From Bacteroidia bacterium (GTDB taxonomy: Bacteria; Bacteroidota; Bacteroidia; SpSt-205): a DNA stretch of 64,000 nt. The position numbers and the translations under genes were made by a program. This document shows positions 1 through 64,000 of this stretch, piece after piece; the first letter of the stretch is position 1, and each line of letters opens with the position of its first letter. The notes beneath the pieces were generated by a model. It saw only the letters and a program-made list of their open reading frames with translations, was not told the origin of the DNA and searched no databases. The DNA is taken from assembly GCA_026003235.1 (NCBI GenBank), contig BPGW01000003.1, positions 62,001 through 126,000 on the forward strand, in the 5' to 3' direction.

Positions 1-1112
1 TGTATGAGAAAGCCCCCTTGATGCAGACTTTTCCTGCGGCTGTACTGGGGGAGTCGTGGCTTTCGGCCCTCGTTGAAGTAGAAGAGGTGTCGCTGGTGGC
101 TATTCCTCTCCTTTACCAGGGGCAGGTGGAAGGGTTGTGGGTCCTTGCCTCTACCGCTTCAGAGGTCCCTTCCCTCCTCAAGGAGCCTGCCTGGAAGGCC
201 TTTTTGGAGAAGTGGGCCGCTTACCTGCATAGCCTTCGTTCGCGGCGGTACATCCAGGCCCTCCTGGAGCAGACCCAGGTCCAGAACCAGGAACTCCTCA
301 CCCGAGAGGAGGAGCTGCGCCAGAACCTGGAAGAGCTGGCCGTTACGCAGGAGGAGATGCGCCGCACCCAGCAGCTTCTGGCCGAAAGAGCCCGATGGCA
401 GGAGTTTGCGATTGACCTTTTTACGCTCATGGCCGGCTCGGCCGTGCCGGCCCGCTTTGACAGTGTGGCTCGCATCTTCCTGGCCCAACTCGGACAGTAT
501 GTGGGAGCGCAAGCCTGTGCAGCCCTCTTGCCTACAGAGGAGAGCTTCACCCTTCTTTATCACTGGAAAGCTCGCAAAGCCGCCTTTGAACCGCCTGCCC
601 AGTGGTCTTTTTCTGAGCACCTCCTCTCGGCGCTCACCAGCCAACGAACCTGCACAACCGCCACCTCCCGTGAAGTAGGCCTTGAAGCGGGGCCTTCTCA
701 CTGGGTGGTCGCACCTTACTTTACGCCTCAGGGGTTGGGGGGGCTGCTGGCCGTGGGGTTTGCCGAAGCTACGCCTTTAGAGCCTGAAGCTGCTCGGGCC
801 TATAGCTGGCTGTCCATAGCGTTTTTTTCCGCTTACGAGCGCATACAAAGCCAAATAGCCCGATACACAAGTCTTATCCAAACCTTAGCCCAGCTAACAG
901 GGGCCTCTATACAAAGGGTGAACCTCTCGGGCTTTCCTGCACAGCTTCCCTGGACTCCACCTGGACCCGATCAATCCGCCTACTGGGACTCTTTACAAAA
1001 AGCGATAGAGGATCGGGAGGACTTCTGGGTGCCCCCACCTGACCTTTCTGCAGGCCGTGAGCTGGTGCTACTTATAGGGAAAGAAACCGCTGTACGACTT
1101 ACTTGGCCATGA
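1..1112 (+). CDS. GAF-domain signalling protein, 5' end outside window
   Basis: The frame is open to the left edge, so the N-terminus is missing; the first in-frame Met near base 21 lies inside a domain and is not the start. The visible part has the tail of one GAF-like domain (hydrophobic strands, a Gly-Leu-Trp-Val-Leu strand), a long coiled coil rich in Gln/Glu/Leu (about residues 75-130 of the visible protein), then a second GAF-like domain (about 135-290) and a short C-terminal tail. GAF-coil-GAF proteins in Bacteroidota are usually cytoplasmic sensor or relay proteins; no kinase, cyclase or methyl-acceptor domain is visible here, so the output is unknown. The stop overlaps the ATG of the next gene, so the two are probably co-transcribed. 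The domain call is by eye from pattern, not from a search. Confidence 0.6.
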   Translation, partial: YEKAPLMQTFPAAVLGESWLSALVEVEEVSLVAIPLLYQGQVEGLWVLASTASEVPSLLKEPAWKAFLEKWAAYLHSLRSRRYIQALLEQTQVQNQELLTREEELRQNLEELAVTQEEMRRTQQLLAERARWQEFAIDLFTLMAGSAVPARFDSVARIFLAQLGQYVGAQACAALLPTEESFTLLYHWKARKAAFEPPAQWSFSEHLLSALTSQRTCTTATSREVGLEAGPSHWVVAPYFTPQGLGGLLAVGFAEATPLEPEAARAYSWLSIAFFSAYERIQSQIARYTSLIQTLAQLTGASIQRVNLSGFPAQLPWTPPGPDQSAYWDSLQKAIEDREDFWVPPPDLSAGRELVLLIGKETAVRLTWP

Positions 1113-1561
1113 GGCGCTACGGGTGGAGCCTCCTCTTCTTGCTAAGTGCTTGTAAGCGAGAGCCGGTGGTCTTTTCCGTGGTGCCCCAGATTGAGTTTGT
1201 TGAGATAGTGCCTCGGCAAGTTCCTGACTACGGCACATTGACGATCACAATCCGCTATCGCGATGGGGATGGCGATCTGGGTGGGCAGCCTGACGGTGCC
1301 TCAGATTTGTTTCTGGTTGACCTGCGGGACAGTACGCGCTTTCCCAGCGGATACGATGGGATCTTGCGCTACAACATGCCCCGATTTTATGAGGGGCCGA
1401 CCCAATCCATCCAAGGAACCATTCAGATCACCGTGCCGGGGATAGTGCGGCTCAATTCCAGCCTCTTAGCCGAACCTTTAGCCTTTGAGATATACCTTTT
1501 GGACCGCGCTGGGCACCGTAGCAATACCGTTCGCACCGATACGGTCTACATTGTACCATGA
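1109..1561 (+). CDS. Small putative lipoprotein
   Basis: About 150 residues with a short hydrophobic signal ending in L-S-A-C (residues 12-15), a good lipobox, so the product should be a lipid-anchored periplasmic or outer-membrane protein. The mature part begins with charged residues and carries a D-G-D-G-D-L-G motif near residue 50, typical of a Ca2+-binding loop in immunoglobulin-like sandwich proteins of Bacteroidota. An in-frame TTG lies six bases upstream, but the ATG at 1109 overlaps the preceding stop (ATGA) and is preferred. Its own stop overlaps the ATG of the next gene in the same way, indicating a tightly coupled operon. Function is not recognised. Confidence 0.7.
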   Translation: MRRYGWSLLFLLSACKREPVVFSVVPQIEFVEIVPRQVPDYGTLTITIRYRDGDGDLGGQPDGASDLFLVDLRDSTRFPSGYDGILRYNMPRFYEGPTQSIQGTIQITVPGIVRLNSSLLAEPLAFEIYLLDRAGHRSNTVRTDTVYIVP

Positions 1562-1794
1562 CCGGCTGGGTGAAGGTGGCCGAAGGACCCAATGGCCTTT
1601 GGGTGGCCCTTCTGCGCACCTACCTGGAAAACGCCGGCATCCCCGTCTGGGTGGAGAACGAACATACCCAGGCGGTGTTTGGGGCAGGTTTGTTGGGCTC
1701 GCCCAATCCGGCGGTTGGGCCTTTGCGGCTGTGGGTGCCCCAGCGCTACGAGCAGGAAGCCTTGCGGCTTATTGAGGTTTTTTTCGCCCTGTAG
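1558..1794 (+). CDS. DUF2007-type small protein
   Basis: A 78-residue protein with the layout of the DUF2007 family (putative signal-transducing proteins): an N-terminal strand, a helix with L-x-x-x-G-I-P-V, and a C-terminal half ending in a P-x-R-Y-E-x-E-A-L-R-L-I helix. Family members have a ferredoxin-like fold and are often encoded next to unrelated housekeeping genes; their molecular role is not established. The start ATG overlaps the upstream lipoprotein stop. The next gene, ychF, starts 16 bases after the stop and has its own promoter box at 1799-1806. Confidence 0.75.
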   Translation: MTGWVKVAEGPNGLWVALLRTYLENAGIPVWVENEHTQAVFGAGLLGSPNPAVGPLRLWVPQRYEQEALRLIEVFFAL

Positions 1795-1798
1795 GGGG

Positions 1799-1806
1799 TA
1801 CCTTTG
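1799..1806 (+). promoter_or_regulatory. -7 box TACCTTTG of ychF
   Basis: Perfect TAnnTTTG box ending four bases before the ychF ATG. Transcription should start at or within a few bases of the start codon. Confidence 0.7.
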
Positions 1807-1810
1807 TGGC

Positions 1811-2929
1811 ATGGCGCTTGCCTGCGGGATCGTAGGCCTGCCCAATGTAGGCAAGTCTACCCTCTTCAATGCGCTTTCCGGAACAGCCTTAGCGGCTGCG
1901 GCCAACTACCCCTTTTGCACCATTGAGCCCAATCGCGCCATCGTGCCAGTGCCCGATCCCCGGTTGCACACGCTGGCGAGCCTGGTGGCTGCCCAGCACA
2001 AACAGCCCCCGGAAAAAATCACCCCTACCACCCTCACCATCGTGGACATTGCGGGGCTGGTGCGAGGAGCTCACGCTGGCCAGGGCCTGGGAAACCAATT
2101 CCTGGCTCATATCCGCGAAGTGCAAGCTATTCTCCATGTGCTACGGTGCTTTGAGGACCCCGACGTCGTCCATGTAGAAGGCGGCCCGGACCCTTTGCGC
2201 GACCGAGACATCGTAGACACCGAGCTGCAGCTCAAGGACCTGGAGACGATAGATAAAGTTTTGCCTCGCGTAGAGCGAGAAGCGAAGCTGGCGGCGCATA
2301 CGGAGGCGGCTTTCCGGCTGGCTGTCCTGCAAAAGGCCCGAGGCCATCTCTCAGCTGGCCAGAACCTTCGCGCGCTAGCCCTGTCAGAGGAGGAAAAAGC
2401 CGTCCTGGCCGAGCTGCATCTCCTGACCCTCAAGCCGGTACTGTATGTAGCCAACATAGATGAGGGCAGTCTGCCGGGCGGGAATGCGCTTAGTCAGGCC
2501 GTACAGCGTCATGCTGCCGCCGAAGGAGCGGAGTGCCTGGTGCTCTCCGCCGCCCTTGAAGCCCAACTGGCTACGCTTTCCCCCCAAGAGCAGGAGGAGT
2601 TCTTGCAGCTGTACGGGCTGGAGGAACCCGCTTTGCCGCAGCTCATCCGCAAGGCGTATCAGCTTTTAGGCCTAATTACCTTTTTTACAGCGGGACCAAA
2701 GGAGGTGCGGGCCTGGACGATTCGTCGGGGTACGAAAGCCCCCCAGGCCGCAGGGCGCATCCATTCTGACATGGAGCGGGGCTTCATCCGCGCCGAAGTG
2801 ATGGGCTGGGAAGACTATGTGCGGTATGGGGGTGAAGAGGGGGCTCGCGCCGCCGGCCGCCTCCGCTTAGAAGGACGCGACTACGAGATCCAAGAGGGGG
2901 ATGTCGTCTACTTCCGCTTTGCTGTCTAA
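1811..2929 (+). CDS. ychF: Redox-regulated ATPase YchF (Obg-like)
   Basis: A 372-residue P-loop ATPase of the OLA1/YchF family. The Walker A (G1) motif is G-L-P-N-V-G-K-S-T at residues 9-17, the G3 region reads D-I-A-G-L-V, and the C-terminal TGS-like region with G-P-K-E-V-R-A-W-T-I and the F-I-R-A-E-V stretch is intact. YchF binds ribosomes and hydrolyses ATP rather than GTP; it has been linked to translation and oxidative stress. The ATG at 1811 is chosen because it follows the promoter box and begins the conserved N-terminus; the frame is open far upstream but that part overlaps the DUF2007 gene. A convergent hairpin at 2935-2964 follows the stop. Confidence 0.96.
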   Translation: MALACGIVGLPNVGKSTLFNALSGTALAAAANYPFCTIEPNRAIVPVPDPRLHTLASLVAAQHKQPPEKITPTTLTIVDIAGLVRGAHAGQGLGNQFLAHIREVQAILHVLRCFEDPDVVHVEGGPDPLRDRDIVDTELQLKDLETIDKVLPRVEREAKLAAHTEAAFRLAVLQKARGHLSAGQNLRALALSEEEKAVLAELHLLTLKPVLYVANIDEGSLPGGNALSQAVQRHAAAEGAECLVLSAALEAQLATLSPQEQEEFLQLYGLEEPALPQLIRKAYQLLGLITFFTAGPKEVRAWTIRRGTKAPQAAGRIHSDMERGFIRAEVMGWEDYVRYGGEEGARAAGRLRLEGRDYEIQEGDVVYFRFAV

Positions 2930-2964
2930 AAAAGAAGCGGGGGAGCTTAGAGGCTCCCCCGCTT
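2928..2964 (-). terminator. Rho-independent terminator, minus strand
   Basis: A 12-bp perfect stem (2935-2946 with 2953-2964) and a 6-base loop. A run of A at 2928-2933 gives a U-tract for minus-strand transcripts, so it terminates the barrel gene; it also sits just after ychF but lacks a U-tract on the plus side. Confidence 0.8.
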
Positions 2965-2986
2965 AGCTGTGACCAGACTCTGCCGA

Positions 2987-3787
2987 TTAGCGCACGGGGA
3001 GGTTGTAGGTCAGGCCCAGCATAAAGCCTCCCGTAATAGCTTGCGTGGCTGGTCGGGTGTACCCTGCAGGAGCCCGTGTGTATTTCGGCTTGACGCTCCA
3101 GTAGGGGTCTTGCCCTCCCCCGTGGGGGGTGCGATCTATTTTAGCTTCCTTGTTTTCCGTGTCCCCAAAAGCGTAATCCCCCCGGAAGTGGAGCGAAAGG
3201 AGCAGTTCATCGCTTAGCTTGAAGCCTACACCCAGCCCCAACGCAGCCCCCAAAGTAAAGGGCTTGTATATTTTAGCGGTGAGCTCTTCGGTTGTTCCCG
3301 AACTGGTCATTTCGGTGCCTTTTACCTCGGTAGTCGTGCGTTGTCCTGTAGCATAGGTCTCAATTTTCTCGTCTGTATAGCTGAGGAGGAGGTTGGCTTG
3401 GGGGCCGATGAAGAAGCTAAATTGCACGGGGGAGTTGGGGTCGCTGTTGAAGCGCAGCAGGAGGGGGAGCTTGAGGTAGTTGAGGCGAGTTTGGGCCGTG
3501 TAGGTTCCGGCGGTTAGGGTGCCTTTGTACTTCTGGCCCTGGCTGGAGTAGAGCACATCCAGGCCCACGCCGAGGTAGTCGGTGAAATTGTAGGCCACGG
3601 TGAGCCCTCCGGCAAAGCCCCACGTGACCTCGTAGTCTAAGTTAGGGCCGGCGTCGGAGTCGTCCTGGTTGAGGAGCCAGGTATTTTGCGGCAGTAGGGC
3701 TGCACCTACTTTCACGGTACCTTCTTGGGCGTAGCTCCATCCTCCGAGGAGGAGAGCGCCCAGTATGAGAGGTAAGCGGGTTTTCAT
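2987..3787 (-). CDS. Outer-membrane beta-barrel protein (PorT/OMP_b-brl_2 type)
   Basis: A 266-residue protein with a clear signal peptide ending in S-Y-A-Q, followed by alternating hydrophobic strands with Gly/Tyr/Leu (for example G-V-G-L-D-V-L-Y-S, Y-L-K-L-P-L-L-L-R-F, F-F-I-G-P-Q-A-N-L-L-L-S-Y, G-G-F-M-L-G-L-T-Y-N-L). This is the layout of the porin-family 8-strand barrels of Bacteroidota, which include the T9SS protein PorT; whether this is PorT itself or a generic barrel cannot be said. A longer frame upstream is ignored because the ATG at 3787 starts the signal peptide seven bases after a -7 box. Confidence 0.85.
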   Translation of the reverse strand: MKTRLPLILGALLLGGWSYAQEGTVKVGAALLPQNTWLLNQDDSDAGPNLDYEVTWGFAGGLTVAYNFTDYLGVGLDVLYSSQGQKYKGTLTAGTYTAQTRLNYLKLPLLLRFNSDPNSPVQFSFFIGPQANLLLSYTDEKIETYATGQRTTTEVKGTEMTSSGTTEELTAKIYKPFTLGAALGLGVGFKLSDELLLSLHFRGDYAFGDTENKEAKIDRTPHGGGQDPYWSVKPKYTRAPAGYTRPATQAITGGFMLGLTYNLPVR

Positions 3788-3794
3788 ATCGCCG

Positions 3795-3802
3795 CAAAGG
3801 TA
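3795..3802 (-). promoter_or_regulatory. -7 box TACCTTTG of barrel gene
   Basis: Perfect box on the minus strand, seven bases before the ATG at 3787. Confidence 0.65.
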
Positions 3803-3869
3803 CAGTATCTGGCACAACCCCAAGAGGAGGAAGCCGAGGAGGCTTCGGGTGTCCTTGGCATGAAGTTTG

Positions 3870-3877
3870 TACCTTTG
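3870..3877 (+). promoter_or_regulatory. -7 box TACCTTTG of DUF4476 gene
   Basis: Perfect box five bases before the ATG at 3883; divergent from the barrel promoter about 70 bases away. Confidence 0.7.
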
Positions 3878-3882
3878 TAAGC

Positions 3883-5187
3883 ATGTTGCGCACGATGGGC
3901 CTCGCAGGCGGGTTGGCCGCGCTCCTCTTATGGGGGCAAACCACAGGGGACCTCGTAGTGGTCTCTGAGACAGGAGAGCCTTTTCGTCTGTATTTGAATG
4001 GCGAATGGATAGCGGAGACGCCGGTCACCCGAGCCGAAGCTCATGAGGTGCCTCAAGGGCCTCAGCGAGCGACTCTCCATATCTATCCAAGCGAAGGGCG
4101 TGTGGTCCAGCTCAAGAAGACCTTTTATGTGGAGGCTGGATGGGTGGAGTATTATGCCATTCGTCGGGACCGGAAGGGGTACAAGGTTACGCAGTTCAAC
4201 CGGGTACCTCGCGAGGAGTCCCAGCCGCCGGCTTCTCCTGATCTGCCTCCGACGCCCTCTCCATCGCCTGGCGGTCCTCCGCCAGCTGCTGGCACACCTC
4301 CGGCGACCGCGCCCGCTCCAGGCACCCAGACAAACCAACAAACCATCGTCTTCAATCCCACCATTCAGATTCAGACGGGTGGGGGAGGCACGCAGGTAAG
4401 CGGTCAGCCTGCACCCCAGCCGGGTGCTCCGTCGGGGCCGCTTCCGCCGCAGGTGCCCTCTACCGGCTACAGCGGCCCTTGCAACTGCCCTTGGCCCAGC
4501 AGCCGAGAAAACATAGCCCGCATCCACAGCACCCTCCAGAGTGAGCCTTTTGAAGAGACGCGGGTAGAGATCCTCAAGTCCTTCTTGCGCAATAACTGCG
4601 TCTGGACCCGCGACGTGAAAGAACTCTTGGGGCTATTCACTTTTGATGACAATCGGCTGGAGCTGGCGAAGTTCGCTTACGATTATACGCATGACTTGAG
4701 CAGTTATGCGGAGGTGGCGGAGGCGCTCACTTTTACCCACCATCGTCAAGAGCTGGTGCGCTACATCAGTAGCCGTTCGCCGCGCCAGACCTGTGGTGGA
4801 GGCGTGGGGATATACCCACCTGCGGGTGGGCAGCCGCAGGCTCCTGCTGGATTGGGGCAGCCCGCTTCTTCTCAGGGCAGGCCCTGCCAACCCTGCATGG
4901 AAAACGGGGCTTTCCAGCAGGCCCTCCAAACGGTGCGAAACACCGCCAGCGAACCTACCCGCCTCCAGGTAGCTAAACAAATCGCCTCCACCAACTGCCT
5001 TGCTTCGGCGCAAGTTCGGGAGCTGTGCAAGGCGCTCGTATCGGAACCTTCCCGCGTGGACCTGGCGAAATATGCCTATACTCGGGCTTGTGACCCGCAA
5101 AACTACTTCCTGGTCAACGACGCGTTTGTCTCGGTCTCCAGTAAGGAAGAGTTGGCTCGGTATATTCAAGGTCTGGCTGGTCGCTGA
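3883..5187 (+). CDS. Secreted protein with two DUF4476 domains
   Basis: A 434-residue protein. After a signal peptide (about 1-19) comes a beta-rich domain that resembles the PEGA-like N-terminal module often joined to DUF4476 (about 20-110), a long Pro/Gly/Ala-rich linker (about 112-195), then two copies of a helical module (about 200-300 and 340-430). Each copy has the DUF4476 pattern: F-x-x-x-R-x-x-I/V ... C-x-x-x-x-V-x-x-L-x-x-x-F, then L-E-L-A-K-F-A-Y and a final E-L-x-R-Y-I. Each copy is preceded by a cysteine pair (C-N-C; C-Q-P-C) that may form disulfides. DUF4476 has no assigned activity; it is found in periplasmic or surface proteins of Bacteroidota. The gene has its own promoter. 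Confidence 0.85.
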   Translation: MLRTMGLAGGLAALLLWGQTTGDLVVVSETGEPFRLYLNGEWIAETPVTRAEAHEVPQGPQRATLHIYPSEGRVVQLKKTFYVEAGWVEYYAIRRDRKGYKVTQFNRVPREESQPPASPDLPPTPSPSPGGPPPAAGTPPATAPAPGTQTNQQTIVFNPTIQIQTGGGGTQVSGQPAPQPGAPSGPLPPQVPSTGYSGPCNCPWPSSRENIARIHSTLQSEPFEETRVEILKSFLRNNCVWTRDVKELLGLFTFDDNRLELAKFAYDYTHDLSSYAEVAEALTFTHHRQELVRYISSRSPRQTCGGGVGIYPPAGGQPQAPAGLGQPASSQGRPCQPCMENGAFQQALQTVRNTASEPTRLQVAKQIASTNCLASAQVRELCKALVSEPSRVDLAKYAYTRACDPQNYFLVNDAFVSVSSKEELARYIQGLAGR

Positions 5188-5203
5188 AACCCTGCTAAGG
5201 GTT

Positions 5204-7330
5204 TTGGTTGCGCAGGCTGCCCTCCCCTGCTTGCGGGAGGGTTTTTTATGGCCGACGCGGGATACGGTCTACCTTTTGGTGGTTTTTGCGGAAGTGGATT
5301 ACGGGCCTTGTGGGGGGCATGACCCTTACGAAGCCATTTATGGTAGGCCTTGGCCGGTAGGGCCAGAGGGGCGGACCCAAGTACCTTTGGATGCGCACCG
5401 GCTCTTGGATGCTTATCTGGGGCCGACTGCTACCCCGCAGGGTATCCTCACGGCGACATATTGGGAGGCCTCCTTCGGGCAATTCGTGGTGTTGGGGGAC
5501 TACTGGCCTGAGGTGGTGCGAGTTCCCTGCCACCGTCTGCCTGCAAGAGGCACCTACAGCCTGGCTGAAGAAGTAGAGCTGGTTTTGCAGGCCTGGCCGG
5601 AAGGTCCTTTTCGGACGGCCCGCGGGGTGACCTGGCAGGCCTTTGACCGGTGGCAGCTTTTGCCTCAGCAGGCCGGCCTTCCTAAGAAGCGCACCCCCCC
5701 TTCTCCAGGTCCCGACTACAAGTCCCGCTTGGATGGGCTCTTCATCCTTTGGCGCAATTTGGCTTACCGGCTTGGGGCCAAGCCCCCCTTCTCCTGCAAC
5801 TACGGCTTTGGCCTGTGGAGCTGCGATGTGAAGACCCCTTTGGGGCCCTTCACAGGGGGTATTGAGACCGCTTCCTCGTACACCACCTGCCAAACGGCCG
5901 AAGGGGCGGCCATTGGGTTCCTGGTGGAGTTCTTCCACGGTTTGTACGGCGGCAACCACTGGCACACAGCTGGGGGGGCCGGCTTGCATACTTTTCCTTT
6001 TGTGCCGGTGGCTCGGGGCCTGAGCGTGCAGGGGGCGCGACCCGTCTACGCCATCGGGTACGACCGCTGGATCATGGACTGGAAAGCCCCCGGTAAGACT
6101 TACGCCATCAGCGCTTTGGACGAAAGGGGCCAGGAAGTGCCTACCGACCTAACTCAGCCTGCCCGTCCTGAGACGCTGCGGGTGTGGCTGCGCGACTTTC
6201 TCAGTACGGGGGATGCGATTCGGATCCGCTTGCCTTACACGGAACGAGGGGGACCGCAGGTCAAAAACCAGTACCTCTGGCTGGAAAACCGCCGTTTCCG
6301 TTCGCCGCGCGAAGTGGCGCTGGGAAGCTTTCTACCAGGCTGTCCAGATAACCCCTTTCCAGACTATCCAAGAGGGCTGCCTGGCCTCTATGCTTACATC
6401 CAGGTAGGCAAAGACAAGTTGTGCGGTTCGGATATTTACTCCGCTCATCCAGCCCACCCGAATGGCCTTGGAAGCTGGATTTTCCCCGTGACGGCCGAGG
6501 GGAACTATGATTTCGCTTTTCGGCAGGACTCAGCGGGCCGATGGCTCATGGATCGCAGCCGGAGCCTTCCTAACCCTTTCACAGGCCAGAATGACCTGTA
6601 TTTGGGTGTGGACCTGGATGGGAACGGAAGGGTGGACCCTGGGGCGGAAGGGGTGCTCTTGGGATACCGGGAGTGGCGTGGGGACACCGCCGCTAACACT
6701 TGCTTTGGCTGGGGGGATTGGGAGGATGGCTTTAGCGGGCTTACACAGCGGCGCCTTTCTCTGGAGACCAATCCGGCCCCCGTGCCTGTGTACACCCTTC
6801 TCTCAAGCGAAGGGTATCAGGGCCCCTCTTCGGCCCGTCCTGCGGCCTACGACAACCGCACCATTTGGCTAAGCGGGCTGGCCATAGAGATTGTAGCGGA
6901 GCGGCCTGAAGATGGAGCTCTCCTGGTGGAAGTGCGATGGAACGATCGGACGATTCGTCGGCCGGTGCGGTGGTGCGGTCACCTTAGGCTGCCCGTGAAT
7001 CCCTTTTCGCCACAAGAGCCGGCGCTGCGCGTACGCCGCACCACCGTCACCTTGGACTGGGGAGAAAGCCCCACCTACGGCACAGCCCTGCGCTACGACT
7101 CGCTGGGGAAACGATACCTTCTCAGCGATACAACGGTCTGGGTAGTGGATAGTGGGGCGGTGCTTGCGCTAGAGCGGGGGCGCTTGCACCTACGCCGGGG
7201 CAGTCGGCTGGTCCTTCTGTCGGGGGCTCGCCTGGAAGGGGAAGGGGAGCTGCGGTTGGAGCCAGGGTGCCTGCTGGAGGTGGCTCCCGGCGCGCTGATA
7301 GGACCTCGTATCCGCATTCGGAACCGTTAG
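5204..7330 (+). CDS. Large secreted M6-like metallopeptidase homologue, active site altered
   Basis: About 700 residues, mature-protein composition, no T9SS tail recognised. The start is uncertain: there is no ATG in frame near the 5' end; TTG at 5204 keeps most of a hydrophobic leader, while TTG 5276 or GTG 5279 follow a TACCTTTT box (5270-5277) but would remove it. The stretch V-E-F-F-H-G-L-Y-G-G-N-H-W-H-T-A-G-G followed by Y-D-R-W-I-M-D-W-K resembles the H-E-x-x-H-x-x-x-G-G-N-N region and the later [DE]-R-W-x-x-G/D-W motif of M6-like secreted peptidases of this phylum, but the first zinc-binding His is Val. A D-L-D-G-N-G-R-V-D loop (likely Ca2+ site) lies in the middle and a Gly/Leu-rich repeat-like tail ends the protein. 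The stop overlaps the stop of the convergent CDF gene by three bases. Confidence 0.55.
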   Translation: MVAQAALPCLREGFLWPTRDTVYLLVVFAEVDYGPCGGHDPYEAIYGRPWPVGPEGRTQVPLDAHRLLDAYLGPTATPQGILTATYWEASFGQFVVLGDYWPEVVRVPCHRLPARGTYSLAEEVELVLQAWPEGPFRTARGVTWQAFDRWQLLPQQAGLPKKRTPPSPGPDYKSRLDGLFILWRNLAYRLGAKPPFSCNYGFGLWSCDVKTPLGPFTGGIETASSYTTCQTAEGAAIGFLVEFFHGLYGGNHWHTAGGAGLHTFPFVPVARGLSVQGARPVYAIGYDRWIMDWKAPGKTYAISALDERGQEVPTDLTQPARPETLRVWLRDFLSTGDAIRIRLPYTERGGPQVKNQYLWLENRRFRSPREVALGSFLPGCPDNPFPDYPRGLPGLYAYIQVGKDKLCGSDIYSAHPAHPNGLGSWIFPVTAEGNYDFAFRQDSAGRWLMDRSRSLPNPFTGQNDLYLGVDLDGNGRVDPGAEGVLLGYREWRGDTAANTCFGWGDWEDGFSGLTQRRLSLETNPAPVPVYTLLSSEGYQGPSSARPAAYDNRTIWLSGLAIEIVAERPEDGALLVEVRWNDRTIRRPVRWCGHLRLPVNPFSPQEPALRVRRTTVTLDWGESPTYGTALRYDSLGKRYLLSDTTVWVVDSGAVLALERGRLHLRRGSRLVLLSGARLEGEGELRLEPGCLLEVAPGALIGPRIRIRNR
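5220..5247 (+). terminator. Rho-independent terminator after DUF4476 gene
   Basis: A 7-bp GC stem (5220-5226 with 5235-5241), 8-base loop and six T. It lies at the 5' end of the next reading frame, which argues that the next gene either starts after it or is attenuated by it. Confidence 0.7.
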
Positions 7331-8328
7331 CCCCGAGGACCCTTCTGGTTGGGAAAAAGCGTTTCCGGCCGGAAGGGAATCACCGACTGAAAGGGGTGTT
7401 GGCGATGAAGGCAAGGCGCGACCTGGCAGTGCGCACAACAAGGCGGTTCGCAAGGGTCCATGTGCCAGAAAAACTCCACTGGGCGCCGCAGCTCCTCAGC
7501 TAAGATTTTTTCCAGGTCCTTGAGGGCGGAATGCGCTTGTTGGAGCGACCAGTACCAGGGAAAGGTGACGTGGCCGTCTATGTGGAGGGTGGTGCCGTAG
7601 CGCTGGATGCGCACGTTGTGGATGTCTATCCATTCGGGGCGGCGATGTTTTTCCAGGGCTTCGGCCAGGCGGGCCAGCAAGCGAGGGTCTTGTTCATCCA
7701 GGAGGGCGGCGCTGCTTTCCCGCAGCAAGCGGAAGGCTCCGTAAGCGATGAGCCCTACCAATACCAGCCCCACGCCCTTGTCTAAGAGAGGGGGCAGGCC
7801 TGCGTGTACTGCGCCTAAGCCGCTTAGCACCAGCGCCGAAGTGGCCACATCGCTCAGAAGGTGCCAGGCTTCGGCGGTCAGGAGGTGTGAGTGTAGACGC
7901 CGGCCGCCTTGCCAGAGCAGGAGGGCCAGCCCGCTGTTCAGGATCATGGCTGAGGCTTCGTAGGGGAGGGCCAAAAGGAAAGCCTCCCGCCGAAGGGGCC
8001 GATAGGCGCCGGTCATCATCGTGTAGGCCAGAAAGAGGGCGGTGCCTCCCACCAACAGGGCCTGCAAAGCGGCAAACAGGGCGTCGGCTTTGCCGTGGCC
8101 GTAGGGATGGTCTGAATCCCGGGGGCGCTGGGCCCACAAGCTTCCGTACAGCCCAAGGAGGGCGGTCAGCACGTTGAGGAAGCTTTCGCCGGCATCGGAG
8201 AGGAGTCCAGCCCCGCCGCCGACTTGGTAAGCTAACCCCTTCAGCAGGAGCACCAGCACAGCCCCCCCTAAGGCCAGCCTAAGGTGGTCTTCAGGCTTTC
8301 TGAGCAAGGTAGGTTTTGAGTCGGTCAA
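7327..8328 (-). CDS. Cation diffusion facilitator (CDF) family efflux transporter
   Basis: A 333-residue membrane protein with the CDF pattern: S-D-A-G-E-S-x-x-N in TM2, H-P-Y-G-H-G-K-A-D in the loop before TM3, H-x-x-x-D in TM5 (H-L-L-S-D), and a cytoplasmic C-terminal ferredoxin-like domain with H-I-D-G-H. These proteins export divalent cations such as Zn2+, Fe2+ or Mn2+ in exchange for protons. The C-terminus carries a Cys-rich tail (D-P-C-E-P-P-C-C-A-H-C) seen in Bacteroidota members and possibly metal binding. The ATG at 8328 overlaps the upstream isomerase gene by 38 bases; a TTG inside the overlap is an alternative. The gene probably depends on the isomerase promoter. Confidence 0.9.
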   Translation of the reverse strand: MTDSKPTLLRKPEDHLRLALGGAVLVLLLKGLAYQVGGGAGLLSDAGESFLNVLTALLGLYGSLWAQRPRDSDHPYGHGKADALFAALQALLVGGTALFLAYTMMTGAYRPLRREAFLLALPYEASAMILNSGLALLLWQGGRRLHSHLLTAEAWHLLSDVATSALVLSGLGAVHAGLPPLLDKGVGLVLVGLIAYGAFRLLRESSAALLDEQDPRLLARLAEALEKHRRPEWIDIHNVRIQRYGTTLHIDGHVTFPWYWSLQQAHSALKDLEKILAEELRRPVEFFWHMDPCEPPCCAHCQVAPCLHRQHPFQSVIPFRPETLFPNQKGPRG

Positions 8329-9280
8329 TCACCGGCACCGGGGTCGGATCTATCTCGTGTTTTTCCGCCAGGTAAACCGAGAAAATATCCACGGCGTGAA
8401 AGAGCCACATCAGTTCAGCCAGGAAAGGGGCAGGTGGCGGGGCCAGATGCCAGTAGGGGAGGCCGTACTCGGTCAGTAAGTTTTGCATAAACTCCAAGCG
8501 GAGGCGATTGCGGGGGTGGGTGTGCGAGCCGCTCAAGAGCCAGAAGGCGACTTTTTCTCCCAGGGGGGCCGGATGCTGCCACCCGACGATTTCGTTGTGG
8601 TTCATTTCGGGGAAGGTGTGGTGCCAGGCCAGGTGCTTGGCGTTTTCTTGGATTTGCTGGCGGCCCCGCAGGGCAATGGGTTCGTACTCAGGGGGGGCAT
8701 ACAGCACGAGGAGGCGGGTATGCCACTCCTGAGCGTAGGCCTTGAGAGGGCCTATGGGAGGGTGGTCCTTGCTCAAGAGAAGCTTGAGGAGGGCTTGGCT
8801 TTCTTCTCGCCAGGTGGAGGGGACCAGGCCGGCTCCTTCCAGCAGGCGCAATTGGGCGGTGATAGAGAAAGGCACGGCGGCGCGAGGTGCTCGTCCAGGT
8901 GGCAGCTCCACGAAGGCTGCCAGCTTTCCGGCTTCGCCCCAGGCTTTGAGTAGGCCTCCGCTGGCCAGCCCTACCACGGTCGCGCCCCGCTGCAGCGCGG
9001 CCTCGGTGGCTTCCAGGGTCTCTTCGGTGTTGCCTGAGTAAGAGGCGGCCAGGACCAAGGTGTCCTTTCCCACCCAGGGCGGCAAGCGGTAATCCCGCAC
9101 CACCAGCCACGGTACAGGGAGGTAGGCCTGAGCCCAAGCGCGCACCACTTCGCTGCCAAAGGCCGAACCGCCCATGCCCACGGTCACGATGGCTTTCCAA
9201 GGGCCCCCAGAGAAAGGTATCGCAGGAGCTTCCATGCCAGCCTGCCAGTCACTGGGCAGGGAGCGTATCCATTCCCACAT
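8291..9280 (-). CDS. Bifunctional phosphoglucose/phosphomannose isomerase
   Basis: A 329-residue SIS-domain protein. The first SIS domain has G-M-G-G-S-A-F-G (sugar-phosphate binding) and S-Y-S-G-N-T-E-E-T, both diagnostic of the archaeal/Bacteroidota-type PGI/PMI family; the C-terminal half contains N-H-N-E-I-V-G-W and the catalytic-region H-x-V-D-I-F-S-V-Y-L. It should interconvert glucose-6-P, mannose-6-P and fructose-6-P in the cytoplasm, feeding glycolysis and surface-sugar synthesis. The start is the ATG four bases after a -7 box. It heads a two-gene unit with the CDF transporter. Confidence 0.92.
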   Translation of the reverse strand: MWEWIRSLPSDWQAGMEAPAIPFSGGPWKAIVTVGMGGSAFGSEVVRAWAQAYLPVPWLVVRDYRLPPWVGKDTLVLAASYSGNTEETLEATEAALQRGATVVGLASGGLLKAWGEAGKLAAFVELPPGRAPRAAVPFSITAQLRLLEGAGLVPSTWREESQALLKLLLSKDHPPIGPLKAYAQEWHTRLLVLYAPPEYEPIALRGRQQIQENAKHLAWHHTFPEMNHNEIVGWQHPAPLGEKVAFWLLSGSHTHPRNRLRLEFMQNLLTEYGLPYWHLAPPPAPFLAELMWLFHAVDIFSVYLAEKHEIDPTPVPVIDRLKTYLAQKA

Positions 9281-9284
9281 GCCC

Positions 9285-9292
9285 CGAAAGTA
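9285..9292 (-). promoter_or_regulatory. -7 box TACTTTCG of isomerase gene
   Basis: One mismatch to TAnnTTTG; four bases before the ATG at 9280. Confidence 0.5.
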
Positions 9293-9303
9293 ACAACCTT
9301 TCC

Positions 9304-10465
9304 TCAGGGTAGCAGCAGAAGCCGCCAGCTGTGCGAACCTACCCTGAGGTGGTACAGCCCCTGTGGAAGCGACTCCGGCAGGCTAATTTCCTCCGTAGGG
9401 CCTATTACGCCGGCCAGCAGACAGCGTCCCACCCCATCGTATAGAACATAGGGGGCTCCTGCGGCTCCTTGCACGCGCCATGTGCGCCCCGACTGAAAAA
9501 GGCTTGGGCGAGGCGGCCGCGCCGTGGCAAGCCCTACCACCTGCGAGCCGTAAAAGAACACATACGCCCCACCAGGGAAGTAAGCTTTAGCCAAGCGGCC
9601 TTGGGCGTCGTAGGTATACCGGGAAGGGAAAGGCTGTTCTCCTAAGGGCTGTCCCTGGGGCGTATAAAAGCGCAGGTGCAGCGAGTCTGTTTGTAGGCGG
9701 CCTTGGCTATCCCAGCTTAGGAAGCGGTACTGGGCAAGGCATTCTGCGGGGGTGCAAAAGCTATCTTGGGTAGCCAGCAGGCGGCCCGTGGGGTCCGCAC
9801 AAAGGCGGTAGTACCCTATAAAAGTGGGGTTGATGCGGGGGGCGTTGTAGAGGACGAGGCTGTCGCAGGGGCTCAAGGAGGTGACCTTCAAGTATCCGCC
9901 CTCTTCCACGAAGACGCTGAAATCGGGTTGGAAAGAGGCTGTTTGCAAGCTATCTCCCCAGAGGGCTTGATGGTGCAGCACAGCAAAGGGCCACACGGTC
10001 TCTGCGGTATACCAGCTCCATCCCAGGCCCAGAATCCCTACCCAGCCTGAGAGGAGGGAATCCCAACGAGTCGCCGCACCCCATATCGTGTACCGCTGGC
10101 GCGGTATCCAAGTGGAGACATTGGGGTCGTAATCGTACTTTGTGCAAAGGTAGGAGCCGCCTCCGGGGTAAGTGCAGGTCAACCGCGCAAAGGGCGTCAG
10201 CGATGGGGTATCTGGCGGGCCTTGCGTGTACAAATACCGGCGAAACTCCGTAAGCTGCCCTTGCGCATCTATCCAACACGAGTCGCGTCCAGCCAGCCGA
10301 AAGCTATCTGCTTCGCGTGTGTAGCGTAGAGCCTGCCATCCCCACGGGGTGACTTGCCATTGCACAAGGAGGGTGGTATCTCCGCTGCCGGCCTCCACAA
10401 ACTTGACGCTGTCCGGGATAAGCTGAGCCCCTGCCAGCGCTCCCTAGCAGGAAGAGATAGCGCAT
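9304..10465 (-). CDS. T9SS-sorted secreted protein with apparent frameshift in signal peptide
   Basis: The body (9304 to about 10440) encodes about 375 residues with Y-x-Y-D-x-Q-G-R-L (a YD-repeat-like strand) and a C-terminal T9SS sorting domain (V-L-Y-D-G-V-G-R ... L-P-Q-G-L-Y-H-L-R-V ... W-R-L-L-L-L-P). In its own frame it has no start with a signal peptide: an in-frame stop precedes it. One base off, an ATG at 10465 lies three bases after a perfect -7 box and reads M-R-Y-L-F-L-L. Removing one G of the GGG at 10442-10444 joins this to G-A-L-A-G-A-Q and the body, giving a normal signal peptide ending in AQ. So the gene carries a one-base insertion or a sequencing error. It resembles the T9SS protein at 61717-62970 in layout. 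Function unknown. Confidence 0.75.
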
Positions 10466-10468
10466 TTA

Positions 10469-10476
10469 CAAAGATA
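10469..10476 (-). promoter_or_regulatory. -7 box TATCTTTG
   Basis: Perfect TAnnTTTG three bases before the ATG at 10465. It is what identifies the true start of the frameshifted gene. Confidence 0.7.
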
Positions 10477-10483
10477 GGGGTTT

Positions 10484-11188
10484 TTAGGGGGGGGTGAGGC
10501 GGGCCAAGCGGCTTAGGAGGGCGTAAGTAAGCAAGAGGGCAGGGGACCACGCAGGAGGGGGAAGGAAAACAAGGACTGCCCCTCCTACCACCACCAGGCT
10601 GAGGAACCAAGGGAGGTTGGAGCGGCTTTTTAGCGTGAGGAAAGGCCAGCGGCTTACCATAGCCAGGCCCATGAGTGCAATAAAGCCCATCCATACCAGC
10701 GGATGAAGCCAGGGACCTTGGGGACCCGTCAGCAGCCAGATTGCCCAGAAAGCGCCCTGGGCCGGCGTAGGAAGCCCAGAGAAAAAGCGTTTATCGGGGT
10801 TTTCTTCCACGGTGAAGCGAGCCAAGCGCCAAGCAGCCAGCAGGGGCAAAGCAAACGGCGCCAGCACCATCCACGCACGCCACTCCCTCTCGTAGGGCAG
10901 AAGGGGTAGCGGTTCTCGCAGGTAATTGTACAGGCCGAAGGCAGGCGCTATCCCGAAGCTCACGAGGTCGGCCAGGGAATCCAGTTCTTTCCCTAAGGGC
11001 GATTCGGCATGCAGTAGGCGAGCGGTAAATCCATCCAGCCAGTCGCAGGCCATCGCTATCCCCAACGCTGCGGCGAAAAGGATCCACTCCTGCTGGTAGC
11101 TCAAGGCGATGGCCCAGCTTCCGGCGGCCAGGTTGCCCAGGGTCAGGAGGTTAGGCAGAAGCGTGCGTACCGTAGAGGCCACGCGCAT
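10484..11188 (-). CDS. pssA: CDP-diacylglycerol-serine O-phosphatidyltransferase
   Basis: A 234-residue integral membrane enzyme of the CDP-alcohol phosphatidyltransferase superfamily. The signature D-x2-D-G-x2-A-R-x8-G-x3-D-x3-D is present (D-W-L-D-G-F-T-A-R ... G-K-E-L-D-S-L-A-D, about residues 49-75), followed by several hydrophobic helices. The N-terminal L-P-N-L-L-T-L-G-N is typical of PssA rather than PgsA. It makes phosphatidylserine, the precursor of phosphatidylethanolamine. The ATG overlaps the end of nadD by 38 bases, so it is the third gene of the gmk-nadD-pssA operon. Confidence 0.93.
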   Translation of the reverse strand: MRVASTVRTLLPNLLTLGNLAAGSWAIALSYQQEWILFAAALGIAMACDWLDGFTARLLHAESPLGKELDSLADLVSFGIAPAFGLYNYLREPLPLLPYEREWRAWMVLAPFALPLLAAWRLARFTVEENPDKRFFSGLPTPAQGAFWAIWLLTGPQGPWLHPLVWMGFIALMGLAMVSRWPFLTLKSRSNLPWFLSLVVVGGAVLVFLPPPAWSPALLLTYALLSRLARLTPP

Positions 11189-11741
11189 AAATGTAGGCTT
11201 CCACCGCCGAAGGCACCCAGTATCGCACCGAGCGGCCTTCGTGCAGGTGCTTGCGGATCTGGGTAGCAGAGAGGTCTATACGGGGCGCTTCAGAAAAGAA
11301 AAGAAGGTGCGGCGAAGCGGGAAGCTCTTCCTCTGAGGTGCCTTTGCGGGGGTAGACCCAGATAGGTCCTTCGCTTAGGAGCCGATGCCCTTCTCGCCAG
11401 GTGGGGAGGGCTGCCGCCGCATCCGCGCCCAGCAGCAGCACAAAAGTGTGCTCCGCATAGCTCCGCTTGAGGTGCTCAAGCGTCTGAATGGTGTAGGAGG
11501 GGCGAGGCAACTGAAATTCCACCTCGCAGGCGCGTACAAGGGGGTCCCCCTGGATGGCCAGCTGGACCATGCGCAAGCGATCAGGGGCAGGAGCCAGCTC
11601 CGTGGGGAGCTTGTGGGGATTGTGGGGGGAGACCACCAGCCATATCTCTTGAAGGTCGGTTTCATTGAGCCAGTAGCGCACCACCGCCAGGTGCCCCAAG
11701 TGAATCGGATTGAAAGACCCAAAGAAAAGGCCGACTTTCAC
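11151..11741 (-). CDS. nadD: Nicotinate-nucleotide adenylyltransferase
   Basis: A 196-residue nucleotidyltransferase. The N-terminal G-S-F-N-P-I-H-L-G-H motif (residues 8-17) is the (H/T)xGH ATP-binding signature, and S-A-T-Q-I-R near the C-terminus matches the I-S-x-T-x-I-R motif. It adenylates nicotinate mononucleotide in NAD synthesis. The start is GTG at 11741, overlapping the gmk stop (GTGA), a translational-coupling arrangement. The pairing gmk-nadD is common in Bacteroidota. Confidence 0.95.
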   Translation of the reverse strand: MKVGLFFGSFNPIHLGHLAVVRYWLNETDLQEIWLVVSPHNPHKLPTELAPAPDRLRMVQLAIQGDPLVRACEVEFQLPRPSYTIQTLEHLKRSYAEHTFVLLLGADAAAALPTWREGHRLLSEGPIWVYPRKGTSEEELPASPHLLFFSEAPRIDLSATQIRKHLHEGRSVRYWVPSAVEAYIYARGLYGTHASA

Positions 11742-12295
11742 GAGAAGTGCCGCTGAATCAGGTGCTCCAAGCGCCGAAGCGCTTTGTCCAGGTCGTCGTT
11801 GTAGAGCAGAAACGAAAACGCCGGCGCTAACTGGATTTCAAACTCTGCCCGAGCTAACCTCTCCTCCAGGTCGGCAGGCGGCTCAGGAGACCGCTGCAAA
11901 AGACGCTCTCGCAGCACTTGAAGCGAAGGAGGCAGCACAAACACCGAAATCGCTCCTTCCCCGAGCTTTTTTTGCAGGTTCAGGGTGCCCTTCACATCCT
12001 TCACAAAGAGAGGGACTTGGCTCAAAGCTTGGATACGCTCCAGCTCGCGGTAGAGGGTGCCGTACCGGTAGCCTGAATACAGGCGTTCCCATTCCACGAA
12101 GCCGTTTCTTTCTATCTCCTGGTCAAACTCCGCCTCAGTGAGGAAGTAATAGTCTTTGCCTGGGACTTCGTTGGGGCGGGGAGAGCGCGTGGTGGCCGAG
12201 ACCGAAAACACAAACTGGGGATACTTCTCCAGGATAAGCTGGGCTAGGGTGGTTTTGCCGGAGCCGCTGGGGCCTGTCAGAAGGAGGGCCTTCAC
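11738..12295 (-). CDS. gmk: Guanylate kinase
   Basis: A 185-residue P-loop kinase with G-P-S-G-S-G-K-T-T at residues 8-16, the GMP-binding region S-x-T-T-R-x-P-R-x-x-E and Y-Y-F-L ... F-x-x-x-I-x-x-x-G-F-V-E-W, and a C-terminal lid rich in Arg/Glu. It phosphorylates GMP to GDP. The GTG at 12295 is preferred because it directly precedes K-A-L-L-L-T-G-P and lies five bases after a perfect -7 box; an in-frame ATG further upstream would extend into and past the promoter. First gene of gmk-nadD-pssA. Confidence 0.95.
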   Translation of the reverse strand: MKALLLTGPSGSGKTTLAQLILEKYPQFVFSVSATTRSPRPNEVPGKDYYFLTEAEFDQEIERNGFVEWERLYSGYRYGTLYRELERIQALSQVPLFVKDVKGTLNLQKKLGEGAISVFVLPPSLQVLRERLLQRSPEPPADLEERLARAEFEIQLAPAFSFLLYNDDLDKALRRLEHLIQRHFS

Positions 12296-12300
12296 CGCCG

Positions 12301-12308
12301 CAAAGGTA
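12301..12308 (-). promoter_or_regulatory. -7 box TACCTTTG of gmk operon
   Basis: Perfect box five bases before the GTG start at 12295; decides the start codon. Confidence 0.7.
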
Positions 12309-12340
12309 CTCTCTTTCAGGTGAGGCCCTCTTAATTGCCC

Positions 12341-12348
12341 TACTTTTG
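12341..12348 (+). promoter_or_regulatory. -7 box TACTTTTG of permease gene
   Basis: Perfect TAnnTTTG six bases before the ATG at 12355. It is divergent from the gmk box, with only 32 bases between the two boxes. Confidence 0.7.
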
Positions 12349-12354
12349 CCCCCC

Positions 12355-13605
12355 ATGAGAGGAGGTTTAGGGTGGCTATCGGCAACCTTTCTCGTGGTGG
12401 CCAACATGATCGGAACCGGCATTTACACCACCACAGGTTTCATTGCGCAAGATCTGCCTGCGGGGATGGGCATCTTGGGCCTATGGGCGTTGGGGGGCTT
12501 AGCGGCGCTCGGAGGGGCGCTGGCCTACGCCGAACTGGCTAAACGATACCCTCGCTCCGGAGGCGAATACCATTTTCTCGGACGCCTGTACCATCCTGTG
12601 GTAGGGTATATGGCGGGGGTGGTGTCGCTGGTGGCGGGTTTTGCTGCGCCCATTGCGGCTTCGGCCTTCGCCTTTGCGGCGTACCTGCCGCTGCCTCTCT
12701 CAGACGTAGGCCGCAAACTGGCGGCCGCTGCGCTTATTCTGGCGCTCACAGGCGTACATACCCTGGGCCTTGTTCGGGGAGCCCGCATCCAGAACGCCTT
12801 CGTCCTCCTGAAGCTTCTTCTCTTGGGAGGTCTGGCGGTCGGCGGAATCCTGATCTCGCCGGAAGCGCCCCAGGAGCTGGCTTGTCCCCGCCTGTCCTTT
12901 CAGACGCTCCAAGCCGCTGCGGTGGCCCTCATTTTCGTGAGTTTTGCTTATTCAGGCTGGAACGCCGCCGCCTACATCATCAGCGAAGTGCCCGAAGCGA
13001 CCCGGATTGTCCCTCGCGCTATCCTTCTGGGCACCCTTGCGGTAGCGGTGTTGTATGTGGGTTTCAATTACGCTCTGCTGCGGCATCTTGCGATTGCCGA
13101 GCTCAGCGGTAAAGTGGTCGTAGGCCGGCTGCTGGCAGAACGGCTGTGGGGAGAGACAGGCCGTCAGCTCTTTGGCTGGGGGGTCAGCTTGGCGATGGTG
13201 TCTTCTGTGAGCGCCATGCTCATGATTGCGCCGCGGGTGGCCAGCGTTATGGGGGAAGATTACCCCCGGCTTGCGGCCTTGGCCCGCCGAAACGCCGCCG
13301 GCGCACCCCTCCAAGCCCTCTTTCTGGTGGCAGGCTTGGCTCTCGTTTTTCTTTTTTCGGCGGCGTTTGACGCCGTGATGAACTACATCGGCTTCACGCT
13401 CTCGCTCTCCGCAGGGCTTACGGTGGCAGGGCTTTTCTGGCGACATCGCCAGGAGAAAAACCTGCCCTGGACCCTGGGGCTCTTCTTCCTGGCCTTGACC
13501 TCCTGGATGATCCTCAATAACCTCTGGGAGAGGCCCCTGGAAAGCTTTGCCGGGCTGCTTACGATAGGATTGGTGGGGACTTCCTACCTTTGGGCACGGA
13601 AATGA
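12355..13605 (+). CDS. APC-family amino acid permease
   Basis: A 416-residue protein with about 12 hydrophobic segments. The N-terminal G-x-x-x-V-V-A-N-M-I-G-T-G-I-Y and the following A-L-A-Y-A-E-L-A-K-R-Y-P-R-S-G-G-E-Y are the classic TM1 and TM2-3 signatures of the amino acid-polyamine-organocation (APC) family, close to LAT/YfnA-like transporters; F-A-Y-S-G-W-N-A-A-A-Y matches the TM6 region. Substrate cannot be inferred. Start chosen at ATG 12355, after the -7 box. The stop overlaps the start of the next gene (ATGA). Confidence 0.92.
   Translation: MRGGLGWLSATFLVVANMIGTGIYTTTGFIAQDLPAGMGILGLWALGGLAALGGALAYAELAKRYPRSGGEYHFLGRLYHPVVGYMAGVVSLVAGFAAPIAASAFAFAAYLPLPLSDVGRKLAAAALILALTGVHTLGLVRGARIQNAFVLLKLLLLGGLAVGGILISPEAPQELACPRLSFQTLQAAAVALIFVSFAYSGWNAAAYIISEVPEATRIVPRAILLGTLAVAVLYVGFNYALLRHLAIAELSGKVVVGRLLAERLWGETGRQLFGWGVSLAMVSSVSAMLMIAPRVASVMGEDYPRLAALARRNAAGAPLQALFLVAGLALVFLFSAAFDAVMNYIGFTLSLSAGLTVAGLFWRHRQEKNLPWTLGLFFLALTSWMILNNLWERPLESFAGLLTIGLVGTSYLWARK
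13585..13592 (+). promoter_or_regulatory. -7 box TACCTTTG inside permease 3' end
   Basis: Perfect box within the last codons of the permease, nine bases before the next ATG (13602). It may be an internal promoter; coding constraint could also produce it. Confidence 0.4.
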
Positions 13606-14969
13606 AACGAGCACTTTGGATATTGGGTGGTATTTTCTGGGCCTGTCAGTCCGCGCCGTCGGAACCGGCCCAGGCGAAAAATGCTTCTCCCACCTCTACC
13701 CCCGTTTCTCCTGTCTCGCTGAATCGCCCGCAGGTCGATCCTTACTGGACCGACTTGGCCCGTCTGCTGGCCGGCTTTACACCGCATGACACCCTTTTCT
13801 GGCGAGAAGCTATCCGAGACTCCGCCTGGAAAAAATACGCCAGCGGCCTGGAAGCCCTCTGGAAAGCGCGCAAAAAAGCCCTTTACGACTCCCTGCGGGT
13901 GTGGGCTGCTCGCGAGCTGGAACCCTACCACACCTGGAAAGGTACTGTCTTCTATCCGTTCAGTGGGGCTGATTGGCCCACCGTCGTCTATGTGTATCCG
14001 CAGGGGCAGCGATACATCTTTTTCGGCCTGGAGCAGGAAGGTGACCCTCACCTTCTGCGGCTCCTCTCACCTGGTGAAATCGCCCAAAACCTTCGAGGTA
14101 CCTACTCTACGCTGGAAGACCTCTTGCGCCTGAGCTTCTTCAAAACCAAAGACATGCAAGAGAAGCTCGCCCAGGGAAAGGTCCGTGGGCTCTTGCCGGT
14201 CTTTTTGGCCCTCTTTGCCCGCACAGGGTATGTTGTGTATTCGGTCCAGCACATCTACCTGCGTGAGGATGGTACCTTGGACACCCTTTCTCCCCACAAG
14301 CGTAAGCCCCCTCAGTCCGCGTGGGATAATACCATTACCGGATTGCGGTTTCAGGTAGGCCTGCCGGAGGGGCCCGTGCAGGAAGTGGTTTACCTCAGCC
14401 TCAACGCAGCCAACGCAGGCCTGGAAAAGCAGCAAGGCAGCCGGGCCTTCCTTAGCCGCCTGCGCCCTTGCGTGACCCTCATCAAGTCCGCCTCTTACCT
14501 TCTTTTTGGAGCCGATTTTAGTGAGATGCGGCGGCTCATTCTCACCCAGAGCGTCGCTATTCTTGAGGAAGACAGCGGCATTCCGTATCGCTTTTTTGAC
14601 AGCACGGCCTGGCGGGTGCAGCTTTACGGCGTGTATCATGCGCCTATACCCCTTTTCCGAAGCAAGTTTCAGGCTGACTTATGGCAGGCCTATCGTAGCC
14701 AGCCTGTGAAGCGCCTGCCCTTCAACATCGGGTACCATACGGTGCCTGGCCAGAGCAACCTCATCTGGTCGGTGCGCCGTAATCCTGAAGCGGCCCTGCC
14801 CCCCCTACCAGAAGAGACGCTTTCAGCCCAGCGAACGGTTTCTCCCCTACCTCCGAAGCCGGCTCTCCAGGACAGTGGGAGTTTTGCCCCACCAGAGACC
14901 GCCGCCGCTGTCCCAGATACTGGGTCCGCTTCGCCGGCTATCGGAGTTCCTTCCGGCGGTTCCGAATAA
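13602..14969 (+). CDS. Conserved-looking lipoprotein of unknown function
   Basis: A 455-residue protein. The N-terminal signal ends in F-W-A-C (about residues 15-18), a plausible lipobox, then a Ser/Pro/Ala linker. The body has F-x-x-P-F-S-G-A-D-W-P-T near residue 125 and, later, a stretch on C-V-T-L-I-K-S-A-S-Y-L-L-F followed by I-L-E-E-D-S-G-I-P-Y-R-F-F, which I recall as recurrent in uncharacterised Bacteroidota periplasmic proteins. The C-terminal 70 residues are Pro/Ser-rich and probably disordered. The start overlaps the permease stop. The 3' end overlaps the convergent VWA gene by 32 bases. No function is proposed. Confidence 0.75.
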   Translation: MKRALWILGGIFWACQSAPSEPAQAKNASPTSTPVSPVSLNRPQVDPYWTDLARLLAGFTPHDTLFWREAIRDSAWKKYASGLEALWKARKKALYDSLRVWAARELEPYHTWKGTVFYPFSGADWPTVVYVYPQGQRYIFFGLEQEGDPHLLRLLSPGEIAQNLRGTYSTLEDLLRLSFFKTKDMQEKLAQGKVRGLLPVFLALFARTGYVVYSVQHIYLREDGTLDTLSPHKRKPPQSAWDNTITGLRFQVGLPEGPVQEVVYLSLNAANAGLEKQQGSRAFLSRLRPCVTLIKSASYLLFGADFSEMRRLILTQSVAILEEDSGIPYRFFDSTAWRVQLYGVYHAPIPLFRSKFQADLWQAYRSQPVKRLPFNIGYHTVPGQSNLIWSVRRNPEAALPPLPEETLSAQRTVSPLPPKPALQDSGSFAPPETAAAVPDTGSASPAIGVPSGGSE

Positions 14970-16038
14970 AGTCCTCAAACACAAACACCCCCACTTTCTG
15001 GGGATGGGCATAGTAGGCGCGTCCCCGGTTGACTTGGGTAAAGCGCTGCACAAAGCGCTGCAAAAAGGTGTCCCGTGCAATCATAAAGGTGGTGATGACG
15101 ATGCGTTGCCGACGGGCCCTTTCGGCCATCTCCAGGGTTCGGTTTACGATTTTGGGGTCTAAACCAAAGCTGTTTCGGTAAAAGCGCGTACCTTCTCGTA
15201 TGCACGTAGGCTTTCCATCGGTGATGAGGAAAATCTGTCTGTTCGGCACACGCAACGAACTGAGCGTAGAGATGGCCATTTCAAGGGCTTCACGGGTGTT
15301 GGTGTGGTAGGGGCCTGCTTGCAGGAAAGGCACTTCATGTAGCTGGAGAGGCCAGGCGTGGTCCCCAAAAGCTCCCACAAAAAGCAGGTCCTTGGGGTAC
15401 CGCTGCCGAATCAGCTCTGCCAGGGCTAAGGCCACCTTCTTAGCTGGGGTGATGCGGTCTTCGCCGTAAAGCACCATGGAGTGCGAAGCGTCAATCAGCA
15501 CATACGTGGCGGTCTGGGTTTTCTCTTCGGTCTGGATGACGGAGAGGTCCCTTTCCGTGAGGCGAAACTCTTCCAGCCCGTGGTTTAGGTAGGCGTTGTT
15601 GAGGGTTTCGGTGAGGTGGAGGTTTTCAAGCCGGTCTCCAAACTCATAAGGGCGGGTTTCGTAGCTGAGGTCATCGCCTGGGCCAGGTTTAGGTAGGGGG
15701 TGGTCACCCAGCGCACCTGAACGCAGGGCCGTAAAAATTTCCTCCAAGCTCTGCCGGCGAATCTCTACCAGGGCTTTGTCTGAGGGTACGTGTACTTTAC
15801 CGGATTGGGTGTTTTCGGTGAGGTAGCCCCGCTTGTGCAGGTCCTTCAGAAAGTCCCCCATCGTATAACTGGCGTCGGTGAGGTGGTGGCGCCTGTCAAA
15901 GTAAGTGAGCCAACGCAGGGCTTCGGCTACGTTGCCGCCGGTTTTCATGAGCAGCTCCAGAAAGATAGAAAGGAGTCTTTGGAATTTTTCTTCTCGGCTG
16001 TCGCGCGGCTGCGGGCCGTGGAAAAGGACGTACTTCAT
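14938..16038 (-). CDS. VWA domain-containing protein
   Basis: A 366-residue cytoplasmic protein. The C-terminal half is a von Willebrand A domain with the MIDAS D-A-S-H-S-M (D-x-S-x-S, around residue 185), the conserved T of H-T-N-T-R and L-I-T-D-G-K-P-T. The N-terminal half is helical and charged. The layout matches the ChlD/CoxE-like VWA proteins that normally work with a MoxR-type AAA+ ATPase as a metal-insertion or complex-remodelling pair; no such ATPase lies in this window. The ATG follows a -7 box by four bases. The 3' end overlaps the convergent lipoprotein gene. Confidence 0.85.
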   Translation of the reverse strand: MKYVLFHGPQPRDSREEKFQRLLSIFLELLMKTGGNVAEALRWLTYFDRRHHLTDASYTMGDFLKDLHKRGYLTENTQSGKVHVPSDKALVEIRRQSLEEIFTALRSGALGDHPLPKPGPGDDLSYETRPYEFGDRLENLHLTETLNNAYLNHGLEEFRLTERDLSVIQTEEKTQTATYVLIDASHSMVLYGEDRITPAKKVALALAELIRQRYPKDLLFVGAFGDHAWPLQLHEVPFLQAGPYHTNTREALEMAISTLSSLRVPNRQIFLITDGKPTCIREGTRFYRNSFGLDPKIVNRTLEMAERARRQRIVITTFMIARDTFLQRFVQRFTQVNRGRAYYAHPQKVGVFVFEDFIRNRRKELR

Positions 16039-16042
16039 ACGC

Positions 16043-16050
16043 CAAATGTA
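16043..16050 (-). promoter_or_regulatory. -7 box TACATTTG of VWA gene
   Basis: Perfect TAnnTTTG, four bases before the ATG at 16038, in the 36-base gap after the DUF5686 gene. Confidence 0.65.
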
Positions 16051-16074
16051 ACACTTTTCTTGGGCTTGGGCGGC

Positions 16075-18363
16075 TCAGAAGGGGGCCATTCCCAGCCGCA
16101 GGTAGAAGCGTTCGTGAGGCAGGCGGGCTGAGAGCGGGGTGAAGAGGCTCAACTCAAGGAGGGTTAAGTTGGGCACGAGGCGGGTCAGGACTGGCGGGGC
16201 CCACCCCCGCACAGAAAGGCCGATTTCGGGCAGCAAGGTGTCGGGTAGCCAGGCGCCCTGCAGGTGGAGCGTGAGGGTAGGGGCCCATCGCTGGGAAGGG
16301 AAGCGCCGGTTAGGTAGGCCCCACCGCCAGAATCCGTACACCACCTGCGTAGAGGTCTTTCTGAGGGGGTGAGCTGCCAGCGTATACGCTACAGCGAGGA
16401 AATCGCTCGACAGGCTGCGCAGGCGAATCAGCCAAAGGCTTGGGGTTTCCGGATGCAGAAAGCCGATTCCGCTTAGGCGCACATCAAAGTCGGCCCATCG
16501 CCCGGCTCGCCACCGGTGCCAGAAGTCCGCCTGTAGGTAGGGGTAAGAGCGCATTCCCTCCCAGAGAGCTCCCACCTGAAGATGAAGGGCAGGCCCTTGG
16601 TAAGCGGTCTGCAGAAGGAGCGATCCGCGCCGCAGAAGGGTGCTTTCTCGCAGGTAGAGCAGGCCGAAGTGGGTTTGCCAGCCTTGCCACCGGTCAGGTG
16701 CGGCCAGGCGCTGGTAAAACCCTGCCGTGAAGTAAGGCTGGAAAGACCCCCAGGGCGCCAGCCGAAAAAAGAGCCCCGCTGCCCTCTCTCGGACCATATC
16801 CTCCCACCGCAGGGCGTAGGCGCGGTTCAGGTTTTCATACACCCGACCGGTGCCGGGGAGGGTGTAAGGCGCTTCATCCAGGAGGCGAGGCAGGGTTCTT
16901 TCCCGCACATCGTCGTAGGCAAAAAGGCGCAGGAGCGCCAGCTGCCCCAGCTCCACTTCGGTGCCGTATCGCCAAGGGGTGCCTTGCGCACCCGCCCATC
17001 GGTATAGGCCATACCCAACCCATCCTCGCACTCGCCATCGGCTTGAGAGGCGATCGCTGGTCTCAAGGCCCAGTTCTGGCCGGGGCCCTTCTGCATCATG
17101 GTACAAGAGAAAAGGTTTGAGCACCAGGTTGACATGCCCCAGTGGGAAGCGTCCTGTCATCAGCGTGGGCAGGTCCCACAGCCAGCGCATCCGGCGAAGG
17201 GGCGTGTGGGCTACCAGGCTGTCTACGAAGCGATACGAGGTCTCTTCTTCGGGTGAGAGCGCTTCGGCGCGCTGGGCCGGGGAGAGCGGCTGGGGATTCA
17301 TCGGCATCACGATCTGCGAAAGGGGGGCCACCGCCCGCTCCGGAGGAATCCGGACCGATTGCAAAAAGCTGCGTGTGCGCACCTCCAGCTGCACATACCG
17401 CCCAGGGCTGCTGGCACGCACCGCCAGACCCAGTTCGCTATGCAGTTGGGTGGGGAACCACAGGGTGTCCCCCAGCTTTTCGTACAGCTGCTGCATGCGG
17501 AGAGAAGTGGGATAAGAGAGGCCGGTTCCGCCGTCCCGCCAAGTGAGCGTGCCCCGAAAGCTCCGTAGGGCCGCATCCGGGAAGCTCACCGTCAAATGGC
17601 CTGTGAAAGCCCATGCTTCTCGTCCGGGTCGGGGGAAAAACCGAATGCCGTAGAGCGTGTCGGCCCCGTCCAACGTGGTGTCCGAGAGTTCGTATTCGTA
17701 GTACGCCAGGGCGTGCAAGCCAATGGGGCTAGCCACTCGTTTGTCAAGGAGTTCAATCCAGGGCGGGTAGAGACTCAGCGGTTGGAAGCTTGTAGGGGAG
17801 AGGGGACTCTGGATAGGAAGCTGCCCTGCCGTTCGTTGGGCCAGCAGGCGCTCTTCTTCGCGGCCAGGACCGGCGAAAACCTTTTCCGTCTGCGTCTCCC
17901 AGAGAAAGAGATAAGGCGGCAGCGAGTCTCGTGCGGGCGGGTTGGGCAGGCTAAAGGTGAGTTTGTTGTAGCTGAGGTACTGGTGGGGGTGGTTGTAGGG
18001 GTCCCACCGCTTGCGCGCCTGTATCACGGCCCGAATGAGCCGGTAAGCGGGGTTTTCCGCAGGACGAATGACCACCGGCTCTACTTCAAGGGGGCGAGGC
18101 ACCAGCCGGATCGGTCCTGTAAGCTGGCCAGCCAGGCTCTGGTACGGCTCGTACCCCAGGCATCGCACGCTGAGGGTGTCCGTCGGCAGCGCCTGAAGCT
18201 GGAAAGCCCCCTGCAGGTCCGATAACGTGCCCTGATGGGTGCGCCTATTCTCTATGATAGCGAAGGGGATGGGTGTCCCGGTCGTGTCGGTGATCGTACC
18301 GCGGACCCATCCCTGCCCCCAAAGAGGCAGCCCTACCAGGCCTATCCACCAGCCCCTTCTCAT
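16075..18363 (-). CDS. DUF5686 outer-membrane protein with carboxypeptidase-regulatory-like domain
   Basis: A 762-residue protein. After a signal peptide ending near L-W-G-Q (about residue 17) comes a CarboxypepD_reg-like beta-sandwich (about 18-100: V-R-G-T-I-T-D-T-T-G-T-P-I-P-F-A ... G-A-F-Q-L ... V-R-C-L-G-Y), then a long DUF5686 region with aromatic-rich strands (N-K-L-T-F-S-L, S-x-L-x-x-x-Y) and a C-terminal half that looks like a beta-barrel, ending in a terminal Phe (R-L-G-M-A-P-F). This is the standard DUF5686 layout of Bacteroidota, with no established function beyond an outer-membrane location. The frame is open upstream into the divergent gene; the ATG at 18363 is chosen for the signal peptide and the -7 box. 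Confidence 0.85.
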   Translation of the reverse strand: MRRGWWIGLVGLPLWGQGWVRGTITDTTGTPIPFAIIENRRTHQGTLSDLQGAFQLQALPTDTLSVRCLGYEPYQSLAGQLTGPIRLVPRPLEVEPVVIRPAENPAYRLIRAVIQARKRWDPYNHPHQYLSYNKLTFSLPNPPARDSLPPYLFLWETQTEKVFAGPGREEERLLAQRTAGQLPIQSPLSPTSFQPLSLYPPWIELLDKRVASPIGLHALAYYEYELSDTTLDGADTLYGIRFFPRPGREAWAFTGHLTVSFPDAALRSFRGTLTWRDGGTGLSYPTSLRMQQLYEKLGDTLWFPTQLHSELGLAVRASSPGRYVQLEVRTRSFLQSVRIPPERAVAPLSQIVMPMNPQPLSPAQRAEALSPEEETSYRFVDSLVAHTPLRRMRWLWDLPTLMTGRFPLGHVNLVLKPFLLYHDAEGPRPELGLETSDRLSSRWRVRGWVGYGLYRWAGAQGTPWRYGTEVELGQLALLRLFAYDDVRERTLPRLLDEAPYTLPGTGRVYENLNRAYALRWEDMVRERAAGLFFRLAPWGSFQPYFTAGFYQRLAAPDRWQGWQTHFGLLYLRESTLLRRGSLLLQTAYQGPALHLQVGALWEGMRSYPYLQADFWHRWRAGRWADFDVRLSGIGFLHPETPSLWLIRLRSLSSDFLAVAYTLAAHPLRKTSTQVVYGFWRWGLPNRRFPSQRWAPTLTLHLQGAWLPDTLLPEIGLSVRGWAPPVLTRLVPNLTLLELSLFTPLSARLPHERFYLRLGMAPF

Positions 18364-18373
18364 GCGAATGACG

Positions 18374-18381
18374 CAAAAGTA
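18374..18381 (-). promoter_or_regulatory. -7 box TACTTTTG of DUF5686 gene
   Basis: Perfect box ten bases before the ATG at 18363. Confidence 0.6.
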
Positions 18382-18405
18382 CAGCAAGGCCCCGCCCATT
18401 TTGGG

Positions 18406-18413
18406 TACCTTTG
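18406..18413 (+). promoter_or_regulatory. -7 box TACCTTTG of methyltransferase gene
   Basis: Perfect box four bases before the GTG at 18418; only 24 bases separate it from the divergent DUF5686 box. Confidence 0.7.
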
Positions 18414-18417
18414 CCGG

Positions 18418-19125
18418 GTGAAAGACTGGTTTGCCAGCCCCTATTACCGTCTGTTGTACGCGCACCGGGACGACCAGGAAGCTGAAAGGTTCGTTCAGTC
18501 TCTGCTCAAGCGGCTTGAGCTGAAAGAGGGCACTTACGCCCTGGATGCTGGATGTGGAGAGGGACGGTATGCCCGAGCGTTGGCCCGGGCAGGGCTCGTC
18601 GTGGATGCCGTGGATGAGGCCTTCGCCCACCCTAACCTCCCCGAAGGTGTGCGCTTCTTCCAAGCCGACTTGCGCACTTGGCAACCTGACCGATCGTACC
18701 ACCTAATAGGAAGTTTTTTCACAAGCTTTGGGCTGGGGATGACCAGCTGGGATGGGTTACTGCGGCTGATGCGCAGGTTCTCCAGCTGGCTCCAACCTAC
18801 GGGTTGGCTGGTCGTGGATTACCTCAATATTTACCAGCGTAACCCTATCGCCTACGAAGAGCGGCAGGTAGGCGAGATCGTGTTCCGCATCCAGCGGTGG
18901 CAAGACGCTTTCTCCCTCTACAAACGCATCACAGTAGAGGATCCGGCGGCAGGTAAGCACGTCTTTGAAGAGCAGGTCTTTAAGCTCACCCAGGGTGATC
19001 TGACGGGGTTGGCGCAGCGGGCGGGCCTTACCGTCGTGGAGTTCTGGGGAGACTACGAGGCGGGACCTTTTGACATAGAAAAGAGTCCGCGCCTTATCTT
19101 GCTTGCGCAAAAGCCCGTATCTTAG
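18418..19125 (+). CDS. Class I SAM-dependent methyltransferase
   Basis: A 235-residue protein with the SAM-binding motif I A-L-D-A-G-C-G-E-G-R-Y-A-R (about residues 41-53), acidic residue after strand 2 (V-V-D-A-V-D) and D-L-R-T-W around motif II/III. The N-terminus W-F-A-S-P-Y-Y-R-L-L-Y-A-H-R-D is a recurring start of small Bacteroidota methyltransferases. Substrate unknown. The GTG start is chosen from the promoter box and this conserved N-terminus; the frame is open upstream but runs through the divergent gene. The NUDIX gene follows after four bases. Confidence 0.88.
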   Translation: MKDWFASPYYRLLYAHRDDQEAERFVQSLLKRLELKEGTYALDAGCGEGRYARALARAGLVVDAVDEAFAHPNLPEGVRFFQADLRTWQPDRSYHLIGSFFTSFGLGMTSWDGLLRLMRRFSSWLQPTGWLVVDYLNIYQRNPIAYEERQVGEIVFRIQRWQDAFSLYKRITVEDPAAGKHVFEEQVFKLTQGDLTGLAQRAGLTVVEFWGDYEAGPFDIEKSPRLILLAQKPVS

Positions 19126-19129
19126 GGCG

Positions 19130-19807
19130 ATGATCCGCCTCTATCACTATGATTTTTGCTTAGAGCTGGCGGTGCTACCGCCTGGCGCGCGGGGCCTGCC
19201 TACGTCGCGGGATCTTTCGCCGGAAAAGGGGATTCGGTATCTTTACTTGCCCGGGACTTTGGAGCAAGTGCGAGCTTACCACCTCTCGCAAGGAGAAAAT
19301 AGAAAAGCGGGGTGCTGCACGCTGTATTTCCCCTCCGAAGAGGCCCTGCAGCGGTTTTTCCAGCAGTACCGCTCTACTTTTGAACCTGTATTGGCGGCGG
19401 GCGCGGTCGTCATGGAACAGCGAGGACATTTGCTCTTTATCTGGCGCCGCGGCAAATGGGACCTACCTAAAGGCAAGGTTGAACCCACCGAGTCCCCTGA
19501 AGTCGCCGCCGCTCGGGAACTGACCGAGGAAACCGGCCTCTCTTGCGGCGCACCTGAACGCTTCCTTACCCGGACCTACCACCTTTACGCCGAGGGGGAA
19601 AAGACTTTCCTGAAAGAAGTGCGGTGGTACCTTTTCCGTTGCCCGGCCGAAACACCCCCTGTGCAGGTCCAGCGGGAAGAGGGCATCCAGAACTTCAAGT
19701 GGGTCTCCCCAGCCGAAGTGCCTTTCCTATATCCGCAGTCTTATGGGACAGTCCGAGATGTGATAGAATTTGTGCTGCAGCATGTTCTTTCTGCGCCTTC
19801 GCGATAG
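19130..19807 (+). CDS. NUDIX hydrolase
   Basis: A 225-residue protein. The Nudix box G-x5-E-x7-R-E-L-x-E-E-x-G-L is complete (G-K-V-E-P-T-E-S-P-E-V-A-A-A-R-E-L-T-E-E-T-G-L with the catalytic Glu residues), in the C-terminal two thirds. The N-terminal 85 residues form a separate domain of unknown role with a short strand-rich pattern. It should hydrolyse a nucleoside-diphosphate-linked compound; the substrate is not predictable. The ATG at 19130 is preferred; a TATCTTAG at 19118-19125 is at best a weak promoter box, so the gene is likely co-transcribed with the methyltransferase. Its end overlaps folP by 26 bases. Confidence 0.88.
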   Translation: MIRLYHYDFCLELAVLPPGARGLPTSRDLSPEKGIRYLYLPGTLEQVRAYHLSQGENRKAGCCTLYFPSEEALQRFFQQYRSTFEPVLAAGAVVMEQRGHLLFIWRRGKWDLPKGKVEPTESPEVAAARELTEETGLSCGAPERFLTRTYHLYAEGEKTFLKEVRWYLFRCPAETPPVQVQREEGIQNFKWVSPAEVPFLYPQSYGTVRDVIEFVLQHVLSAPSR

Positions 19808-20615
19808 GCTGTATCCGCTGGAGCCGCCGCGTATTTTGGGGATTGTGAATGTAACGCCTGATTCCTTTTCGGATGGGGGTGAGGCGCTCACGCCGGAGGA
19901 TGCCCTCCGTAAGGCGGAGGCCCTCCTTGCGGAAGGGGCCGATATGCTGGATCTGGGGGCCGTTTCCACGCGTCCCGGTGCCCCCGACGTGCCCCTGGAA
20001 GAAGAACTGCGGCGCCTTCTGCCGGCCCTTCGGGCCGTGCGGCGCGCCTTTCCTGCCGTGCCCCTCAGCGTAGATACCTGGCGCGGCGAAGTGGCCCGCA
20101 TCGCCCTGGAAGAAGGCGCCGACCTGATCAACGACATTTCAGGAGGCCGCTTCGATCCGACAATCTGGGAGGTAGTGGCCCACTACCGCGTTCCCTATAT
20201 GCTGATGCACATCCAGGGCACCCCCCAGACCATGCAACAAAACCCCACCTACACCGATGTAGTCCAGGAAGTGTGGCAATACTTTGTGCAAAAACTCAAC
20301 GATCTACGGGCAAAAGGCATTGAGGAGGTCATACTGGACCCCGGTATCGGCTTTGGCAAAACGATAGCCCACAACTATGCGCTTTTGCGGGCTCTTCCGC
20401 GTTTTCGGCAGCTTGGAAGGCCTCTGCTTGTGGGCCTGTCGCGCAAGTCGCTCTTGTGGAGGCCGCTGGGTAGCCACCCTAAAGGCGTTTTATGGGCCGC
20501 TACCGCCCTGCACTGGCATGCCTTGCAGGCGGGGGTTTCCATCCTGCGCGTGCATGACCCGGCCCCCGTTCGCCAACTTCTGCAGCTGCGCGCCGTATGG
20601 AACTCTTCCGCATAG
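19782..20615 (+). CDS. folP: Dihydropteroate synthase
   Basis: A 277-residue TIM-barrel enzyme. N-terminal G-I-V-N-V-T-P-D-S-F-S-D-G-G is the family signature; D-M-L-D-L-G-A-V-S-T-R-P-G, N-D-I-S-G-G, D-P-G-I-G-F-G-K-T and G-L-S-R-K-S follow in the expected order and cover the pterin-pyrophosphate and p-aminobenzoate sites. It joins p-aminobenzoate to dihydropterin pyrophosphate in folate synthesis. The ATG at 19782 lies inside the NUDIX gene. The pair folP-cdaA is a conserved neighbour pair in Bacteroidota. Confidence 0.96.
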   Translation: MFFLRLRDRLYPLEPPRILGIVNVTPDSFSDGGEALTPEDALRKAEALLAEGADMLDLGAVSTRPGAPDVPLEEELRRLLPALRAVRRAFPAVPLSVDTWRGEVARIALEEGADLINDISGGRFDPTIWEVVAHYRVPYMLMHIQGTPQTMQQNPTYTDVVQEVWQYFVQKLNDLRAKGIEEVILDPGIGFGKTIAHNYALLRALPRFRQLGRPLLVGLSRKSLLWRPLGSHPKGVLWAATALHWHALQAGVSILRVHDPAPVRQLLQLRAVWNSSA

Positions 20616-21370
20616 GCCTCCTCCCGGTCACCTGGCGGGACCTGGTGGATTTGGTGCTCTTGGGCGCCCTGCTCTATGCGGTTTTGCGATGGCTGTATCG
20701 CCTCAATCTCCTCGGTGTAGCGCTTCTGCTGCTCTCCATGACCATCTTCCTCAAACTGGCAAGCCTGGTAGAACTGGTGGCGCTGGCTTTCTTCCTGAGG
20801 CAGGTGATGGCGCTGCTGGCCATCTTCTTGGGGATTGCGCTGGGCCCCGAACTGCGCCGCTTCCTGCTGAATTTTCGCCTCTTTCCAGGCGTTGCCCTTT
20901 TCCGAAAAACCGTCCTCTCTCAACAAGAAGCCGAAAAACTCGCCCAAGAACTTGTTGAGGCGCTGCAGCTTTTGTCTAAAAATGGCTTAGGAGCCCTCAT
21001 CGCCTTGGAAGGCAATACTGACCTCACCCCTTTTGCCCAGAGTGGTGACGCCTTGCAAATGCCTCTTGAGGCTCGCATGCTGCTCATGATATTTGAGAAA
21101 AAAAGCCCTCTCCACGACGGCGCCGTCATCGTGCGGGGCGATAAGATCATCGCAGCCCGTTGCACCTTGCCCCTGAGCGAAAGGCTTGATCTACCCCAAA
21201 GCTACGGCCAGCGCCACCGCGCCGCCATCGGTCTGAGCGAACACACGGACGCCCTCGTCCTCGTGGTGTCCGAAGAAACCGGCCTCATCTCCTTCGCTCG
21301 CCACGGCGAGATCAAACGGCTCCCTCTCGTGGAACTCAAAAAACTCCTCGTACAGTTTTACCTTGCCTGA
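20597..21370 (+). CDS. cdaA: Diadenylate cyclase CdaA
   Basis: A 257-residue protein with three N-terminal transmembrane helices (about residues 15-90), a short coiled linker and a DAC (DisA_N) domain. The catalytic motifs D-G-A (in S-P-L-H-D-G-A-V-I-V, about residue 173) and R-H-R (in G-Q-R-H-R-A-A-I-G-L-S-E, about residue 204) are intact, so it should condense two ATP into cyclic di-AMP at the inner membrane. The ATG overlaps folP by 19 bases. A candidate c-di-AMP phosphodiesterase is encoded at 35049-37100. Confidence 0.95.
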   Translation: MELFRIGLLPVTWRDLVDLVLLGALLYAVLRWLYRLNLLGVALLLLSMTIFLKLASLVELVALAFFLRQVMALLAIFLGIALGPELRRFLLNFRLFPGVALFRKTVLSQQEAEKLAQELVEALQLLSKNGLGALIALEGNTDLTPFAQSGDALQMPLEARMLLMIFEKKSPLHDGAVIVRGDKIIAARCTLPLSERLDLPQSYGQRHRAAIGLSEHTDALVLVVSEETGLISFARHGEIKRLPLVELKKLLVQFYLA

Positions 21371-21371
21371 C

Positions 21372-22055
21372 ATGCAGGCTGTCGTGATCACAGGCATTAC
21401 TCGGGGTGTGGGCTATGCTTTGGCGCGCCGCTTTGCCGGCTCCTACGCTATCGTGGGCTGCGGCCGAAACCCCGAACACCTGCAAAAAGTCCGTTCCGCT
21501 CACCCCGATTGGGACGTCCAGCAAGCTGACCTGGCGGACCCTGCCCAGGCCGAGGCTTTCGCCGCCTACGTGCGCCAAAAATACCCCCACATAGCCCTTC
21601 TCGTGAACAACGCCGGCGCCTTTCGGGAAGGCTCCCTCCTCACAGAACCCCCCCAGCTCTACGAAGAGATGCTGCGCACCAACCTCCACAGCGCCTATCA
21701 TGTAACCCGTGGGCTTTTGCCGGTCTTTCTGGCCCAGAAAAAAGGGCTTATCGTGCTGGTCAGCTCCATAGCGGCGTTTTTGCCTTACCCCCGAGGGGCC
21801 AGTTATGCGGTGGCGAAGGCGGGTCTACGAGCGCTGGGACGAAACCTGCGCTACACCCTCAAGGACCATGGGGTTGCCGTGACCACGCTCCTCCTGGGGG
21901 CAACCTATACCGATTCTTGGGCAGGCACGGAGCACCCTCCAGAGCGGTTTATCCCGCCTGAAGCGGTCGCGGACCTGGTGTGGGCGATCGCTCACTTGCC
22001 CCCTTCGGCTGTGGTGGAAGAGCTCGTGTTAAGGCCTCTTCTCGGGGACCTCTGA
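21372..22055 (+). CDS. Short-chain dehydrogenase/reductase (SDR)
   Basis: A 227-residue Rossmann protein. T-G-I-T-R-G-V-G (TGxxxGxG cofactor motif), N-N-A-G, S-S-I-A-A-F (catalytic Ser) and Y-A-V-A-K (YxxxK) are all present in order, so the classical SDR catalytic set is complete. The cofactor-specificity region (C-G-R-N) suggests NADPH. Substrate unknown. It starts one base after the cdaA stop. Its last 27 bases overlap the convergent membrane enzyme gene. Confidence 0.9.
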   Translation: MQAVVITGITRGVGYALARRFAGSYAIVGCGRNPEHLQKVRSAHPDWDVQQADLADPAQAEAFAAYVRQKYPHIALLVNNAGAFREGSLLTEPPQLYEEMLRTNLHSAYHVTRGLLPVFLAQKKGLIVLVSSIAAFLPYPRGASYAVAKAGLRALGRNLRYTLKDHGVAVTTLLLGATYTDSWAGTEHPPERFIPPEAVADLVWAIAHLPPSAVVEELVLRPLLGDL

Positions 22056-23819
22056 GCGGCCTTCTATCCAGGCCCCGTATCCCGCCAGGTAAGTGAGCCA
22101 TTCCGCTATCCAGGGGGGGCGGAGGGAGTCCGGCTGGCCTGCTGGCCATCGCACGAAGCGCACCCCTTCCTGCGGCGAAAAGGTAGCCACACCTTCCTGG
22201 CCCACGGCCTGAAAGAGAAGGGGTAGCGGCTTCTGGGCAGCCCAGCGGGCCGAAAGGGTGTCCCACACGCTGCGACCCCACACCGGCACCGCCCAAGGGT
22301 ATCCTATCGCATGCAAAACGCTCGGCACGATGTCAATATGGCTGGCCAGCTCGGCACACGGGGGTAGGGGTTTCCCCGGTACATAAAACCCCAAGGGCAC
22401 CTGAAAAGCCCTCACAGGGTCATAAGGCTCTTCACTGGGGCCCGTATGGTCGGCCGTCAGAACGAACAGCGTACGCTTCGCCCAGGCCGTGGTTTCTACC
22501 GCCGCAAAAAAAGCCTTCAGCGCCGAGTCCGCGTACTGCACCGAGGCATGAATGGGCAGGGGACCCCCGGGAAACCGACCCTTCATCTCGGCCGGTACGG
22601 CATACGGATGATGCGAGCTGAGCGTGAAGATCACCCCACAGAAAGGCTCCTGGAGCTCTCCCAGCCGCTGCGCACAGAACTGCAGAAAGGGCCCGTCCCA
22701 GATTCCCCAGGTTCCGTCGTAGTCGCGGTCCGGGTAGGGATACTCCCGCCGGCCGTAGTACTTCTCAAAGCCTGCTTGCCGAGCGTAGCTGTCCAAGAGC
22801 ATGGTGCCGTTGTTTCCGCCGTGGAAAAAAGCGGTCTGGTAGCCCCACTTGCTGAGCAGCTCGCCGAGGCTGTAGCGAATCCGTACGGCGTAAGGCGTAA
22901 AGATAAGGGGCTCTTCTCCCCAGGAGGGCAAGCCAGAAAGGATGGCAGGCACACCTTCGGCTGAACGGCTGTTGGTGGCGTAGGCTTTTCTCACCGAGGC
23001 CCCTTGCTGAAGGAGCTGGGCCACAAACGGCGCATACCCCTTCTCCACATATTCTGCGGAAAAGCTTTCCAGGATCAAAACCACCACATTGTAGCGGGGG
23101 GCCGGACGGAAGGCGGTATCGGGCTGCCAGAGCCGGGGATACGGCGCTACCGCAGGGTCGGCCGGAGGCCAAGGCGGCAACCGAGGCTGCTCCAGAGCGC
23201 GCACAAAAGCAAAAGTGCTGTTGACCACGAACGGGCTGCAGGTGGGGCACCCTGGCAGCGTCGCATCTATCACAGAGAGGGGCTTGAGCCCTACGCTTCC
23301 CCGTACGCCTATGGCCAGTATCGGTAGCGAGCCCAGCCATCCTACCCAGGACCTGGAGGGGAGGCGGACGGCCCACCGAAGGGCACGCCATCCAGCCCAG
23401 CCGACCATCCCCACCAGCAGCCCCCAAAACACAAACCCCGCCAGAAAGTCCCGTACGTACTTGCCCAGGGCAGGCAGGCTGTCCTGCCAAAAGGTGAGGA
23501 TAGCCAGCAGCTCAGGGCCTGACCGCCGGTGGGTGTAGGGAAAGTAACCCACATCTATCACTTCCAGGGCCAGGCCGAGGCTGGCGGCGCCGATCCACAG
23601 GCCCCAGGCCAGGCGCGCTCGGCCCAGCAGCAGCGCCGTCCACGCCGGCAGCGTCAGCCAGGTTGCCGCCGTAAAGTCAAAAAGCAGCCCCTTCAGCAGC
23701 ATGCGAGCCAAGGGAGCCTCCGCCTCCAGAAAGGCGCTATTCCACCCCACGAAAGCCAGCCGTACCAGGCTATAAGCCGCCATGAGGAGGCCTTGCCAGA
23801 GCCAGCCGTACCGCCACAC
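22029..23819 (-). CDS. LTA synthase-like membrane sulfatase-fold enzyme
   Basis: A 596-residue protein with about five N-terminal transmembrane helices (to about residue 200) and an extracytoplasmic alkaline-phosphatase/sulfatase-fold domain (about 235-520). N-V-V-V-L-I-L-E-S-F-S (metal ligand Glu), N-S-R-S-A-E-G-V-P-A-I-L-S-G (nucleophile region), F-F-H-G-G-N-N-G-T-M and T-A-D-H-T (metal ligands) match the LtaS/OpgB-like family. In Bacteroidota these enzymes probably transfer phosphoglycerol or phosphoethanolamine groups to surface glycans; teichoic acid is not expected. The GTG at 23819 is chosen because a perfect -7 box lies six bases upstream; upstream codons in frame would run through the divergent promoter. 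Confidence 0.85.
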   Translation of the reverse strand: MWRYGWLWQGLLMAAYSLVRLAFVGWNSAFLEAEAPLARMLLKGLLFDFTAATWLTLPAWTALLLGRARLAWGLWIGAASLGLALEVIDVGYFPYTHRRSGPELLAILTFWQDSLPALGKYVRDFLAGFVFWGLLVGMVGWAGWRALRWAVRLPSRSWVGWLGSLPILAIGVRGSVGLKPLSVIDATLPGCPTCSPFVVNSTFAFVRALEQPRLPPWPPADPAVAPYPRLWQPDTAFRPAPRYNVVVLILESFSAEYVEKGYAPFVAQLLQQGASVRKAYATNSRSAEGVPAILSGLPSWGEEPLIFTPYAVRIRYSLGELLSKWGYQTAFFHGGNNGTMLLDSYARQAGFEKYYGRREYPYPDRDYDGTWGIWDGPFLQFCAQRLGELQEPFCGVIFTLSSHHPYAVPAEMKGRFPGGPLPIHASVQYADSALKAFFAAVETTAWAKRTLFVLTADHTGPSEEPYDPVRAFQVPLGFYVPGKPLPPCAELASHIDIVPSVLHAIGYPWAVPVWGRSVWDTLSARWAAQKPLPLLFQAVGQEGVATFSPQEGVRFVRWPAGQPDSLRPPWIAEWLTYLAGYGAWIEGRSEVPEKRP

Positions 23820-23825
23820 GGCCCA

Positions 23826-23833
23826 CAAAGGTA
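23826..23833 (-). promoter_or_regulatory. -7 box TACCTTTG of LTA synthase-like gene
   Basis: Perfect box six bases before the GTG at 23819; decides the start codon. Confidence 0.65.
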
Positions 23834-23858
23834 GGCCCGTTCCCCACCCAAAAGTTCG

Positions 23859-23866
23859 TACCTTCC
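23859..23866 (+). promoter_or_regulatory. -7 box-like TACCTTCC of serine dehydratase gene
   Basis: Two mismatches at the 3' end of the box, but placed five bases before the ATG at 23872 like the others. Confidence 0.4.
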
Positions 23867-23871
23867 CTCTT

Positions 23872-24771
23872 ATGCGGCTTGAGAGTTTTGCGCAGTGGTT
23901 AGCGCTGGCGGAGGAAAGGCAGGTGCCTCTCTGGCGCATCGTCCTGGAGTACGAGATGCACCAGAAGGGCCGTTCCGAGGCCGAGATTTGGGCGCGGCTG
24001 GCTCAGGTCCTGGCTGTGATGCGCGATGCGGTCCAAACCGGCCTAACCGAGCCCCGCCAGACCCCCAGCGGCCTGGTGCGCGACAGCGGCAAAAAGCTCG
24101 CCCAGGCCCCCTTCCATATCCTAAGCCCGCAGTTTACCCGCTTGCTGGCCTACGCCATGGCCGCCAAGGAAACCAACGCTTGCATGGGCCGCGTGGTAGC
24201 TGCCCCCACCGCCGGCGCTTCCGGCATCCTGCCGGGTATCTACACTTTCCTGGCCGAAGAGCACCAGGTGCCCGAACGCACCCTTTATGAGTGCATGCTT
24301 ATCGGGGCTGGTGTCGCGCTCATCATTGAGCAGAAGGCTTCCATCGCAGGGGCGGTGGGAGGGTGTCAGGCCGAAACCGGCACCGCCGCCGCCATGGGCG
24401 CCGCCGGCTTGGTGTACGCTTTCGGGGGCACCCCCGCCCAGATCGGTGAAGCGGTCGCCCTCACCATCATGAACATGCTGGGGCTGATTTGCGATCCGGT
24501 GGCGGGCCTGGTGGAGCTGCCCTGCGTGAAGCGCAACGGCTCCGCCGTGGTCATTGCGGCCGCAGCGGCCCAGATGGCTTTAGCGGGGGATACCGCCGTG
24601 ATCCCCGTAGACGAGCTGATCGTGGCCATGGGAGAAGTCGGCGCCGCCATGGACCCCCGCTTCAAGGAGACGGGGATGGGCGGCACGGCGGCTACCCCCA
24701 CCGCTCAGGCTATCGCCCGCAGGCTGTGGACCGACCCCGCCGCCCTCCGCTACGAAGACCCCCCAGAATAA
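23872..24771 (+). CDS. sdaAA: L-serine dehydratase, iron-sulfur type, alpha subunit
   Basis: A 299-residue protein covering the whole alpha (catalytic) part of the [4Fe-4S] L-serine ammonia-lyase family. Conserved stretches are A-M-A-A-K-E-T-N-A-C-M-G-R-V-V-A-A-P-T-A-G-A-S-G-I-L-P-G, V-G-G-C-Q-A-E-T-G and C-D-P-V-A-G-L-V-E-L-P-C, which hold the cluster cysteines. It deaminates serine to pyruvate and ammonia. The beta domain is absent here, so a separate beta subunit should be encoded elsewhere. The ATG at 23872 begins the conserved region. Confidence 0.93.
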   Translation: MRLESFAQWLALAEERQVPLWRIVLEYEMHQKGRSEAEIWARLAQVLAVMRDAVQTGLTEPRQTPSGLVRDSGKKLAQAPFHILSPQFTRLLAYAMAAKETNACMGRVVAAPTAGASGILPGIYTFLAEEHQVPERTLYECMLIGAGVALIIEQKASIAGAVGGCQAETGTAAAMGAAGLVYAFGGTPAQIGEAVALTIMNMLGLICDPVAGLVELPCVKRNGSAVVIAAAAAQMALAGDTAVIPVDELIVAMGEVGAAMDPRFKETGMGGTAATPTAQAIARRLWTDPAALRYEDPPE

Positions 24772-24838
24772 AGCCCTGCGTCTTCAGGCGAACGGCCGCC
24801 CATAGCTGTCGGGCCCTTCCAGCGGCTTAGATGATCCA

Positions 24839-24871
24839 TTTGCATGCATCCGTTTTTTTTCCCTACCTTTG
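24839..24871 (+). promoter_or_regulatory. -33/-7 promoter (TTTG ... TACCTTTG) with distant start codon
   Basis: TTTG at 24839-24842 and a perfect TACCTTTG at 24864-24871, 21 bases apart, with a T-rich spacer. This is the best full -33/-7 promoter in the window, and the only one whose next start codon is far away (153 bases). Confidence 0.7.
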
Positions 24872-25024
24872 CCTGAGATAAGGTATTAGGTCTTTGGCGA
24901 GTTTCACTTGGGGCCTCCTAAGCCGTTTCCGAAGTGGAGGGTGCGAGGTATAGGGAAAGGGTTTCTGCGGTTTCCTTGGTGATCCGTCGCTGCCGCCTCG
25001 CAGAAAACTACAACCTCCACGTAT
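24872..25024 (+). promoter_or_regulatory. Long 5' leader of surface-protein gene
   Basis: No coding potential was recognised between the -7 box and the ATG at 25025. The leader contains an 8-bp perfect inverted repeat (24962-24969 with 24999-25006) that closes a 29-base interior with further GC pairs, and a shorter one (CACTT 24905-24909 with AAGTG 24932-24936). No known riboswitch class is recognised. It may control translation or stability of the surface-protein mRNA. Confidence 0.4.
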
Positions 25025-26734
25025 ATGAAAACGCTTGCGAAAACTTGGTGGAACTTTTTCCTGCTCTCGCTGGCTTGGGCCCAGACTACGGTCCTGTTAG
25101 ACGGTACGACCAATGCCGGTTCGTTTGAAGGGGCAGGTGCGTCTTGTGCTACAGGTACTGCTACTTACCAAGGCTGGACTATCGTCAATGGCACGGAGTC
25201 CAATCGCTGGGTCGTAAATACCGCCGCTGGGGCCCAGCACGGCAGCCAGGCAATCTACATCACCAATAACTGCGGTGGCTCGCCTCCACCCCATCAGTAC
25301 GACAGGAATGCTTCTTCGGTCGTACATGTTTACCGCGATGTGACGCTGCCGGCCGGGCAACCTGCCCTTACCGTCTCCGCCTACATCAAGGTCTCAGGGG
25401 AGCCTTGTTGTGACTACCTGGATCTGTTTGTGGCGCCAACCAGCGTAACCCCCGTAGCCGGTGCCGAGGTGGGGAGCGCTTATCGGATTGGCCGGTATAG
25501 CCGCCTTCCTGCCGGCTGGAACCTCGTAAGCGCCTCCTTCTGTGGGACAGCGGGCACGACCTACCGCGTGATTTTTTCTTGGAGAAACGATGACGCACTT
25601 GAATCGCAGCCGCCGGCTGCCTTGGACCGGGTTCGCATCGTGGCCAGCGCTACTCCCCCAGGGGTTTTCAATGTGCCTGCCCTACCCTATACCCATGGGG
25701 CAGACGATATCTGCGGCAAAGGGAATAAGTTTACCACCGGCAACTCGTCTGCGTGCGGTTCTGATTATGGCGGGGAAGATATGCTGTGGGCCTTCACTCC
25801 GGCGGTGAGTGGGGTGGTGACGGTAACTATAGCTTCGGTAGCCAGCAACGCTGAAGTAAAGGTATATCGAGCGGGCGGCCCTTTCCAACCTTGCGCAGGA
25901 CTGCCAGGGGCTACCTGCTTGGCTTACGATGGCACTTCCGCCTCTAATAGAACCCTCAACGTATGCGTGGCCGCAGGGCAAACTTATTATGTAGTCGTAG
26001 ATCACCCCAATCCCCTACAGTGTAGCGCCTTCGCAAACTTGACGATTTCTGAGCCGGCGGCTCCTACGGGGATCGTCTCCGTGGATTCGGTGCCGTATAC
26101 CCATGGCCCTGGTACTACCTGCGGCCAAGGCAATAAGTTCACCCGAGTCAGCGTCCCTGTTTGTGGTAGCGCCAGTTACTACAATGGCGAAGACCTGTTA
26201 TGGACGTACACGCCCTCCGCCAATGGGACGATTACGGCGAGTCTGAGTTCTTCGGCGAGTGGGATGGGGCTGATGGTGTATCGAGGGGGGACATTGCGAG
26301 GATGTGAGCTTACCGGCGCCACCTGCGTGCGTCATGATCAAACCAGCGCAAACCCTAAGACGATAACGATCAATGTACAGGCAGGTCAGCCCTATTACTT
26401 TTTGGTGGATGGGACCTCGTGCGGCGCCTTTGATGATTTTACGCTTACGTTTTTGGCTTCTTCGTTGGGTGGGGCGGCGGGGCTGGGGCCTATTCGAGTA
26501 TCGCCTACCCCCACTTCGGACGTGCTGCAGCTTGCTTTTTCTACGGGTTCGATGGAGGCCGTGCATCTGGCTCTGTATGATGCGATCGGGCGGGCAGTCT
26601 ATACGGAAGCGCTGGAGGGACGGGTAGGCGTTGTGACGCATACGCTTTCGCTGGCGGGCTTGCCGGCCGGCCTGTATGTGCTCACTTTACGGCAGGGGGC
26701 TGCGTTTGAGCAGGTGCGCGTGGTAAAAGAGTAA
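25025..26734 (+). CDS. T9SS-sorted surface protein with two Cys-rich repeats
   Basis: A 569-residue secreted protein. Signal peptide to about residue 20 (ends in W-A-Q); a jelly-roll-like domain (about 25-205); two homologous modules of about 130 residues (about 212-345 and 350-480), each with P-Y-T-H-G ... C-G-x-G-N-K-F-T ... C-G-S ... G-E-D-(M/L)-L-W ... G-A-T-C and ending in a Y-x-V-V-V/L-V-D strand, similar to pre-peptidase C-terminal (PPC) sandwiches; and a T9SS type A sorting domain (about 490-569; R-V-S-P-T-P-T-S-D ... L-P-A-G-L-Y-V-L-T-L ... V-R-V-V-K-E). It should be exported and anchored on the cell surface. Terminator at 26750-26785. Confidence 0.85.
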   Translation: MKTLAKTWWNFFLLSLAWAQTTVLLDGTTNAGSFEGAGASCATGTATYQGWTIVNGTESNRWVVNTAAGAQHGSQAIYITNNCGGSPPPHQYDRNASSVVHVYRDVTLPAGQPALTVSAYIKVSGEPCCDYLDLFVAPTSVTPVAGAEVGSAYRIGRYSRLPAGWNLVSASFCGTAGTTYRVIFSWRNDDALESQPPAALDRVRIVASATPPGVFNVPALPYTHGADDICGKGNKFTTGNSSACGSDYGGEDMLWAFTPAVSGVVTVTIASVASNAEVKVYRAGGPFQPCAGLPGATCLAYDGTSASNRTLNVCVAAGQTYYVVVDHPNPLQCSAFANLTISEPAAPTGIVSVDSVPYTHGPGTTCGQGNKFTRVSVPVCGSASYYNGEDLLWTYTPSANGTITASLSSSASGMGLMVYRGGTLRGCELTGATCVRHDQTSANPKTITINVQAGQPYYFLVDGTSCGAFDDFTLTFLASSLGGAAGLGPIRVSPTPTSDVLQLAFSTGSMEAVHLALYDAIGRAVYTEALEGRVGVVTHTLSLAGLPAGLYVLTLRQGAAFEQVRVVKE

Positions 26735-26749
26735 ACCCACTTCGTTCAG

Positions 26750-26785
26750 GCCGAGGGGGAAGGGCATCCTTCCCCCTGGCTTTTT
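26750..26785 (+). terminator. Rho-independent terminator
   Basis: Stem GCC-x-AGGGGGAAGG with CCTTCCCCCT-GGC (26750-26763 with 26768-26780), 4-base loop GCAT, then five T. Terminates the surface-protein gene; the 120 bases that follow hold nothing else recognised up to the next promoter. Confidence 0.85.
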
Positions 26786-26905
26786 GGGGCCTACCTATCC
26801 CTTTTCCTTTCCGCTGTTACCCTCTCAGTCCAGATTCGCTACCACTCAGGAGCGGATCCGCACCACGCAAGCTGGAGCCCTTGCGGAAGGAGAGGAGTTT
26901 TTTTG

Positions 26906-26913
26906 TACCTTTG
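26906..26913 (+). promoter_or_regulatory. -7 box TACCTTTG
   Basis: Perfect box five bases before the ATG at 26919. Confidence 0.7.
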
Positions 26914-26918
26914 CGCCG

Positions 26919-27310
26919 ATGCGCTACCCGATTCTTCTCCTCTCTCTGCTGGGTAGTGCGCTCTGGGCTCAAATTAAAGAACCTCGCTTAGAGGAGCCGC
27001 AGCAAAGCTGGGTTTTTCACAAAGCTGGGTTTTTCACGTAGAAGGGGACCTCTCTCGGCTTTCTGTGGTTTCAGCTGAGCTGCCGCCTCGTTTCTCTCAA
27101 GTCAGAAAAGCCTATCCTTGTGAAAGAGGAGGGTATCTCGTTATTCTTCCTACCCAACCCTTACCTGCTACCCGCTATGAGGAGGTACAGGCTGCTCTTA
27201 CTGCTTTCCTTCAGGAGCAGGGGCTCACTGTTTACCCTAAGCCTTCGGCGGCTGTGATGGAACTCGCGCAGGTTTGTGACCAACTCCTAAAAGCTCTTCT
27301 CCATCCTTAA
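26919..27310 (+). pseudogene. Small secreted protein gene broken by a 17-bp tandem duplication
   Basis: The ATG at 26919 opens a signal peptide (M-R-Y-P-I-L-L-L ... A-L-W-A-Q) but the frame stops at 27041. Immediately before, the 17-mer at 27004-27020 is repeated perfectly at 27021-27037. Removing one copy restores a single 124-residue frame to the stop at 27310, with S-W-V-F-H-V-E-G-D-L-S-R-L-S joining the two halves. The restored protein is a secreted 105-residue domain with one Cys pair (P-C-E-R; V-C-D-Q) of unknown role. As given, translation yields only a 40-residue peptide. The gene has an intact promoter, so the disruption is probably recent, or reversible by slippage. Six bases before the next surface gene. 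Confidence 0.8.
27004..27037 (+). repeat. Perfect 17-bp tandem duplication
   Basis: Two identical adjacent copies of AAAGCTGGGTTTTTCAC (27004-27020 and 27021-27037). 17 is not a multiple of three, so it shifts the reading frame of the host gene. Confidence 0.97.
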
Positions 27311-27315
27311 GGGTT

Positions 27316-29055
27316 ATGAAAAGGCATGTAACCCTTCTGGCGGTCTTGCTCAGGGCGGTCCTCTACGCTCAGCCCCCTAATGACAATCCCTGTGGCGCTA
27401 TCACCCTTACTCCGAGTGCGGGTTGCACTTACGTTAGTGGTAACCTCAATGGAGCTACCGCTACCGCAGGCGTGCCGGCTCCAGGGTGTGCCAACTATCA
27501 GGGTGGCGATGTGTGGTATGTCTTTCCTGTGCCTTTGGGCGGTCGGGTTATTATTCAGGTTAGTAGCTCTGCCGACTTGGGGATGGCCATCTATTCTGCG
27601 CCTGCCTGCACAGGGCCTTTTACCCTCATCGAGTGTGATGATGACGATGGGCCTGGGCTCAATCCTACTATCTGTCGGACGGGGGGCAGCTCTACCGGCT
27701 GTACGGGAGTGGACCCCGAGGTAACTTGTGTCTACAATGCCGCACTGACCCCAGGTACCACTATCTATGTGCGCATCTGGCGGTATGGTAATGCAACGCC
27801 TGGCAATACGCCTTTTCAAATTTGCGTGATCGACTGTGAAGCCGGTGGAGGAGGCGGGGGGAGTGGGTGTAATGCCTCTAACTACACAGCCTATAGCTGT
27901 CCCTGTCCAGGGCCAGCAGAAGGGAGTTGGTGCGGAACGGGCTGCACAAGTGCCGGCATCACCTCAGATGATGAATACTCGCCGAGCTGGATTTCTATCC
28001 CCTTTAATTTCTACTTTGCTGGCAGCACATACAATCAGCTCCTCATCGGCGCCAACGGCCATGTAGTGTTTCCGCCCTCTGGCTTTACGCCTGGAGGTGG
28101 CGATGGATGGGTTTGGAGTGGGTATGTGAATGACTTGTATTCCATTCAGTTTCAGTTGGATATTGATCCAGCGGTTGGGGGCACTATTTGCTATCGCACG
28201 ATCGGCACTTCGCCTAACCGGTGTTTCGTGGTGCAGTATTGCAACGTGCCCTACTTTGGGTCGGCGTGTTCGGGATTGTCCTTTACAGGAGAACTTCGCT
28301 TGTGTGAGAATGGTAGCATCCAAATAAATATTGCGAACAGGCCGGTATGTGCGGGCTGGAACGGTGGAGGGTGCTATGTCGGGATAGTAGGATCTTCTTC
28401 TTCGGATTTGTGGGCCATCGAGAATGCCCGGCCCTGTGCAGCCCTCACGAACACCTGCTATGCTTTTACACCCCCTCTGGCCTGTCAGGCTTCTGTGCCG
28501 CCTCTGGGATGTGTACCGCTCTCGGTGACGCTGGAATCTTTTACAGCGCAACAGGAAGGGGAGACTGTATGGGTAAGGTGGGAGAGTGTAGTGGAGGAGA
28601 GGTTGCGTCAGTACCGGGTCGAGCGCAGCGCCGACTTGCAAACCTGGACCGAGGTGGGGGTGCTGCCGGCTCGCGGTCAGGCCTCGCAGTATACTTTGGC
28701 TGATGGGGATCTGCTGGCGCGGGCAGGTTCTGTTTTTTATCGGCTCTGGGCTGAGGAAGCGTCGGGCAGTGGGAAGGCCTTCGGTCCAGTAGAGGTAGTG
28801 CTGGAGGCCAAACGCCCGGTGCGTATTCACCAGATGACTCTGCGCTCTGACGAGTCGCTTACGGTAGAGTTGCTTACGGGGGATGATTTCCAGCTTTCGG
28901 TGTGGGCTCCTTCGGGTCAGCGTGTATGGGAAGACCAGGTGACGGGACCGGGCAGTTATACTATTCCGGGAGTGGTATTTGGGCGGGGTATGCACCTGGT
29001 GCAGGTCCGGACTGCCCGCGGCGAGCTGTATGTGTATCGCATTCTGAGGTTGTAG
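27316..29055 (+). CDS. T9SS-sorted surface protein, Cys-rich
   Basis: A 579-residue secreted protein. Signal peptide ends at Y-A-Q (about residue 19), followed by P-P-N-D-N-P-C, a common start of PPC-like modules in Bacteroidota surface proteins. The first module runs to about residue 175 (C-x-x-V-x-G-N-L-x-G-A-T ... D-V-W-Y-V-F ... Y-V-R-I-W-R-Y-G-N), then a Gly-rich linker, a second Cys-rich beta domain (about 185-400), an FN3-like domain (about 410-495) and a C-terminal sorting region (about 500-579; L-S-V-W-A-P-S-G-Q-R-V-W ... V-Q-V-R-T-A-R-G-E-L-Y-V-Y-R-I-L-R-L). The start lies five bases after the disrupted small gene, so the two share a promoter. A terminator follows. Confidence 0.85.
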   Translation: MKRHVTLLAVLLRAVLYAQPPNDNPCGAITLTPSAGCTYVSGNLNGATATAGVPAPGCANYQGGDVWYVFPVPLGGRVIIQVSSSADLGMAIYSAPACTGPFTLIECDDDDGPGLNPTICRTGGSSTGCTGVDPEVTCVYNAALTPGTTIYVRIWRYGNATPGNTPFQICVIDCEAGGGGGGSGCNASNYTAYSCPCPGPAEGSWCGTGCTSAGITSDDEYSPSWISIPFNFYFAGSTYNQLLIGANGHVVFPPSGFTPGGGDGWVWSGYVNDLYSIQFQLDIDPAVGGTICYRTIGTSPNRCFVVQYCNVPYFGSACSGLSFTGELRLCENGSIQINIANRPVCAGWNGGGCYVGIVGSSSSDLWAIENARPCAALTNTCYAFTPPLACQASVPPLGCVPLSVTLESFTAQQEGETVWVRWESVVEERLRQYRVERSADLQTWTEVGVLPARGQASQYTLADGDLLARAGSVFYRLWAEEASGSGKAFGPVEVVLEAKRPVRIHQMTLRSDESLTVELLTGDDFQLSVWAPSGQRVWEDQVTGPGSYTIPGVVFGRGMHLVQVRTARGELYVYRILRL

Positions 29056-29078
29056 GAGCCCACTTTTGTTCGGTTTGA

Positions 29079-29108
29079 GGAGGATGACTACAGTCATCCT
29101 CCTTTTTT
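29079..29108 (+). terminator. Rho-independent terminator
   Basis: A 10-bp stem (29079-29088 with 29093-29102), 4-base loop, six T. Ends the surface-protein operon. Confidence 0.88.
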
Positions 29109-29112
29109 CGTT

Positions 29113-29120
29113 TTTCTTTG
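29113..29120 (+). promoter_or_regulatory. -7 box-like TTTCTTTG
   Basis: One mismatch to TAnnTTTG, four bases before the ATG at 29125 and just after the terminator. Confidence 0.45.
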
Positions 29121-29124
29121 CGGC

Positions 29125-30325
29125 ATGCGAAAAGCACTTGTAGGGACCGTCCTTGTGCTGTGGGGATGTAATGGGCGGTCTTCGTTGCCGGCGGCCCGGC
29201 CGGCCGACGCCGTAGGGCCGGCTACGTGCTGGCAGGTTTTTTTGGAGCGGGAAGGGCCTCGCCTTCGCCGTCAGAAGCTGGCTCTGGTAGCGCACCGTCC
29301 CACGCGAACCCTGCTCGATAGCTTACTGGATAGGGGTTTTTCGGTCGTGCGGGTCTACGCGCCTGAACATGGGCTTTTTGGGGAGCAGGCGGCGGGGCAC
29401 CGGGTAAGGGATACCGTGTACCGGGGGGTGCCGGTGGTCTCCCTCTACGGCCAGCGAAAGGCCCCTTCCCCCGCAGAGCTGGCTGAGGCGGAGGCGATCG
29501 TTTTCGCCCTAAGGGATGTAGGGGTGCGGCATTACACCTACCTCAGCACGCTGGCTCTGGTGCTTGGAGGCCGCCGCCCAGGCCCAACGGCCCGTGTATG
29601 TGCTGGACTTTCCCAACCCGCACGCCCACTATGCGTACGGGCCTCTGCTGGATAGCTCGCTCTTTTCGTTTGTGGGCATGCATGCGGTGCCGCTGGTGCC
29701 GGGGCTCACCATAGGGGAGTATGCGCAGCTGCTGGTGGGGGAAGGCTGGGTGCCTCGTGTGCCGCTCAAAGTGGTGAGCTGGCCAGGGTGGCGGCGCGGC
29801 GACTCGCTCCCTCAGGTGGCGCCTTTTTTTACGGAGCCGCCTTCGCCGGCCTTGCGCAACGCCGCCGCCGTGGAGCTGTATCCCATCTTAGGCTGGTACG
29901 AGGGCACCACGTGCGTAAGCGTGGGCCGTGGCACAGAAGCCCCCTTCCAACAGGTGGGCCTGCGCGGCCAGCCCGCCTTGCCCTTTGGCGATACAATCGT
30001 GTACGGGTATCGGCTCCAGCGGGTCACCTTCCGGCCGAAAGGCGACACCGCCTCTTACGCGGGGTGGCGCCTCCAGCGCACCTACAGCGGCCCCGTCGCG
30101 CCCGATAGCCTCTTCCGGTTGGGGTTTTTCTTGCTGCGTACCTTCCGGCAGGCCTGGACCTCGGAAACCCCCTTCTACCAGGAGGAGTTTTTTGATAAGC
30201 TCTTTGGCACGCCTCTCCTGCGTTGGATGGAGGAGAAAAACCTCCCCTTAGATACCCTTTACCGCGCTTTTGAGGCGCCGGCGTCGTGGCACGCGCTGCG
30301 CCAGCGGTACGCCACCCTCTACTGA
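29125..30325 (+). CDS. NamZ-like exo-N-acetylmuramidase (DUF1343), lipoprotein, with apparent frameshift
   Basis: Two overlapping frames make one DUF1343 protein of about 399 residues. The first half has a signal ending in L-W-G-C (lipobox), then A-P-E-H-G-L-F-G-E-Q-A-A-G and L-R-D-V-G-V-R-H-Y-T-Y-L-S-T-L, hallmarks of the family; the second half has V-L-D-F-P-N-P-H-A-H-Y and G-W-Y-E-G-T-T-C-V-S-V-G-R-G-T. The frame changes at C-T-T-G-G (29563-29567): deleting one T gives L-V-L-E-A-A-A-Q-A and joins them. NamZ enzymes release terminal N-acetylmuramic acid from peptidoglycan fragments, in the periplasm. As given, the product is truncated at 176 residues. Whether this is a mutation or a sequencing error cannot be told. 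Confidence 0.82.
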
Positions 30326-30336
30326 GCTGAAATGCG

Positions 30337-30344
30337 TACTTTGG
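30337..30344 (+). promoter_or_regulatory. -7 box-like TACTTTGG of GH3 gene
   Basis: Box with a one-base shorter spacer (TA-C-TTTG), four bases before the GTG at 30349. Confidence 0.5.
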
Positions 30345-30348
30345 CGGC

Positions 30349-31854
30349 GTGAAAGCCCTTGCTGCCAGGGTGTGGGCTGCCCAGGTAGCCCGCGCGTATG
30401 CCCAAAAGGTAGGGCGAGAGACGACCCTGCAGAAGCAGACGCTGGCCCGACTCCTGGAGAAGGGCCGCCACACGGCTTTCGGACAAGACCATCGGCTGCG
30501 GCAGGTGCGTTCGTACGAGGACTTCCGGCAAGCGGTGCCTCTCTACTCGTATGAGCGCTTGTGGGAGCGGTACCTGAGCCGGGCCTGGGAAGGGGAGCCT
30601 TCTGTCCTCTGGCCTGGCCGGCCGGTGTATTTCGCTAAGACTTCGGGCACGACCGCCGGCGCGAAGTTCTTGCCTCTTACCCGGGAGAGCATCCCTACCC
30701 ACATTCGGGCGGCGCGAGACACGCTCCTCTTGTACGTAGCCCGCAAAGGCAACGCCGCCTTCGTGCAAGGGCGCTGGCTCTTTCTCTCCGGCAGTCCAGC
30801 CCTGGAAAAAAACCCCGCCGGCATCTTATACGGCCGGCTTTCGGGCATTGTCCATCATTGGGTGCCGGCTTACCTGACCCGCCATCGCCTCCCTTCCTGG
30901 GAGGTCAATTGCATAGAGGACTGGCCCCGGAAGGTGGAGGCCGTCTTGGATGAGGCCAGGCCGCTGGACCTGCGGCTGCTTTCCGGCATTCCCCCCTGGG
31001 TGCAGCAGATGCTGGAGCAGGCAGAAGCCCGCTTCGGCCGAAAAGCCTCCGAGCTGTGGCCCCACCTGCAGCTGTACGTGCATGGGGGGGTAGACTTTCG
31101 CCTGTACGAAGCCCGACTGCGAGCCCTCTTGCCAGGGGTGGATTTTATAGAGACCTTCCCGGCGTCAGAGGGGTTTTTCGCTTTCCAAGACACAGACGAC
31201 CCTGAAGCCGGCCTGCGCCTGATTGTAGACGGGGGAATCTTTTATGAGTTTGTGCCGCTGGAGCGGGCTGAAGAGCCGGATCCGCCTCGCCTGCCCTTGT
31301 GGGAAGTGGAGGTAGGCCGCCCTTATGCCCTCCTCATCACGACAAGCGCCGGCCTATGGGCCTACGCCATCGGGGACGTAGTGTCGTTTACTTCGCTGCG
31401 GCCGCCTCGCCTGCGGGTCAGTGGCCGGGTCAAAAATCACCTCAGCGCTTTCGGCGAGCACGTCATTGAAGCCGAAGTGGAAGCGGCCCTCCAGGCTGCG
31501 CTGCGCGCTACGGGCGCCCGCGTGCGTGAATACACCGTCGGCCCTTACCTCGGCCCAGAAAAACCCCGCCACGAATGGCTCCTGGAAGTAGAGGCCGAAC
31601 CCACCAGCTGGCAGGCTTTCCTTATCGTGTTGGACCAGACCCTGCGCCAGATCAATCCCTATTACGAGGACCTGCGACGAGGCGCCATCCTGGACGCGCC
31701 CCGGCTGTATCGCCTGCCTGTGGGGGCCAGCTACGCCTACTTGGCTAAGGCAGGCAAGCTCGGCGGCCAACATAAGTTTCCCCATCTGCGCAGCGACCGC
31801 ACCCTCCTGGAAGCGCTCCTCCCTGAGGCCGAGCCCCTCTCTGTCCCTGTATGA
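30349..31854 (+). CDS. GH3-family acyl-adenylate enzyme
   Basis: A 501-residue protein of the GH3 (auxin-responsive-like) branch of the ANL superfamily. The ATP-binding T-S-G-T-T-A-G-A-K-F-L-P-L-T (about residues 98-111), E-T-F-P-A-S-E-G-F-F-A-F-Q, Y-A-I-G-D-V-V-S-F and the hinge G-R-V-K-N-H-L-S-A-F-G-E-H-V match the family in order. GH3 enzymes adenylate a carboxylic acid and usually pass it to an amine; the bacterial substrates are unknown. GTG start chosen from the promoter box and the short N-terminus K-A-L-A-A-R. Its stop overlaps the next ATG (ATGA), so it is coupled to the T9SS plug gene. Confidence 0.9.
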   Translation: MKALAARVWAAQVARAYAQKVGRETTLQKQTLARLLEKGRHTAFGQDHRLRQVRSYEDFRQAVPLYSYERLWERYLSRAWEGEPSVLWPGRPVYFAKTSGTTAGAKFLPLTRESIPTHIRAARDTLLLYVARKGNAAFVQGRWLFLSGSPALEKNPAGILYGRLSGIVHHWVPAYLTRHRLPSWEVNCIEDWPRKVEAVLDEARPLDLRLLSGIPPWVQQMLEQAEARFGRKASELWPHLQLYVHGGVDFRLYEARLRALLPGVDFIETFPASEGFFAFQDTDDPEAGLRLIVDGGIFYEFVPLERAEEPDPPRLPLWEVEVGRPYALLITTSAGLWAYAIGDVVSFTSLRPPRLRVSGRVKNHLSAFGEHVIEAEVEAALQAALRATGARVREYTVGPYLGPEKPRHEWLLEVEAEPTSWQAFLIVLDQTLRQINPYYEDLRRGAILDAPRLYRLPVGASYAYLAKAGKLGGQHKFPHLRSDRTLLEALLPEAEPLSVPV

Positions 31855-33122
31855 GCCGGTTTTTCATGGCTTGGCTGGGGGCTTTGTGGGCTGCGCCCCT
31901 CGTAGACACCGTCGCCGAGCCGCAGATTTACACGATACAGTTCTACCGGGGGCAGAACACGCTCAGCTATCCCTTCCTCGGCCTGAACGAACAGAACACC
32001 CTCACGCTGGAGTTTGACGAAGTGCGAGAAGGGGCGCCTTCGGACTTTTGGGTGCGGGTGCGCCTATGTAACCGCCACTGGGAACCTTCCTCCCTTCCCC
32101 TTACCGAGTATTGGCCTGCTTTTGTCTCTGACCGCATTACCGAGTTTGCTCCTTCCTACAACACGCGGGTGCCTTATCTGCACTACCGGTACCAGCTGGT
32201 CAATCGCTTCCAGCGAAGCGGGTTTTATGTGATAGAGGTTTTTCGGGACAACGATCCGGCCAAGCTTGTGCTGCGGCGGCGCTTTTATGTGGTTGAGCCT
32301 CTGGTGAAGGTCGTGCCGGATGCGCGGCAGCAGGTGGTGACGGGGGTTCGCCAAGGGCTGCAATCGCTGGCTTTTTCGGTGTATCCTGGTCCCCTCCAGA
32401 GCACCCAGGCTTATCAGGAGTTCTTTTGCGTGCTCTTGCAGAACGGGCGTTGGGATAATGCGCGCACGGGCCTCAAGCCTACGTTCCTGTATCCTGACCA
32501 CTTGGAGTACCGCTTTCAGTCGGGCTTGGATTTGCCGGCGGGGGTGGAGTTTCGGATGCTGGACCTGAGGTCGGTGCTGCGGCGGCGCAGCTTCCAAATA
32601 GAGCGCACCTTCTGGACAGATACGGGCATTGTGGTGCGGCTGGTGCCGGAGCGGCCTCGGGCCGGCTTAGCGTACACCTCGCAGTTTGACTTGAACGGGC
32701 GCTTTTTCGTGCAGATTCAGGAGGCGCTCCTGGATACAGCGCGTTTGTGGCAGGGTTGGGATCAGCTCAGTACGGTGCAAGCGGATTACTTCTGGGTAGA
32801 ATTTCGGCTGGAAGCGCCTACCCCTTATCCCAAACCTCTCTACGTCGTGGGGGGGGTTATGGGCTGGCGGCCCGACCCGCGCTTTGAGATGCGCTTTGAC
32901 GAGGAGCGGGGGCTCTACACCTGCCAGGTGCCCCTCAAACAAGGCGTATACGACTACCTTTATGCTCTCTGGGACGATAAGGAAGGAACCTTTTTGGTGG
33001 AGCCCGTGGAGGGTAGCTACTTTGAAGCCGAAAATACCTACGCCGTGTTGGTGGTGTACCGGGGCTTCACCGAACGGGAAGATCGGGTGGTGGGACACCG
33101 CTGGTTCGGGTACTACGAGTAG
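31851..33122 (+). CDS. Type IX secretion plug protein (DUF5103 family)
   Basis: A 423-residue secreted protein: signal peptide (about 1-16), then the DUF5103/T9SS-plug pattern with I-Y-T-I-Q-F-Y-R-G-Q-N-T-L-S-Y-P-F-L-G-L-N, L-x-L-x-F-D-E-V (about 25-55), C-N-R-H-W-E-P-S-S-L-P-L-x-E-Y, P-Y-L-H-Y-R-Y-Q-L and R-S-G-F-Y-V-I-E-V-F-R-D-N-D; later beta-sandwich regions with Y-V-V-G-G-V-M-G-W and K-Q-G-V-Y-D-Y-L-Y-A. In characterised systems the plug protein binds the periplasmic side of the SprA translocon and closes it when no cargo shuttle is present. This fits the many T9SS cargoes in the window. It is coupled to the GH3 gene. Confidence 0.88.
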   Translation: MSRFFMAWLGALWAAPLVDTVAEPQIYTIQFYRGQNTLSYPFLGLNEQNTLTLEFDEVREGAPSDFWVRVRLCNRHWEPSSLPLTEYWPAFVSDRITEFAPSYNTRVPYLHYRYQLVNRFQRSGFYVIEVFRDNDPAKLVLRRRFYVVEPLVKVVPDARQQVVTGVRQGLQSLAFSVYPGPLQSTQAYQEFFCVLLQNGRWDNARTGLKPTFLYPDHLEYRFQSGLDLPAGVEFRMLDLRSVLRRRSFQIERTFWTDTGIVVRLVPERPRAGLAYTSQFDLNGRFFVQIQEALLDTARLWQGWDQLSTVQADYFWVEFRLEAPTPYPKPLYVVGGVMGWRPDPRFEMRFDEERGLYTCQVPLKQGVYDYLYALWDDKEGTFLVEPVEGSYFEAENTYAVLVVYRGFTEREDRVVGHRWFGYYE

Positions 33123-33134
33123 AGGGGGTTTTCG

Positions 33135-33142
33135 TACCTTGC
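33135..33142 (+). promoter_or_regulatory. -7 box-like TACCTTGC
   Basis: TACCTT core, mismatched at the last two positions, five bases before the ATG at 33148. Confidence 0.45.
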
Positions 33143-33147
33143 CTTAG

Positions 33148-34008
33148 ATGAGCGCGGTGCAGCTGGTGGAGTGCCCTCGCGACGCTTGGCAGGGCTATCC
33201 GACGATCGTCCCCACCGAAGTGAAGGTTCGGTATCTCACAGCGCTTTTGAAGGCGGGGTTTCATACGCTGGATGCGGGTTCGTTTGTCTCGCCGAAGGCC
33301 GTTCCGCAGATGAGCGACACCGCCGAAGTCTTGGCTCGGCTGCCTTACGACCAGTATCCTGAGACGGGCATTTTGGTGATTGTAGCCAACAGCCGGGGCC
33401 TTGAGGCGGCGGTAGCCCATCCGGCCGTGCGGTATGTAGGGTATCCGCTTTCGCTTTCGGAGACGTTCCAGCAGCAGAATACCCGCCAGACCCGAGCCCA
33501 GGCCGAAGCTTTCATAGACGAATTGGTGGCGCGCACAAGGGCCACGGGCAAAGTGCCGGTGGTGTACCTTTCCATGGGCTTTGGCAATCCCTATGGGGAT
33601 CCTTACGAGGCGGAGGAGGTGATTCGGGTAGGGGAGCGGCTTCGGGCCAAGGGGGTGCCCATCCTTTCGCTGGCCGACACGGTAGGGATAGCTACCCCGG
33701 ACGCCGTGTACCAAACCCTTCAAGCGGCGATAAAGGCCGTGCAGGGGGTAGTGTGGGGGGTGCACTTGCATGCGGCCCCCCAAGAAGCCCGAGCCAAACT
33801 GCAGGCCGCCTGGGAAGCCGGATGTCGGCGCTTTGACAGCGCCTTGGGTGGGCATGGAGGGTGCCCCTTTGCAGGGGTGCCCCTGGTGTCCAACCTCCCC
33901 ACCGAAGCGGTGATAGCGTTCCTTCAAGAGAAAAAAGCGCTGCCTCCCTTACGCACCTTTGCCCTGTTGGAAGCCCAGGCCCTGTTGCCTGAGGCCTTTC
34001 CTGCGTAA
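33148..34008 (+). CDS. Hydroxymethylglutaryl-CoA lyase-like enzyme
   Basis: A 286-residue HMGL-like TIM barrel. E-C-P-R-D-A-W-Q-G (metal-binding Asp), D-A-G-S-F-V-S-P-K-A-V-P-Q-M, the metal ligands H-L-H and the catalytic loop D-S-A-L-G-G-H-G-G-C-P-F-A match HMG-CoA lyase, including the active-site Cys. It would cleave HMG-CoA to acetoacetate and acetyl-CoA, the last step of leucine breakdown. The usual E-x-x-x-R-D-G-x-Q start reads E-C-P-R-D-A-W-Q, as in HMG-CoA lyases. No other leucine-degradation gene is near. Confidence 0.88.
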   Translation: MSAVQLVECPRDAWQGYPTIVPTEVKVRYLTALLKAGFHTLDAGSFVSPKAVPQMSDTAEVLARLPYDQYPETGILVIVANSRGLEAAVAHPAVRYVGYPLSLSETFQQQNTRQTRAQAEAFIDELVARTRATGKVPVVYLSMGFGNPYGDPYEAEEVIRVGERLRAKGVPILSLADTVGIATPDAVYQTLQAAIKAVQGVVWGVHLHAAPQEARAKLQAAWEAGCRRFDSALGGHGGCPFAGVPLVSNLPTEAVIAFLQEKKALPPLRTFALLEAQALLPEAFPA

Positions 34009-34015
34009 AATTTCC

Positions 34016-34023
34016 TACCTTTG
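34016..34023 (+). promoter_or_regulatory. -7 box TACCTTTG
   Basis: Perfect box ten bases before the ATG at 34034. Confidence 0.6.
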
Positions 34024-34033
34024 TCCTACCCTC

Positions 34034-35065
34034 ATGTGGCGGCTGTTGTGGGGCGTGCTGGTGGTCTGGGCGCAGCCTCTGCCCGAAATAGAAAAAGAAC
34101 TGGCCCACTTGGGGCGCTTTGTCTTGCACCACGAGGAGACGGCTGCCAAAGACTCCGCCAATCAAGTGTTCCTTGCGCGGTGGCGCGAAGTCTTGGCCCG
34201 CCCAGAGGCCTTCAGCTATCCCTTTGATTCGGTAGAGACCGTGTCTAAGCTGTGCCCGCCGGATAGCGCTTTTCGGGTCTTCACCTGGCAAGTGGTAGAC
34301 TTTTCGGAGGGGCGCCATAGGTACTATGGGCTGCTGGTTCGCCGGTGGCGAGAGCATAAAAAAGCCCCTTGGCAAGTGCGCGTGTACGAACTGAAAGAAA
34401 TCCCCGACGTGCTGGACGAAGAGGACATGGAACGCCGCACGCTCACCCAGGACGAATGGGTAGGAGCCCTCTACTATCACCCCCGCTATAGCCGCTATGG
34501 GGCTCTGCGCTACGAAGGGGAGGCGAAAATACCCCGAGGAACCCGCCTTGTCCGGGAAAAGTTCGTCTATTATGTGCTCCTCGGATGGAACGGCTACGAC
34601 CGCAAGCGCAACTTCAAAGTGGTGGAAACGGTCTTTTTTGACCCCAAAAAGCCGGATCGGGTGTTTTTTGGGGCGCCGGTGATTTATGCCGGGGCGGTGC
34701 CTAAGATGCGCTTGATCCTGGAGTATGCCGAGACTACCCCCTTATCGCTGAACCTTGGATGGTATGTGAAGAAAATCGGAGCCAAGAAGCGGTACCCCGC
34801 CATTGTTTTTGACCATGTGAGTGTTTCTCGGCGGGCAAGCAGCCGCCTGTATGAAGACCCTCGGCCGTTTTTTGGGGCCGATGGGACGTACGATGCGCTG
34901 GAGTTTTGGAAAAAGCGTAGGTTTGAGGGTCGGCGGGGGATTCTCGTCTATCGGCGAAATGTGATTCCGTACGCGCCGGAGATTGAGCATTATGACCCCC
35001 GCGAGATCTGGAAGCAAAGCGAGGAGGCGGCTCGTCGCCTTCAGAGGTATGGGCTCAAACCTTAA
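34034..35065 (+). CDS. Secreted protein of unknown function
   Basis: A 343-residue protein. Signal peptide M-W-R-L-L-W-G-V-L-V-V-W-A-Q, then S-Y-P-F-D-S-V-E-T-V-S-K-L-C-P-P-D-S-A-F-R-V-F-T-W-Q-V and Y-Y-G-L-L-V-R-R, then W-V-G-A-L-Y-Y and V-L-L-G-W-N-G-Y-D-R-K-R. I recall this as a recurring uncharacterised Bacteroidota periplasmic family. No catalytic motif is evident. The start is set by the signal peptide and the promoter box. Its end overlaps the start of the HD-phosphodiesterase gene by 17 bases, so the two form an operon. Confidence 0.78.
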   Translation: MWRLLWGVLVVWAQPLPEIEKELAHLGRFVLHHEETAAKDSANQVFLARWREVLARPEAFSYPFDSVETVSKLCPPDSAFRVFTWQVVDFSEGRHRYYGLLVRRWREHKKAPWQVRVYELKEIPDVLDEEDMERRTLTQDEWVGALYYHPRYSRYGALRYEGEAKIPRGTRLVREKFVYYVLLGWNGYDRKRNFKVVETVFFDPKKPDRVFFGAPVIYAGAVPKMRLILEYAETTPLSLNLGWYVKKIGAKKRYPAIVFDHVSVSRRASSRLYEDPRPFFGADGTYDALEFWKKRRFEGRRGILVYRRNVIPYAPEIEHYDPREIWKQSEEAARRLQRYGLKP

Positions 35066-37100
35066 GCGCTGGCTGCCTGTAGCCGGGGTCTTTCTGGGGT
35101 ATGTGCTCCTTAGCAGTGGAGTGCTCTTGTATTGGTATCATCCCATGTACTTGACCCAGTGGCAGGAAGGAGAAGTGTGGACTTATCGGGATCTTTTTGC
35201 GCCGTTTGAGTTCCGTGTCTTCAGAGGTGCGCAAGAAGGGCAGGCTTGGGATTCTTTGGCGCCCAGTTTGACGCTGGCTTTTGAGCGAGATACGTTGGTT
35301 AGACAGCAGGTAACGCAGCGCCTAAGCGAAGTCAGTCAGGGGTTTTCACCTGGCCTGCGCAGCGAGGTGGCGCGGCTCCTTCGCTATGCGTACCGATTTG
35401 GGTATGTAGATGTAGCTGTAGCCGATAAGCGTGGACAAGCGATTCTCCGAGGGGGATCCTCTCGTGAAGAGGTCCTTCCCCTGGAAGCCCTTGTGGATAG
35501 CCAGCGTTTGGAGCGATGGGTGGCTGAGATCGTCTCGGAAAGCCGGCAAGATTCGGTAAAGTGGGTGGTGAGAACTTTCCTTCAGCCGGATTGCCGGTAT
35601 GATCCCAATGCTCTGCACGAGCTTTTGCAAGCGGCTGCCCAGCGCTCTTCCCCTTTCAGCACGACGATTCGTAAAGGGGAGCTGATCGTACGCCGGGGCC
35701 AACTCATTTCCTCGGAAGTGGCCCAGAAGCTCCGTTCGCTGTCGCTGGCTTACGGTTCTCTACATCCGTTCAACAGTCGCCTTCTTAGCTTTCTGGGGCT
35801 GGTAGGGCTGGTGGGGCTACTGACCTTCATCGCCTTGCAGTACCTGTATGTAGCTAAACGATTCCAACCCGAAGAAGTGCGGCCTGTGCTGCTGCTTTTG
35901 TCGGTTTTTCTGGTGACCATCGTAGGGGCGTCGTTGTTTCTGCATTTTACGCAGCGATGGGCTGAGACAACGCAGTATCCTATTCACCATTTGTTTCCTG
36001 TGGCGATGGCTCCTATCATGGCGGCCATTTTCTTTGATGACCGGGTAGGCTTTATTTCGGCTATCACGCTGAGCGCGCAAGTGAGCCTCGTGATGGAAGA
36101 GCCGGTGGAGTTTTTCTTCGTGCATGGGCTCAGCAGCATGCTCGTGGTGTTTCGCCTGCGGGTTTTGCAGCGGCGATCCCACTTCTTGTATGCGCTGGGA
36201 ACCCTTGCCCTGGGGTACTGGGTGACTTTCTTAGGGTACCATCTCTTTCGCATGGGGAGCTTTGAGACGATACCCTGGGCGGGACTGCCCCTTCTTTTGC
36301 TCAACGCTCTGCTGTGTCTGATGGGGTATCCCCTCGTGTATGTGCTGGAAAGGCTCTTTCGCACCAGCTCGGATGTGACTTTTCTGGAGCTCCTGGATTT
36401 GCGGCATCCCCTCTTGCGGCAGCTGGCAGAAAAAGCGCCGGGGACTTATCAGCATAGCCTCGCGGTGGCCGAGCTGGCCGAAGTCGCCGCCCAAAAAATC
36501 GGCGCTCACTCGCTCAAGGCTCGCGTCATGGGCCTTTTCCATGACATCGGCAAGCTGGAGAACCCTTCCTTCTTCATTGAAAATATCTCAGCGATTTCAC
36601 AGGGGGGGGTTTCCAATCCGCACTATTATCTTTCCCCTCGTGAGAGCGCTGCCATCATTCGCCGTCATGTGGAGTATGGGTTGGAGCTGGCCAGAAAATA
36701 CAATTTGCCCCCAGAGGTGGTAGCGGGCATTCAGACGCATCACGGCACGACGTGGATCCAGTATTTCTGGGAGCGCCAGAAGCGCGAGGCCCCTCAGGAA
36801 GCTTCGTCGGTAGAGGCTGAATTCCGCTATCCGGGTCCGCTCCCTTCCACCAAAGAGGAAGCTATCCTCATGCTGGCCGACTCGCTTGAGGCCAGTACGC
36901 GCGCCTTATCTGACCCTACGCCCGAAAAGCTGCGCGCCCATGTACGGAGCCTTATCCAGCAGCGCATCGCAGAAGGGCAGTTGGACCGGGCTCCTCTCAC
37001 CTTTGAGCAGGTCCGTCAGCTTGAAGAGGTCTTTTACGAAAACCTCCTAAATCGCCACCATACCCGTATTCCCTACCCGGAGCCTTCTCCCGTTCGGTAA
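35049..37100 (+). CDS. 7TM-HD family phosphohydrolase (PgpH-like c-di-AMP phosphodiesterase)
   Basis: A 683-residue membrane protein. One N-terminal TM, an extracytoplasmic helical 7TMR-HDED domain (about 30-230; R-K-G-E-L-I-V-R-R-G-Q), seven TM helices (about 245-440), then a cytoplasmic HD domain starting at D-L-R-H-P-L-L-R-Q-L with P-G-T-Y-Q-H-S-L, G-L-F-H-D-I-G-K (metal-binding H-D) and a later Q-T-H-H-G-T and L-A-D-S-L-E-A. This order is diagnostic of PgpH proteins, which hydrolyse cyclic di-AMP. Together with CdaA (20597-21370) it gives the window both sides of c-di-AMP turnover. Confidence 0.93.
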   Translation: MGSNLKRWLPVAGVFLGYVLLSSGVLLYWYHPMYLTQWQEGEVWTYRDLFAPFEFRVFRGAQEGQAWDSLAPSLTLAFERDTLVRQQVTQRLSEVSQGFSPGLRSEVARLLRYAYRFGYVDVAVADKRGQAILRGGSSREEVLPLEALVDSQRLERWVAEIVSESRQDSVKWVVRTFLQPDCRYDPNALHELLQAAAQRSSPFSTTIRKGELIVRRGQLISSEVAQKLRSLSLAYGSLHPFNSRLLSFLGLVGLVGLLTFIALQYLYVAKRFQPEEVRPVLLLLSVFLVTIVGASLFLHFTQRWAETTQYPIHHLFPVAMAPIMAAIFFDDRVGFISAITLSAQVSLVMEEPVEFFFVHGLSSMLVVFRLRVLQRRSHFLYALGTLALGYWVTFLGYHLFRMGSFETIPWAGLPLLLLNALLCLMGYPLVYVLERLFRTSSDVTFLELLDLRHPLLRQLAEKAPGTYQHSLAVAELAEVAAQKIGAHSLKARVMGLFHDIGKLENPSFFIENISAISQGGVSNPHYYLSPRESAAIIRRHVEYGLELARKYNLPPEVVAGIQTHHGTTWIQYFWERQKREAPQEASSVEAEFRYPGPLPSTKEEAILMLADSLEASTRALSDPTPEKLRAHVRSLIQQRIAEGQLDRAPLTFEQVRQLEEVFYENLLNRHHTRIPYPEPSPVR

Positions 37101-37107
37101 AAGGGTG

Positions 37108-37115
37108 TAAATTTG
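37108..37115 (+). promoter_or_regulatory. -7 box TAAATTTG of M43 peptidase gene
   Basis: Perfect TAnnTTTG four bases before the ATG at 37120. Confidence 0.65.
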
Positions 37116-37119
37116 CCGC

Positions 37120-39381
37120 ATGCGGTACCTTTTTGTACTCAGTTGGCTGGGGTGGGCCTGGGCTCAGACTCACCGGTGTGCAACGATGGAGCGTCTGGCC
37201 TACCTCATGCAGCAGGACCCGACCCTTCGGGCTCGGATGGAGGCCGTGGAAGCTCAAACCCAAGCTTACTTATCCAGTCCAGCCTCCCAGGCCAACCAAC
37301 GCACCCAGAACGTCATCACGATACCTGTGGTGGTGCACATCGTGTACCGCACGGCCAGCGAAAACATCTCTGATGCGCAGGTTCAGTCGCAGATAGACGT
37401 GCTCAACGAAGACTTTCGCCGGCTCAACGCCGATGCGGTGAATACCCCTTCGCTTTTTGCGGGCGTAGCCGCCGATGCCGAGATTCAGTTCTGTCTGGCG
37501 ACACGCGACCCCTTGGGCAATCCCACCACAGGCGTTACACGCACGCAAACCACCAAGACTTCCTTTAGCGTTTACACCGATGACGTGAAGTTTTCCAGTC
37601 AGGGGGGCAAGGACGCTTGGCCTACCGACCAGTACCTCAACATCTGGGTATGTCGGCTTTCTGGGGGGGTGCTGGGCTATGCCCAGTTTCCGGGGGGGGG
37701 GCCGGCCAATACCGATGGGGTCGTGATTGATTTCCGGTACTTTGGACGGGGCGGCTCTGCCCAAGCCCCTTACAACAAAGGCCGCACAGCTACCCACGAA
37801 GTGGGCCACTGGCTGAACCTTCGTCATATCTGGGGCGATGCCCAGTGTGGCGATGACTACGTCAGCGATACCCCTACCCAAGAGCAGGCCAACTACGGCT
37901 GCCCAACTTTCCCTCACCCCTCTTGCGGAAACACCAGCGACATGTTCATGAACTACATGGACTACAGCGATGACGCTTGCCTGAATATGTTTACCCAGGG
38001 GCAAAAAGCTCGGATGCGGGCTGTGCTGGCTGCCCCGAATGGCTTCCGGGCTTCGCTCCTCTCCTCGCAAGGGTGTGCACCGCCGGGAGGGGGGTGCTCT
38101 GGCACCCAGACCCTTACCGCCAGCAGCGGCACCTTCTCAGACGGCAGCGGCACCGCCAACTACCAAAATAACTCGGACTGCCGCTGGCTCATCCAGCCCG
38201 CCAACGCCCTCTCTATTACCCTCACTTTTTCTAACTTTTCCCTTTTGAGCGGCGACTCGGTCATTGTGTACGATGGGAGTACGACCTCTTCGCCCCGACT
38301 GGGGGCTTTTTCAGGCTCTTCCCTCCCTCCTGCGTTGACTTCCTCAGGAGGGGTTATGCTCGTGCGCTTTGTCACAAATAGCTCCGGCACGGCCGATGGC
38401 TTCGTCGCTTCCTACACTTCCCAGCTCAACCTTCCCTGCTACGGAACCCAGCTGATCACCCAGCCTTCCGGCACGATCACCGATGGAAGCGGTCCCAGCG
38501 ACTACCAAAATAACAGCGATTGTAAGTGGGTCCTTCAGCCAGGGAGCGGAGCCGGCATTCGGATTGACTTTACGCAGTTTGCTACGGAGTCGGGGTATGA
38601 CTTCGTCACCATTTACGACGGCTCGCTGGTAGATTCTCGCTACATGGTGCGGCGTTTTTCGGGCACGAGCCTGCCTCCAAGCGTCACCACATTTGGGCCG
38701 GAGGCTACGATTTATTTCACCTCGGACGAGAGCATTACGGCGGCCGGCTGGAGCCTTAACTACTCTACGATTAGTCAGCCGTATTGTCAAGGCACGGTGC
38801 AGCTCACCGCCCCTTCCGGTACTTTTTCAGATGGGAGCGGCACCAGCGATTACACTAACCGAGCCAACTGCCGCTGGCTCATCCAACCCCCTGGGGCCAC
38901 CTGGGTCCGCCTTTCTTTCACCAGCTTCAATACCGAGAGTGGGTATGACTTTGTACGAGTCTATGATGGGGCCACGACGAGCGCGCCCCTTCTGGGCAGT
39001 TTCAGCGGCTCTTCTTTGCCCCAGCAGCTCACTTCGTCAGGCGGGAGTATGCTTGTGGTCTTTACTTCCGACAGCTCCATAACCCGCGCCGGGTGGGAGG
39101 CTTCCTACACCAGCAATGGAACGGCTACGGCTCTCGGCTACGCTCCCCTGGATCAGGTGCGTTACTATCCGGTACCGGCCCGAGAAGCCCTCACCCTGGA
39201 GGTGCCCGGAAGCAAGCCGGCTCTGTTTGAGGTCTACGATAGTCAGGGGCGCCGGGTTTGGCAGGGGGTTCTCCAGCCGGGCGAAAATCGCCTTACTTTG
39301 GCCGATTGGGCGCCGGGGCTGTACTTGGGTGTTCTATCCCAGGAAGGGGCTTCGGTGACCCTTCGCTTCGTGCGTGAGTAG
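37120..39381 (+). CDS. Secreted M43 (pappalysin-type) metalloprotease with three CUB domains and T9SS tail
   Basis: A 753-residue protein: signal peptide to W-A-Q (16), a pro/catalytic region with the metzincin site [11 protein letters not shown] (first His at 226) and Met-turn M-N-Y-M-D-Y, as in cytophagalysins; then three CUB-like domains (about 325-435, 436-545 and 550-660), each with S-G-T-(F/I)-x-D-G-S-G, Y-x-N-x-x-x-C-(R/K)-W-(L/V)-(I/L)-Q-P and V-x-V-Y-D-G; then a T9SS sorting domain (R-Y-Y-P-V-P-A-R-E ... L-A-D-W-A-P-G-L-Y). CUB domains may bind substrate proteins or glycans. It should be a cell-surface or extracellular zinc protease. The last 48 bases overlap mutY on the other strand. 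Confidence 0.93.
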
Positions 39382-40371
39382 CCGCTGTAAGGGGGCCGGC
39401 AGGCCGCACGCCGCCAGCCTATCCCACAAGATGGGCGTAGCTTGGGGTGGGGGAGAAGGCAGCCGTTCTATGTACCCCGCCAGCCGGAAATGGGTCAGTT
39501 CGTGCACAAAGTCAGGCGGTGTGGAGCGAAGGGTAGGCAGCTCCTCCATGGGCAGACACCACAAGCCGCTCCATAGGCCTTCTTCAGGCCGTTTCTCAAG
39601 CCATACGGCTTGCGGCGTGGCATAAAGAAGAAACCGGAAGGCCCGTACCGGTCGGGGTCTTCGGGGCTTCTTGGGCGGGTAAGCCTCCGGCTGAGCTTGC
39701 TGGTAGGCGGTACAAAAGCGCTGAAGAGGGCAAGCTACGCATCGGGGCTTGCGGGGGAAGCACGCCTGATTAGCCAGGTCCATAAGAGCGAAAGCTACCT
39801 CTCGGCTGCGCCAGCTTTCAGGCAGCTCGTCCGCCAGGGCTTGGTACTTTTTTCGTTCTGAAGCCGGCACCGTCATACCTACAAGCCGGCTCAAAACCCG
39901 CGTCACATTGCCATCTACGGGCAGATAGGCCCCTCGCCCAGAAAAAACCACGATCGCCCTGGCGGTGTAAGGCCCTATTCCTGGTAGCGTTTCAAGTCGG
40001 GCTACAGGGTCCTGACCAGCCAGGTAAGCTTCCCACCCGCCCCGCTCCACCAGGAGCCGAGCCGTTTGGTGTAGGTGGTGGGCCCGTCTGTAATAGCCCA
40101 GCCCCTGCCATACAGCCAGTACGGCGTCCAGGGAACTGGTTGCCAGCGCTTCCAGCGTGGGGAAACGGCCGAAAAAGCGCTCCAAGTAAGGCGTAGCTTG
40201 TTCTATGCGGGTCTGCTGCAGGATCGTTTCTGCGACCCAGATGCGGTAGGGGTCCTGGGTTTCTCGCCAAGGAAGCTTTCGGCCGGCCCGTTGCTGCCAC
40301 GCCAGCAAGGCCAAGACCGCTTCTTCACTCCCCAATAATCTTGATAACGACTCGTTTGCGGCGCTGCCCAT
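39334..40371 (-). CDS. mutY: A/G-specific adenine glycosylase
   Basis: A 345-residue DNA repair enzyme. The catalytic-Glu motif [10 protein letters not shown], helix-hairpin-helix [12 protein letters not shown], catalytic [11 protein letters not shown] and the [4Fe-4S] loop [17 protein letters not shown] are all present, followed by a C-terminal Nudix-like 8-oxoG recognition domain. It removes adenine opposite 8-oxoguanine. The ATG at 40371 overlaps yjbQ by 47 bases; a TTG near 40335 that overlaps less is an alternative. Confidence 0.95.
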
Positions 40372-40738
40372 CAAATTCCAAGTAAAAAATCTCCTGCCAA
40401 GGCCCCAAGTCCAAGTCGCCTTTCGTGATGGGTACCACCACTTGCAAGTGGGTCAGAAGGTTTTTGAGGTGGGCATCGCCGTTGTCTTCGCCAGTGCGGT
40501 GGTGTTGGTAGTCAGCCCGAAAAGGCGCCAGCTTCTCCAGCCACTCAAACATATCCTCATGCAAGCCCGCTTCCTGGTCCTGGATGATCACCGACGCCGT
40601 CAGATGCATGGATGAAACCAAACAAAGTCCTTCCTGGATGCCGGACTTTCGGACCTCTTCCCGCACTTGGGGGGTCAGATGAACGATAGCCCGCCGCTGG
40701 GGCGTGTGCATCCACAAGTAGGCGGTGTGGCTGCGCAT
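40325..40738 (-). CDS. yjbQ: YjbQ/UPF0047 family protein
   Basis: A 137-residue protein with the complete UPF0047 pattern: [14 protein letters not shown]-x-D-M-x-x-W-L-E-K-L-A-P, [11 protein letters not shown] (conserved His/Asp cluster), [13 protein letters not shown]-x-R-x-R. Members adopt a compact beta fold; some have weak thiamine-phosphate synthase activity, but the physiological role is unknown. First gene of a two-gene unit with mutY. No clear -7 box is seen before its ATG. Confidence 0.92.
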
Positions 40739-40779
40739 GGGGCGAAGTTCTGGAATTCACCGCTTTGCGGCCCAGTCCT

Positions 40780-40787
40780 TATATTTG
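40780..40787 (+). promoter_or_regulatory. -7 box TATATTTG of M1 peptidase gene
   Basis: Perfect TAnnTTTG four bases before the ATG at 40792. Confidence 0.65.
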
Positions 40788-40791
40788 CCTG

Positions 40792-43056
40792 ATGCGCTAC
40801 GGTTTCGCTTTTGCCTTTTCCGCTTTTCTGTGGGGACAAAAAGTAGTCGGTTACGACCTTTGGCTGGACTCGGTTTCCTTGCCGAACCGATGGTGGCGAT
40901 GGCGGGCAGGCGTGGTTATAGTCCCTCAAAACGCCTCCACCCTTCACCTGGCCCTGCGCAATTACACGATAGACTCGGTCTGGTGGGGTTCCACGCCTTT
41001 GTCTTTTTCGTACAACGACAGTTTGTTGGCTGTGTCGCTGCCCGCTGCGCTTGGGCTGCAAGAAACGATCTGGGTGGCCTACCGAGGCTCCGGCGTGCAA
41101 GACCCAGGAGGCTTTGGCGGGCTCTACTGGAGCTCCAGCGGCGTTTTCAATATCGGCGTCTCGCTGTATATTTCCCCCCACAGTTATGGGCGGGCGTGGC
41201 ACCCCTGCGCTGACACCTTCGGCAATAAGGCGTATTACCGGTTTCACCTGCGGGTGCCGGATACGCTCACCGCTACGGCCAATGGCCTATTAGACAGCGT
41301 CCAAGCAGAGGGGCCAGGCTGGCGCCGCTGGCACTGGAGGCTAAGCTACCCTATCTCAGCTTACCTGGCCGGCGTGGCTATCGGAAAATACGTAGCGGCT
41401 ACCGACACCTTTATTCGGGCGCCAGGCGATACGATCCCTATCCAGTATTGGGTGCGCCGCTCCGATAGCGCAGGCACCTACACCACCTTCCAACGGCTCA
41501 AGCCCCTTCTGCGAGACTGGGAACAAAAGTTTGGCCCTTACCCTTACGAACGCATCGGCTACGTGGGAGTTGACTTTAGCTCTGGAGCCATGGAACACGC
41601 CACCCACATCGTGTACCCCAACCTGGTCATTTCCGGCACCAACCAATACGACTGGCTCTGGGCGCACGAACTGGCCCATCAGTGGTTCGGCAATGCTGTA
41701 GGGGGCACCCAGGAAAGCCAGATCTTCCTCAAAGAGGGCTTTGCCACCTATAGCGAAGCCCTGTTTTACGAGCTTTTTTTCGGCAGAACTCGGTACTTTG
41801 ATCACCTACGGGGCTTTTTGGAACGGACCTTGCGGGCCCTCAAGTGGGAAGAAGGACTTTTTCCTTTGTCAAACATTCCCCCGGAGCACACTTACGGGAT
41901 AGCGACGTACCAGAAAGGGGCCACCGTCCTGCATACGCTACGGCATCAGATGGGGGATAGCTTGTTTTTCCTGGGCCTGAGGGCGTATAACAATCGCTAT
42001 CGCCACGGACTGGTGACCCTGGATAGCCTGCAGCGGGTGCTGGAAGACAGCACAGGGTTGAGTTTGAGCACCTTTTTTGACGACTGGCTGCGCCAGCCCG
42101 GCGAAGTGCATTTTCGGATAGATTCCTTTGGAAAAGCCGGTCCGGACAGCGTCTGGATAGCCTGGCGCATGAGCCTGCGGGATAAGCCCTCTTACTCCAC
42201 ACCTACCCGGCTCACGGTGTACTTGCGAGGGGCTGCCCCTGGGCAGGAGACCTATGGGCAGTTTTTTACCGACGGTAGCATGGCTGGAACGGCCCGGGTG
42301 GCCTGTTCCTTTTCGCCTGTTGTAGCGGTACTCAACCCGAATGGCGAAGTGGCCGACGCCACCACCCACGGCCTGCGCTGGCAAAAGACAAACGGCAACT
42401 TCGTTTTGCCTGCTACCTTCGTCACCTTGCGACCTATCGGGCTGCCTTCCGGTGATTCGGTGTGGTTCCATGTAGCCCACAACTGGGTAGGGGCCTATGA
42501 CGCAGGCCCCTTACCGCTCTCTGTGCGGCGTTATTGGCAGCTGGATGGGGTGTGGTCTTCTTCGCTGGCGCTGCGAGGGATTTTTAGCTACAACGGCCGG
42601 CCTTTTGGCACAGGAGCCTACCTGGATACCCTCTGGCTGAATTTTTCAGAAGATTCGCTGGCCTTGTATTGGAGACCTTCCGCTCGGGAGCCCTGGAGAG
42701 AATGGCCCTACTACACGGTGGATCGGGGCACTTCACCTACCGACTACCAAGGCCGCATCATCGCTGATTCCCTCTTGCCAGGCGAGTATGCCCTGGGCAA
42801 GAAAACCGATGCCTCTACTTTCGTGGCTGAGACTTCCCTTCCAACGCAAGCCTGGCAGGTTCGGGCTGAAGAAGGGTTTTTGCGACTTTTCAACGGGGCT
42901 TCCACCGGCGGAAATTATGGGGTGTATGACCTGTTAGGACGAGAGTGGGCCCGAGGATGGCTGGAAGCTGGCACCGAACGGATTGTGCCGCTGCCTCCGG
43001 CGCTTTACGTGGTGCGAACCCCCGAAGGTCCCCACCGAGTGCTGATATGGAGATAA
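40792..43056 (+). CDS. Secreted M1-family aminopeptidase with T9SS tail
   Basis: A 754-residue gluzincin. Signal peptide to about residue 16, N-terminal beta domain, exopeptidase-type motif S-G-A-M-E-H, zinc site H-E-L-A-H (His292, His296) with the third ligand Glu315 in L-K-E-G-F-A, and a Tyr (Y-G-I-A-T-Y-Q-K-G) that fits the transition-state Tyr. After the catalytic domain comes a beta-rich region and a short T9SS-type sorting domain (G-V-Y-D-L-L-G-R-E-W-A-R-G-W ... P-P-A-L-Y-V-V-R-T). It probably trims N-termini of peptides at the cell surface, alongside the M43 protease encoded upstream. Confidence 0.93.
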   Translation: MRYGFAFAFSAFLWGQKVVGYDLWLDSVSLPNRWWRWRAGVVIVPQNASTLHLALRNYTIDSVWWGSTPLSFSYNDSLLAVSLPAALGLQETIWVAYRGSGVQDPGGFGGLYWSSSGVFNIGVSLYISPHSYGRAWHPCADTFGNKAYYRFHLRVPDTLTATANGLLDSVQAEGPGWRRWHWRLSYPISAYLAGVAIGKYVAATDTFIRAPGDTIPIQYWVRRSDSAGTYTTFQRLKPLLRDWEQKFGPYPYERIGYVGVDFSSGAMEHATHIVYPNLVISGTNQYDWLWAHELAHQWFGNAVGGTQESQIFLKEGFATYSEALFYELFFGRTRYFDHLRGFLERTLRALKWEEGLFPLSNIPPEHTYGIATYQKGATVLHTLRHQMGDSLFFLGLRAYNNRYRHGLVTLDSLQRVLEDSTGLSLSTFFDDWLRQPGEVHFRIDSFGKAGPDSVWIAWRMSLRDKPSYSTPTRLTVYLRGAAPGQETYGQFFTDGSMAGTARVACSFSPVVAVLNPNGEVADATTHGLRWQKTNGNFVLPATFVTLRPIGLPSGDSVWFHVAHNWVGAYDAGPLPLSVRRYWQLDGVWSSSLALRGIFSYNGRPFGTGAYLDTLWLNFSEDSLALYWRPSAREPWREWPYYTVDRGTSPTDYQGRIIADSLLPGEYALGKKTDASTFVAETSLPTQAWQVRAEEGFLRLFNGASTGGNYGVYDLLGREWARGWLEAGTERIVPLPPALYVVRTPEGPHRVLIWR

Positions 43057-43061
43057 ATGCG

Positions 43062-43069
43062 TACCTTTG
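43062..43069 (+). promoter_or_regulatory. -7 box TACCTTTG of ribosomal protein operon
   Basis: Perfect box eight bases before the GTG at 43078. It overlaps the first codons of an alternative ATG start at 43057, which argues against that start. Confidence 0.7.
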
Positions 43070-43077
43070 CCGGCGCT

Positions 43078-43521
43078 GTGAAGAACCCACCTACGTATCG
43101 CACACCTATGGTCCCCCCCAAGGGGCAGGTGAGAGAATGGCTGCTGGTGGATGCCACGGGCATCCCGCTGGGGCGGCTGGCTAGCCAAATAGCTCACTAC
43201 TTGCGTGGCAAGCATAAGCCTACCTTCGCTCCCCAGTGGAATCTCGGCGCCGCCGTCGTCGTCATCAACGCTGAAAAGGTAGCCCTCACAGGCAAAAAAG
43301 CTACCCAGAAAGTGTACCTCCGCCACACTGGCTATCCAGGAGGCCAAAAGGCCATACCTCTTTTTCGCATGCGCCCTGAAGACATCATACGGCACGCCGT
43401 GAAAGGCATGCTCCCTAAGAATCGTTTGCAAGACCGCATGCTGCGCAACCTGCACATTTACATCGGACCCAGCCACCCTCACACCGCCCAGCAACCCAAA
43501 CCTATCTCCATAGCCGTATGA
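43078..43521 (+). CDS. rplM: 50S ribosomal protein L13
   Basis: A 147-residue protein. W-L-L-V-D-A-T-G-I-P-L-G-R-L-A-S, L-R-G-K-H-K-P, V-V-I-N-A-E-K-V-A-L-T-G-K-K, Y-R-H-T-G-Y-P-G-like, and A-V-K-G-M-L-P-K-N-R-L are the L13 core. The GTG start at 43078 gives the normal length; the ATG at 43057 would place the promoter inside the gene. The stop overlaps the rpsI start (ATGA). Confidence 0.96.
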   Translation: MKNPPTYRTPMVPPKGQVREWLLVDATGIPLGRLASQIAHYLRGKHKPTFAPQWNLGAAVVVINAEKVALTGKKATQKVYLRHTGYPGGQKAIPLFRMRPEDIIRHAVKGMLPKNRLQDRMLRNLHIYIGPSHPHTAQQPKPISIAV

Positions 43522-43922
43522 ATCCTCTTCTTGCTGGATACAGGCACACCGTGGGCCGCCGAAAAACGGCCGTAGTACGATTGTACATGCGGCCGGGAAA
43601 CGGCGCTTTCGTGGTCAATCGTCGGCCCTGGAAGGACTACTTCCCGGAGGAAATTTATCAGCTTGAGATACTGCGGCCTTTTGAGGTTCTGGGCTTAGAT
43701 CCCAGTCGGTATGACATGGTGGCTTATGCCGATGGTGGGGGCATCAAGGGCCAGGCCGAAGCGCTGCGGCTCGCTATCGCCCGGGCCCTTCTTGAAGAAG
43801 ACGAAACCCGCCGCCCCTTCCTCCGTAAAGCAGGCCTCCTCACGGTAGACGCCCGGCAGGTTGAACGCAAGCACTACGGCCATAAGAAAGCCCGTAAAAG
43901 CTTCCAGTTTTCCAAGCGCTAA
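43518..43922 (+). CDS. rpsI: 30S ribosomal protein S9
   Basis: A 134-residue protein with V-G-R-R-K-T-A-V-V-R, G-G-G-x-x-G-Q-A-E-A-L-R-L-A-I-A-R-A-L, and the C-terminal E-R-K-x-Y-G-x-K-K-A-R-K-S-F-Q-F-S-K-R that reaches the decoding site. Translationally coupled to rplM; three bases separate it from rpsB. Confidence 0.97.
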   Translation: MNPLLAGYRHTVGRRKTAVVRLYMRPGNGAFVVNRRPWKDYFPEEIYQLEILRPFEVLGLDPSRYDMVAYADGGGIKGQAEALRLAIARALLEEDETRRPFLRKAGLLTVDARQVERKHYGHKKARKSFQFSKR

Positions 43923-43925
43923 CGT

Positions 43926-44648
43926 ATGTACATACCGACAATTGAAGAAATGCTTGAGGCGCGGGTCCACCTGGGCCACCTTCGCAGCCGGTGGAATCCT
44001 CGCATGCGCCCGTATATCTTCATGGAAAAGGACAAGATCCACCTGATTGACGTACTCAAGACCCAAAAGCTCCTGGAAGAGGCCGCTAAAGCTATCCGAG
44101 AAATCGCCCGGCAAGGCCGAGCTGTCCTTTATGTGGGCACCAAAAAGCAGGCCCGGGAAATCCTCAAAGAAATGGCGGAGTCGGTGGATATGCCTTATGT
44201 GACCGAACGGTGGTTAGGGGGCATGCTCACCAACTACAAGACCATCCGCCGCTCCGTCATGAAGATGGAAGCCATTGATCGCATGATGCGAGATGGCACC
44301 TTTGAGAAAATTTCCAAACGGGAAAGGCTCCAGAAGCTGCGAGAAAAAGAAAAGCTGGAGCGCTTTCTTGGGGGCATTGCGCGCATGCCGCACTTCCCGC
44401 CCGCCGCAGTCTATATCGTGGACATCGTAGAAGAGCAAATCGCCGTGGCAGAAGCCAATCGGCTCAACATCCCTACGTTCGCCATGGTAGATACCAACGC
44501 TGATCCTACGCGGGTGACCTTCCCCATTCCAGCCAACGACGATTCAACCCGCTCCATTGAGCTGATTACGGGCGTCATCACCGCCGCCATTCGGGAAGGA
44601 AAAGAAGCGGCGAAAACCGAAGCCCTTGCCCGAGAAGCCGAAGAGTAA
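43926..44648 (+). CDS. rpsB: 30S ribosomal protein S2
   Basis: A 240-residue protein. E-A-x-V-H-L-G-H, W-N-P-R-M-R-P-Y-I, T-K-K-Q-A-R-E, W-L-G-G-M-L-T-N-Y-K-T-I-R-R-S, and F-A-M-V-D-T-N-A-D-P match S2 throughout; the tail is short and charged. In most bacteria tsf follows; here hisS follows, overlapping by 23 bases. Confidence 0.97.
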   Translation: MYIPTIEEMLEARVHLGHLRSRWNPRMRPYIFMEKDKIHLIDVLKTQKLLEEAAKAIREIARQGRAVLYVGTKKQAREILKEMAESVDMPYVTERWLGGMLTNYKTIRRSVMKMEAIDRMMRDGTFEKISKRERLQKLREKEKLERFLGGIARMPHFPPAAVYIVDIVEEQIAVAEANRLNIPTFAMVDTNADPTRVTFPIPANDDSTRSIELITGVITAAIREGKEAAKTEALAREAEE

Positions 44649-45950
44649 AGTACGTCCCGCTCTTCCTTCGGGCTTTCGAGATTTTGGCCCCGCCGAGGTA
44701 CGGCGCCGCCGCGCTGTCTTTGAGACCCTGATACGGCTCTTTGAGCGTTTTGGGTACGAACCCCTTGAGACCCCTGCGGTAGAACTCCTCTCTGTCCTCA
44801 CCGGCAAGTACGGCGAGGAAGGGGATCGGCTCCTTTTCCGGATTCTCAACTCGGGGGACTTTTTGGAGGGGGTTCCGCCAGAGGCCTATAAAGACAGTCG
44901 TTCGCTGTTACCGCACATCACAGAAAAAGCGCTCCGGTACGATCTTACTGTGCCTATGGCTCGGTGGGTGGCTCAGCACGCGGGTCAGCTGGTCTTTCCC
45001 TTCAAGCGGTACCAGATTCAACCTGTTTGGCGAGCCGACCGGCCTCAACGGGGACGCTTCCGGGAGTTCTATCAGTGCGATGTAGACATCGTCGGCGCGG
45101 AGGGAATCCAGCCCCTCTTTGAGATGGTAACGCTCGCGCGGGAAGGGCTGGCCTGCCTTGGCGTGACAGGCGCCGTCCTCCACCTCAACCATCGCGCCCT
45201 CCTTGAGGCGGCAGCTGCTCAGGCCGGCTGGCCCCCAGACCAGTTCGGGGCTTTCTGCACCCTCCTGGATAAAGCCGACAAGATAGGGTGGCAAGCCGTC
45301 CAGACGCAGTTCGCAGAAAAGGGTTACACCTTACCGGACTGGCTCTCCCCGGAAGCGCCTGCTTCCCACCTGTGGGAACAGCTTGCTTCGCTTCCGGCCA
45401 CAGAAGCCGATGTGCCTGCCCTCCAGCAGCTCCTTACCGAAGTTTCCCCGTCCCTCACCGTGCGATGGGACGCCACCCTTGCAAGGGGGCTAGAGTACTA
45501 CACCGGCTATGTGTACGAAGTGCGGGGTACCAGGCAGTGGGGTAGGCAGCATTGCGGCAGGAGGAGCCTACGCCAGCTTGGTGGGAGAATTTGGAGGGCC
45601 AGACCTTCCTGCTATGGGGCTCTCCTTTGGTATAGAACGCATTTTGGCTTTGCTCCCCGCGCCAGAATCAGCCCCTTCAGAAGTCCAGCCGGTCCTGGTA
45701 GCATGGATAGATGCCAGTCCCGCCTACATCCAGCGGGTGGTAGCTCACCTACATGCGGGGGGCTTCCCTGCTTTTGCTTATCCCGCCCCCCCGCAAGCTC
45801 CAGAAGCAGCTTGAATACGCTCAGCGGCGGGGCTTGCGGTGGGTAGCTATCGTCGGCGCTTCCGAAGAAGCCGCCCAGACTTACCTGCTTCGGGACCTCA
45901 CGACCCGCCAGCAGGAGGTCCACTCCCTTACTACTCCTCCCTCTCTCTAA
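44626..45950 (+). CDS. hisS: Histidyl-tRNA synthetase, with two apparent frameshifts
   Basis: Motif 1 (F-R-D-F at the N-terminus), motif 2 (V-W-R-A-D-R-P-Q-R-G-R-F-R-E-F-Y-Q-C-D-V-D), the HisA motif L-A-R-G-L-E-Y-Y-T-G-Y-V-Y-E-V, motif 3 (G-L-S-F-G-I-E-R) and an anticodon-binding domain are all encoded, but in three frames. Frame 1 ends its homology at V-Y-E-V-R; dropping one G from GGGG (45524-45527) leads to V-P-G-S-G-V-G-S-I-A-A-G-G-A-Y. Dropping one C from the seven C at 45786-45792 joins P-A-P to R-K-L-Q-K-Q-L-E-Y. The repaired protein is 440 residues, normal for HisRS. Because the enzyme is essential, sequencing error is likely unless another hisS exists. Start is the TTG at 44626 inside rpsB. 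Confidence 0.88.
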
Positions 45951-45957
45951 AAGTACG

Positions 45958-45982
45958 AAGGGGGGGCATCTTGCCCCCCCTT
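45958..45982. terminator. GC-rich hairpin between convergent genes
   Basis: An 11-bp stem (45958-45968 with 45972-45982) with seven G facing seven C and a 3-base loop. U-tracts are poor on both sides, so efficiency is uncertain; it separates hisS from the convergent giant gene. Confidence 0.6.
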
Positions 45983-46013
45983 GTGAGTGCCCTCCTATAA
46001 GGTGGGATGCTCC

Positions 46014-49000
46014 TTACTCCAGCTTGAGCACGCGGAAGTCCTCGGTACGCGTCTGCCCCTCAATTCGCAGCGTGTAGATGCCTGCTGCCCAGCTGCGGGT
46101 ATTGAGCTGGAAGCGATGGATACCCTTGGGGAGGGTTAGATTAGGCATGAAGAGCACCTCGGCTCCTCGGGCATCGTAGACCCGGATCCGGATGGTCTGG
46201 TCGGTTACAGAGCCGGCTTCTACATACAGGGTGCCGCTGGTAGGATTCGGGTAGACCCGGACAAACTCGCCGAAATCCTCCGGCGTGAGCGTGATCTCCA
46301 CTACATTGCTGGAAAGAAGCCGCTGGGTAACTGGATGGTAACTCTCTACACGATACACGTTGGGCTGGGAGAGGGACGGGTTTTCGTCTATCCAGACGAA
46401 GGTGCTGTCACCTTCCTGGCGGTGGGCGTAGATGGGCTGCCAGACGAGGCCATTGAGTTTGTAGAGGATGGCGTACTGGGCGGGATGGGTAGCTCGCCAG
46501 GTGAGCTGGATGCGACGGCCTTCCAGGAGTACGCCCTGCAGAGTGGTGCTTACAGAGGCAAGCGGTACGCAGTTTTCTACAGCAATGGTTTGGCGGAGGG
46601 TATCGGTGCAGGCGTGTTCGGGAGATTGTACGGTGAGGAGAACCTCGTGGTTCCCTGGCGTGCTGAAGGTGTGGGTCACGGCGGCGCCCGTAGTCCAAGT
46701 GGCTCCCCCATCAAAGCTCCAGTGGGCTGTGCCCCCGATGACAGGCTCACTGGCGTAAATCTGCAGCTCGCCGAGGGGAGGCGCCATCGGTTGGTTGACT
46801 TCCAGCTCAAGGCGCCACCGCGCATAGAAGCGGTTGGCTGTCTCGGTGAAGGTGCCTGTATCGTAGGTTCCGGTAATAGAGCCGCTGGTGGAGGGCCGCA
46901 ACCAGAAGGTACGAGCGAGCACCCAGGCTGTGCCATCGTGGTAATACAGATAGAGGCGCAGGGGGGAGCGTGAACCTGCATTGGGGCAGCTTTGGCAGCG
47001 GTAGAGGACGATGCGATTCACGGAGCGCAGGTCTGGGTAGGTCCATTCTACCCATGGGCGGCCACCGCTGGTGTTGGCAGGGGTCCAGGCTGTCCCCTGT
47101 TGATTCACGCCATCGTATAGCTCTGCAAAGTTCAGCACAGAGGCGGAGGAGAAGGTCATCGTACCTACCGTACCGGGCGTGGTGCTCACACCCGTCAGGA
47201 GGGTACCCACCGTAGGCTGAGAAGGTCCTGATATAAGCGTCTGATTGGTGAAGGTAATAGGGGTCTGCCCTGCGCAGGGAGGCGTGGTGGGGCTGGAGAC
47301 CTGCATAGAAGGGCTGGCGGGCTCAAGGGGGATAGCGTAGAGCGGTATGCGCTCTCCTGTGCCCCCACAAATGGGCTGGACATACAGGAGGGTCGGGCCT
47401 GTGAGGGGAGGCGTGCTATAGCTGCTGCCGGTGTGTACGGGCGAGCCGCCGGTTTCGGTGGTATACCACTGCATGGGGTGGGGGGTGCTCGTGAGCGTGG
47501 CTGGGCTGCCCAGGCAAGCGAAGGCATCCTGACCGGAGAGGAGCCAGTCTGCCCGTCGAGCCGCATCGGCACCATCGTAGGGCCCGCCGGCCCAGAAGGA
47601 AGTGCCCGTTCCTATGGGTCGGCAGGAGATGTAGGTGAGGCTGGCGCCATCATAAGGCCCGCCGGTCCAGAAGGAGGTGCCTGTTCCTATGGGTCGGCAG
47701 GAGATGTAGGTGAGGCTGGCGCCATCATAGGGCCCGCCAGTCCACATGCTGCCTCCCGTTCCTACGGGTCGGCAGGAGATGTAGGTGAGGCTGGCGCCAT
47801 CGTAAGGCCCACCGGCCCAGAAGGTCCCCGTTCCTACGGGTCTACAAGTAGTATAGACGAGGCTGGCACCATCGTAGGGTCCCCCATACAGAGGTACGTG
47901 TAGCACATTGACTTCAAAGCAGTAGGTGCTATCGCATAGGCCGTAGTCATTGATGACAGTCACGCAGATGCGTTTGGTGCCGGGCGTGCTGTACTCTATG
48001 GGAGGCGGCGTCGCCCCTACGAAGGAAGAAGGCGTAGCATCACACCCACCTGGGTGCGCACAGAAGTTCCATAGGTACTGCACGTGCCCACCTAAATCAG
48101 TATAGGTGGGGGTCAGCGTAAAGGGTAGACCAACAAATACAGGTGACGGGTAGCTGACGCTGATGCCTGGTTTAGGAGAAATGACCACATACAGGTACGT
48201 GCTATCTGCGCAGGTGCCATTGTCTACTTTGAGCCAGACGGTGTAGGTGCCTGGCGAAGTGTAGGTGTGGATGGGGTTGGTAGCCGTGCTGGTATTTCCA
48301 TCGCCAAAGTTCCAGCTGTAGGTAACGGCTCCGGCCGTAGAGGTATTGATGAAGGAAATGGGCGTATTGACGCAGCCGCCGTCAGCTGTGAAGCGCGTAA
48401 TGGGGCACTCTGGCCGAGGTGGTCGGCAAGGCTCAGTAGCAGGCAGCGCTTCTACTTGTAGGGTGAGGGTTCCTGTAGCCCAATCCGGCAGGATCACATG
48501 CACCCAGAAGGGCATGCCTGGAGGACGGCACTTAAGATGTAGGGTTACGTAGGCGCCCTCGGCCACGCACTCGTCCGGATTCATGATGTTACAGTCACCC
48601 AGCATAATGCGGTACTTGACCTGCGAGCCGACAGCGGTGGTATTTTCTATGATGGTGACGTTGAAGTCAAGTGTATCGGAGTAGTTGTTTTGGACGAGGA
48701 ACCAGGCGGACTTCATGCCGGTGGGCGGCCCGAGACAACCGATAGTGGGGTTACTTTCCCCTGGGGCTTCTCCGATGGTGAAGCAATCTATGCGAGTCGT
48801 GACCGACTGCGTCCCCAGCCCTGTGAAGGAAATAGCCAGAGAGTCTTGACAGTAGTCGGCTTTGTGCTCCTCTAACCAGATACGGGGCACCACATAGCCC
48901 AGGTGATTACAACCGGTGAGCATGATGTAGTAAGTGCGGCCTTTTTGGACGCAAGCACGGCCCCAGCGCCTGTGACCTAAGTTGGGATGGGTCCAGTGGC

Positions 49001-52000
49001 CATCGGTCAGCGGTATACGCACCAGCCCTGCAGGGTCTCCCGGCGTAGCGTCGTAGTAGAGCTGGATATCGTCGGCATCATAGCGGTAATTGTCCGCGGG
49101 GGTGACCCCGGGCCGATCGTAGTTCAGATACACGAAGCCTGTGATGTCGCTGGTGAAGCGGTACCATATCGTGCGAACCCCACAACTGTTCTTATCGGTG
49201 GGGTCTTTCGTAGCGCAGGTGAGGTCACCCTGACAGCCGGTATAAGTGCCGGCCGGTAAAGCCGCACCCGAATAGGGCGGTGAGCACGTGGTAGTGGGAT
49301 TGCCGGTGATGATGTTGGCCTCCGAATAGTGATCGTACATCACGAAAAGGGGCGGGAGCGGCTCCACTCGGATGCCCACTTCTATCTGAATATTGGGCTG
49401 CTTGCCGCAGTCGTTGCGGTACACGACCACATAGTAGCGCTTGGGTACATTGTTGCAGGGGTCTCTGTAAAACCTTACGGTAGTATACTGACTGCAACAC
49501 CACCAAGGATACTGAGAAGAGACTACAAGAGAGAGGCCTTGTGGGATCGTAGAGTCTACCTGGCTGGGCGGCGTATAGTTAAAGTCATCGCTCACGTACA
49601 CTTCAAAGGCGGGCTGTTGGCCCGTCCCAGGCGTCTGGGCGTAAACCGAGACATAAACCTGTCCAGGGTCAGATACCGTGAAGGTGTACCAAAGATTGCG
49701 GCGGCGGCTCCCAGGGAGGATGGCAGGCGGGTTATCAGAGGGAGGGGTGGTATTGACGCTGCCTGTCGGGCAAACGCCAGCGTTGGGATCGCTGCTTACC
49801 GCCCCCGTCGTGCAGAAAATCCAATCGGTACTCCCGGGCCGGCCATACGGTCCCAGCGGATCCCCTGGCCGAGTTCTATATTCCGTATTGTCCGCAGGAA
49901 TATCCCCAAAGTCGTACGCTGCCGCAGCATGGTCATGCAGCGAATAGCCTACCGAATCTACATAGATCGTCGGGGTATAGGTCTCACCGATATGGGCGTC
50001 ACTTGCGAAAGTCACGAGGGTGTAGTCTCCGGGCGGCAGCCAACAGAGATACATCGCCCCATCGGTGCAGTCGTGCACGATCGTGTAGGGAGGAGACGAC
50101 GCCGTAATGTCACCCTGATATAAGCGCGATCGGCTAAAACGCCACCAAGCATCCTGATAAATGATCACATACGAAGGACGCGTAAGCGAGAAAACCCGAT
50201 AGCTGATCCGGTTATCGGAGGAGTTACAGGAGGTGATGCCCGGGGGGAAGGGGAGATTATTTGCGCAGGACCAGTACTCCCAGTCCAAGGTGTAGGTGCG
50301 GTGCTGGTGCGGCGCATAGACGTAGTGGGGTTGCCAATCTAATGCACCTGGACGATGAGCTGAGGCGAAGGTGCCATACTTCTGCACGTTGGGGTTGCGG
50401 CTGATGTTGAAGCCGATGGTATTGCCGATAGCTAAGCCGCGATGGTTACTGTAGGAGGGGTTAGCATAGGTTCCTCCCCGTGCATACGCTACAAAGGTGT
50501 ACCACCCTGGCTCCATACACGCCGTGTAGCTCCAATGGCAGTCTCGGTATAGACTCGTGAGGCTATTATCGCTGATGCGCCCCCGGAATGTACGCCACGA
50601 TGACCAGCCCTGCACGGCGATTTCGTTCTCGTAGGGCGAGAAAGTGACGAGGCTCGGCTCGTGGATATACACTTCCCAGTAAAACTGCTTGGTTGCCCCT
50701 CCACAGGGTGGATAACCCAGGATAGTCAGGGGGTTGTCTTCGCAGGTGACGCGTGTCCAAGAGGAGCTTAAGCTGTGTGTAGAGCCTTGCAGAGCGCCTA
50801 CATACTGAGGCCCTGGTCCGACAGCGGGGTGGTTCACTACGGGGGCGGTCGGGTCGTAGAAGCGCCGGTCCCCCGCTGGGAAGGTATGCAGACGGACCCA
50901 TGGCCGGTCTGACTCCCCTACATGCGAAGGGCCAGCTAAGCTCACCAGGGTATAGATGCCCGGCGTCACGCATACCTTGAAGGGGTAGTAGGTGTCCTGG
51001 CAGCCAGCCTGGTCCACAAGATTCTGGATGCGGCCGCCACTCACCGGCTCAAATCGCGCATCACCCCGATAGAGCCGATACCGGAAAGCCTGCCAGTTGC
51101 CTCCGCCCACCTCTAAGATGCCGTCCTGACCGATATGTATGATCCGATAGATAGCTCGGTCACGGTCCGACCCGCACACGTCCCCTGCAGGTAAGAGGGT
51201 GGTTCCGCAGTCTATGGTATCCCGGTTGGCGTAGTAGGTGGTGCCTGGCGTGAGGGGATTCCCGCTGTTGTAGAGGTCAGCGTCCACAGGGCGGTTGCGC
51301 AGCCCGTAGTTCATCTGGGGGGGGCTGGTCACCCGCAAGCGGAAGCTCACGCTGTACCCCAGAACTCCATAGCAGCGATCCCATAGCGTAGCCGGATTGT
51401 ACCCGCCAAGAATCTGCACGGTATAACTGCCGGCAGGCATACATCGTATCGTGAAATCTGGCCACGTCTGATCGTAGACCAAAGCGAGATTGCACCCGTC
51501 CACCATGCTATTGCCGGAGAAGATGCGCACGCGCATGTCATAGCCTCCGCAGGGCGTCCAGTGGTCAAAATCCACATCCGCAGCGGCCGGCAGCGAGAAA
51601 GTGTAATACAGAGCCAACTGGTAGCCATGTATGGTAGAGGGGGTGGCGGGCGCAAGGGTTGGACAGGGGTTCGCACTAATGTAGGCTTGGCAGGCCCAGT
51701 AGTCGGTGCGGCTCACATCCGCACCCCCGCTCAGGGAACCCAGCTGGTGGCTCGCTGGTAGACTCGTAGGATGGTACCCAAGCGCAGGAGCCGTGCCCCG
51801 CTCATAGAGCCGGAGGCGTACATTGCCTTCGTAGTCAGTAGGGTAGAGAATCTGGATCGAGTACCAAGTATTGGGTTGCAGGCAGTAAAATTCTACATTT
51901 AGCCACTCACCCGGCGTAGTCTGGGTGCGGTTGATGCAGGTCTGGACGGGGGTCAGGCTAAGCGAGTCGTTGGTGCGCACATCGCCTTGGTAGAGAGAGA

Positions 52001-52766
52001 TGCGGAAGGTGCGCGGGGTGGTGTTGCCGCTATTCCAGGGCTCTTCGCGCAGGGCAAGGCCCACCCAGTCCGCGTGCCCATCGGTGCGAAAGACATGCCA
52101 CGTAGACTTGCTCCAAGAGGAGTCTGTACCGCAGAGGTTCTCACCCTGGCGCACAGACTGGCACGATACCTCATAGCTCACATCGCGCAGGAGCGGATAG
52201 TAGCCCGTACTGAGCGTGCCGAAGTTTTGGGCGGTGCTGCCGTGGTCGTAGGCGGTCTCCGCACCTGCGCTGGCGTCAGGCGCCCTAACCGTAATACTTA
52301 GGTAGAGCTGCGCACTGGGGTCCGTCACGCTATTGTCTATGCCGATCTGGATGAGATACCAGCCCCGACGCAGACAAGCGTGCGTATAGCCCTGCATGGT
52401 CTGGATAGGCGGGTACACGTAGTGGGATGCGCCGGGCAGGCAGTCATCACCCCGGTACAAAGTCCAGCCCGCTTTCTCTACGGGGATAGAGTTGCCTACC
52501 TGCGAGAGGAGGATCTGCACCGTGCGCGTGGTAGGCAGGAAGAAGCGGTACCAGATACTCTTTCCGTTGGGGACGCCCACGGGGTAGTACTCGCCGATCT
52601 GCGAGGTGGCGTTGTGCACGGCTACAGGCGTCGTGGTGTAGCCAATCAGCTCGCCGTAGCCCCCATCGGGGATAGGGATGAGCGCCGCGTTCTGGCAGTT
52701 GTCGTTGGCCGGCTGCGCAAGCAGCCTAAGCTGCATCAGCAGCAATAAGCCTACACAATACCGCAT
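46014..52766 (-). CDS. Giant T9SS-sorted modular surface protein (2250 residues)
   Basis: Signal peptide M-R-Y-C-V-G ... L-L-A-Q, then P-A-N-D-N-C. About eight divergent PPC-like beta modules follow (to about residue 1430), most marked by Y-x-G-D followed about 25-40 residues later by C-x-x-P-G-x-Y-(T/L). Next is a PKD domain (Y-S-W-N-F-G-D-G ... H-T-Y-x-x-P-G-T-Y), a second PKD-like region, four to five tandem 24-25-residue G-G-P-Y-D-G-A-S-L repeats (see 47563-47893), a discoidin (F5/8C)-like domain (V-E-W-T-Y-P-D-L-R-S-V-N-R-I-V-L-Y), a further PKD-like domain, an FN3-like domain and a type A sorting domain (V-R-V-Y-P-N-P-T-S-G-T-L-Y ... A-G-I-Y-T-L-R-I). Likely adhesin or matrix protein. 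No -7 box precedes it; it starts 11 bases after a decayed SUMF1-type gene. Confidence 0.88.
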   Translation of the reverse strand: MRYCVGLLLLMQLRLLAQPANDNCQNAALIPIPDGGYGELIGYTTTPVAVHNATSQIGEYYPVGVPNGKSIWYRFFLPTTRTVQILLSQVGNSIPVEKAGWTLYRGDDCLPGASHYVYPPIQTMQGYTHACLRRGWYLIQIGIDNSVTDPSAQLYLSITVRAPDASAGAETAYDHGSTAQNFGTLSTGYYPLLRDVSYEVSCQSVRQGENLCGTDSSWSKSTWHVFRTDGHADWVGLALREEPWNSGNTTPRTFRISLYQGDVRTNDSLSLTPVQTCINRTQTTPGEWLNVEFYCLQPNTWYSIQILYPTDYEGNVRLRLYERGTAPALGYHPTSLPASHQLGSLSGGADVSRTDYWACQAYISANPCPTLAPATPSTIHGYQLALYYTFSLPAAADVDFDHWTPCGGYDMRVRIFSGNSMVDGCNLALVYDQTWPDFTIRCMPAGSYTVQILGGYNPATLWDRCYGVLGYSVSFRLRVTSPPQMNYGLRNRPVDADLYNSGNPLTPGTTYYANRDTIDCGTTLLPAGDVCGSDRDRAIYRIIHIGQDGILEVGGGNWQAFRYRLYRGDARFEPVSGGRIQNLVDQAGCQDTYYPFKVCVTPGIYTLVSLAGPSHVGESDRPWVRLHTFPAGDRRFYDPTAPVVNHPAVGPGPQYVGALQGSTHSLSSSWTRVTCEDNPLTILGYPPCGGATKQFYWEVYIHEPSLVTFSPYENEIAVQGWSSWRTFRGRISDNSLTSLYRDCHWSYTACMEPGWYTFVAYARGGTYANPSYSNHRGLAIGNTIGFNISRNPNVQKYGTFASAHRPGALDWQPHYVYAPHQHRTYTLDWEYWSCANNLPFPPGITSCNSSDNRISYRVFSLTRPSYVIIYQDAWWRFSRSRLYQGDITASSPPYTIVHDCTDGAMYLCWLPPGDYTLVTFASDAHIGETYTPTIYVDSVGYSLHDHAAAAYDFGDIPADNTEYRTRPGDPLGPYGRPGSTDWIFCTTGAVSSDPNAGVCPTGSVNTTPPSDNPPAILPGSRRRNLWYTFTVSDPGQVYVSVYAQTPGTGQQPAFEVYVSDDFNYTPPSQVDSTIPQGLSLVVSSQYPWWCCSQYTTVRFYRDPCNNVPKRYYVVVYRNDCGKQPNIQIEVGIRVEPLPPLFVMYDHYSEANIITGNPTTTCSPPYSGAALPAGTYTGCQGDLTCATKDPTDKNSCGVRTIWYRFTSDITGFVYLNYDRPGVTPADNYRYDADDIQLYYDATPGDPAGLVRIPLTDGHWTHPNLGHRRWGRACVQKGRTYYIMLTGCNHLGYVVPRIWLEEHKADYCQDSLAISFTGLGTQSVTTRIDCFTIGEAPGESNPTIGCLGPPTGMKSAWFLVQNNYSDTLDFNVTIIENTTAVGSQVKYRIMLGDCNIMNPDECVAEGAYVTLHLKCRPPGMPFWVHVILPDWATGTLTLQVEALPATEPCRPPRPECPITRFTADGGCVNTPISFINTSTAGAVTYSWNFGDGNTSTATNPIHTYTSPGTYTVWLKVDNGTCADSTYLYVVISPKPGISVSYPSPVFVGLPFTLTPTYTDLGGHVQYLWNFCAHPGGCDATPSSFVGATPPPIEYSTPGTKRICVTVINDYGLCDSTYCFEVNVLHVPLYGGPYDGASLVYTTCRPVGTGTFWAGGPYDGASLTYISCRPVGTGGSMWTGGPYDGASLTYISCRPIGTGTSFWTGGPYDGASLTYISCRPIGTGTSFWAGGPYDGADAARRADWLLSGQDAFACLGSPATLTSTPHPMQWYTTETGGSPVHTGSSYSTPPLTGPTLLYVQPICGGTGERIPLYAIPLEPASPSMQVSSPTTPPCAGQTPITFTNQTLISGPSQPTVGTLLTGVSTTPGTVGTMTFSSASVLNFAELYDGVNQQGTAWTPANTSGGRPWVEWTYPDLRSVNRIVLYRCQSCPNAGSRSPLRLYLYYHDGTAWVLARTFWLRPSTSGSITGTYDTGTFTETANRFYARWRLELEVNQPMAPPLGELQIYASEPVIGGTAHWSFDGGATWTTGAAVTHTFSTPGNHEVLLTVQSPEHACTDTLRQTIAVENCVPLASVSTTLQGVLLEGRRIQLTWRATHPAQYAILYKLNGLVWQPIYAHRQEGDSTFVWIDENPSLSQPNVYRVESYHPVTQRLLSSNVVEITLTPEDFGEFVRVYPNPTSGTLYVEAGSVTDQTIRIRVYDARGAEVLFMPNLTLPKGIHRFQLNTRSWAAGIYTLRIEGQTRTEDFRVLKLE
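47563..47893 (-). repeat. In-frame 75/72-bp tandem repeats in the giant gene
   Basis: Units at 47611-47685 (75 bp), 47686-47760 (75 bp) and 47761-47832 (72 bp) are nearly identical, flanked by a partial unit (47563-47610) and a diverged one (47833-47893). Each encodes G-G-P-Y-D-G-A-S-L-T-Y-I-S-C-R-P plus a G-T-G-x-x-F-W linker. All lengths keep frame, and each full copy has one Cys. Confidence 0.9.
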
Positions 52767-52777
52767 ACATCCACCTT

Positions 52778-54275
52778 TTAACGGGCCGGACGACCACCTA
52801 CACTAGGATCACGGTGAGTGGGATTACCCCAGGCGTTGGGGCACCAGAACCCAAAAGACCTTACCGTAACCCCACAGTCTATTGTCAGCACCGTGATAGA
52901 TCCTCCTCGGACTTCCCAGGCACACGCTTGTGCCGAACGTCAGCCGAGCCGTAACTTGTCGTTGCCCCCAGCCAGCTTTCATTATGCCCACCAGGACCAA
53001 GGACGCCGTCGCCCGGCATGAGTTTTCCCCAGTGACTGCTGTAGGTCGCATTCCACGCACGCCGCACGGCTATGTAGTAGTTCCCATACATTTCCGCAGA
53101 GGTCCAGGTTGCCGAAGTAGCCGGCGCCGCTGGATCGGCGGTCCGTGGTGGTGGTTTTGGCGTGGATGCCAACGCGCGCAGGTCCTTGTCCGCCATCGCC
53201 CCCAATATAAGTGACACCGTCACAGGTACAGTTGGAGCCGCTGGGCGCGGTGAACTCCTCCGTGCCATTCTCTGCGCCTGAGAAAGTGGTGCCGCAGGTC
53301 GCTCCTGTATCAATCCCCCAAGCGTACTCAAGGTAGCTGTCCGGATTGGAGGGTGGGGCGAAAGAACCGCGAACGGCCTTAATGTACTCAAAGCTGGTGG
53401 CGGGCCGCAGGGCCGCCCAATCGCAGTAAGTCAAAAAGTCTACGACAGAGATGTAGCCCTGGGCTCGGTCGGGCCGGTCCGAATAGAAGCCAAGGCCGCC
53501 AGGTTGCGTGCGGTTGCGGTCACTGACCGGAGCTGACCAGGCGTAGCTGGCATGACTCAGAAAGTCTGCGAACTGCCCCTGCGATATCTCGTACTTAGCC
53601 AAATGAAAGCCCCAGTAGCCCGTGAGATGACTCGGGGACAGTGGACCCATTGAACACTGCTAGGTTGCCTGGACCTGCCGACGTATATTAGTGTATTCAC
53701 GATCATCAGCTATCACTCCAGCCCCAGGACGTGGCACTAGGATGTGGGTGGCGGTATAAATAACTTGCCCAGAAGGCGCCGGTGGGGATGTAGACCATTT
53801 CTATGGCGAAGACGGCGACATCGTAGGCGTCGTTGGGGTTGTTGGGGTCGGGTTTGGGGAGGTTCATGAGCTTGAGGGTGATGGTCTCTGGCCCGACGGT
53901 GGGGAAAACGCCGCGTCCTTTGATGCGCAGCATCACGCCGGTATTGTAGGGGAAGCTATCAATGCCGACGGTACCCGTTTGGGTGCCGCGCAGGGTCCAT
54001 ACCGGCTCCAGGTTCCCAAAGTTGTGCCTACTTAAGACGGTGTCTATGAGGCCGTGGGCCCAGACTTGGGATCCTGTGTTACAGGGCCGGAACTTGACGA
54101 ATACCCAAGCGGCATCGTAGTTGATAGAGAGGTTCCATCCGTTCTGCCATTCAATTTTGAAGGTGATGGTGCTGTCGTTGTGGTTGACGGTGAGGTCAAA
54201 TACGCGGATGGCGTTGGCTTGTAGATAGGCGCCAGAGAGGAGGGCGACGGTTGCGAGCAGCGTGCGTACTTGCAT
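52778..54275 (-). pseudogene. Decayed SUMF1/formylglycine-generating-enzyme-type gene
   Basis: The 5' part (54275 to 53706) is an intact N-terminal region: signal peptide M-Q-V-R-T-L-L ... L-Q-A-N-A, a beta domain, then N-D-A-Y-D-V-A-V-F-A-I-E-M-V-Y-I-P-T-G-A-F, the usual entry to the SUMF1 fold, after which the frame stops. The core resumes in another frame at about 53650 with K-Y-E-I-S-Q-G-Q-F-A-D-F-L, W-A-A-L-R-P and D-L-C-G-N-V-W-E, breaks again near 53087 (one extra base before Y-Y-I-A-V), and its last part (G-D-G-V-L-G-P-G-G-H; R-I-Y-H-G-A-D-N-R-L-W-G-Y-G; G-F-W-C-P-N-A-W-G-N) is spread over further frames, ending at 52778. At least four indels make it a pseudogene unless this stretch is badly sequenced. 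Confidence 0.75.
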
Positions 54276-54404
54276 GGTGCTAAGTTGCGGGTGCTTTTCG
54301 CGTGTCTGCAAACCACGCATCAATGGAATGTTACAGGGGGGTCGGGGCAGAAGTGCGGTGTTATGGCCGTAGCGAGGCGATTTTGTTACATGGGGGTGCC
54401 CTTT

Positions 54405-55850
54405 TTAAAAGCGGCTAAGGAAGCGCCGTGTGAGAGAGAGGAGGGTAGGCTGAGCGGGGCGGGACCGCAGGTGGAGGGGCAGCGTGGAGCCGGTGAGGCG
54501 GGTGTGTATCCAAGTGGGGAGGGGGGTGATTTGCCAGAGGAGGGCTTCGGTGGGGTGCTGCCGGAGGTGTTTTTCCCACTGATGGGCCAGCTCAGAGAAG
54601 GGGAGGGCCGGGCTGAGAGGAGCAGGCCACTTGCGCAGCACATCGCTGAGGAAAGGACCGCTGAGGAGCGAAGCCCGATGCTTGTGCAGAAAGCGATACG
54701 CTTTGCGGAAGGCCCGCTCAAAGGAGTCCATATCGCCGGTGTCGGCTTCCCAGAGGAGGGAGATCAGGTGGGCTTCCAGTTGGGTGCCGAGGGCGGCGGT
54801 GCTCTCAAGGGCCGGCTGGAGGTAGCGGTGGGTGTCGCGGTGGCCCAGGCCTGCATAAAGCGCTGCCAAGGCAAGGTTTACCTCAGCGGCGAAGGGGGTA
54901 GGGCCGAGCTGCTGGACTTTTCGGGTGAGGGAAGGCAGCAAAGTTTGGAGCTGGGTTTCGTTGCCATAGAGCCAAAGGAGGCGCAAGAGGTGGTGGAGGG
55001 CGATGGCGAGGTTAGCCGGGTAGGTTTTGAGGCAGAGGGGCTGCTCCAGCAGAGCTTCCACGATGTGCTCCAGGTCGGCGTAAGGCTTCTGCTGGTACAG
55101 GCCGATGAGCCAGCGGTTGAGGAAGGCCTGACAGGGAATCTCTGGAGGGAGGAGGGGCTTAGGTAACGCCAGCACCGCCGAGAAGGCGGCTTCGGCTGCG
55201 GCGAGTTCGCCTTTGAGCATCTGTACAAGCCCCCAGGTGAAAGGGGTGATGTAGCGGCTTTGTCCAAGGTTCTGGGGCAGCTTGCGCAGGCGCGCTTCTA
55301 TAGCGGCGAGCTGGGCCTGCGCTTCATGCGTGCAGGGCGTGCGACCCGCTTTTCGCATCTCTTCGTTGAGGTCCATCTGCAGCTCTTGGTAGCGGATGAG
55401 GAGATACAGTTCTCGGGTCTCACGCAGGAGGCGTCTTCGCAAATACTGCTCCGATAAGTACGGCATACCGTGCGCTATCCCTGCTACCATGAGCGCGTAG
55501 GTGAGGCCTATCCGTGCGTAGGGATGTTCCAACTCTGCGTACAACCGCTTCAAAAAGCCCGGTGTGAGGGGGTATTGCCGCCGAGCCAAGTCCTTGATGA
55601 GCCAAGCCAGGAGCTCCTGGGAGGGGCGAGCCGTGGGCGTGAAGCTTCGCTTATAGAGCACCCGCCAGACCCAACTCCGCAGCCGGTGCAGTCGTACCCG
55701 GTCTGCCGTACTGGAAGCCGAGACCGATTGCCCCGTCAACAGGGCACTCAGCAGCGCAAACGAAGCAGGCGACAGTTCCGTTCGCCCCATCATCAGAAGG
55801 TAGCCTTTCTCTTCCTCTGAGAGTAAGGCGAGGTAGTCAGCAAGGCGCAT
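54405..55850 (-). CDS. Helical-repeat protein of unknown function
   Basis: A 481-residue protein without signal peptide or membrane helices, made almost entirely of Leu/Ala-rich helices; from about residue 195 paired helices with A-x-x-x-F-x-x-V-L and L-A-x-A-A-L-Y-A-G-L-G-x-x-D suggest TPR-like repeats. The first 60 residues (L-A-D-Y-L-A-L-L-S-E-E-E-K) look like a separate helical bundle. The ATG lies three bases after a perfect -7 box. Probably a cytoplasmic scaffold; no partner is evident. A 129-base gap separates its 3' end from the SUMF1-type pseudogene, with no convincing terminator. Confidence 0.75.
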   Translation of the reverse strand: MRLADYLALLSEEEKGYLLMMGRTELSPASFALLSALLTGQSVSASSTADRVRLHRLRSWVWRVLYKRSFTPTARPSQELLAWLIKDLARRQYPLTPGFLKRLYAELEHPYARIGLTYALMVAGIAHGMPYLSEQYLRRRLLRETRELYLLIRYQELQMDLNEEMRKAGRTPCTHEAQAQLAAIEARLRKLPQNLGQSRYITPFTWGLVQMLKGELAAAEAAFSAVLALPKPLLPPEIPCQAFLNRWLIGLYQQKPYADLEHIVEALLEQPLCLKTYPANLAIALHHLLRLLWLYGNETQLQTLLPSLTRKVQQLGPTPFAAEVNLALAALYAGLGHRDTHRYLQPALESTAALGTQLEAHLISLLWEADTGDMDSFERAFRKAYRFLHKHRASLLSGPFLSDVLRKWPAPLSPALPFSELAHQWEKHLRQHPTEALLWQITPLPTWIHTRLTGSTLPLHLRSRPAQPTLLSLTRRFLSRF

Positions 55851-55853
55851 TTA

Positions 55854-55861
55854 CAAAAGTA
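55854..55861 (-). promoter_or_regulatory. -7 box TACTTTTG of helical-repeat gene
   Basis: Perfect TAnnTTTG three bases before the ATG at 55850. Confidence 0.65.
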
Positions 55862-55869
55862 ACAATCCC

Positions 55870-55877
55870 TACCTTTG
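55870..55877 (+). promoter_or_regulatory. -7 box TACCTTTG of TPR lipoprotein gene
   Basis: Perfect box seven bases before the ATG at 55885. Only eight bases separate it from the divergent box at 55854-55861. Confidence 0.7.
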
Positions 55878-55884
55878 CGAGCCG

Positions 55885-58219
<2,335 letters not shown>

Positions 58220-58236
58220 GAGACAAAACCTACCCT

Positions 58237-58272
58237 AAAAAAGTACGGGGGCCTTCGCTGGGAAGGCCCCCG
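58237..58272. terminator. Bidirectional hairpin terminator
   Basis: An 11-bp stem (58246-58256 with 58262-58272), 5-base loop. On the minus strand it is followed by six U (from A at 58237-58242), so it ends the T9SS gene; for atpDC the U-tract is weaker. Confidence 0.82.
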
Positions 58273-58294
58273 CTTGGTTTTACTGAGGCTTTCC

Positions 58295-59698
58295 TCAGTG
58301 GAGGATAGTGACCTGGAAGGCGGCTTGTACGGCTTCGCTGCGCGCCCGCAACAGATACGTGCCGGCAGGCACATCGGCCACATCCACCGCAAGCACGTTT
58401 TCGCCGGCTTCCAAAGGACGCACCGGCCAGACCTTCACCGTCCGCCCATCCAAGCTGTGGAGAACAAGCTGGAGGGTGGAAGCTGCAGGCGTGCGCACCT
58501 TCAGGTGGAAGCAATCCGTGGTAGGGTTAGGATACGGCGTGAGAATCTCGCCATTTCCCCCTCGGATCCATACACCCGTTACAATGTCTTGGGCGTATAC
58601 AATGGGAAAGGCCACAAAGTTGAGACCTTGGTCGATCGGCGGACCAAAAAGGTGGGTGGGAAGCCAATCCGGTAAGGAAGAACTCAAACTGGAAGGCGTA
58701 CCATAGAAGTCTCCACCGCTTGCTGTGGTGTCGTAAAACGCCCATGAGATCAGGCTTCGTCCTAAACGGACCGTGTCTCCATTAAAGCAAGGGTGGGAAG
58801 GGATGGGACTAGCCGATGAAGGCCCGTACAGGAAATAAATCGTGTCCGTGAGGGAGTAGGTGTTGATGTTGTACCGTTCCGTGGAGACGACTACATAGTA
58901 AGAGGCGCTATCTGTGATATCCAGCGGGGTGGGGAAGTAAACAAAGTCAAAGAGTTCTGTAATGCTGCTTGTCGCAGGAGGGCACTGTGGGCCGGTGTTA
59001 TTCAGGAGCAGGTTGCCGAGCTGGACCTGATCGAGGGTTTTGGATACACTGCGGACAGAGGTAGGGTTGGGTATAGTACCCTGACGTGCTGGAGTGTAGA
59101 AGGGGGAACCGTAACTGTAGGGGCTCGCCTGATAGAGGGCATAGGTGTAGGTGTATCCACTGGCACCTTGGCCGGGGCTGGGATCGGCAAGAGAGGGGGA
59201 ACAGGGGTTGGCAGGCAGGTAGTTCAACAGCAGCAAGGCAATGCCTTTGATGGTCACGGTGCGGTTCACTCCATCTTTGTCCGGCGTAATATCATACCGC
59301 TCGGCGATAGCCCCGTCGTAGTAGGGTGCAATCCCTAGTGAAGATACGCCTGGACCGAGTTTAAAGCGCTCATTGCTGACGAGGAGGTAAGCCGCTGCCT
59401 GCTCCAGCGAGTCAAAAAAGGTTCCTACGCAGGCGGCTGGAGGGTTGGAGCGGGTATTGGGGCCGGTGCCGTTGCTGATGAGGGTGTCGCCCGCATAGTC
59501 TGGGTCGCTTGCACCATTTGGCACAGTGGTAAAGTCCTGGTTAGGTTGGAGCCAGGGCAGGGAGGTTGTACGCAGCGCCGGAGCGGAGTTTGGCATACGC
59601 AGGGATACCGTGCCCCGAGGCGCAAAGCGACTCAAGTCAAGTTGCACAGACTGAGCCCATAAGAGGGCTCCACCGCAGAGTAAGGTTAGGGTTTTCAT
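58295..59698 (-). CDS. T9SS-sorted secreted protein of unknown function
   Basis: A 467-residue protein. Signal peptide M-K-T-L-T-L-L ... L-L-W-A-Q, then a beta-rich body with D-S-L-E-Q-A-A-A-Y-L-L-V and two Y-Y-V-V-V-S-T-E-R-Y-N / Y-L-L-V-S-N-E-R-F-K strands that may mark internal duplication, and a type A sorting domain (about 385-467; L-T-P-Y-P-N-P-T-T-D-C-F ... V-P-A-G-T-Y-L-L-R-A ... F-Q-V-T-I-L-H). No catalytic motif seen. The start follows a -7-like box by seven bases. Confidence 0.83.
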   Translation of the reverse strand: MKTLTLLCGGALLWAQSVQLDLSRFAPRGTVSLRMPNSAPALRTTSLPWLQPNQDFTTVPNGASDPDYAGDTLISNGTGPNTRSNPPAACVGTFFDSLEQAAAYLLVSNERFKLGPGVSSLGIAPYYDGAIAERYDITPDKDGVNRTVTIKGIALLLLNYLPANPCSPSLADPSPGQGASGYTYTYALYQASPYSYGSPFYTPARQGTIPNPTSVRSVSKTLDQVQLGNLLLNNTGPQCPPATSSITELFDFVYFPTPLDITDSASYYVVVSTERYNINTYSLTDTIYFLYGPSSASPIPSHPCFNGDTVRLGRSLISWAFYDTTASGGDFYGTPSSLSSSLPDWLPTHLFGPPIDQGLNFVAFPIVYAQDIVTGVWIRGGNGEILTPYPNPTTDCFHLKVRTPAASTLQLVLHSLDGRTVKVWPVRPLEAGENVLAVDVADVPAGTYLLRARSEAVQAAFQVTILH

Positions 59699-59705
59699 AT
59701 CGGCA

Positions 59706-59713
59706 CGAAGTTA
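59706..59713 (-). promoter_or_regulatory. -7 box-like TAACTTCG
   Basis: One mismatch to TAnnTTTG; seven bases before the ATG at 59698. Confidence 0.45.
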
Positions 59714-59752
59714 GTGGAAAGGAGCCATACGGAGGGTGATTCCCAACCTTAG

Positions 59753-61654
59753 TTATCTATTCCATTCCCATTGAAGGTACAGGCTCCGGCCTGGGAAGGG
59801 TATACCGCCAGGGATCCATTGGCGGAAGCTACTCAGGTGGGGTTGGTAGGAAGCATGTAGGAGATTTTGTACGCCTACCGTCAGCCGCCGCCACCGAAAG
59901 GCAGCGTGTACCAGGAGATACCCGGGGGTAGGAACCTTCGTCTGATACAAACCGTACACCCGAGTCTGGGGAGCGTAGAGGAGCAGCTCCACAAAAGGTT
60001 TCCATGCCTTCCGAGCGGCTTCGTAGGCGACTCGTATCCGAAGAGGGGGTATCCGAGGTAAAAAGCGACCTTCCCGAGCATAGGAACCTATCCACTGACC
60101 TTGTACCCATCCTACCCCCAACGACCATCCTTGCCGCTGTCCTTCCAGTTCGGCTCCGTAGAGGAGGGCTTGGCGACTTCCCCATTGGAAGGCGGCCCCT
60201 ACAGCGGTAGGCAGGGTATCCGGTAGCCTTTCTACAAAGAGGTAAGCGGGAAAGTACTGCACAAAGGACCGAATGGCGAAAGCCGGCCAAGGGGAAAGGT
60301 CTCCTTCTAAGGTCCAGGCTACTTCTGAAGGGAGGAGGGGGGAACCGATTTCATACCGGCCAGCCCCTGCGTGAAAGCCATGGGCCCACAGTTCGACCGC
60401 CTGGGGAAGGCGAAATCCCCGGCTCAGACGCAGCCCAATGGGACTGCGATAGTAAGCCACCTCCATCGCCCAGGTGAGAAAGGTACGGGAGGGGCCTCCT
60501 TGCAGAGAACGGCTGCGAGCCCCGTGCACCCGAACCCCTACCAAGAGCGTGGTTGAACCCCATTCGTGCGTATGACGCCCCCATACACCCATTTCTGTAT
60601 GGTGTACCCGGGGCAGAAAAGGAGACGAGCCCGCGTCGTGGGTTTCGCGCCAAAAACCCGTGAGCCCCACCTCCGCGCTTTTTCTTACCTTGATGAGGCC
60701 TTCCCAGTCCACGCGGCTGGTGCGCAGCAGTACGTCCGGCGTAATGGGGCTGCTGCTATACTCTGCCCGGACATTGTGCTGCAGGCTCAAAGACAGCAGG
60801 TACGCCGCAGAGACCCTCTGCATAGACAACCCCGCAGAACGGATGTGTTGGAAGGGAAGATCCCGCATAAAGGCGTAAGCCGTGCGAGCGGGGATGGGCT
60901 GGCCCGTGGAAGGGGAAGTCCAGGTGGCGGTGCTCGGATCGTAGCTTGTTGAGGGCAGTCCCACTTCTTCGTCCGCACCCAAAGCCAGTATTGTCCATAC
61001 GGAGGTGGGTGAATAAAACTGGGCCGCAGCATACCCGTACCGGGCCCGGAGGCCGCTATTCCAGACGTACCCTTTTCCTGGCGCACAGTAATTGTGATAG
61101 CGCCGATCAAAAAGCTCGCCCCAGACCCTTCGGGCTTTTTGTTTGTGGGCGAAGGCGGCTTGGAGATGACTTCCTAAAGGATTGGTGAGGAGCGTGAGCG
61201 CCCCCCATCCGAGCGACGAGTCAGGGCACTGAGGGCGCACCTTCAGGACCCCTCCCAGCGCATCGCTTCCATAGCGAACCGACTGGGGCCCCAGGTGCAC
61301 GGCTACCTCCGTGTATTTCCAAGCTGGCGGAGCTTCAAACCCGTGGTCTTCGCCCCAATAGGCTCCTTCACGCGGCATGCTCCCAAAAAGCCAGAGAATC
61401 CGGCTGTAGCTATGCCCTCGCAGGACCGCACGCCCACTGAAGGCCCCCGTCGCCATCCACTCCACTCCCGCTGCACTTTGAAGCGCTTCTTGGAGGGAAA
61501 ATACAGGCCTGGGAAGGCTTGGAATCCAGCGCCCTGACAAAAAGACGGAGCGCTCCCCATACAAACGAACCGTATCTATCGTGACGCTATCCAGGGACAC
61601 GCCTTGGCTCCAAAGGAAAAAGCCCCACGCGCCCCCCATAAGGAGAAGACGCAT
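59753..61654 (-). CDS. TonB-dependent receptor
   Basis: A 633-residue outer-membrane protein. Signal peptide ends near W-S-Q; a plug domain follows (L-Q-E-A-L-Q-S-A-A-G-V, R-G-H-S-Y-S-R-I-L-W-L-F, V-A-V-H-L-G-P-Q-S-V-R-Y-G-S-D-A-L-G-G-V-L) and a 22-strand-type barrel rich in aromatic residues, ending in L-Y-L-Q-W-E-W-N-R. The plug motifs resemble vitamin B12/iron-complex receptors; there is no SusC-type N-terminal extension and no SusD partner, so import of a metal complex or cofactor is more likely than glycan uptake. The ATG at 61654 follows a perfect -7 box. Confidence 0.9.
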   Translation of the reverse strand: MRLLLMGGAWGFFLWSQGVSLDSVTIDTVRLYGERSVFLSGRWIPSLPRPVFSLQEALQSAAGVEWMATGAFSGRAVLRGHSYSRILWLFGSMPREGAYWGEDHGFEAPPAWKYTEVAVHLGPQSVRYGSDALGGVLKVRPQCPDSSLGWGALTLLTNPLGSHLQAAFAHKQKARRVWGELFDRRYHNYCAPGKGYVWNSGLRARYGYAAAQFYSPTSVWTILALGADEEVGLPSTSYDPSTATWTSPSTGQPIPARTAYAFMRDLPFQHIRSAGLSMQRVSAAYLLSLSLQHNVRAEYSSSPITPDVLLRTSRVDWEGLIKVRKSAEVGLTGFWRETHDAGSSPFLPRVHHTEMGVWGRHTHEWGSTTLLVGVRVHGARSRSLQGGPSRTFLTWAMEVAYYRSPIGLRLSRGFRLPQAVELWAHGFHAGAGRYEIGSPLLPSEVAWTLEGDLSPWPAFAIRSFVQYFPAYLFVERLPDTLPTAVGAAFQWGSRQALLYGAELEGQRQGWSLGVGWVQGQWIGSYAREGRFLPRIPPLRIRVAYEAARKAWKPFVELLLYAPQTRVYGLYQTKVPTPGYLLVHAAFRWRRLTVGVQNLLHASYQPHLSSFRQWIPGGIPFPGRSLYLQWEWNR

Positions 61655-61658
61655 GGGA

Positions 61659-61666
61659 CAAAGGTA
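61659..61666 (-). promoter_or_regulatory. -7 box TACCTTTG of TonB receptor gene
   Basis: Perfect box four bases before the ATG at 61654, in the short AT-rich gap after the upstream T9SS gene. Confidence 0.7.
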
Positions 61667-61716
61667 AGCCAAAAAATTTTTCTACTCGCCAAAAATAGGG
61701 CTAACCAGGAGCTGCC

Positions 61717-62970
61717 CTACGGGGTCAGATACAGTCGGAGGGCGCTGGTGCCCGCGCGCAGGATGTATACACCGCTGGGTAGGTCCGCAGGCAGATGGAA
61801 TAGGGGTTGGCTGCCTGAGACCTGGCCTTGCCAGAGGGGGCGGCCCAGCACATCGTACAGCTCAAGGGTCAGCTTGTCTGTGGGGGCCAGGCAGCTGAAT
61901 TCCCCTTCCCTTAGCTGGCTCCGGTACACAAAGCATCCCGGACGAAAAGCCCCTTCCAATGAACTGGCTGTACTGTATACAAGGACCCACCTCGTAAGGG
62001 AAGTATCCACGCTGGCGGTTTGGCGCAAAGGAACCGCGTGCAGGGGTTTTTTCAGCCGGCCTAACGGCCCCAGGGAGCTTCGCAGGATGAGTCCCCCCCG
62101 CTTGGACAAGGATAGCTCGGTGGCTTCGCTCAGACGACCCTGGGAATCGTATGAATAAGACTTGATAGAGCGCCTATTGCTAGTTATGCTGCCTTGCCCA
62201 TCGTAGTCAATAGACTCAGAGGAGTCTTTGACTACTCGGCCTCCATCGTAAAAGAGATACCTATAGGTGACGGACGAGTCTTGGAAAGAATCCCGTTGAG
62301 AGACCAGCTCATCTGGCGTCCTGAAGCAAAAAACTATATCCCAAGAGATTTGGCTAATAGGCTCCACAAGGGTGTCACAGGAGCCGCTCTTGCGAGCGTA
62401 GGCAAAAAGCAAAGACCATTGGGGAGGCGTAGAGGTGGTGTCCCACTCATACCACCGCAGCGTATCCCCAATGTGGCTTCTCTTGTAGAGAGATGGGTAA
62501 GGTAAGTATCTTTCCTCGTTAATGATAAACATGAAGCTGTTCAAGAGATCCCATGCCGTTTGCCCGAAGCCTACGCCTTCAATTCGGAGGTAGGGAACCC
62601 AGGCTTGCGAGGCAGAATTCTGCCCCTCTATAATAACTTCTGTGCGCCTGGAATCAGGATAGCTGAACCTGAAACGAAGTGCAGAGGAGTCTAACGAATT
62701 TTGATGATTGAAATAATATTCTTTTGTTGTCCAGTATGCGATTTTTTGTGCACTCAATTGGAGGGAGTCCACTGCTCGTAGTTGCCAGGTGCTGGGGCCT
62801 GTACGGTAGTAAAGCTCGCGCACGGTAGGGTTGCCTCGGCTGCGCAAGACGTACATCTCAGTGAAGTCTCCGATGGTACCTAAGCCGTCCCATTTCCATA
62901 CGGTGTCCGGTAAAGGCGGCAGTTGGGCCTTCAGGAAGGCCACTATGACGGCTACGAGAAGCGTTCGCAT
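61717..62970 (-). CDS. T9SS-sorted secreted protein, YD-repeat-like
   Basis: A 417-residue protein. Signal peptide M-R-T-L-L-V-A-V-I-V-A-F-L-K-A-Q, a beta-rich body with S-Y-S-Y-D-S-Q-G-R-L (YD-repeat-like), Y-R-Y-L-F-Y-D-G-G-R, and a type A sorting domain (L-T-L-E-L-Y-D-V-L-G-R-P-L-W ... L-P-S-G-V-Y-I-L-R-A-G). The composition is richer in Ser/Asp/Lys and the DNA more AT-rich than its neighbours. It shares layout and strand motifs with the frameshifted T9SS gene at 9304-10465. A weak AATATTTG lies 15 bases before the ATG. Function unknown. Confidence 0.8.
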   Translation of the reverse strand: MRTLLVAVIVAFLKAQLPPLPDTVWKWDGLGTIGDFTEMYVLRSRGNPTVRELYYRTGPSTWQLRAVDSLQLSAQKIAYWTTKEYYFNHQNSLDSSALRFRFSYPDSRRTEVIIEGQNSASQAWVPYLRIEGVGFGQTAWDLLNSFMFIINEERYLPYPSLYKRSHIGDTLRWYEWDTTSTPPQWSLLFAYARKSGSCDTLVEPISQISWDIVFCFRTPDELVSQRDSFQDSSVTYRYLFYDGGRVVKDSSESIDYDGQGSITSNRRSIKSYSYDSQGRLSEATELSLSKRGGLILRSSLGPLGRLKKPLHAVPLRQTASVDTSLTRWVLVYSTASSLEGAFRPGCFVYRSQLREGEFSCLAPTDKLTLELYDVLGRPLWQGQVSGSQPLFHLPADLPSGVYILRAGTSALRLYLTP

Positions 62971-63089
62971 GGAGGTATGCTGTAGCAAATATTGTGCCGG
63001 TCAATCTGGCAAGCTTTTTGGGCAGGCCTCCTCATTTAGGGTGGGGAAGCTATGTGGAAGAGGGCGATAAACCTTTGGCTAAAAATCGC

Positions 63090-63097
63090 TACCTTTG
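63090..63097 (+). promoter_or_regulatory. -7 box TACCTTTG of FHA gene
   Basis: Perfect box four bases before the ATG at 63102. Confidence 0.7.
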
Positions 63098-63101
63098 CCT
63101 T

Positions 63102-63638
63102 ATGTCGGGAAACTTTGATCCTAAAAAGACGCAGCCTTATTCGGGGGAAGAAGGTCCGAAAGTGGATCGCACACGCATCATAGGAACGCCTGGGCCAGGG
63201 GAAGGGGCAGGAGGGGTTCAGCCTCCCCTTGATCCTAAGCGCACTCAGGTCGTAGGCACCGGGGGGGCGGCCGTGGATCCCGGTAAAACCCAGATTTATC
63301 AAGGACCGGGCGTCTCTCCCCAAAGGCCAGCACCCCAAAACCGTAAGCTCGTAGGCTGGCTTGTCTCTTTTACCCTCCACCCGAACGGTGTGGACTTCCG
63401 CCTGTATGAAGGTCGCAATACGATCGGCTCTCGGCCGGATTGCGACATCGTGCTGCAGGATGCGCAGGTCTCTGGGCATCATCTCACCATCTTGTACCGA
63501 GCGGGCAAGTATCGCTTCAAAGACGAGCTCAGTACGAATGGGACCTTCGTCAATGGCGAGATGGTAGATGAAGGCGAGCTCAAAGACGGGGATATCCTGA
63601 AGGTGGGCACAGTAGAATTGAAGTTTAGAACGGTCTGA
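63102..63638 (+). CDS. FHA-domain protein with repeated threonine motifs
   Basis: A 178-residue cytoplasmic protein. Residues 1-80 are Pro/Gly-rich and probably disordered, with four similar motifs: D-P-K-K-T-Q (6-11), V-D-R-T-R (21-25), D-P-K-R-T-Q (44-49), D-P-G-K-T-Q (59-64). Residues about 88-175 are an FHA domain with G-S-R-P-D-C-D-I, S-G-H-H and S-T-N-G-T-F-V-N-G (phosphothreonine-binding loops). FHA domains bind phosphothreonine, and the repeated Thr sites look like kinase targets, as in GarA-like proteins. Three bases separate it from the next gene, a secreted protein that runs off the window. Confidence 0.88.
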   Translation: MSGNFDPKKTQPYSGEEGPKVDRTRIIGTPGPGEGAGGVQPPLDPKRTQVVGTGGAAVDPGKTQIYQGPGVSPQRPAPQNRKLVGWLVSFTLHPNGVDFRLYEGRNTIGSRPDCDIVLQDAQVSGHHLTILYRAGKYRFKDELSTNGTFVNGEMVDEGELKDGDILKVGTVELKFRTV

Positions 63639-63641
63639 GCT

Positions 63642-64000
63642 ATGAAAGGGTTTTGGCTTGCATGGTTGGGCGGGCTTGTCCTGTATGCCCAACAAGCGGA
63701 TGCGGTGATTCTGATTGAAACCAGCCGTTATACTTGTGGGGCTCCTTTACAGGCTGCGCTGAATGCCCTCACAGGGCTATGCGGGCGCAGTGACGCTGTC
63801 GTCAAGGTAGGCACTTTTTCCCATTCTCGGGGCGGCAGGCCTGTCACCTGGATCACCACGCCTACGATGCCTTTGTCTGAGCGCAGCGTGTGTGGGCAAG
63901 TCTTCCGTAACGCGTTGCGCCAATGCCTTGATACTGTGCCTGCGATTGCGCTTTACTCGGCTATTGAACAAGCGCTGGGGCAGGGAGGGGCACCTATTGT
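63642..64000 (+). CDS. Secreted protein, N-terminal part, possibly VWA-like (truncated by window end)
   Basis: The ATG at 63642 opens a frame that stays open to the window end (119 residues). Signal peptide M-K-G-F-W-L-A-W-L-G-G-L-V-L-Y-A-Q, then A-D-A-V-I-L-I-E-T-S-R-Y-T-C, a hydrophobic strand ending in E-T-S-x-x like the start of a von Willebrand A domain (normally D-x-S-x-S), a helix A-L-N-A-L-T, and several cysteines. The VWA reading is tentative because the first MIDAS Asp would be Glu and the second Ser is Tyr. Co-transcribed with the FHA gene. Confidence 0.6.
   Translation, partial: MKGFWLAWLGGLVLYAQQADAVILIETSRYTCGAPLQAALNALTGLCGRSDAVVKVGTFSHSRGGRPVTWITTPTMPLSERSVCGQVFRNALRQCLDTVPAIALYSAIEQALGQGGAPI

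Follow-up and report, generated by a model that had tools for sequence, protein, structure and literature searches.

Bacteroidota are a standard example of non-Shine-Dalgarno bacteria that keep leaders. Leaderless genes typically begin with ATG or GTG, not TTG, and do so in Actinobacteria and Deinococcus-Thermus. In these two groups they are described with a TA-like box ~12 bp upstream of the start; among its 37 Bacteroidetes/Chlorobi genomes, the same survey reports one with leaderless genes (2.4% of genes, with a TANNNT-like signal) (PMC3160421). Work on F. johnsoniae refines the sigma-ABfr -7 box from TAnnTTTG to TAHHTTTG and places transcription starts 4-5 nt after it (PMC6847099). In Bacteroidota, leaders that are short or missing have published frequencies of about 4-13%: 5' UTRs of <10 nt amount to 3.7% in B. 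thetaiotaomicron, leaderless genes to 5.5% in F. psychrophilum, and leaders of >10 nt to 87% in F. johnsoniae. For these members with mapped 5' ends, it is therefore true that widespread leaderless initiation is not textbook for the phylum, as a sequence-only reading of the present locus had remarked.

Start-adjacent boxes in the window

Both strands of the window, the whole 64,000-nt stretch of DNA analysed, contain 33 exact TAnnTTTG words where 17.3 (sd 4.1) are expected, a count reached in none of 100 shuffles (0 of 100), and 21 of the 33 are followed by an ATG or GTG after 3-10 nt. The sequence-only reading had counted 28 boxes, 27 of them at this distance. The exact word does not return those totals, but 16 further one-mismatch candidates lie 3-8 nt before the ATG or GTG of an ORF of at least 100 codons (those at 29125, 30349, 59698 and 9280 match listed ORF starts), which makes a total of 28 credible for a count that included variants.

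The boxes read TACCTTTG unless another word is given. Seven have a gap of 4 nt: 1799..1806 (+), before ATG 1811 of the GTPase gene ychF (Pfam YchF); 16043..16050 (-, TACATTTG), before ATG 16038 of a 366-aa protein without a Pfam match; 18406..18413 (+), before GTG 18418 of a methyltransferase; 37108..37115 (+, TAAATTTG), before ATG 37120 of an M43 peptidase with CUB domains; 40780..40787 (+, TATATTTG), before ATG 40792 of an M1 peptidase; 61659..61666 (-), before ATG 61654 of a TonB-dependent receptor; and 63090..63097 (+), before ATG 63102 of an FHA-domain protein. Three have a gap of 5 nt: 3870..3877 (+; ATG 3883, DUF4476 protein), 12301..12308 (-; GTG 12295, gmk) and 26906..26913 (+; ATG 26919). 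The last of these opens a 40-codon ORF with a signal-peptide-like start, one of two short ORFs behind the 21 starts; the other, of 53 codons, begins at ATG 10465, 3 nt from 10469..10476 (-, TATCTTTG). The second gap of 3 nt belongs to 55854..55861 (-, TACTTTTG; ATG 55850, a 481-aa protein without a Pfam match).

At longer gaps, two boxes stand at 6 nt (12341..12348 (+, TACTTTTG; ATG 12355, amino-acid permease) and 23826..23833 (-; GTG 23819, Pfam sulfatase)), two at 7 nt (3795..3802 (-; ATG 3787, outer-membrane beta-barrel protein) and 55870..55877 (+; ATG 55885, a 176-aa protein without a Pfam match)), two at 8 nt (43062..43069 (+; GTG 43078, rplM) and 56435..56442 (+, TACTTTTG; ATG 56451, an ATP synthase alpha/beta-family subunit)), one at 9 nt (13585..13592 (+; ATG 13602, a 455-aa protein without a Pfam match)) and two at 10 nt (18374..18381 (-, TACTTTTG; ATG 18363, DUF5686 protein) and 34016..34023 (+; ATG 34034, a 343-aa protein without a Pfam match)). 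Three divergent pairs are framed by such boxes, with starts 59 bp (gmk and the permease), 54 bp (18363 and 18418) and 34 bp (55850 and 55885) apart.

With the genes checked by Pfam, all seven spacings quoted in the earlier reading proved correct (ychF, the methyltransferase, M43 peptidase and TonB receptor 4, gmk 5, rplM and the ATP synthase subunit 8). Of the GTG starts that it took the boxes to fix, those of gmk, the LTA synthase-like gene (our Pfam sulfatase), rplM and the methyltransferase do have a box 4-8 nt upstream; the 'GH3' gene that it names was not identified. Genes as called contain five of the 21 start-proximal boxes (13585, 18406, 43062 and 63090 on +, 18374 on -), because the caller's start lies upstream of the box (for rplM it chose ATG 43057) or because genes overlap. 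The remaining 12 words fall within genes called by codon usage (10) or between genes (2). An intergenic exception without a start nearby, 24864..24871 (+), precedes a gene whose ATG is at 25025; it may give that gene a long leader or belong to an RNA that is not annotated, and an Rfam search of the window gave no match.

Spacing across the genome and at first genes

The pattern extended beyond the window. Genome-wide, TAnnTTTG-N(3-10)-ATG occurred 485 times (reversed word 40) and TAnnTTTG-N(11-18)-ATG 132 times (reversed word 49); the N4 spacing occurred 190 times against 16 for N14. In a 464-kb sample, ATG counts at gaps 0-8 were 2, 4, 1, 6, 53, 19, 10, 10 and 8 over a background of ~3, giving a sharp left edge, a peak at 4 nt followed by 5 nt, and a tail at gaps 6-10. 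At gap 4 in this sample the start codons were ATG 53, GTG 14 and TTG 0, with TTG also 0 at gap 5; a congener (G403) gave 41, 16 and 1 at gap 4. An ATG or GTG at 3-10 nt opened an ORF of at least 60 codons behind 129 of 237 TAnnTTTG words in the 464 kb, against 28 of 375 for a chance control of four rearranged words (singly 3/67, 10/114, 6/104 and 9/90).

The boxes could be promoters and yet lead to ordinary leaders, were the real start codons downstream of the adjoining ATG or GTG. Start calls from codon usage are indeed imprecise (15 TTG among 399), 26 genes have only an alternative start 3-10 nt after a box, and the five window boxes within called genes fit such errors. However, calls made without using the box placed the start at 3-10 nt in 78 of 397 genes. 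In-frame starts at gaps 3-10 numbered 81 in the own genome against 11 off-frame, and only the in-frame starts peaked, at gap 4. The gmk product matches its Pfam profile from residue 1 onward, in favour of the GTG start; for YchF the match to the GTPase domain begins at residue 5. Box and start were also jointly conserved in 13 of 17 orthologues of a congener, each of the 13 with a gap of 4 or 5 nt and with differing flanks. We regard downstream starts as very improbable.

When a first-like gene had a TAHHTTTG box, an in-frame start lay 3-10 nt from it in 79 of 98 cases, and in 67 of 80 in G403, where the left edge was less clean (3 in-frame starts at gaps 1-2 and 7 at gap 3). Operon-internal genes had a box at this distance in 9 of 159 cases. 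With a position weight matrix built on the own genome, whose own test set overlaps its training set while the G403 set does not, scores of at least 8 were reached by 42 of 60 divergent genes (shifted-window control 5.8) and by 37 of 54 in G403 (5.5), against 8 of 102 internal genes (3.0) and 4 of 38 in G403 (1.5). 'Near-universal', the wording of the earlier reading, thus describes first-like genes with a recognisable box, not all genes: TAHHTTTG was absent from the searched zone in 140 of 238 first-like genes, and 159 of the 397 genes are operon-internal. TAnnTTTG was absent from -150 to +70 in 100 of 191 first-like genes. Some of the missing boxes may be due to wrongly called starts or to degenerate box sequences.

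Many first-like genes thus lack an exact box, and tandem boxes exist, as in the window, where an intergenic second box (61690-61697, -) lies upstream of 61659-61666 (-). Both would suit a cell in which leaderless mRNAs are made but upstream promoters add leadered isoforms, so that leaderless translation is not dominant. Boxes away from starts also show some A+T excess at the -18 equivalent (0.53/0.61 for the two positions given below), and some of them may be leadered promoters. G, however, is not avoided at their N positions, the spacing spectrum of the 464-kb sample has no second, leadered peak up to 40 nt, and divergent pairs only 32-78 bp apart, with very short intergenic regions, leave little room for other promoters. 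Dominant leadered isoforms therefore seem unlikely.

Promoter character of the box

A word kept within so narrow a range of distances from the start codon could instead be a translation-initiation signal, such as a non-canonical AT-rich ribosome binding site or an S1 site, and FCB-group genomes are described with AT-rich non-canonical sites (PMC9581028). Yet all first tRNA genes (9 of 9) have TAnnTTTG in front of them, although tRNAs are not translated; three tRNAs directly behind another tRNA lack it (one of the 13 tRNAs, at a stretch edge, was left out). It is also rare at operon-internal genes, which are translated too, and named relatives carry it tens of nt upstream of ychF. A purely translational role is hardly credible.

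Base composition also resembled that of sigma-ABfr promoters. G made up 0.07 and 0.04 at the two N positions of 134 start-proximal boxes, against 0.30 and 0.23 in 103 others, and A+T at box positions -7/-6 (equivalent to -19/-18) reached 0.65/0.68 near starts over a background of 0.41. Box, G avoidance and AT-rich -18 region are thus shared with the sigma-ABfr promoters as described for F. johnsoniae (PMC6847099); the difference is that the box lies 4-5 nt before the start here and tens of nt there. No motif corresponding to the -33 TTTG element was seen near box position -21; since this element is called 'much less evident' in F. johnsoniae too (PMC6847099), we did not count its absence as excluding. 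Judged by these sequence traits, the start-adjacent TAnnTTTG box is a promoter. A point against leaderless starts is that, where gaps were at least 6 nt, the fifth base after the box was often a purine in G403 (0.82, n=39) but not in the own genome (0.53, n=36).

As for the sigma factor, the primary one of the sigma-ABfr (Bacteroidota housekeeping) class lacks region 1.1. Of 13 genomes from the order, 9 gave a C-terminal RpoD match, never above the curated cut-off, and searches of the own, incomplete genome found neither rpoD nor a 16S gene. The RpoD-like protein of congeners is ~290 aa from its likely start, by length too short to hold an extended N-terminal region as well.

Predicted leaderless mRNAs and their distribution

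The spacing peak was common to 12 of 12 sampled genomes of the family. In the congener used for orthologue comparison, 4 of 17 boxed orthologues had no box, and 7 of 44 orthologues boxless here were boxed there. A single sister-family genome had a close start at 13 of 24, other sampled genomes were lower, and in named Bacteroidota loci 1 of 24 TAHHTTTG-boxed first-like genes had one. For ychF, with its gap of 4 nt here, the nearest such word lay 17-108 nt upstream in 17 of 19 named Bacteroidota loci.

Because the gap of 4-5 nt equals the box-to-TSS spacing of F. johnsoniae, most boxed first-gene 5' UTRs are predicted to be 0 to a few nt long. Box, spacing, promoter nature, conservation in congeners and lack of Shine-Dalgarno (SD) enrichment at the genome's own internal genes are read from sequence; the TSS position is taken from a distant relative, and 5' ends are predicted from box spacing. 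It is highly probable that sigma-ABfr-like promoters 4-5 (at most ~10) nt before first-gene starts yield mRNAs that are leaderless or carry leaders of a few nt, and the earlier view that most mRNAs start at or next to the start codon gains support from spacing, promoter traits and conservation. In the genome and its family, transcription units would largely start from such promoters, with the -7 box TAHHTTTG, most often TACCTTTG. RNA polymerase would initiate 4-5 nt past it, as in Flavobacterium; mRNAs would have the first base of the ATG or GTG, or a base a few nt before it, as their 5' end, and would be recognised through the 5'-terminal start codon instead of a leader. Boxed first genes have almost no leader room, in contrast to F. 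johnsoniae with its predominantly longer leaders. Some genes appear to keep a conventional leader; in three congeners rpoD, for example, is preceded by one that is AT-rich and contains GGAG.

Translation of downstream cistrons would start by re-initiation, coupled through stop codons that overlap the next start codon: 50 of 117 internal genes overlap the previous gene by 4 nt, and SD words occurred at 9 of 117 against 8 in the control. G403 internal genes showed a weak excess (SD words 8 against 4 of 58, GAGG 5 against 0). The anti-SD is kept in G403 (16S tail GGATTACCTCC), and of the 13 genomes from the order, 12 carry bS21. Internal genes without SD enrichment and a retained anti-SD resemble leadered, SD-free Bacteroidota with Kozak-like leaders such as F. 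johnsoniae. A broader proposal is about as likely as not: that the family largely replaced leadered initiation with promoter-set 5'-terminal AUG/GUG or overlap coupling, retaining anti-SD, bS21 and a few leadered genes (rpoD), with closely spaced divergent genes on overlapping promoters within 32-78 bp.

Genome compaction might also account for box proximity: promoters would have been pushed as close as they can stand with the whole start codon still included, leaderless translation itself not being selected. Assemblies of 1.4-2.3 Mb (several incomplete), the very short divergent intergenic regions and the gap tail at 6-10 would suit this, but the mode is a sharp 4 and not a broad short range, and we consider it a possible though doubtful cause. 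It would give another cause for the same mechanism and does not conflict with leaderless first-gene mRNAs.

As in Actinobacteria and Deinococcus-Thermus, the box would place the TSS, predicted here, on the start codon, making an SD unneeded; the recognition word and the phylum differ. If true, those groups made the same move with their promoter types, and a family with promoter-set translation starts would show that Bacteroidota can reach dominant leaderless expression with their own. The graded distribution, from 79/98 and 67/80 through the sister family to lower values elsewhere, makes the evolutionary path testable. The box could also predict start codons in uncultured genomes, where gene callers based on ribosome binding sites have little to use. 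One gene illustrates the contrast: for F. johnsoniae, rpsU is described as having a strong SD (PMC10783764), whereas in 4 of 4 congener loci examined (of 12 matches) it has the box 5-6 nt before its start.

Spacing between the -7 box and the start codon

The Bacteroidota -7 promoter word TAnnTTTG (the box) occurs 33 times in the window, against 17.3 expected from shuffles, and for 21 of these 33 words an ATG or GTG lies 3-10 nt past the box end. Nineteen of the 21 starts open reading frames of at least 147 codons, and 10 of the 12 remaining words fall within called genes. Gene starts were set with a codon-usage caller, a simple script ignorant of the box, and 5 of the 21 start-proximal boxes lay inside genes as the caller drew them; for rplM, an ATG upstream was favoured and the box was thereby enclosed. 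All seven box-to-start spacings quoted in the sequence-only reading were correct. Pfam confirmed boxed genes for YchF, guanylate kinase, L13, an M43 peptidase, a methyltransferase, an ATP synthase subunit, a sulfatase and a TonB receptor. The guanylate kinase profile match begins at residue 1, which supports the GTG start proposed earlier for gmk.

We examined the pattern at three scales: the window (C3:62001-126000), 464 kb of the source genome (400 kb of contig C1 plus the window), and, by pattern search, the whole assembly (2.06 Mb in 11 contigs, 82% complete, 59% G+C). Across the 464 kb, ATG followed the box at gaps of 0 to 8 nt in 2, 4, 1, 6, 53, 19, 10, 10 and 8 cases, over a background of ~3; GTG was found 14 times at gap 4, and TTG not once at gaps 4 and 5. 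Genome-wide, TAnnTTTG-N(3-10)-ATG was matched 485 times versus 132 for N(11-18), a count that partly includes second ATGs behind boxes already counted, and N4 190 times versus 16 for N14. The sequence-only reading had placed boxes 3-10 nt before the start codon on a broad scale, and the genome-wide scan bore this out, with a peak at gap 4 exceeding both longer gaps and rearranged-word controls. These two comparisons rule out chance arising from base composition.

For F. johnsoniae, the spacing from box to transcription start is reported as 4-5 nt (PMC6847099). Transcription beginning at that distance would truncate any start codon less than ~4 nt from the box. Among probable first genes of transcription units (first-like genes), the source genome had no in-frame start at gaps 0-2, 4 starts at gap 3 and 43 at gap 4; in a congener, G403, the corresponding counts were 3, 7 and 27. 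At gaps of at least 6 nt, the predicted start base was a purine in a fraction of 0.82 in G403 versus 0.53 in the source genome, a preference in the former and not in the latter. The pattern of box and start is real, genome-wide and common to the whole family. Its best reading is that boxed first genes are, very probably, transcribed from Bacteroidota-type promoters in a dominantly leaderless or near-leaderless manner.

Genes that carry a proximal box

The caller returned 399 genes in the 464 kb, 397 of them with an upstream-side neighbour. With starts set independently of the box, 78 of the 397 had an exact box at 3-10 nt: 34 of 102 divergent genes, 25 of 62 lying 16-50 nt behind a gene on the same strand, 10 of 74 lying more than 50 nt behind, and 9 of 159 operon-internal genes (same strand, at most 15 nt behind). 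When alternative starts were allowed, 79 of the 98 first-like genes with the stricter box TAHHTTTG had an in-frame ATG or GTG at 3-10 nt, as did 67 of 80 in G403. The earlier description of these promoters as near-universal suits genes whose box can be recognised but may not extend to all genes: 140 of the 238 first-like genes had no TAHHTTTG in the zone searched.

A weight matrix trained on 87 boxes of the source genome, counting scores of at least 8 at gaps 3-8 with shifted windows as control, recovered 42 of 60 well-supported divergent genes (control 5.8), 36 of 86 same-strand genes more than 15 nt from their neighbour (4.8) and 8 of 102 operon-internal genes (3.0). Applied to G403, the same matrix recovered 37 of 54 (5.5), 29 of 55 (5.0) and 4 of 38 (1.5), respectively. 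Fourteen divergent genes of the source genome scored below 5; by inspection, three of these had their box at gap 10-12, and a further two were immediately preceded by a tRNA. Of the 24 genes carrying the one-mismatch form TAHHTT[ACG]G, 16 had an in-frame start 3-10 nt behind it, and other one-mismatch variants accounted for 1-5 genes each; a search for an alternative motif at genes without TAnnTTTG gave none that was clear.

Transfer RNA genes bear on whether the box acts in transcription or translation. Thirteen were present in the stretches scanned; one at a stretch edge was dropped, and three directly behind another tRNA had no box. In all nine others an exact box lay 4-23 nt upstream of the 5' end of the mature tRNA, at gaps of 9, 4, 8, 23, 8, 8, 8, 7 and 12. 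These tRNA promoters, together with the rarity of the box at operon-internal genes, rule out that it is a translation signal. In start-proximal boxes G is avoided at each of the two N positions, and an AT-rich patch is present at -18, features also described for F. johnsoniae promoters; a -33 element was looked for upstream of boxes in the source genome and not seen. Boxes distant from starts lack this avoidance of G, and by this mark are mostly chance occurrences, though with some AT excess at -18.

In divergent pairs boxed on both sides, the two starts were 32-136 bp apart in the 464 kb, where 12 of 15 pairs were separated by less than 80 bp, and 35-304 bp apart in G403, where this held for 14 of 17. 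At such short distances many of these promoters must overlap, which may force co-regulation. In the window, only 34 bp separate the divergent genes at 55850 and 55885, and this gap accommodates both boxes.

The family and the phylum compared

Comparisons drew on 12 further genomes from the same order and on 395 from the phylum. Between the source genome and sampled congener stretches, 61 orthologues had aligned N-termini: of 17 boxed in the source genome, 13 also had a box in the congener, in every case at gap 4 or 5 and with differing flanks, and 7 of the 44 without a box were boxed there. The rpsU box lies at gap 5-6 in all four loci examined, out of 12 genomes with a match. All 12 family genomes have the N4 peak (133-223 matches versus 5-28 at N14). 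In the one sister-family genome the peak is hardly present (50 versus 35), and stretches L141-L148 of that genome have an in-frame start at gap 3-10 for 13 of 24 boxed genes, with gaps spread over 4-8 and no sharp 4; this pattern is intermediate. Of two more distant genomes, one had such a start for 5 of 17 boxed genes and the other for 4 of 13.

Named Bacteroidota differ. In a similarity search with ychF, identity reached at most 59% among the 80 matches listed. Upstream of ychF, boxed at 4 nt in the source genome, TAnnTTTG occurs within 120 nt in 17 of 19 named loci; its closest occurrence there is 17-108 nt away, never at 3-10. Boxed genes with an in-frame start at 3-10 nt numbered 1 of 17 in Cytophagales-like and 0 of 7 in Flavobacteriales loci, so that 79 of 98 stands against 1 of 24 (Fisher p ~2e-12), the named loci being ychF neighbourhoods and not random samples. 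Across the 395 genomes, compared by eye and not computed, the source genome had the largest N4 excess over the reversed word (188; 190 versus 2), followed by 99 (G154, 4.2 Mb), 95 (G041, 2.2 Mb) and 91 (G359, 3.1 Mb). Many others had a modest excess by eye, so leaderless promoters at a low level are probably widespread across the phylum.

Reported values for short or absent leaders in Bacteroidota are low. In B. thetaiotaomicron, 5' UTRs shorter than 10 nt make up ~3.7% (PMC7366714); F. psychrophilum is reported as 5.5% leaderless (PMC9723704); and in F. johnsoniae 87% of leaders exceed 10 nt among genes with a probable promoter (PMC6847099), hence ~13% at 10 nt or less. The open-access literature searched, which excludes most subscription papers and all bioRxiv preprints, held no account of a Bacteroidota lineage dominated by leaderless mRNAs.

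Translation initiation and individual loci

At operon-internal genes of the source genome, Shine-Dalgarno words were not enriched (9 versus 8 of 117 in the control) and a search for an A-rich signal found none; G403 had a weak excess of Shine-Dalgarno-like words (8 versus 4 of 58). A 4-nt overlap with the previous gene was found for 50 of 117 internal genes in the source genome and 15 of 58 in G403, consistent with termination-reinitiation, by which these genes would be translated. Bacteroidetes are reported to be without Shine-Dalgarno use in both settings (PMC6728339).

Loss of the anti-Shine-Dalgarno sequence or of bS21 as a cause is ruled out in the congeners. bS21 is present in 12 of the 13 genomes of the order, and the G403 16S 3' tail (L129), GGATTACCTCCTTT, has the canonical CCTCC, with GGATTA in place of the usual GGATCA. 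Because both are retained, the leaderless state needed the loss of neither.

The rpoD genes of three congeners (L153, L154, L155) are an exception to most boxed genes of the family. In all three, ATGGGAATG or ATGGGCATG is preceded by an AT-rich leader containing GGAG, and in two of the three a box lies ~40-50 nt upstream; autoregulation is possible. The congeners' RpoD-like protein, of ~290 aa, falls below the curated RpoD family cut-off, and an RpoD search of the 82% complete source genome found none.

Three further loci in the window were observed. A perfect TACCTTTG promoter word at 24864-24871 (+) has no start codon nearby, the next gene beginning at 25025, ~150 nt on. The region 24864-25025 (+) could possibly hold a structured leader or a small RNA; an Rfam search of the window for known RNA families gave no match over threshold. 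At 10465-9304 (-), the reading frame that follows a box at gap 3 starts MRYLFLLGS... and ends after 53 codons, and a 364-codon reading frame lies downstream in a different frame, possibly through a frameshift or an assembly error. At 26919-27310 (+), a 40-codon reading frame with a signal-peptide-like start follows a box at gap 5, and one of 81 codons comes next; these are possibly a single split gene or two small genes.
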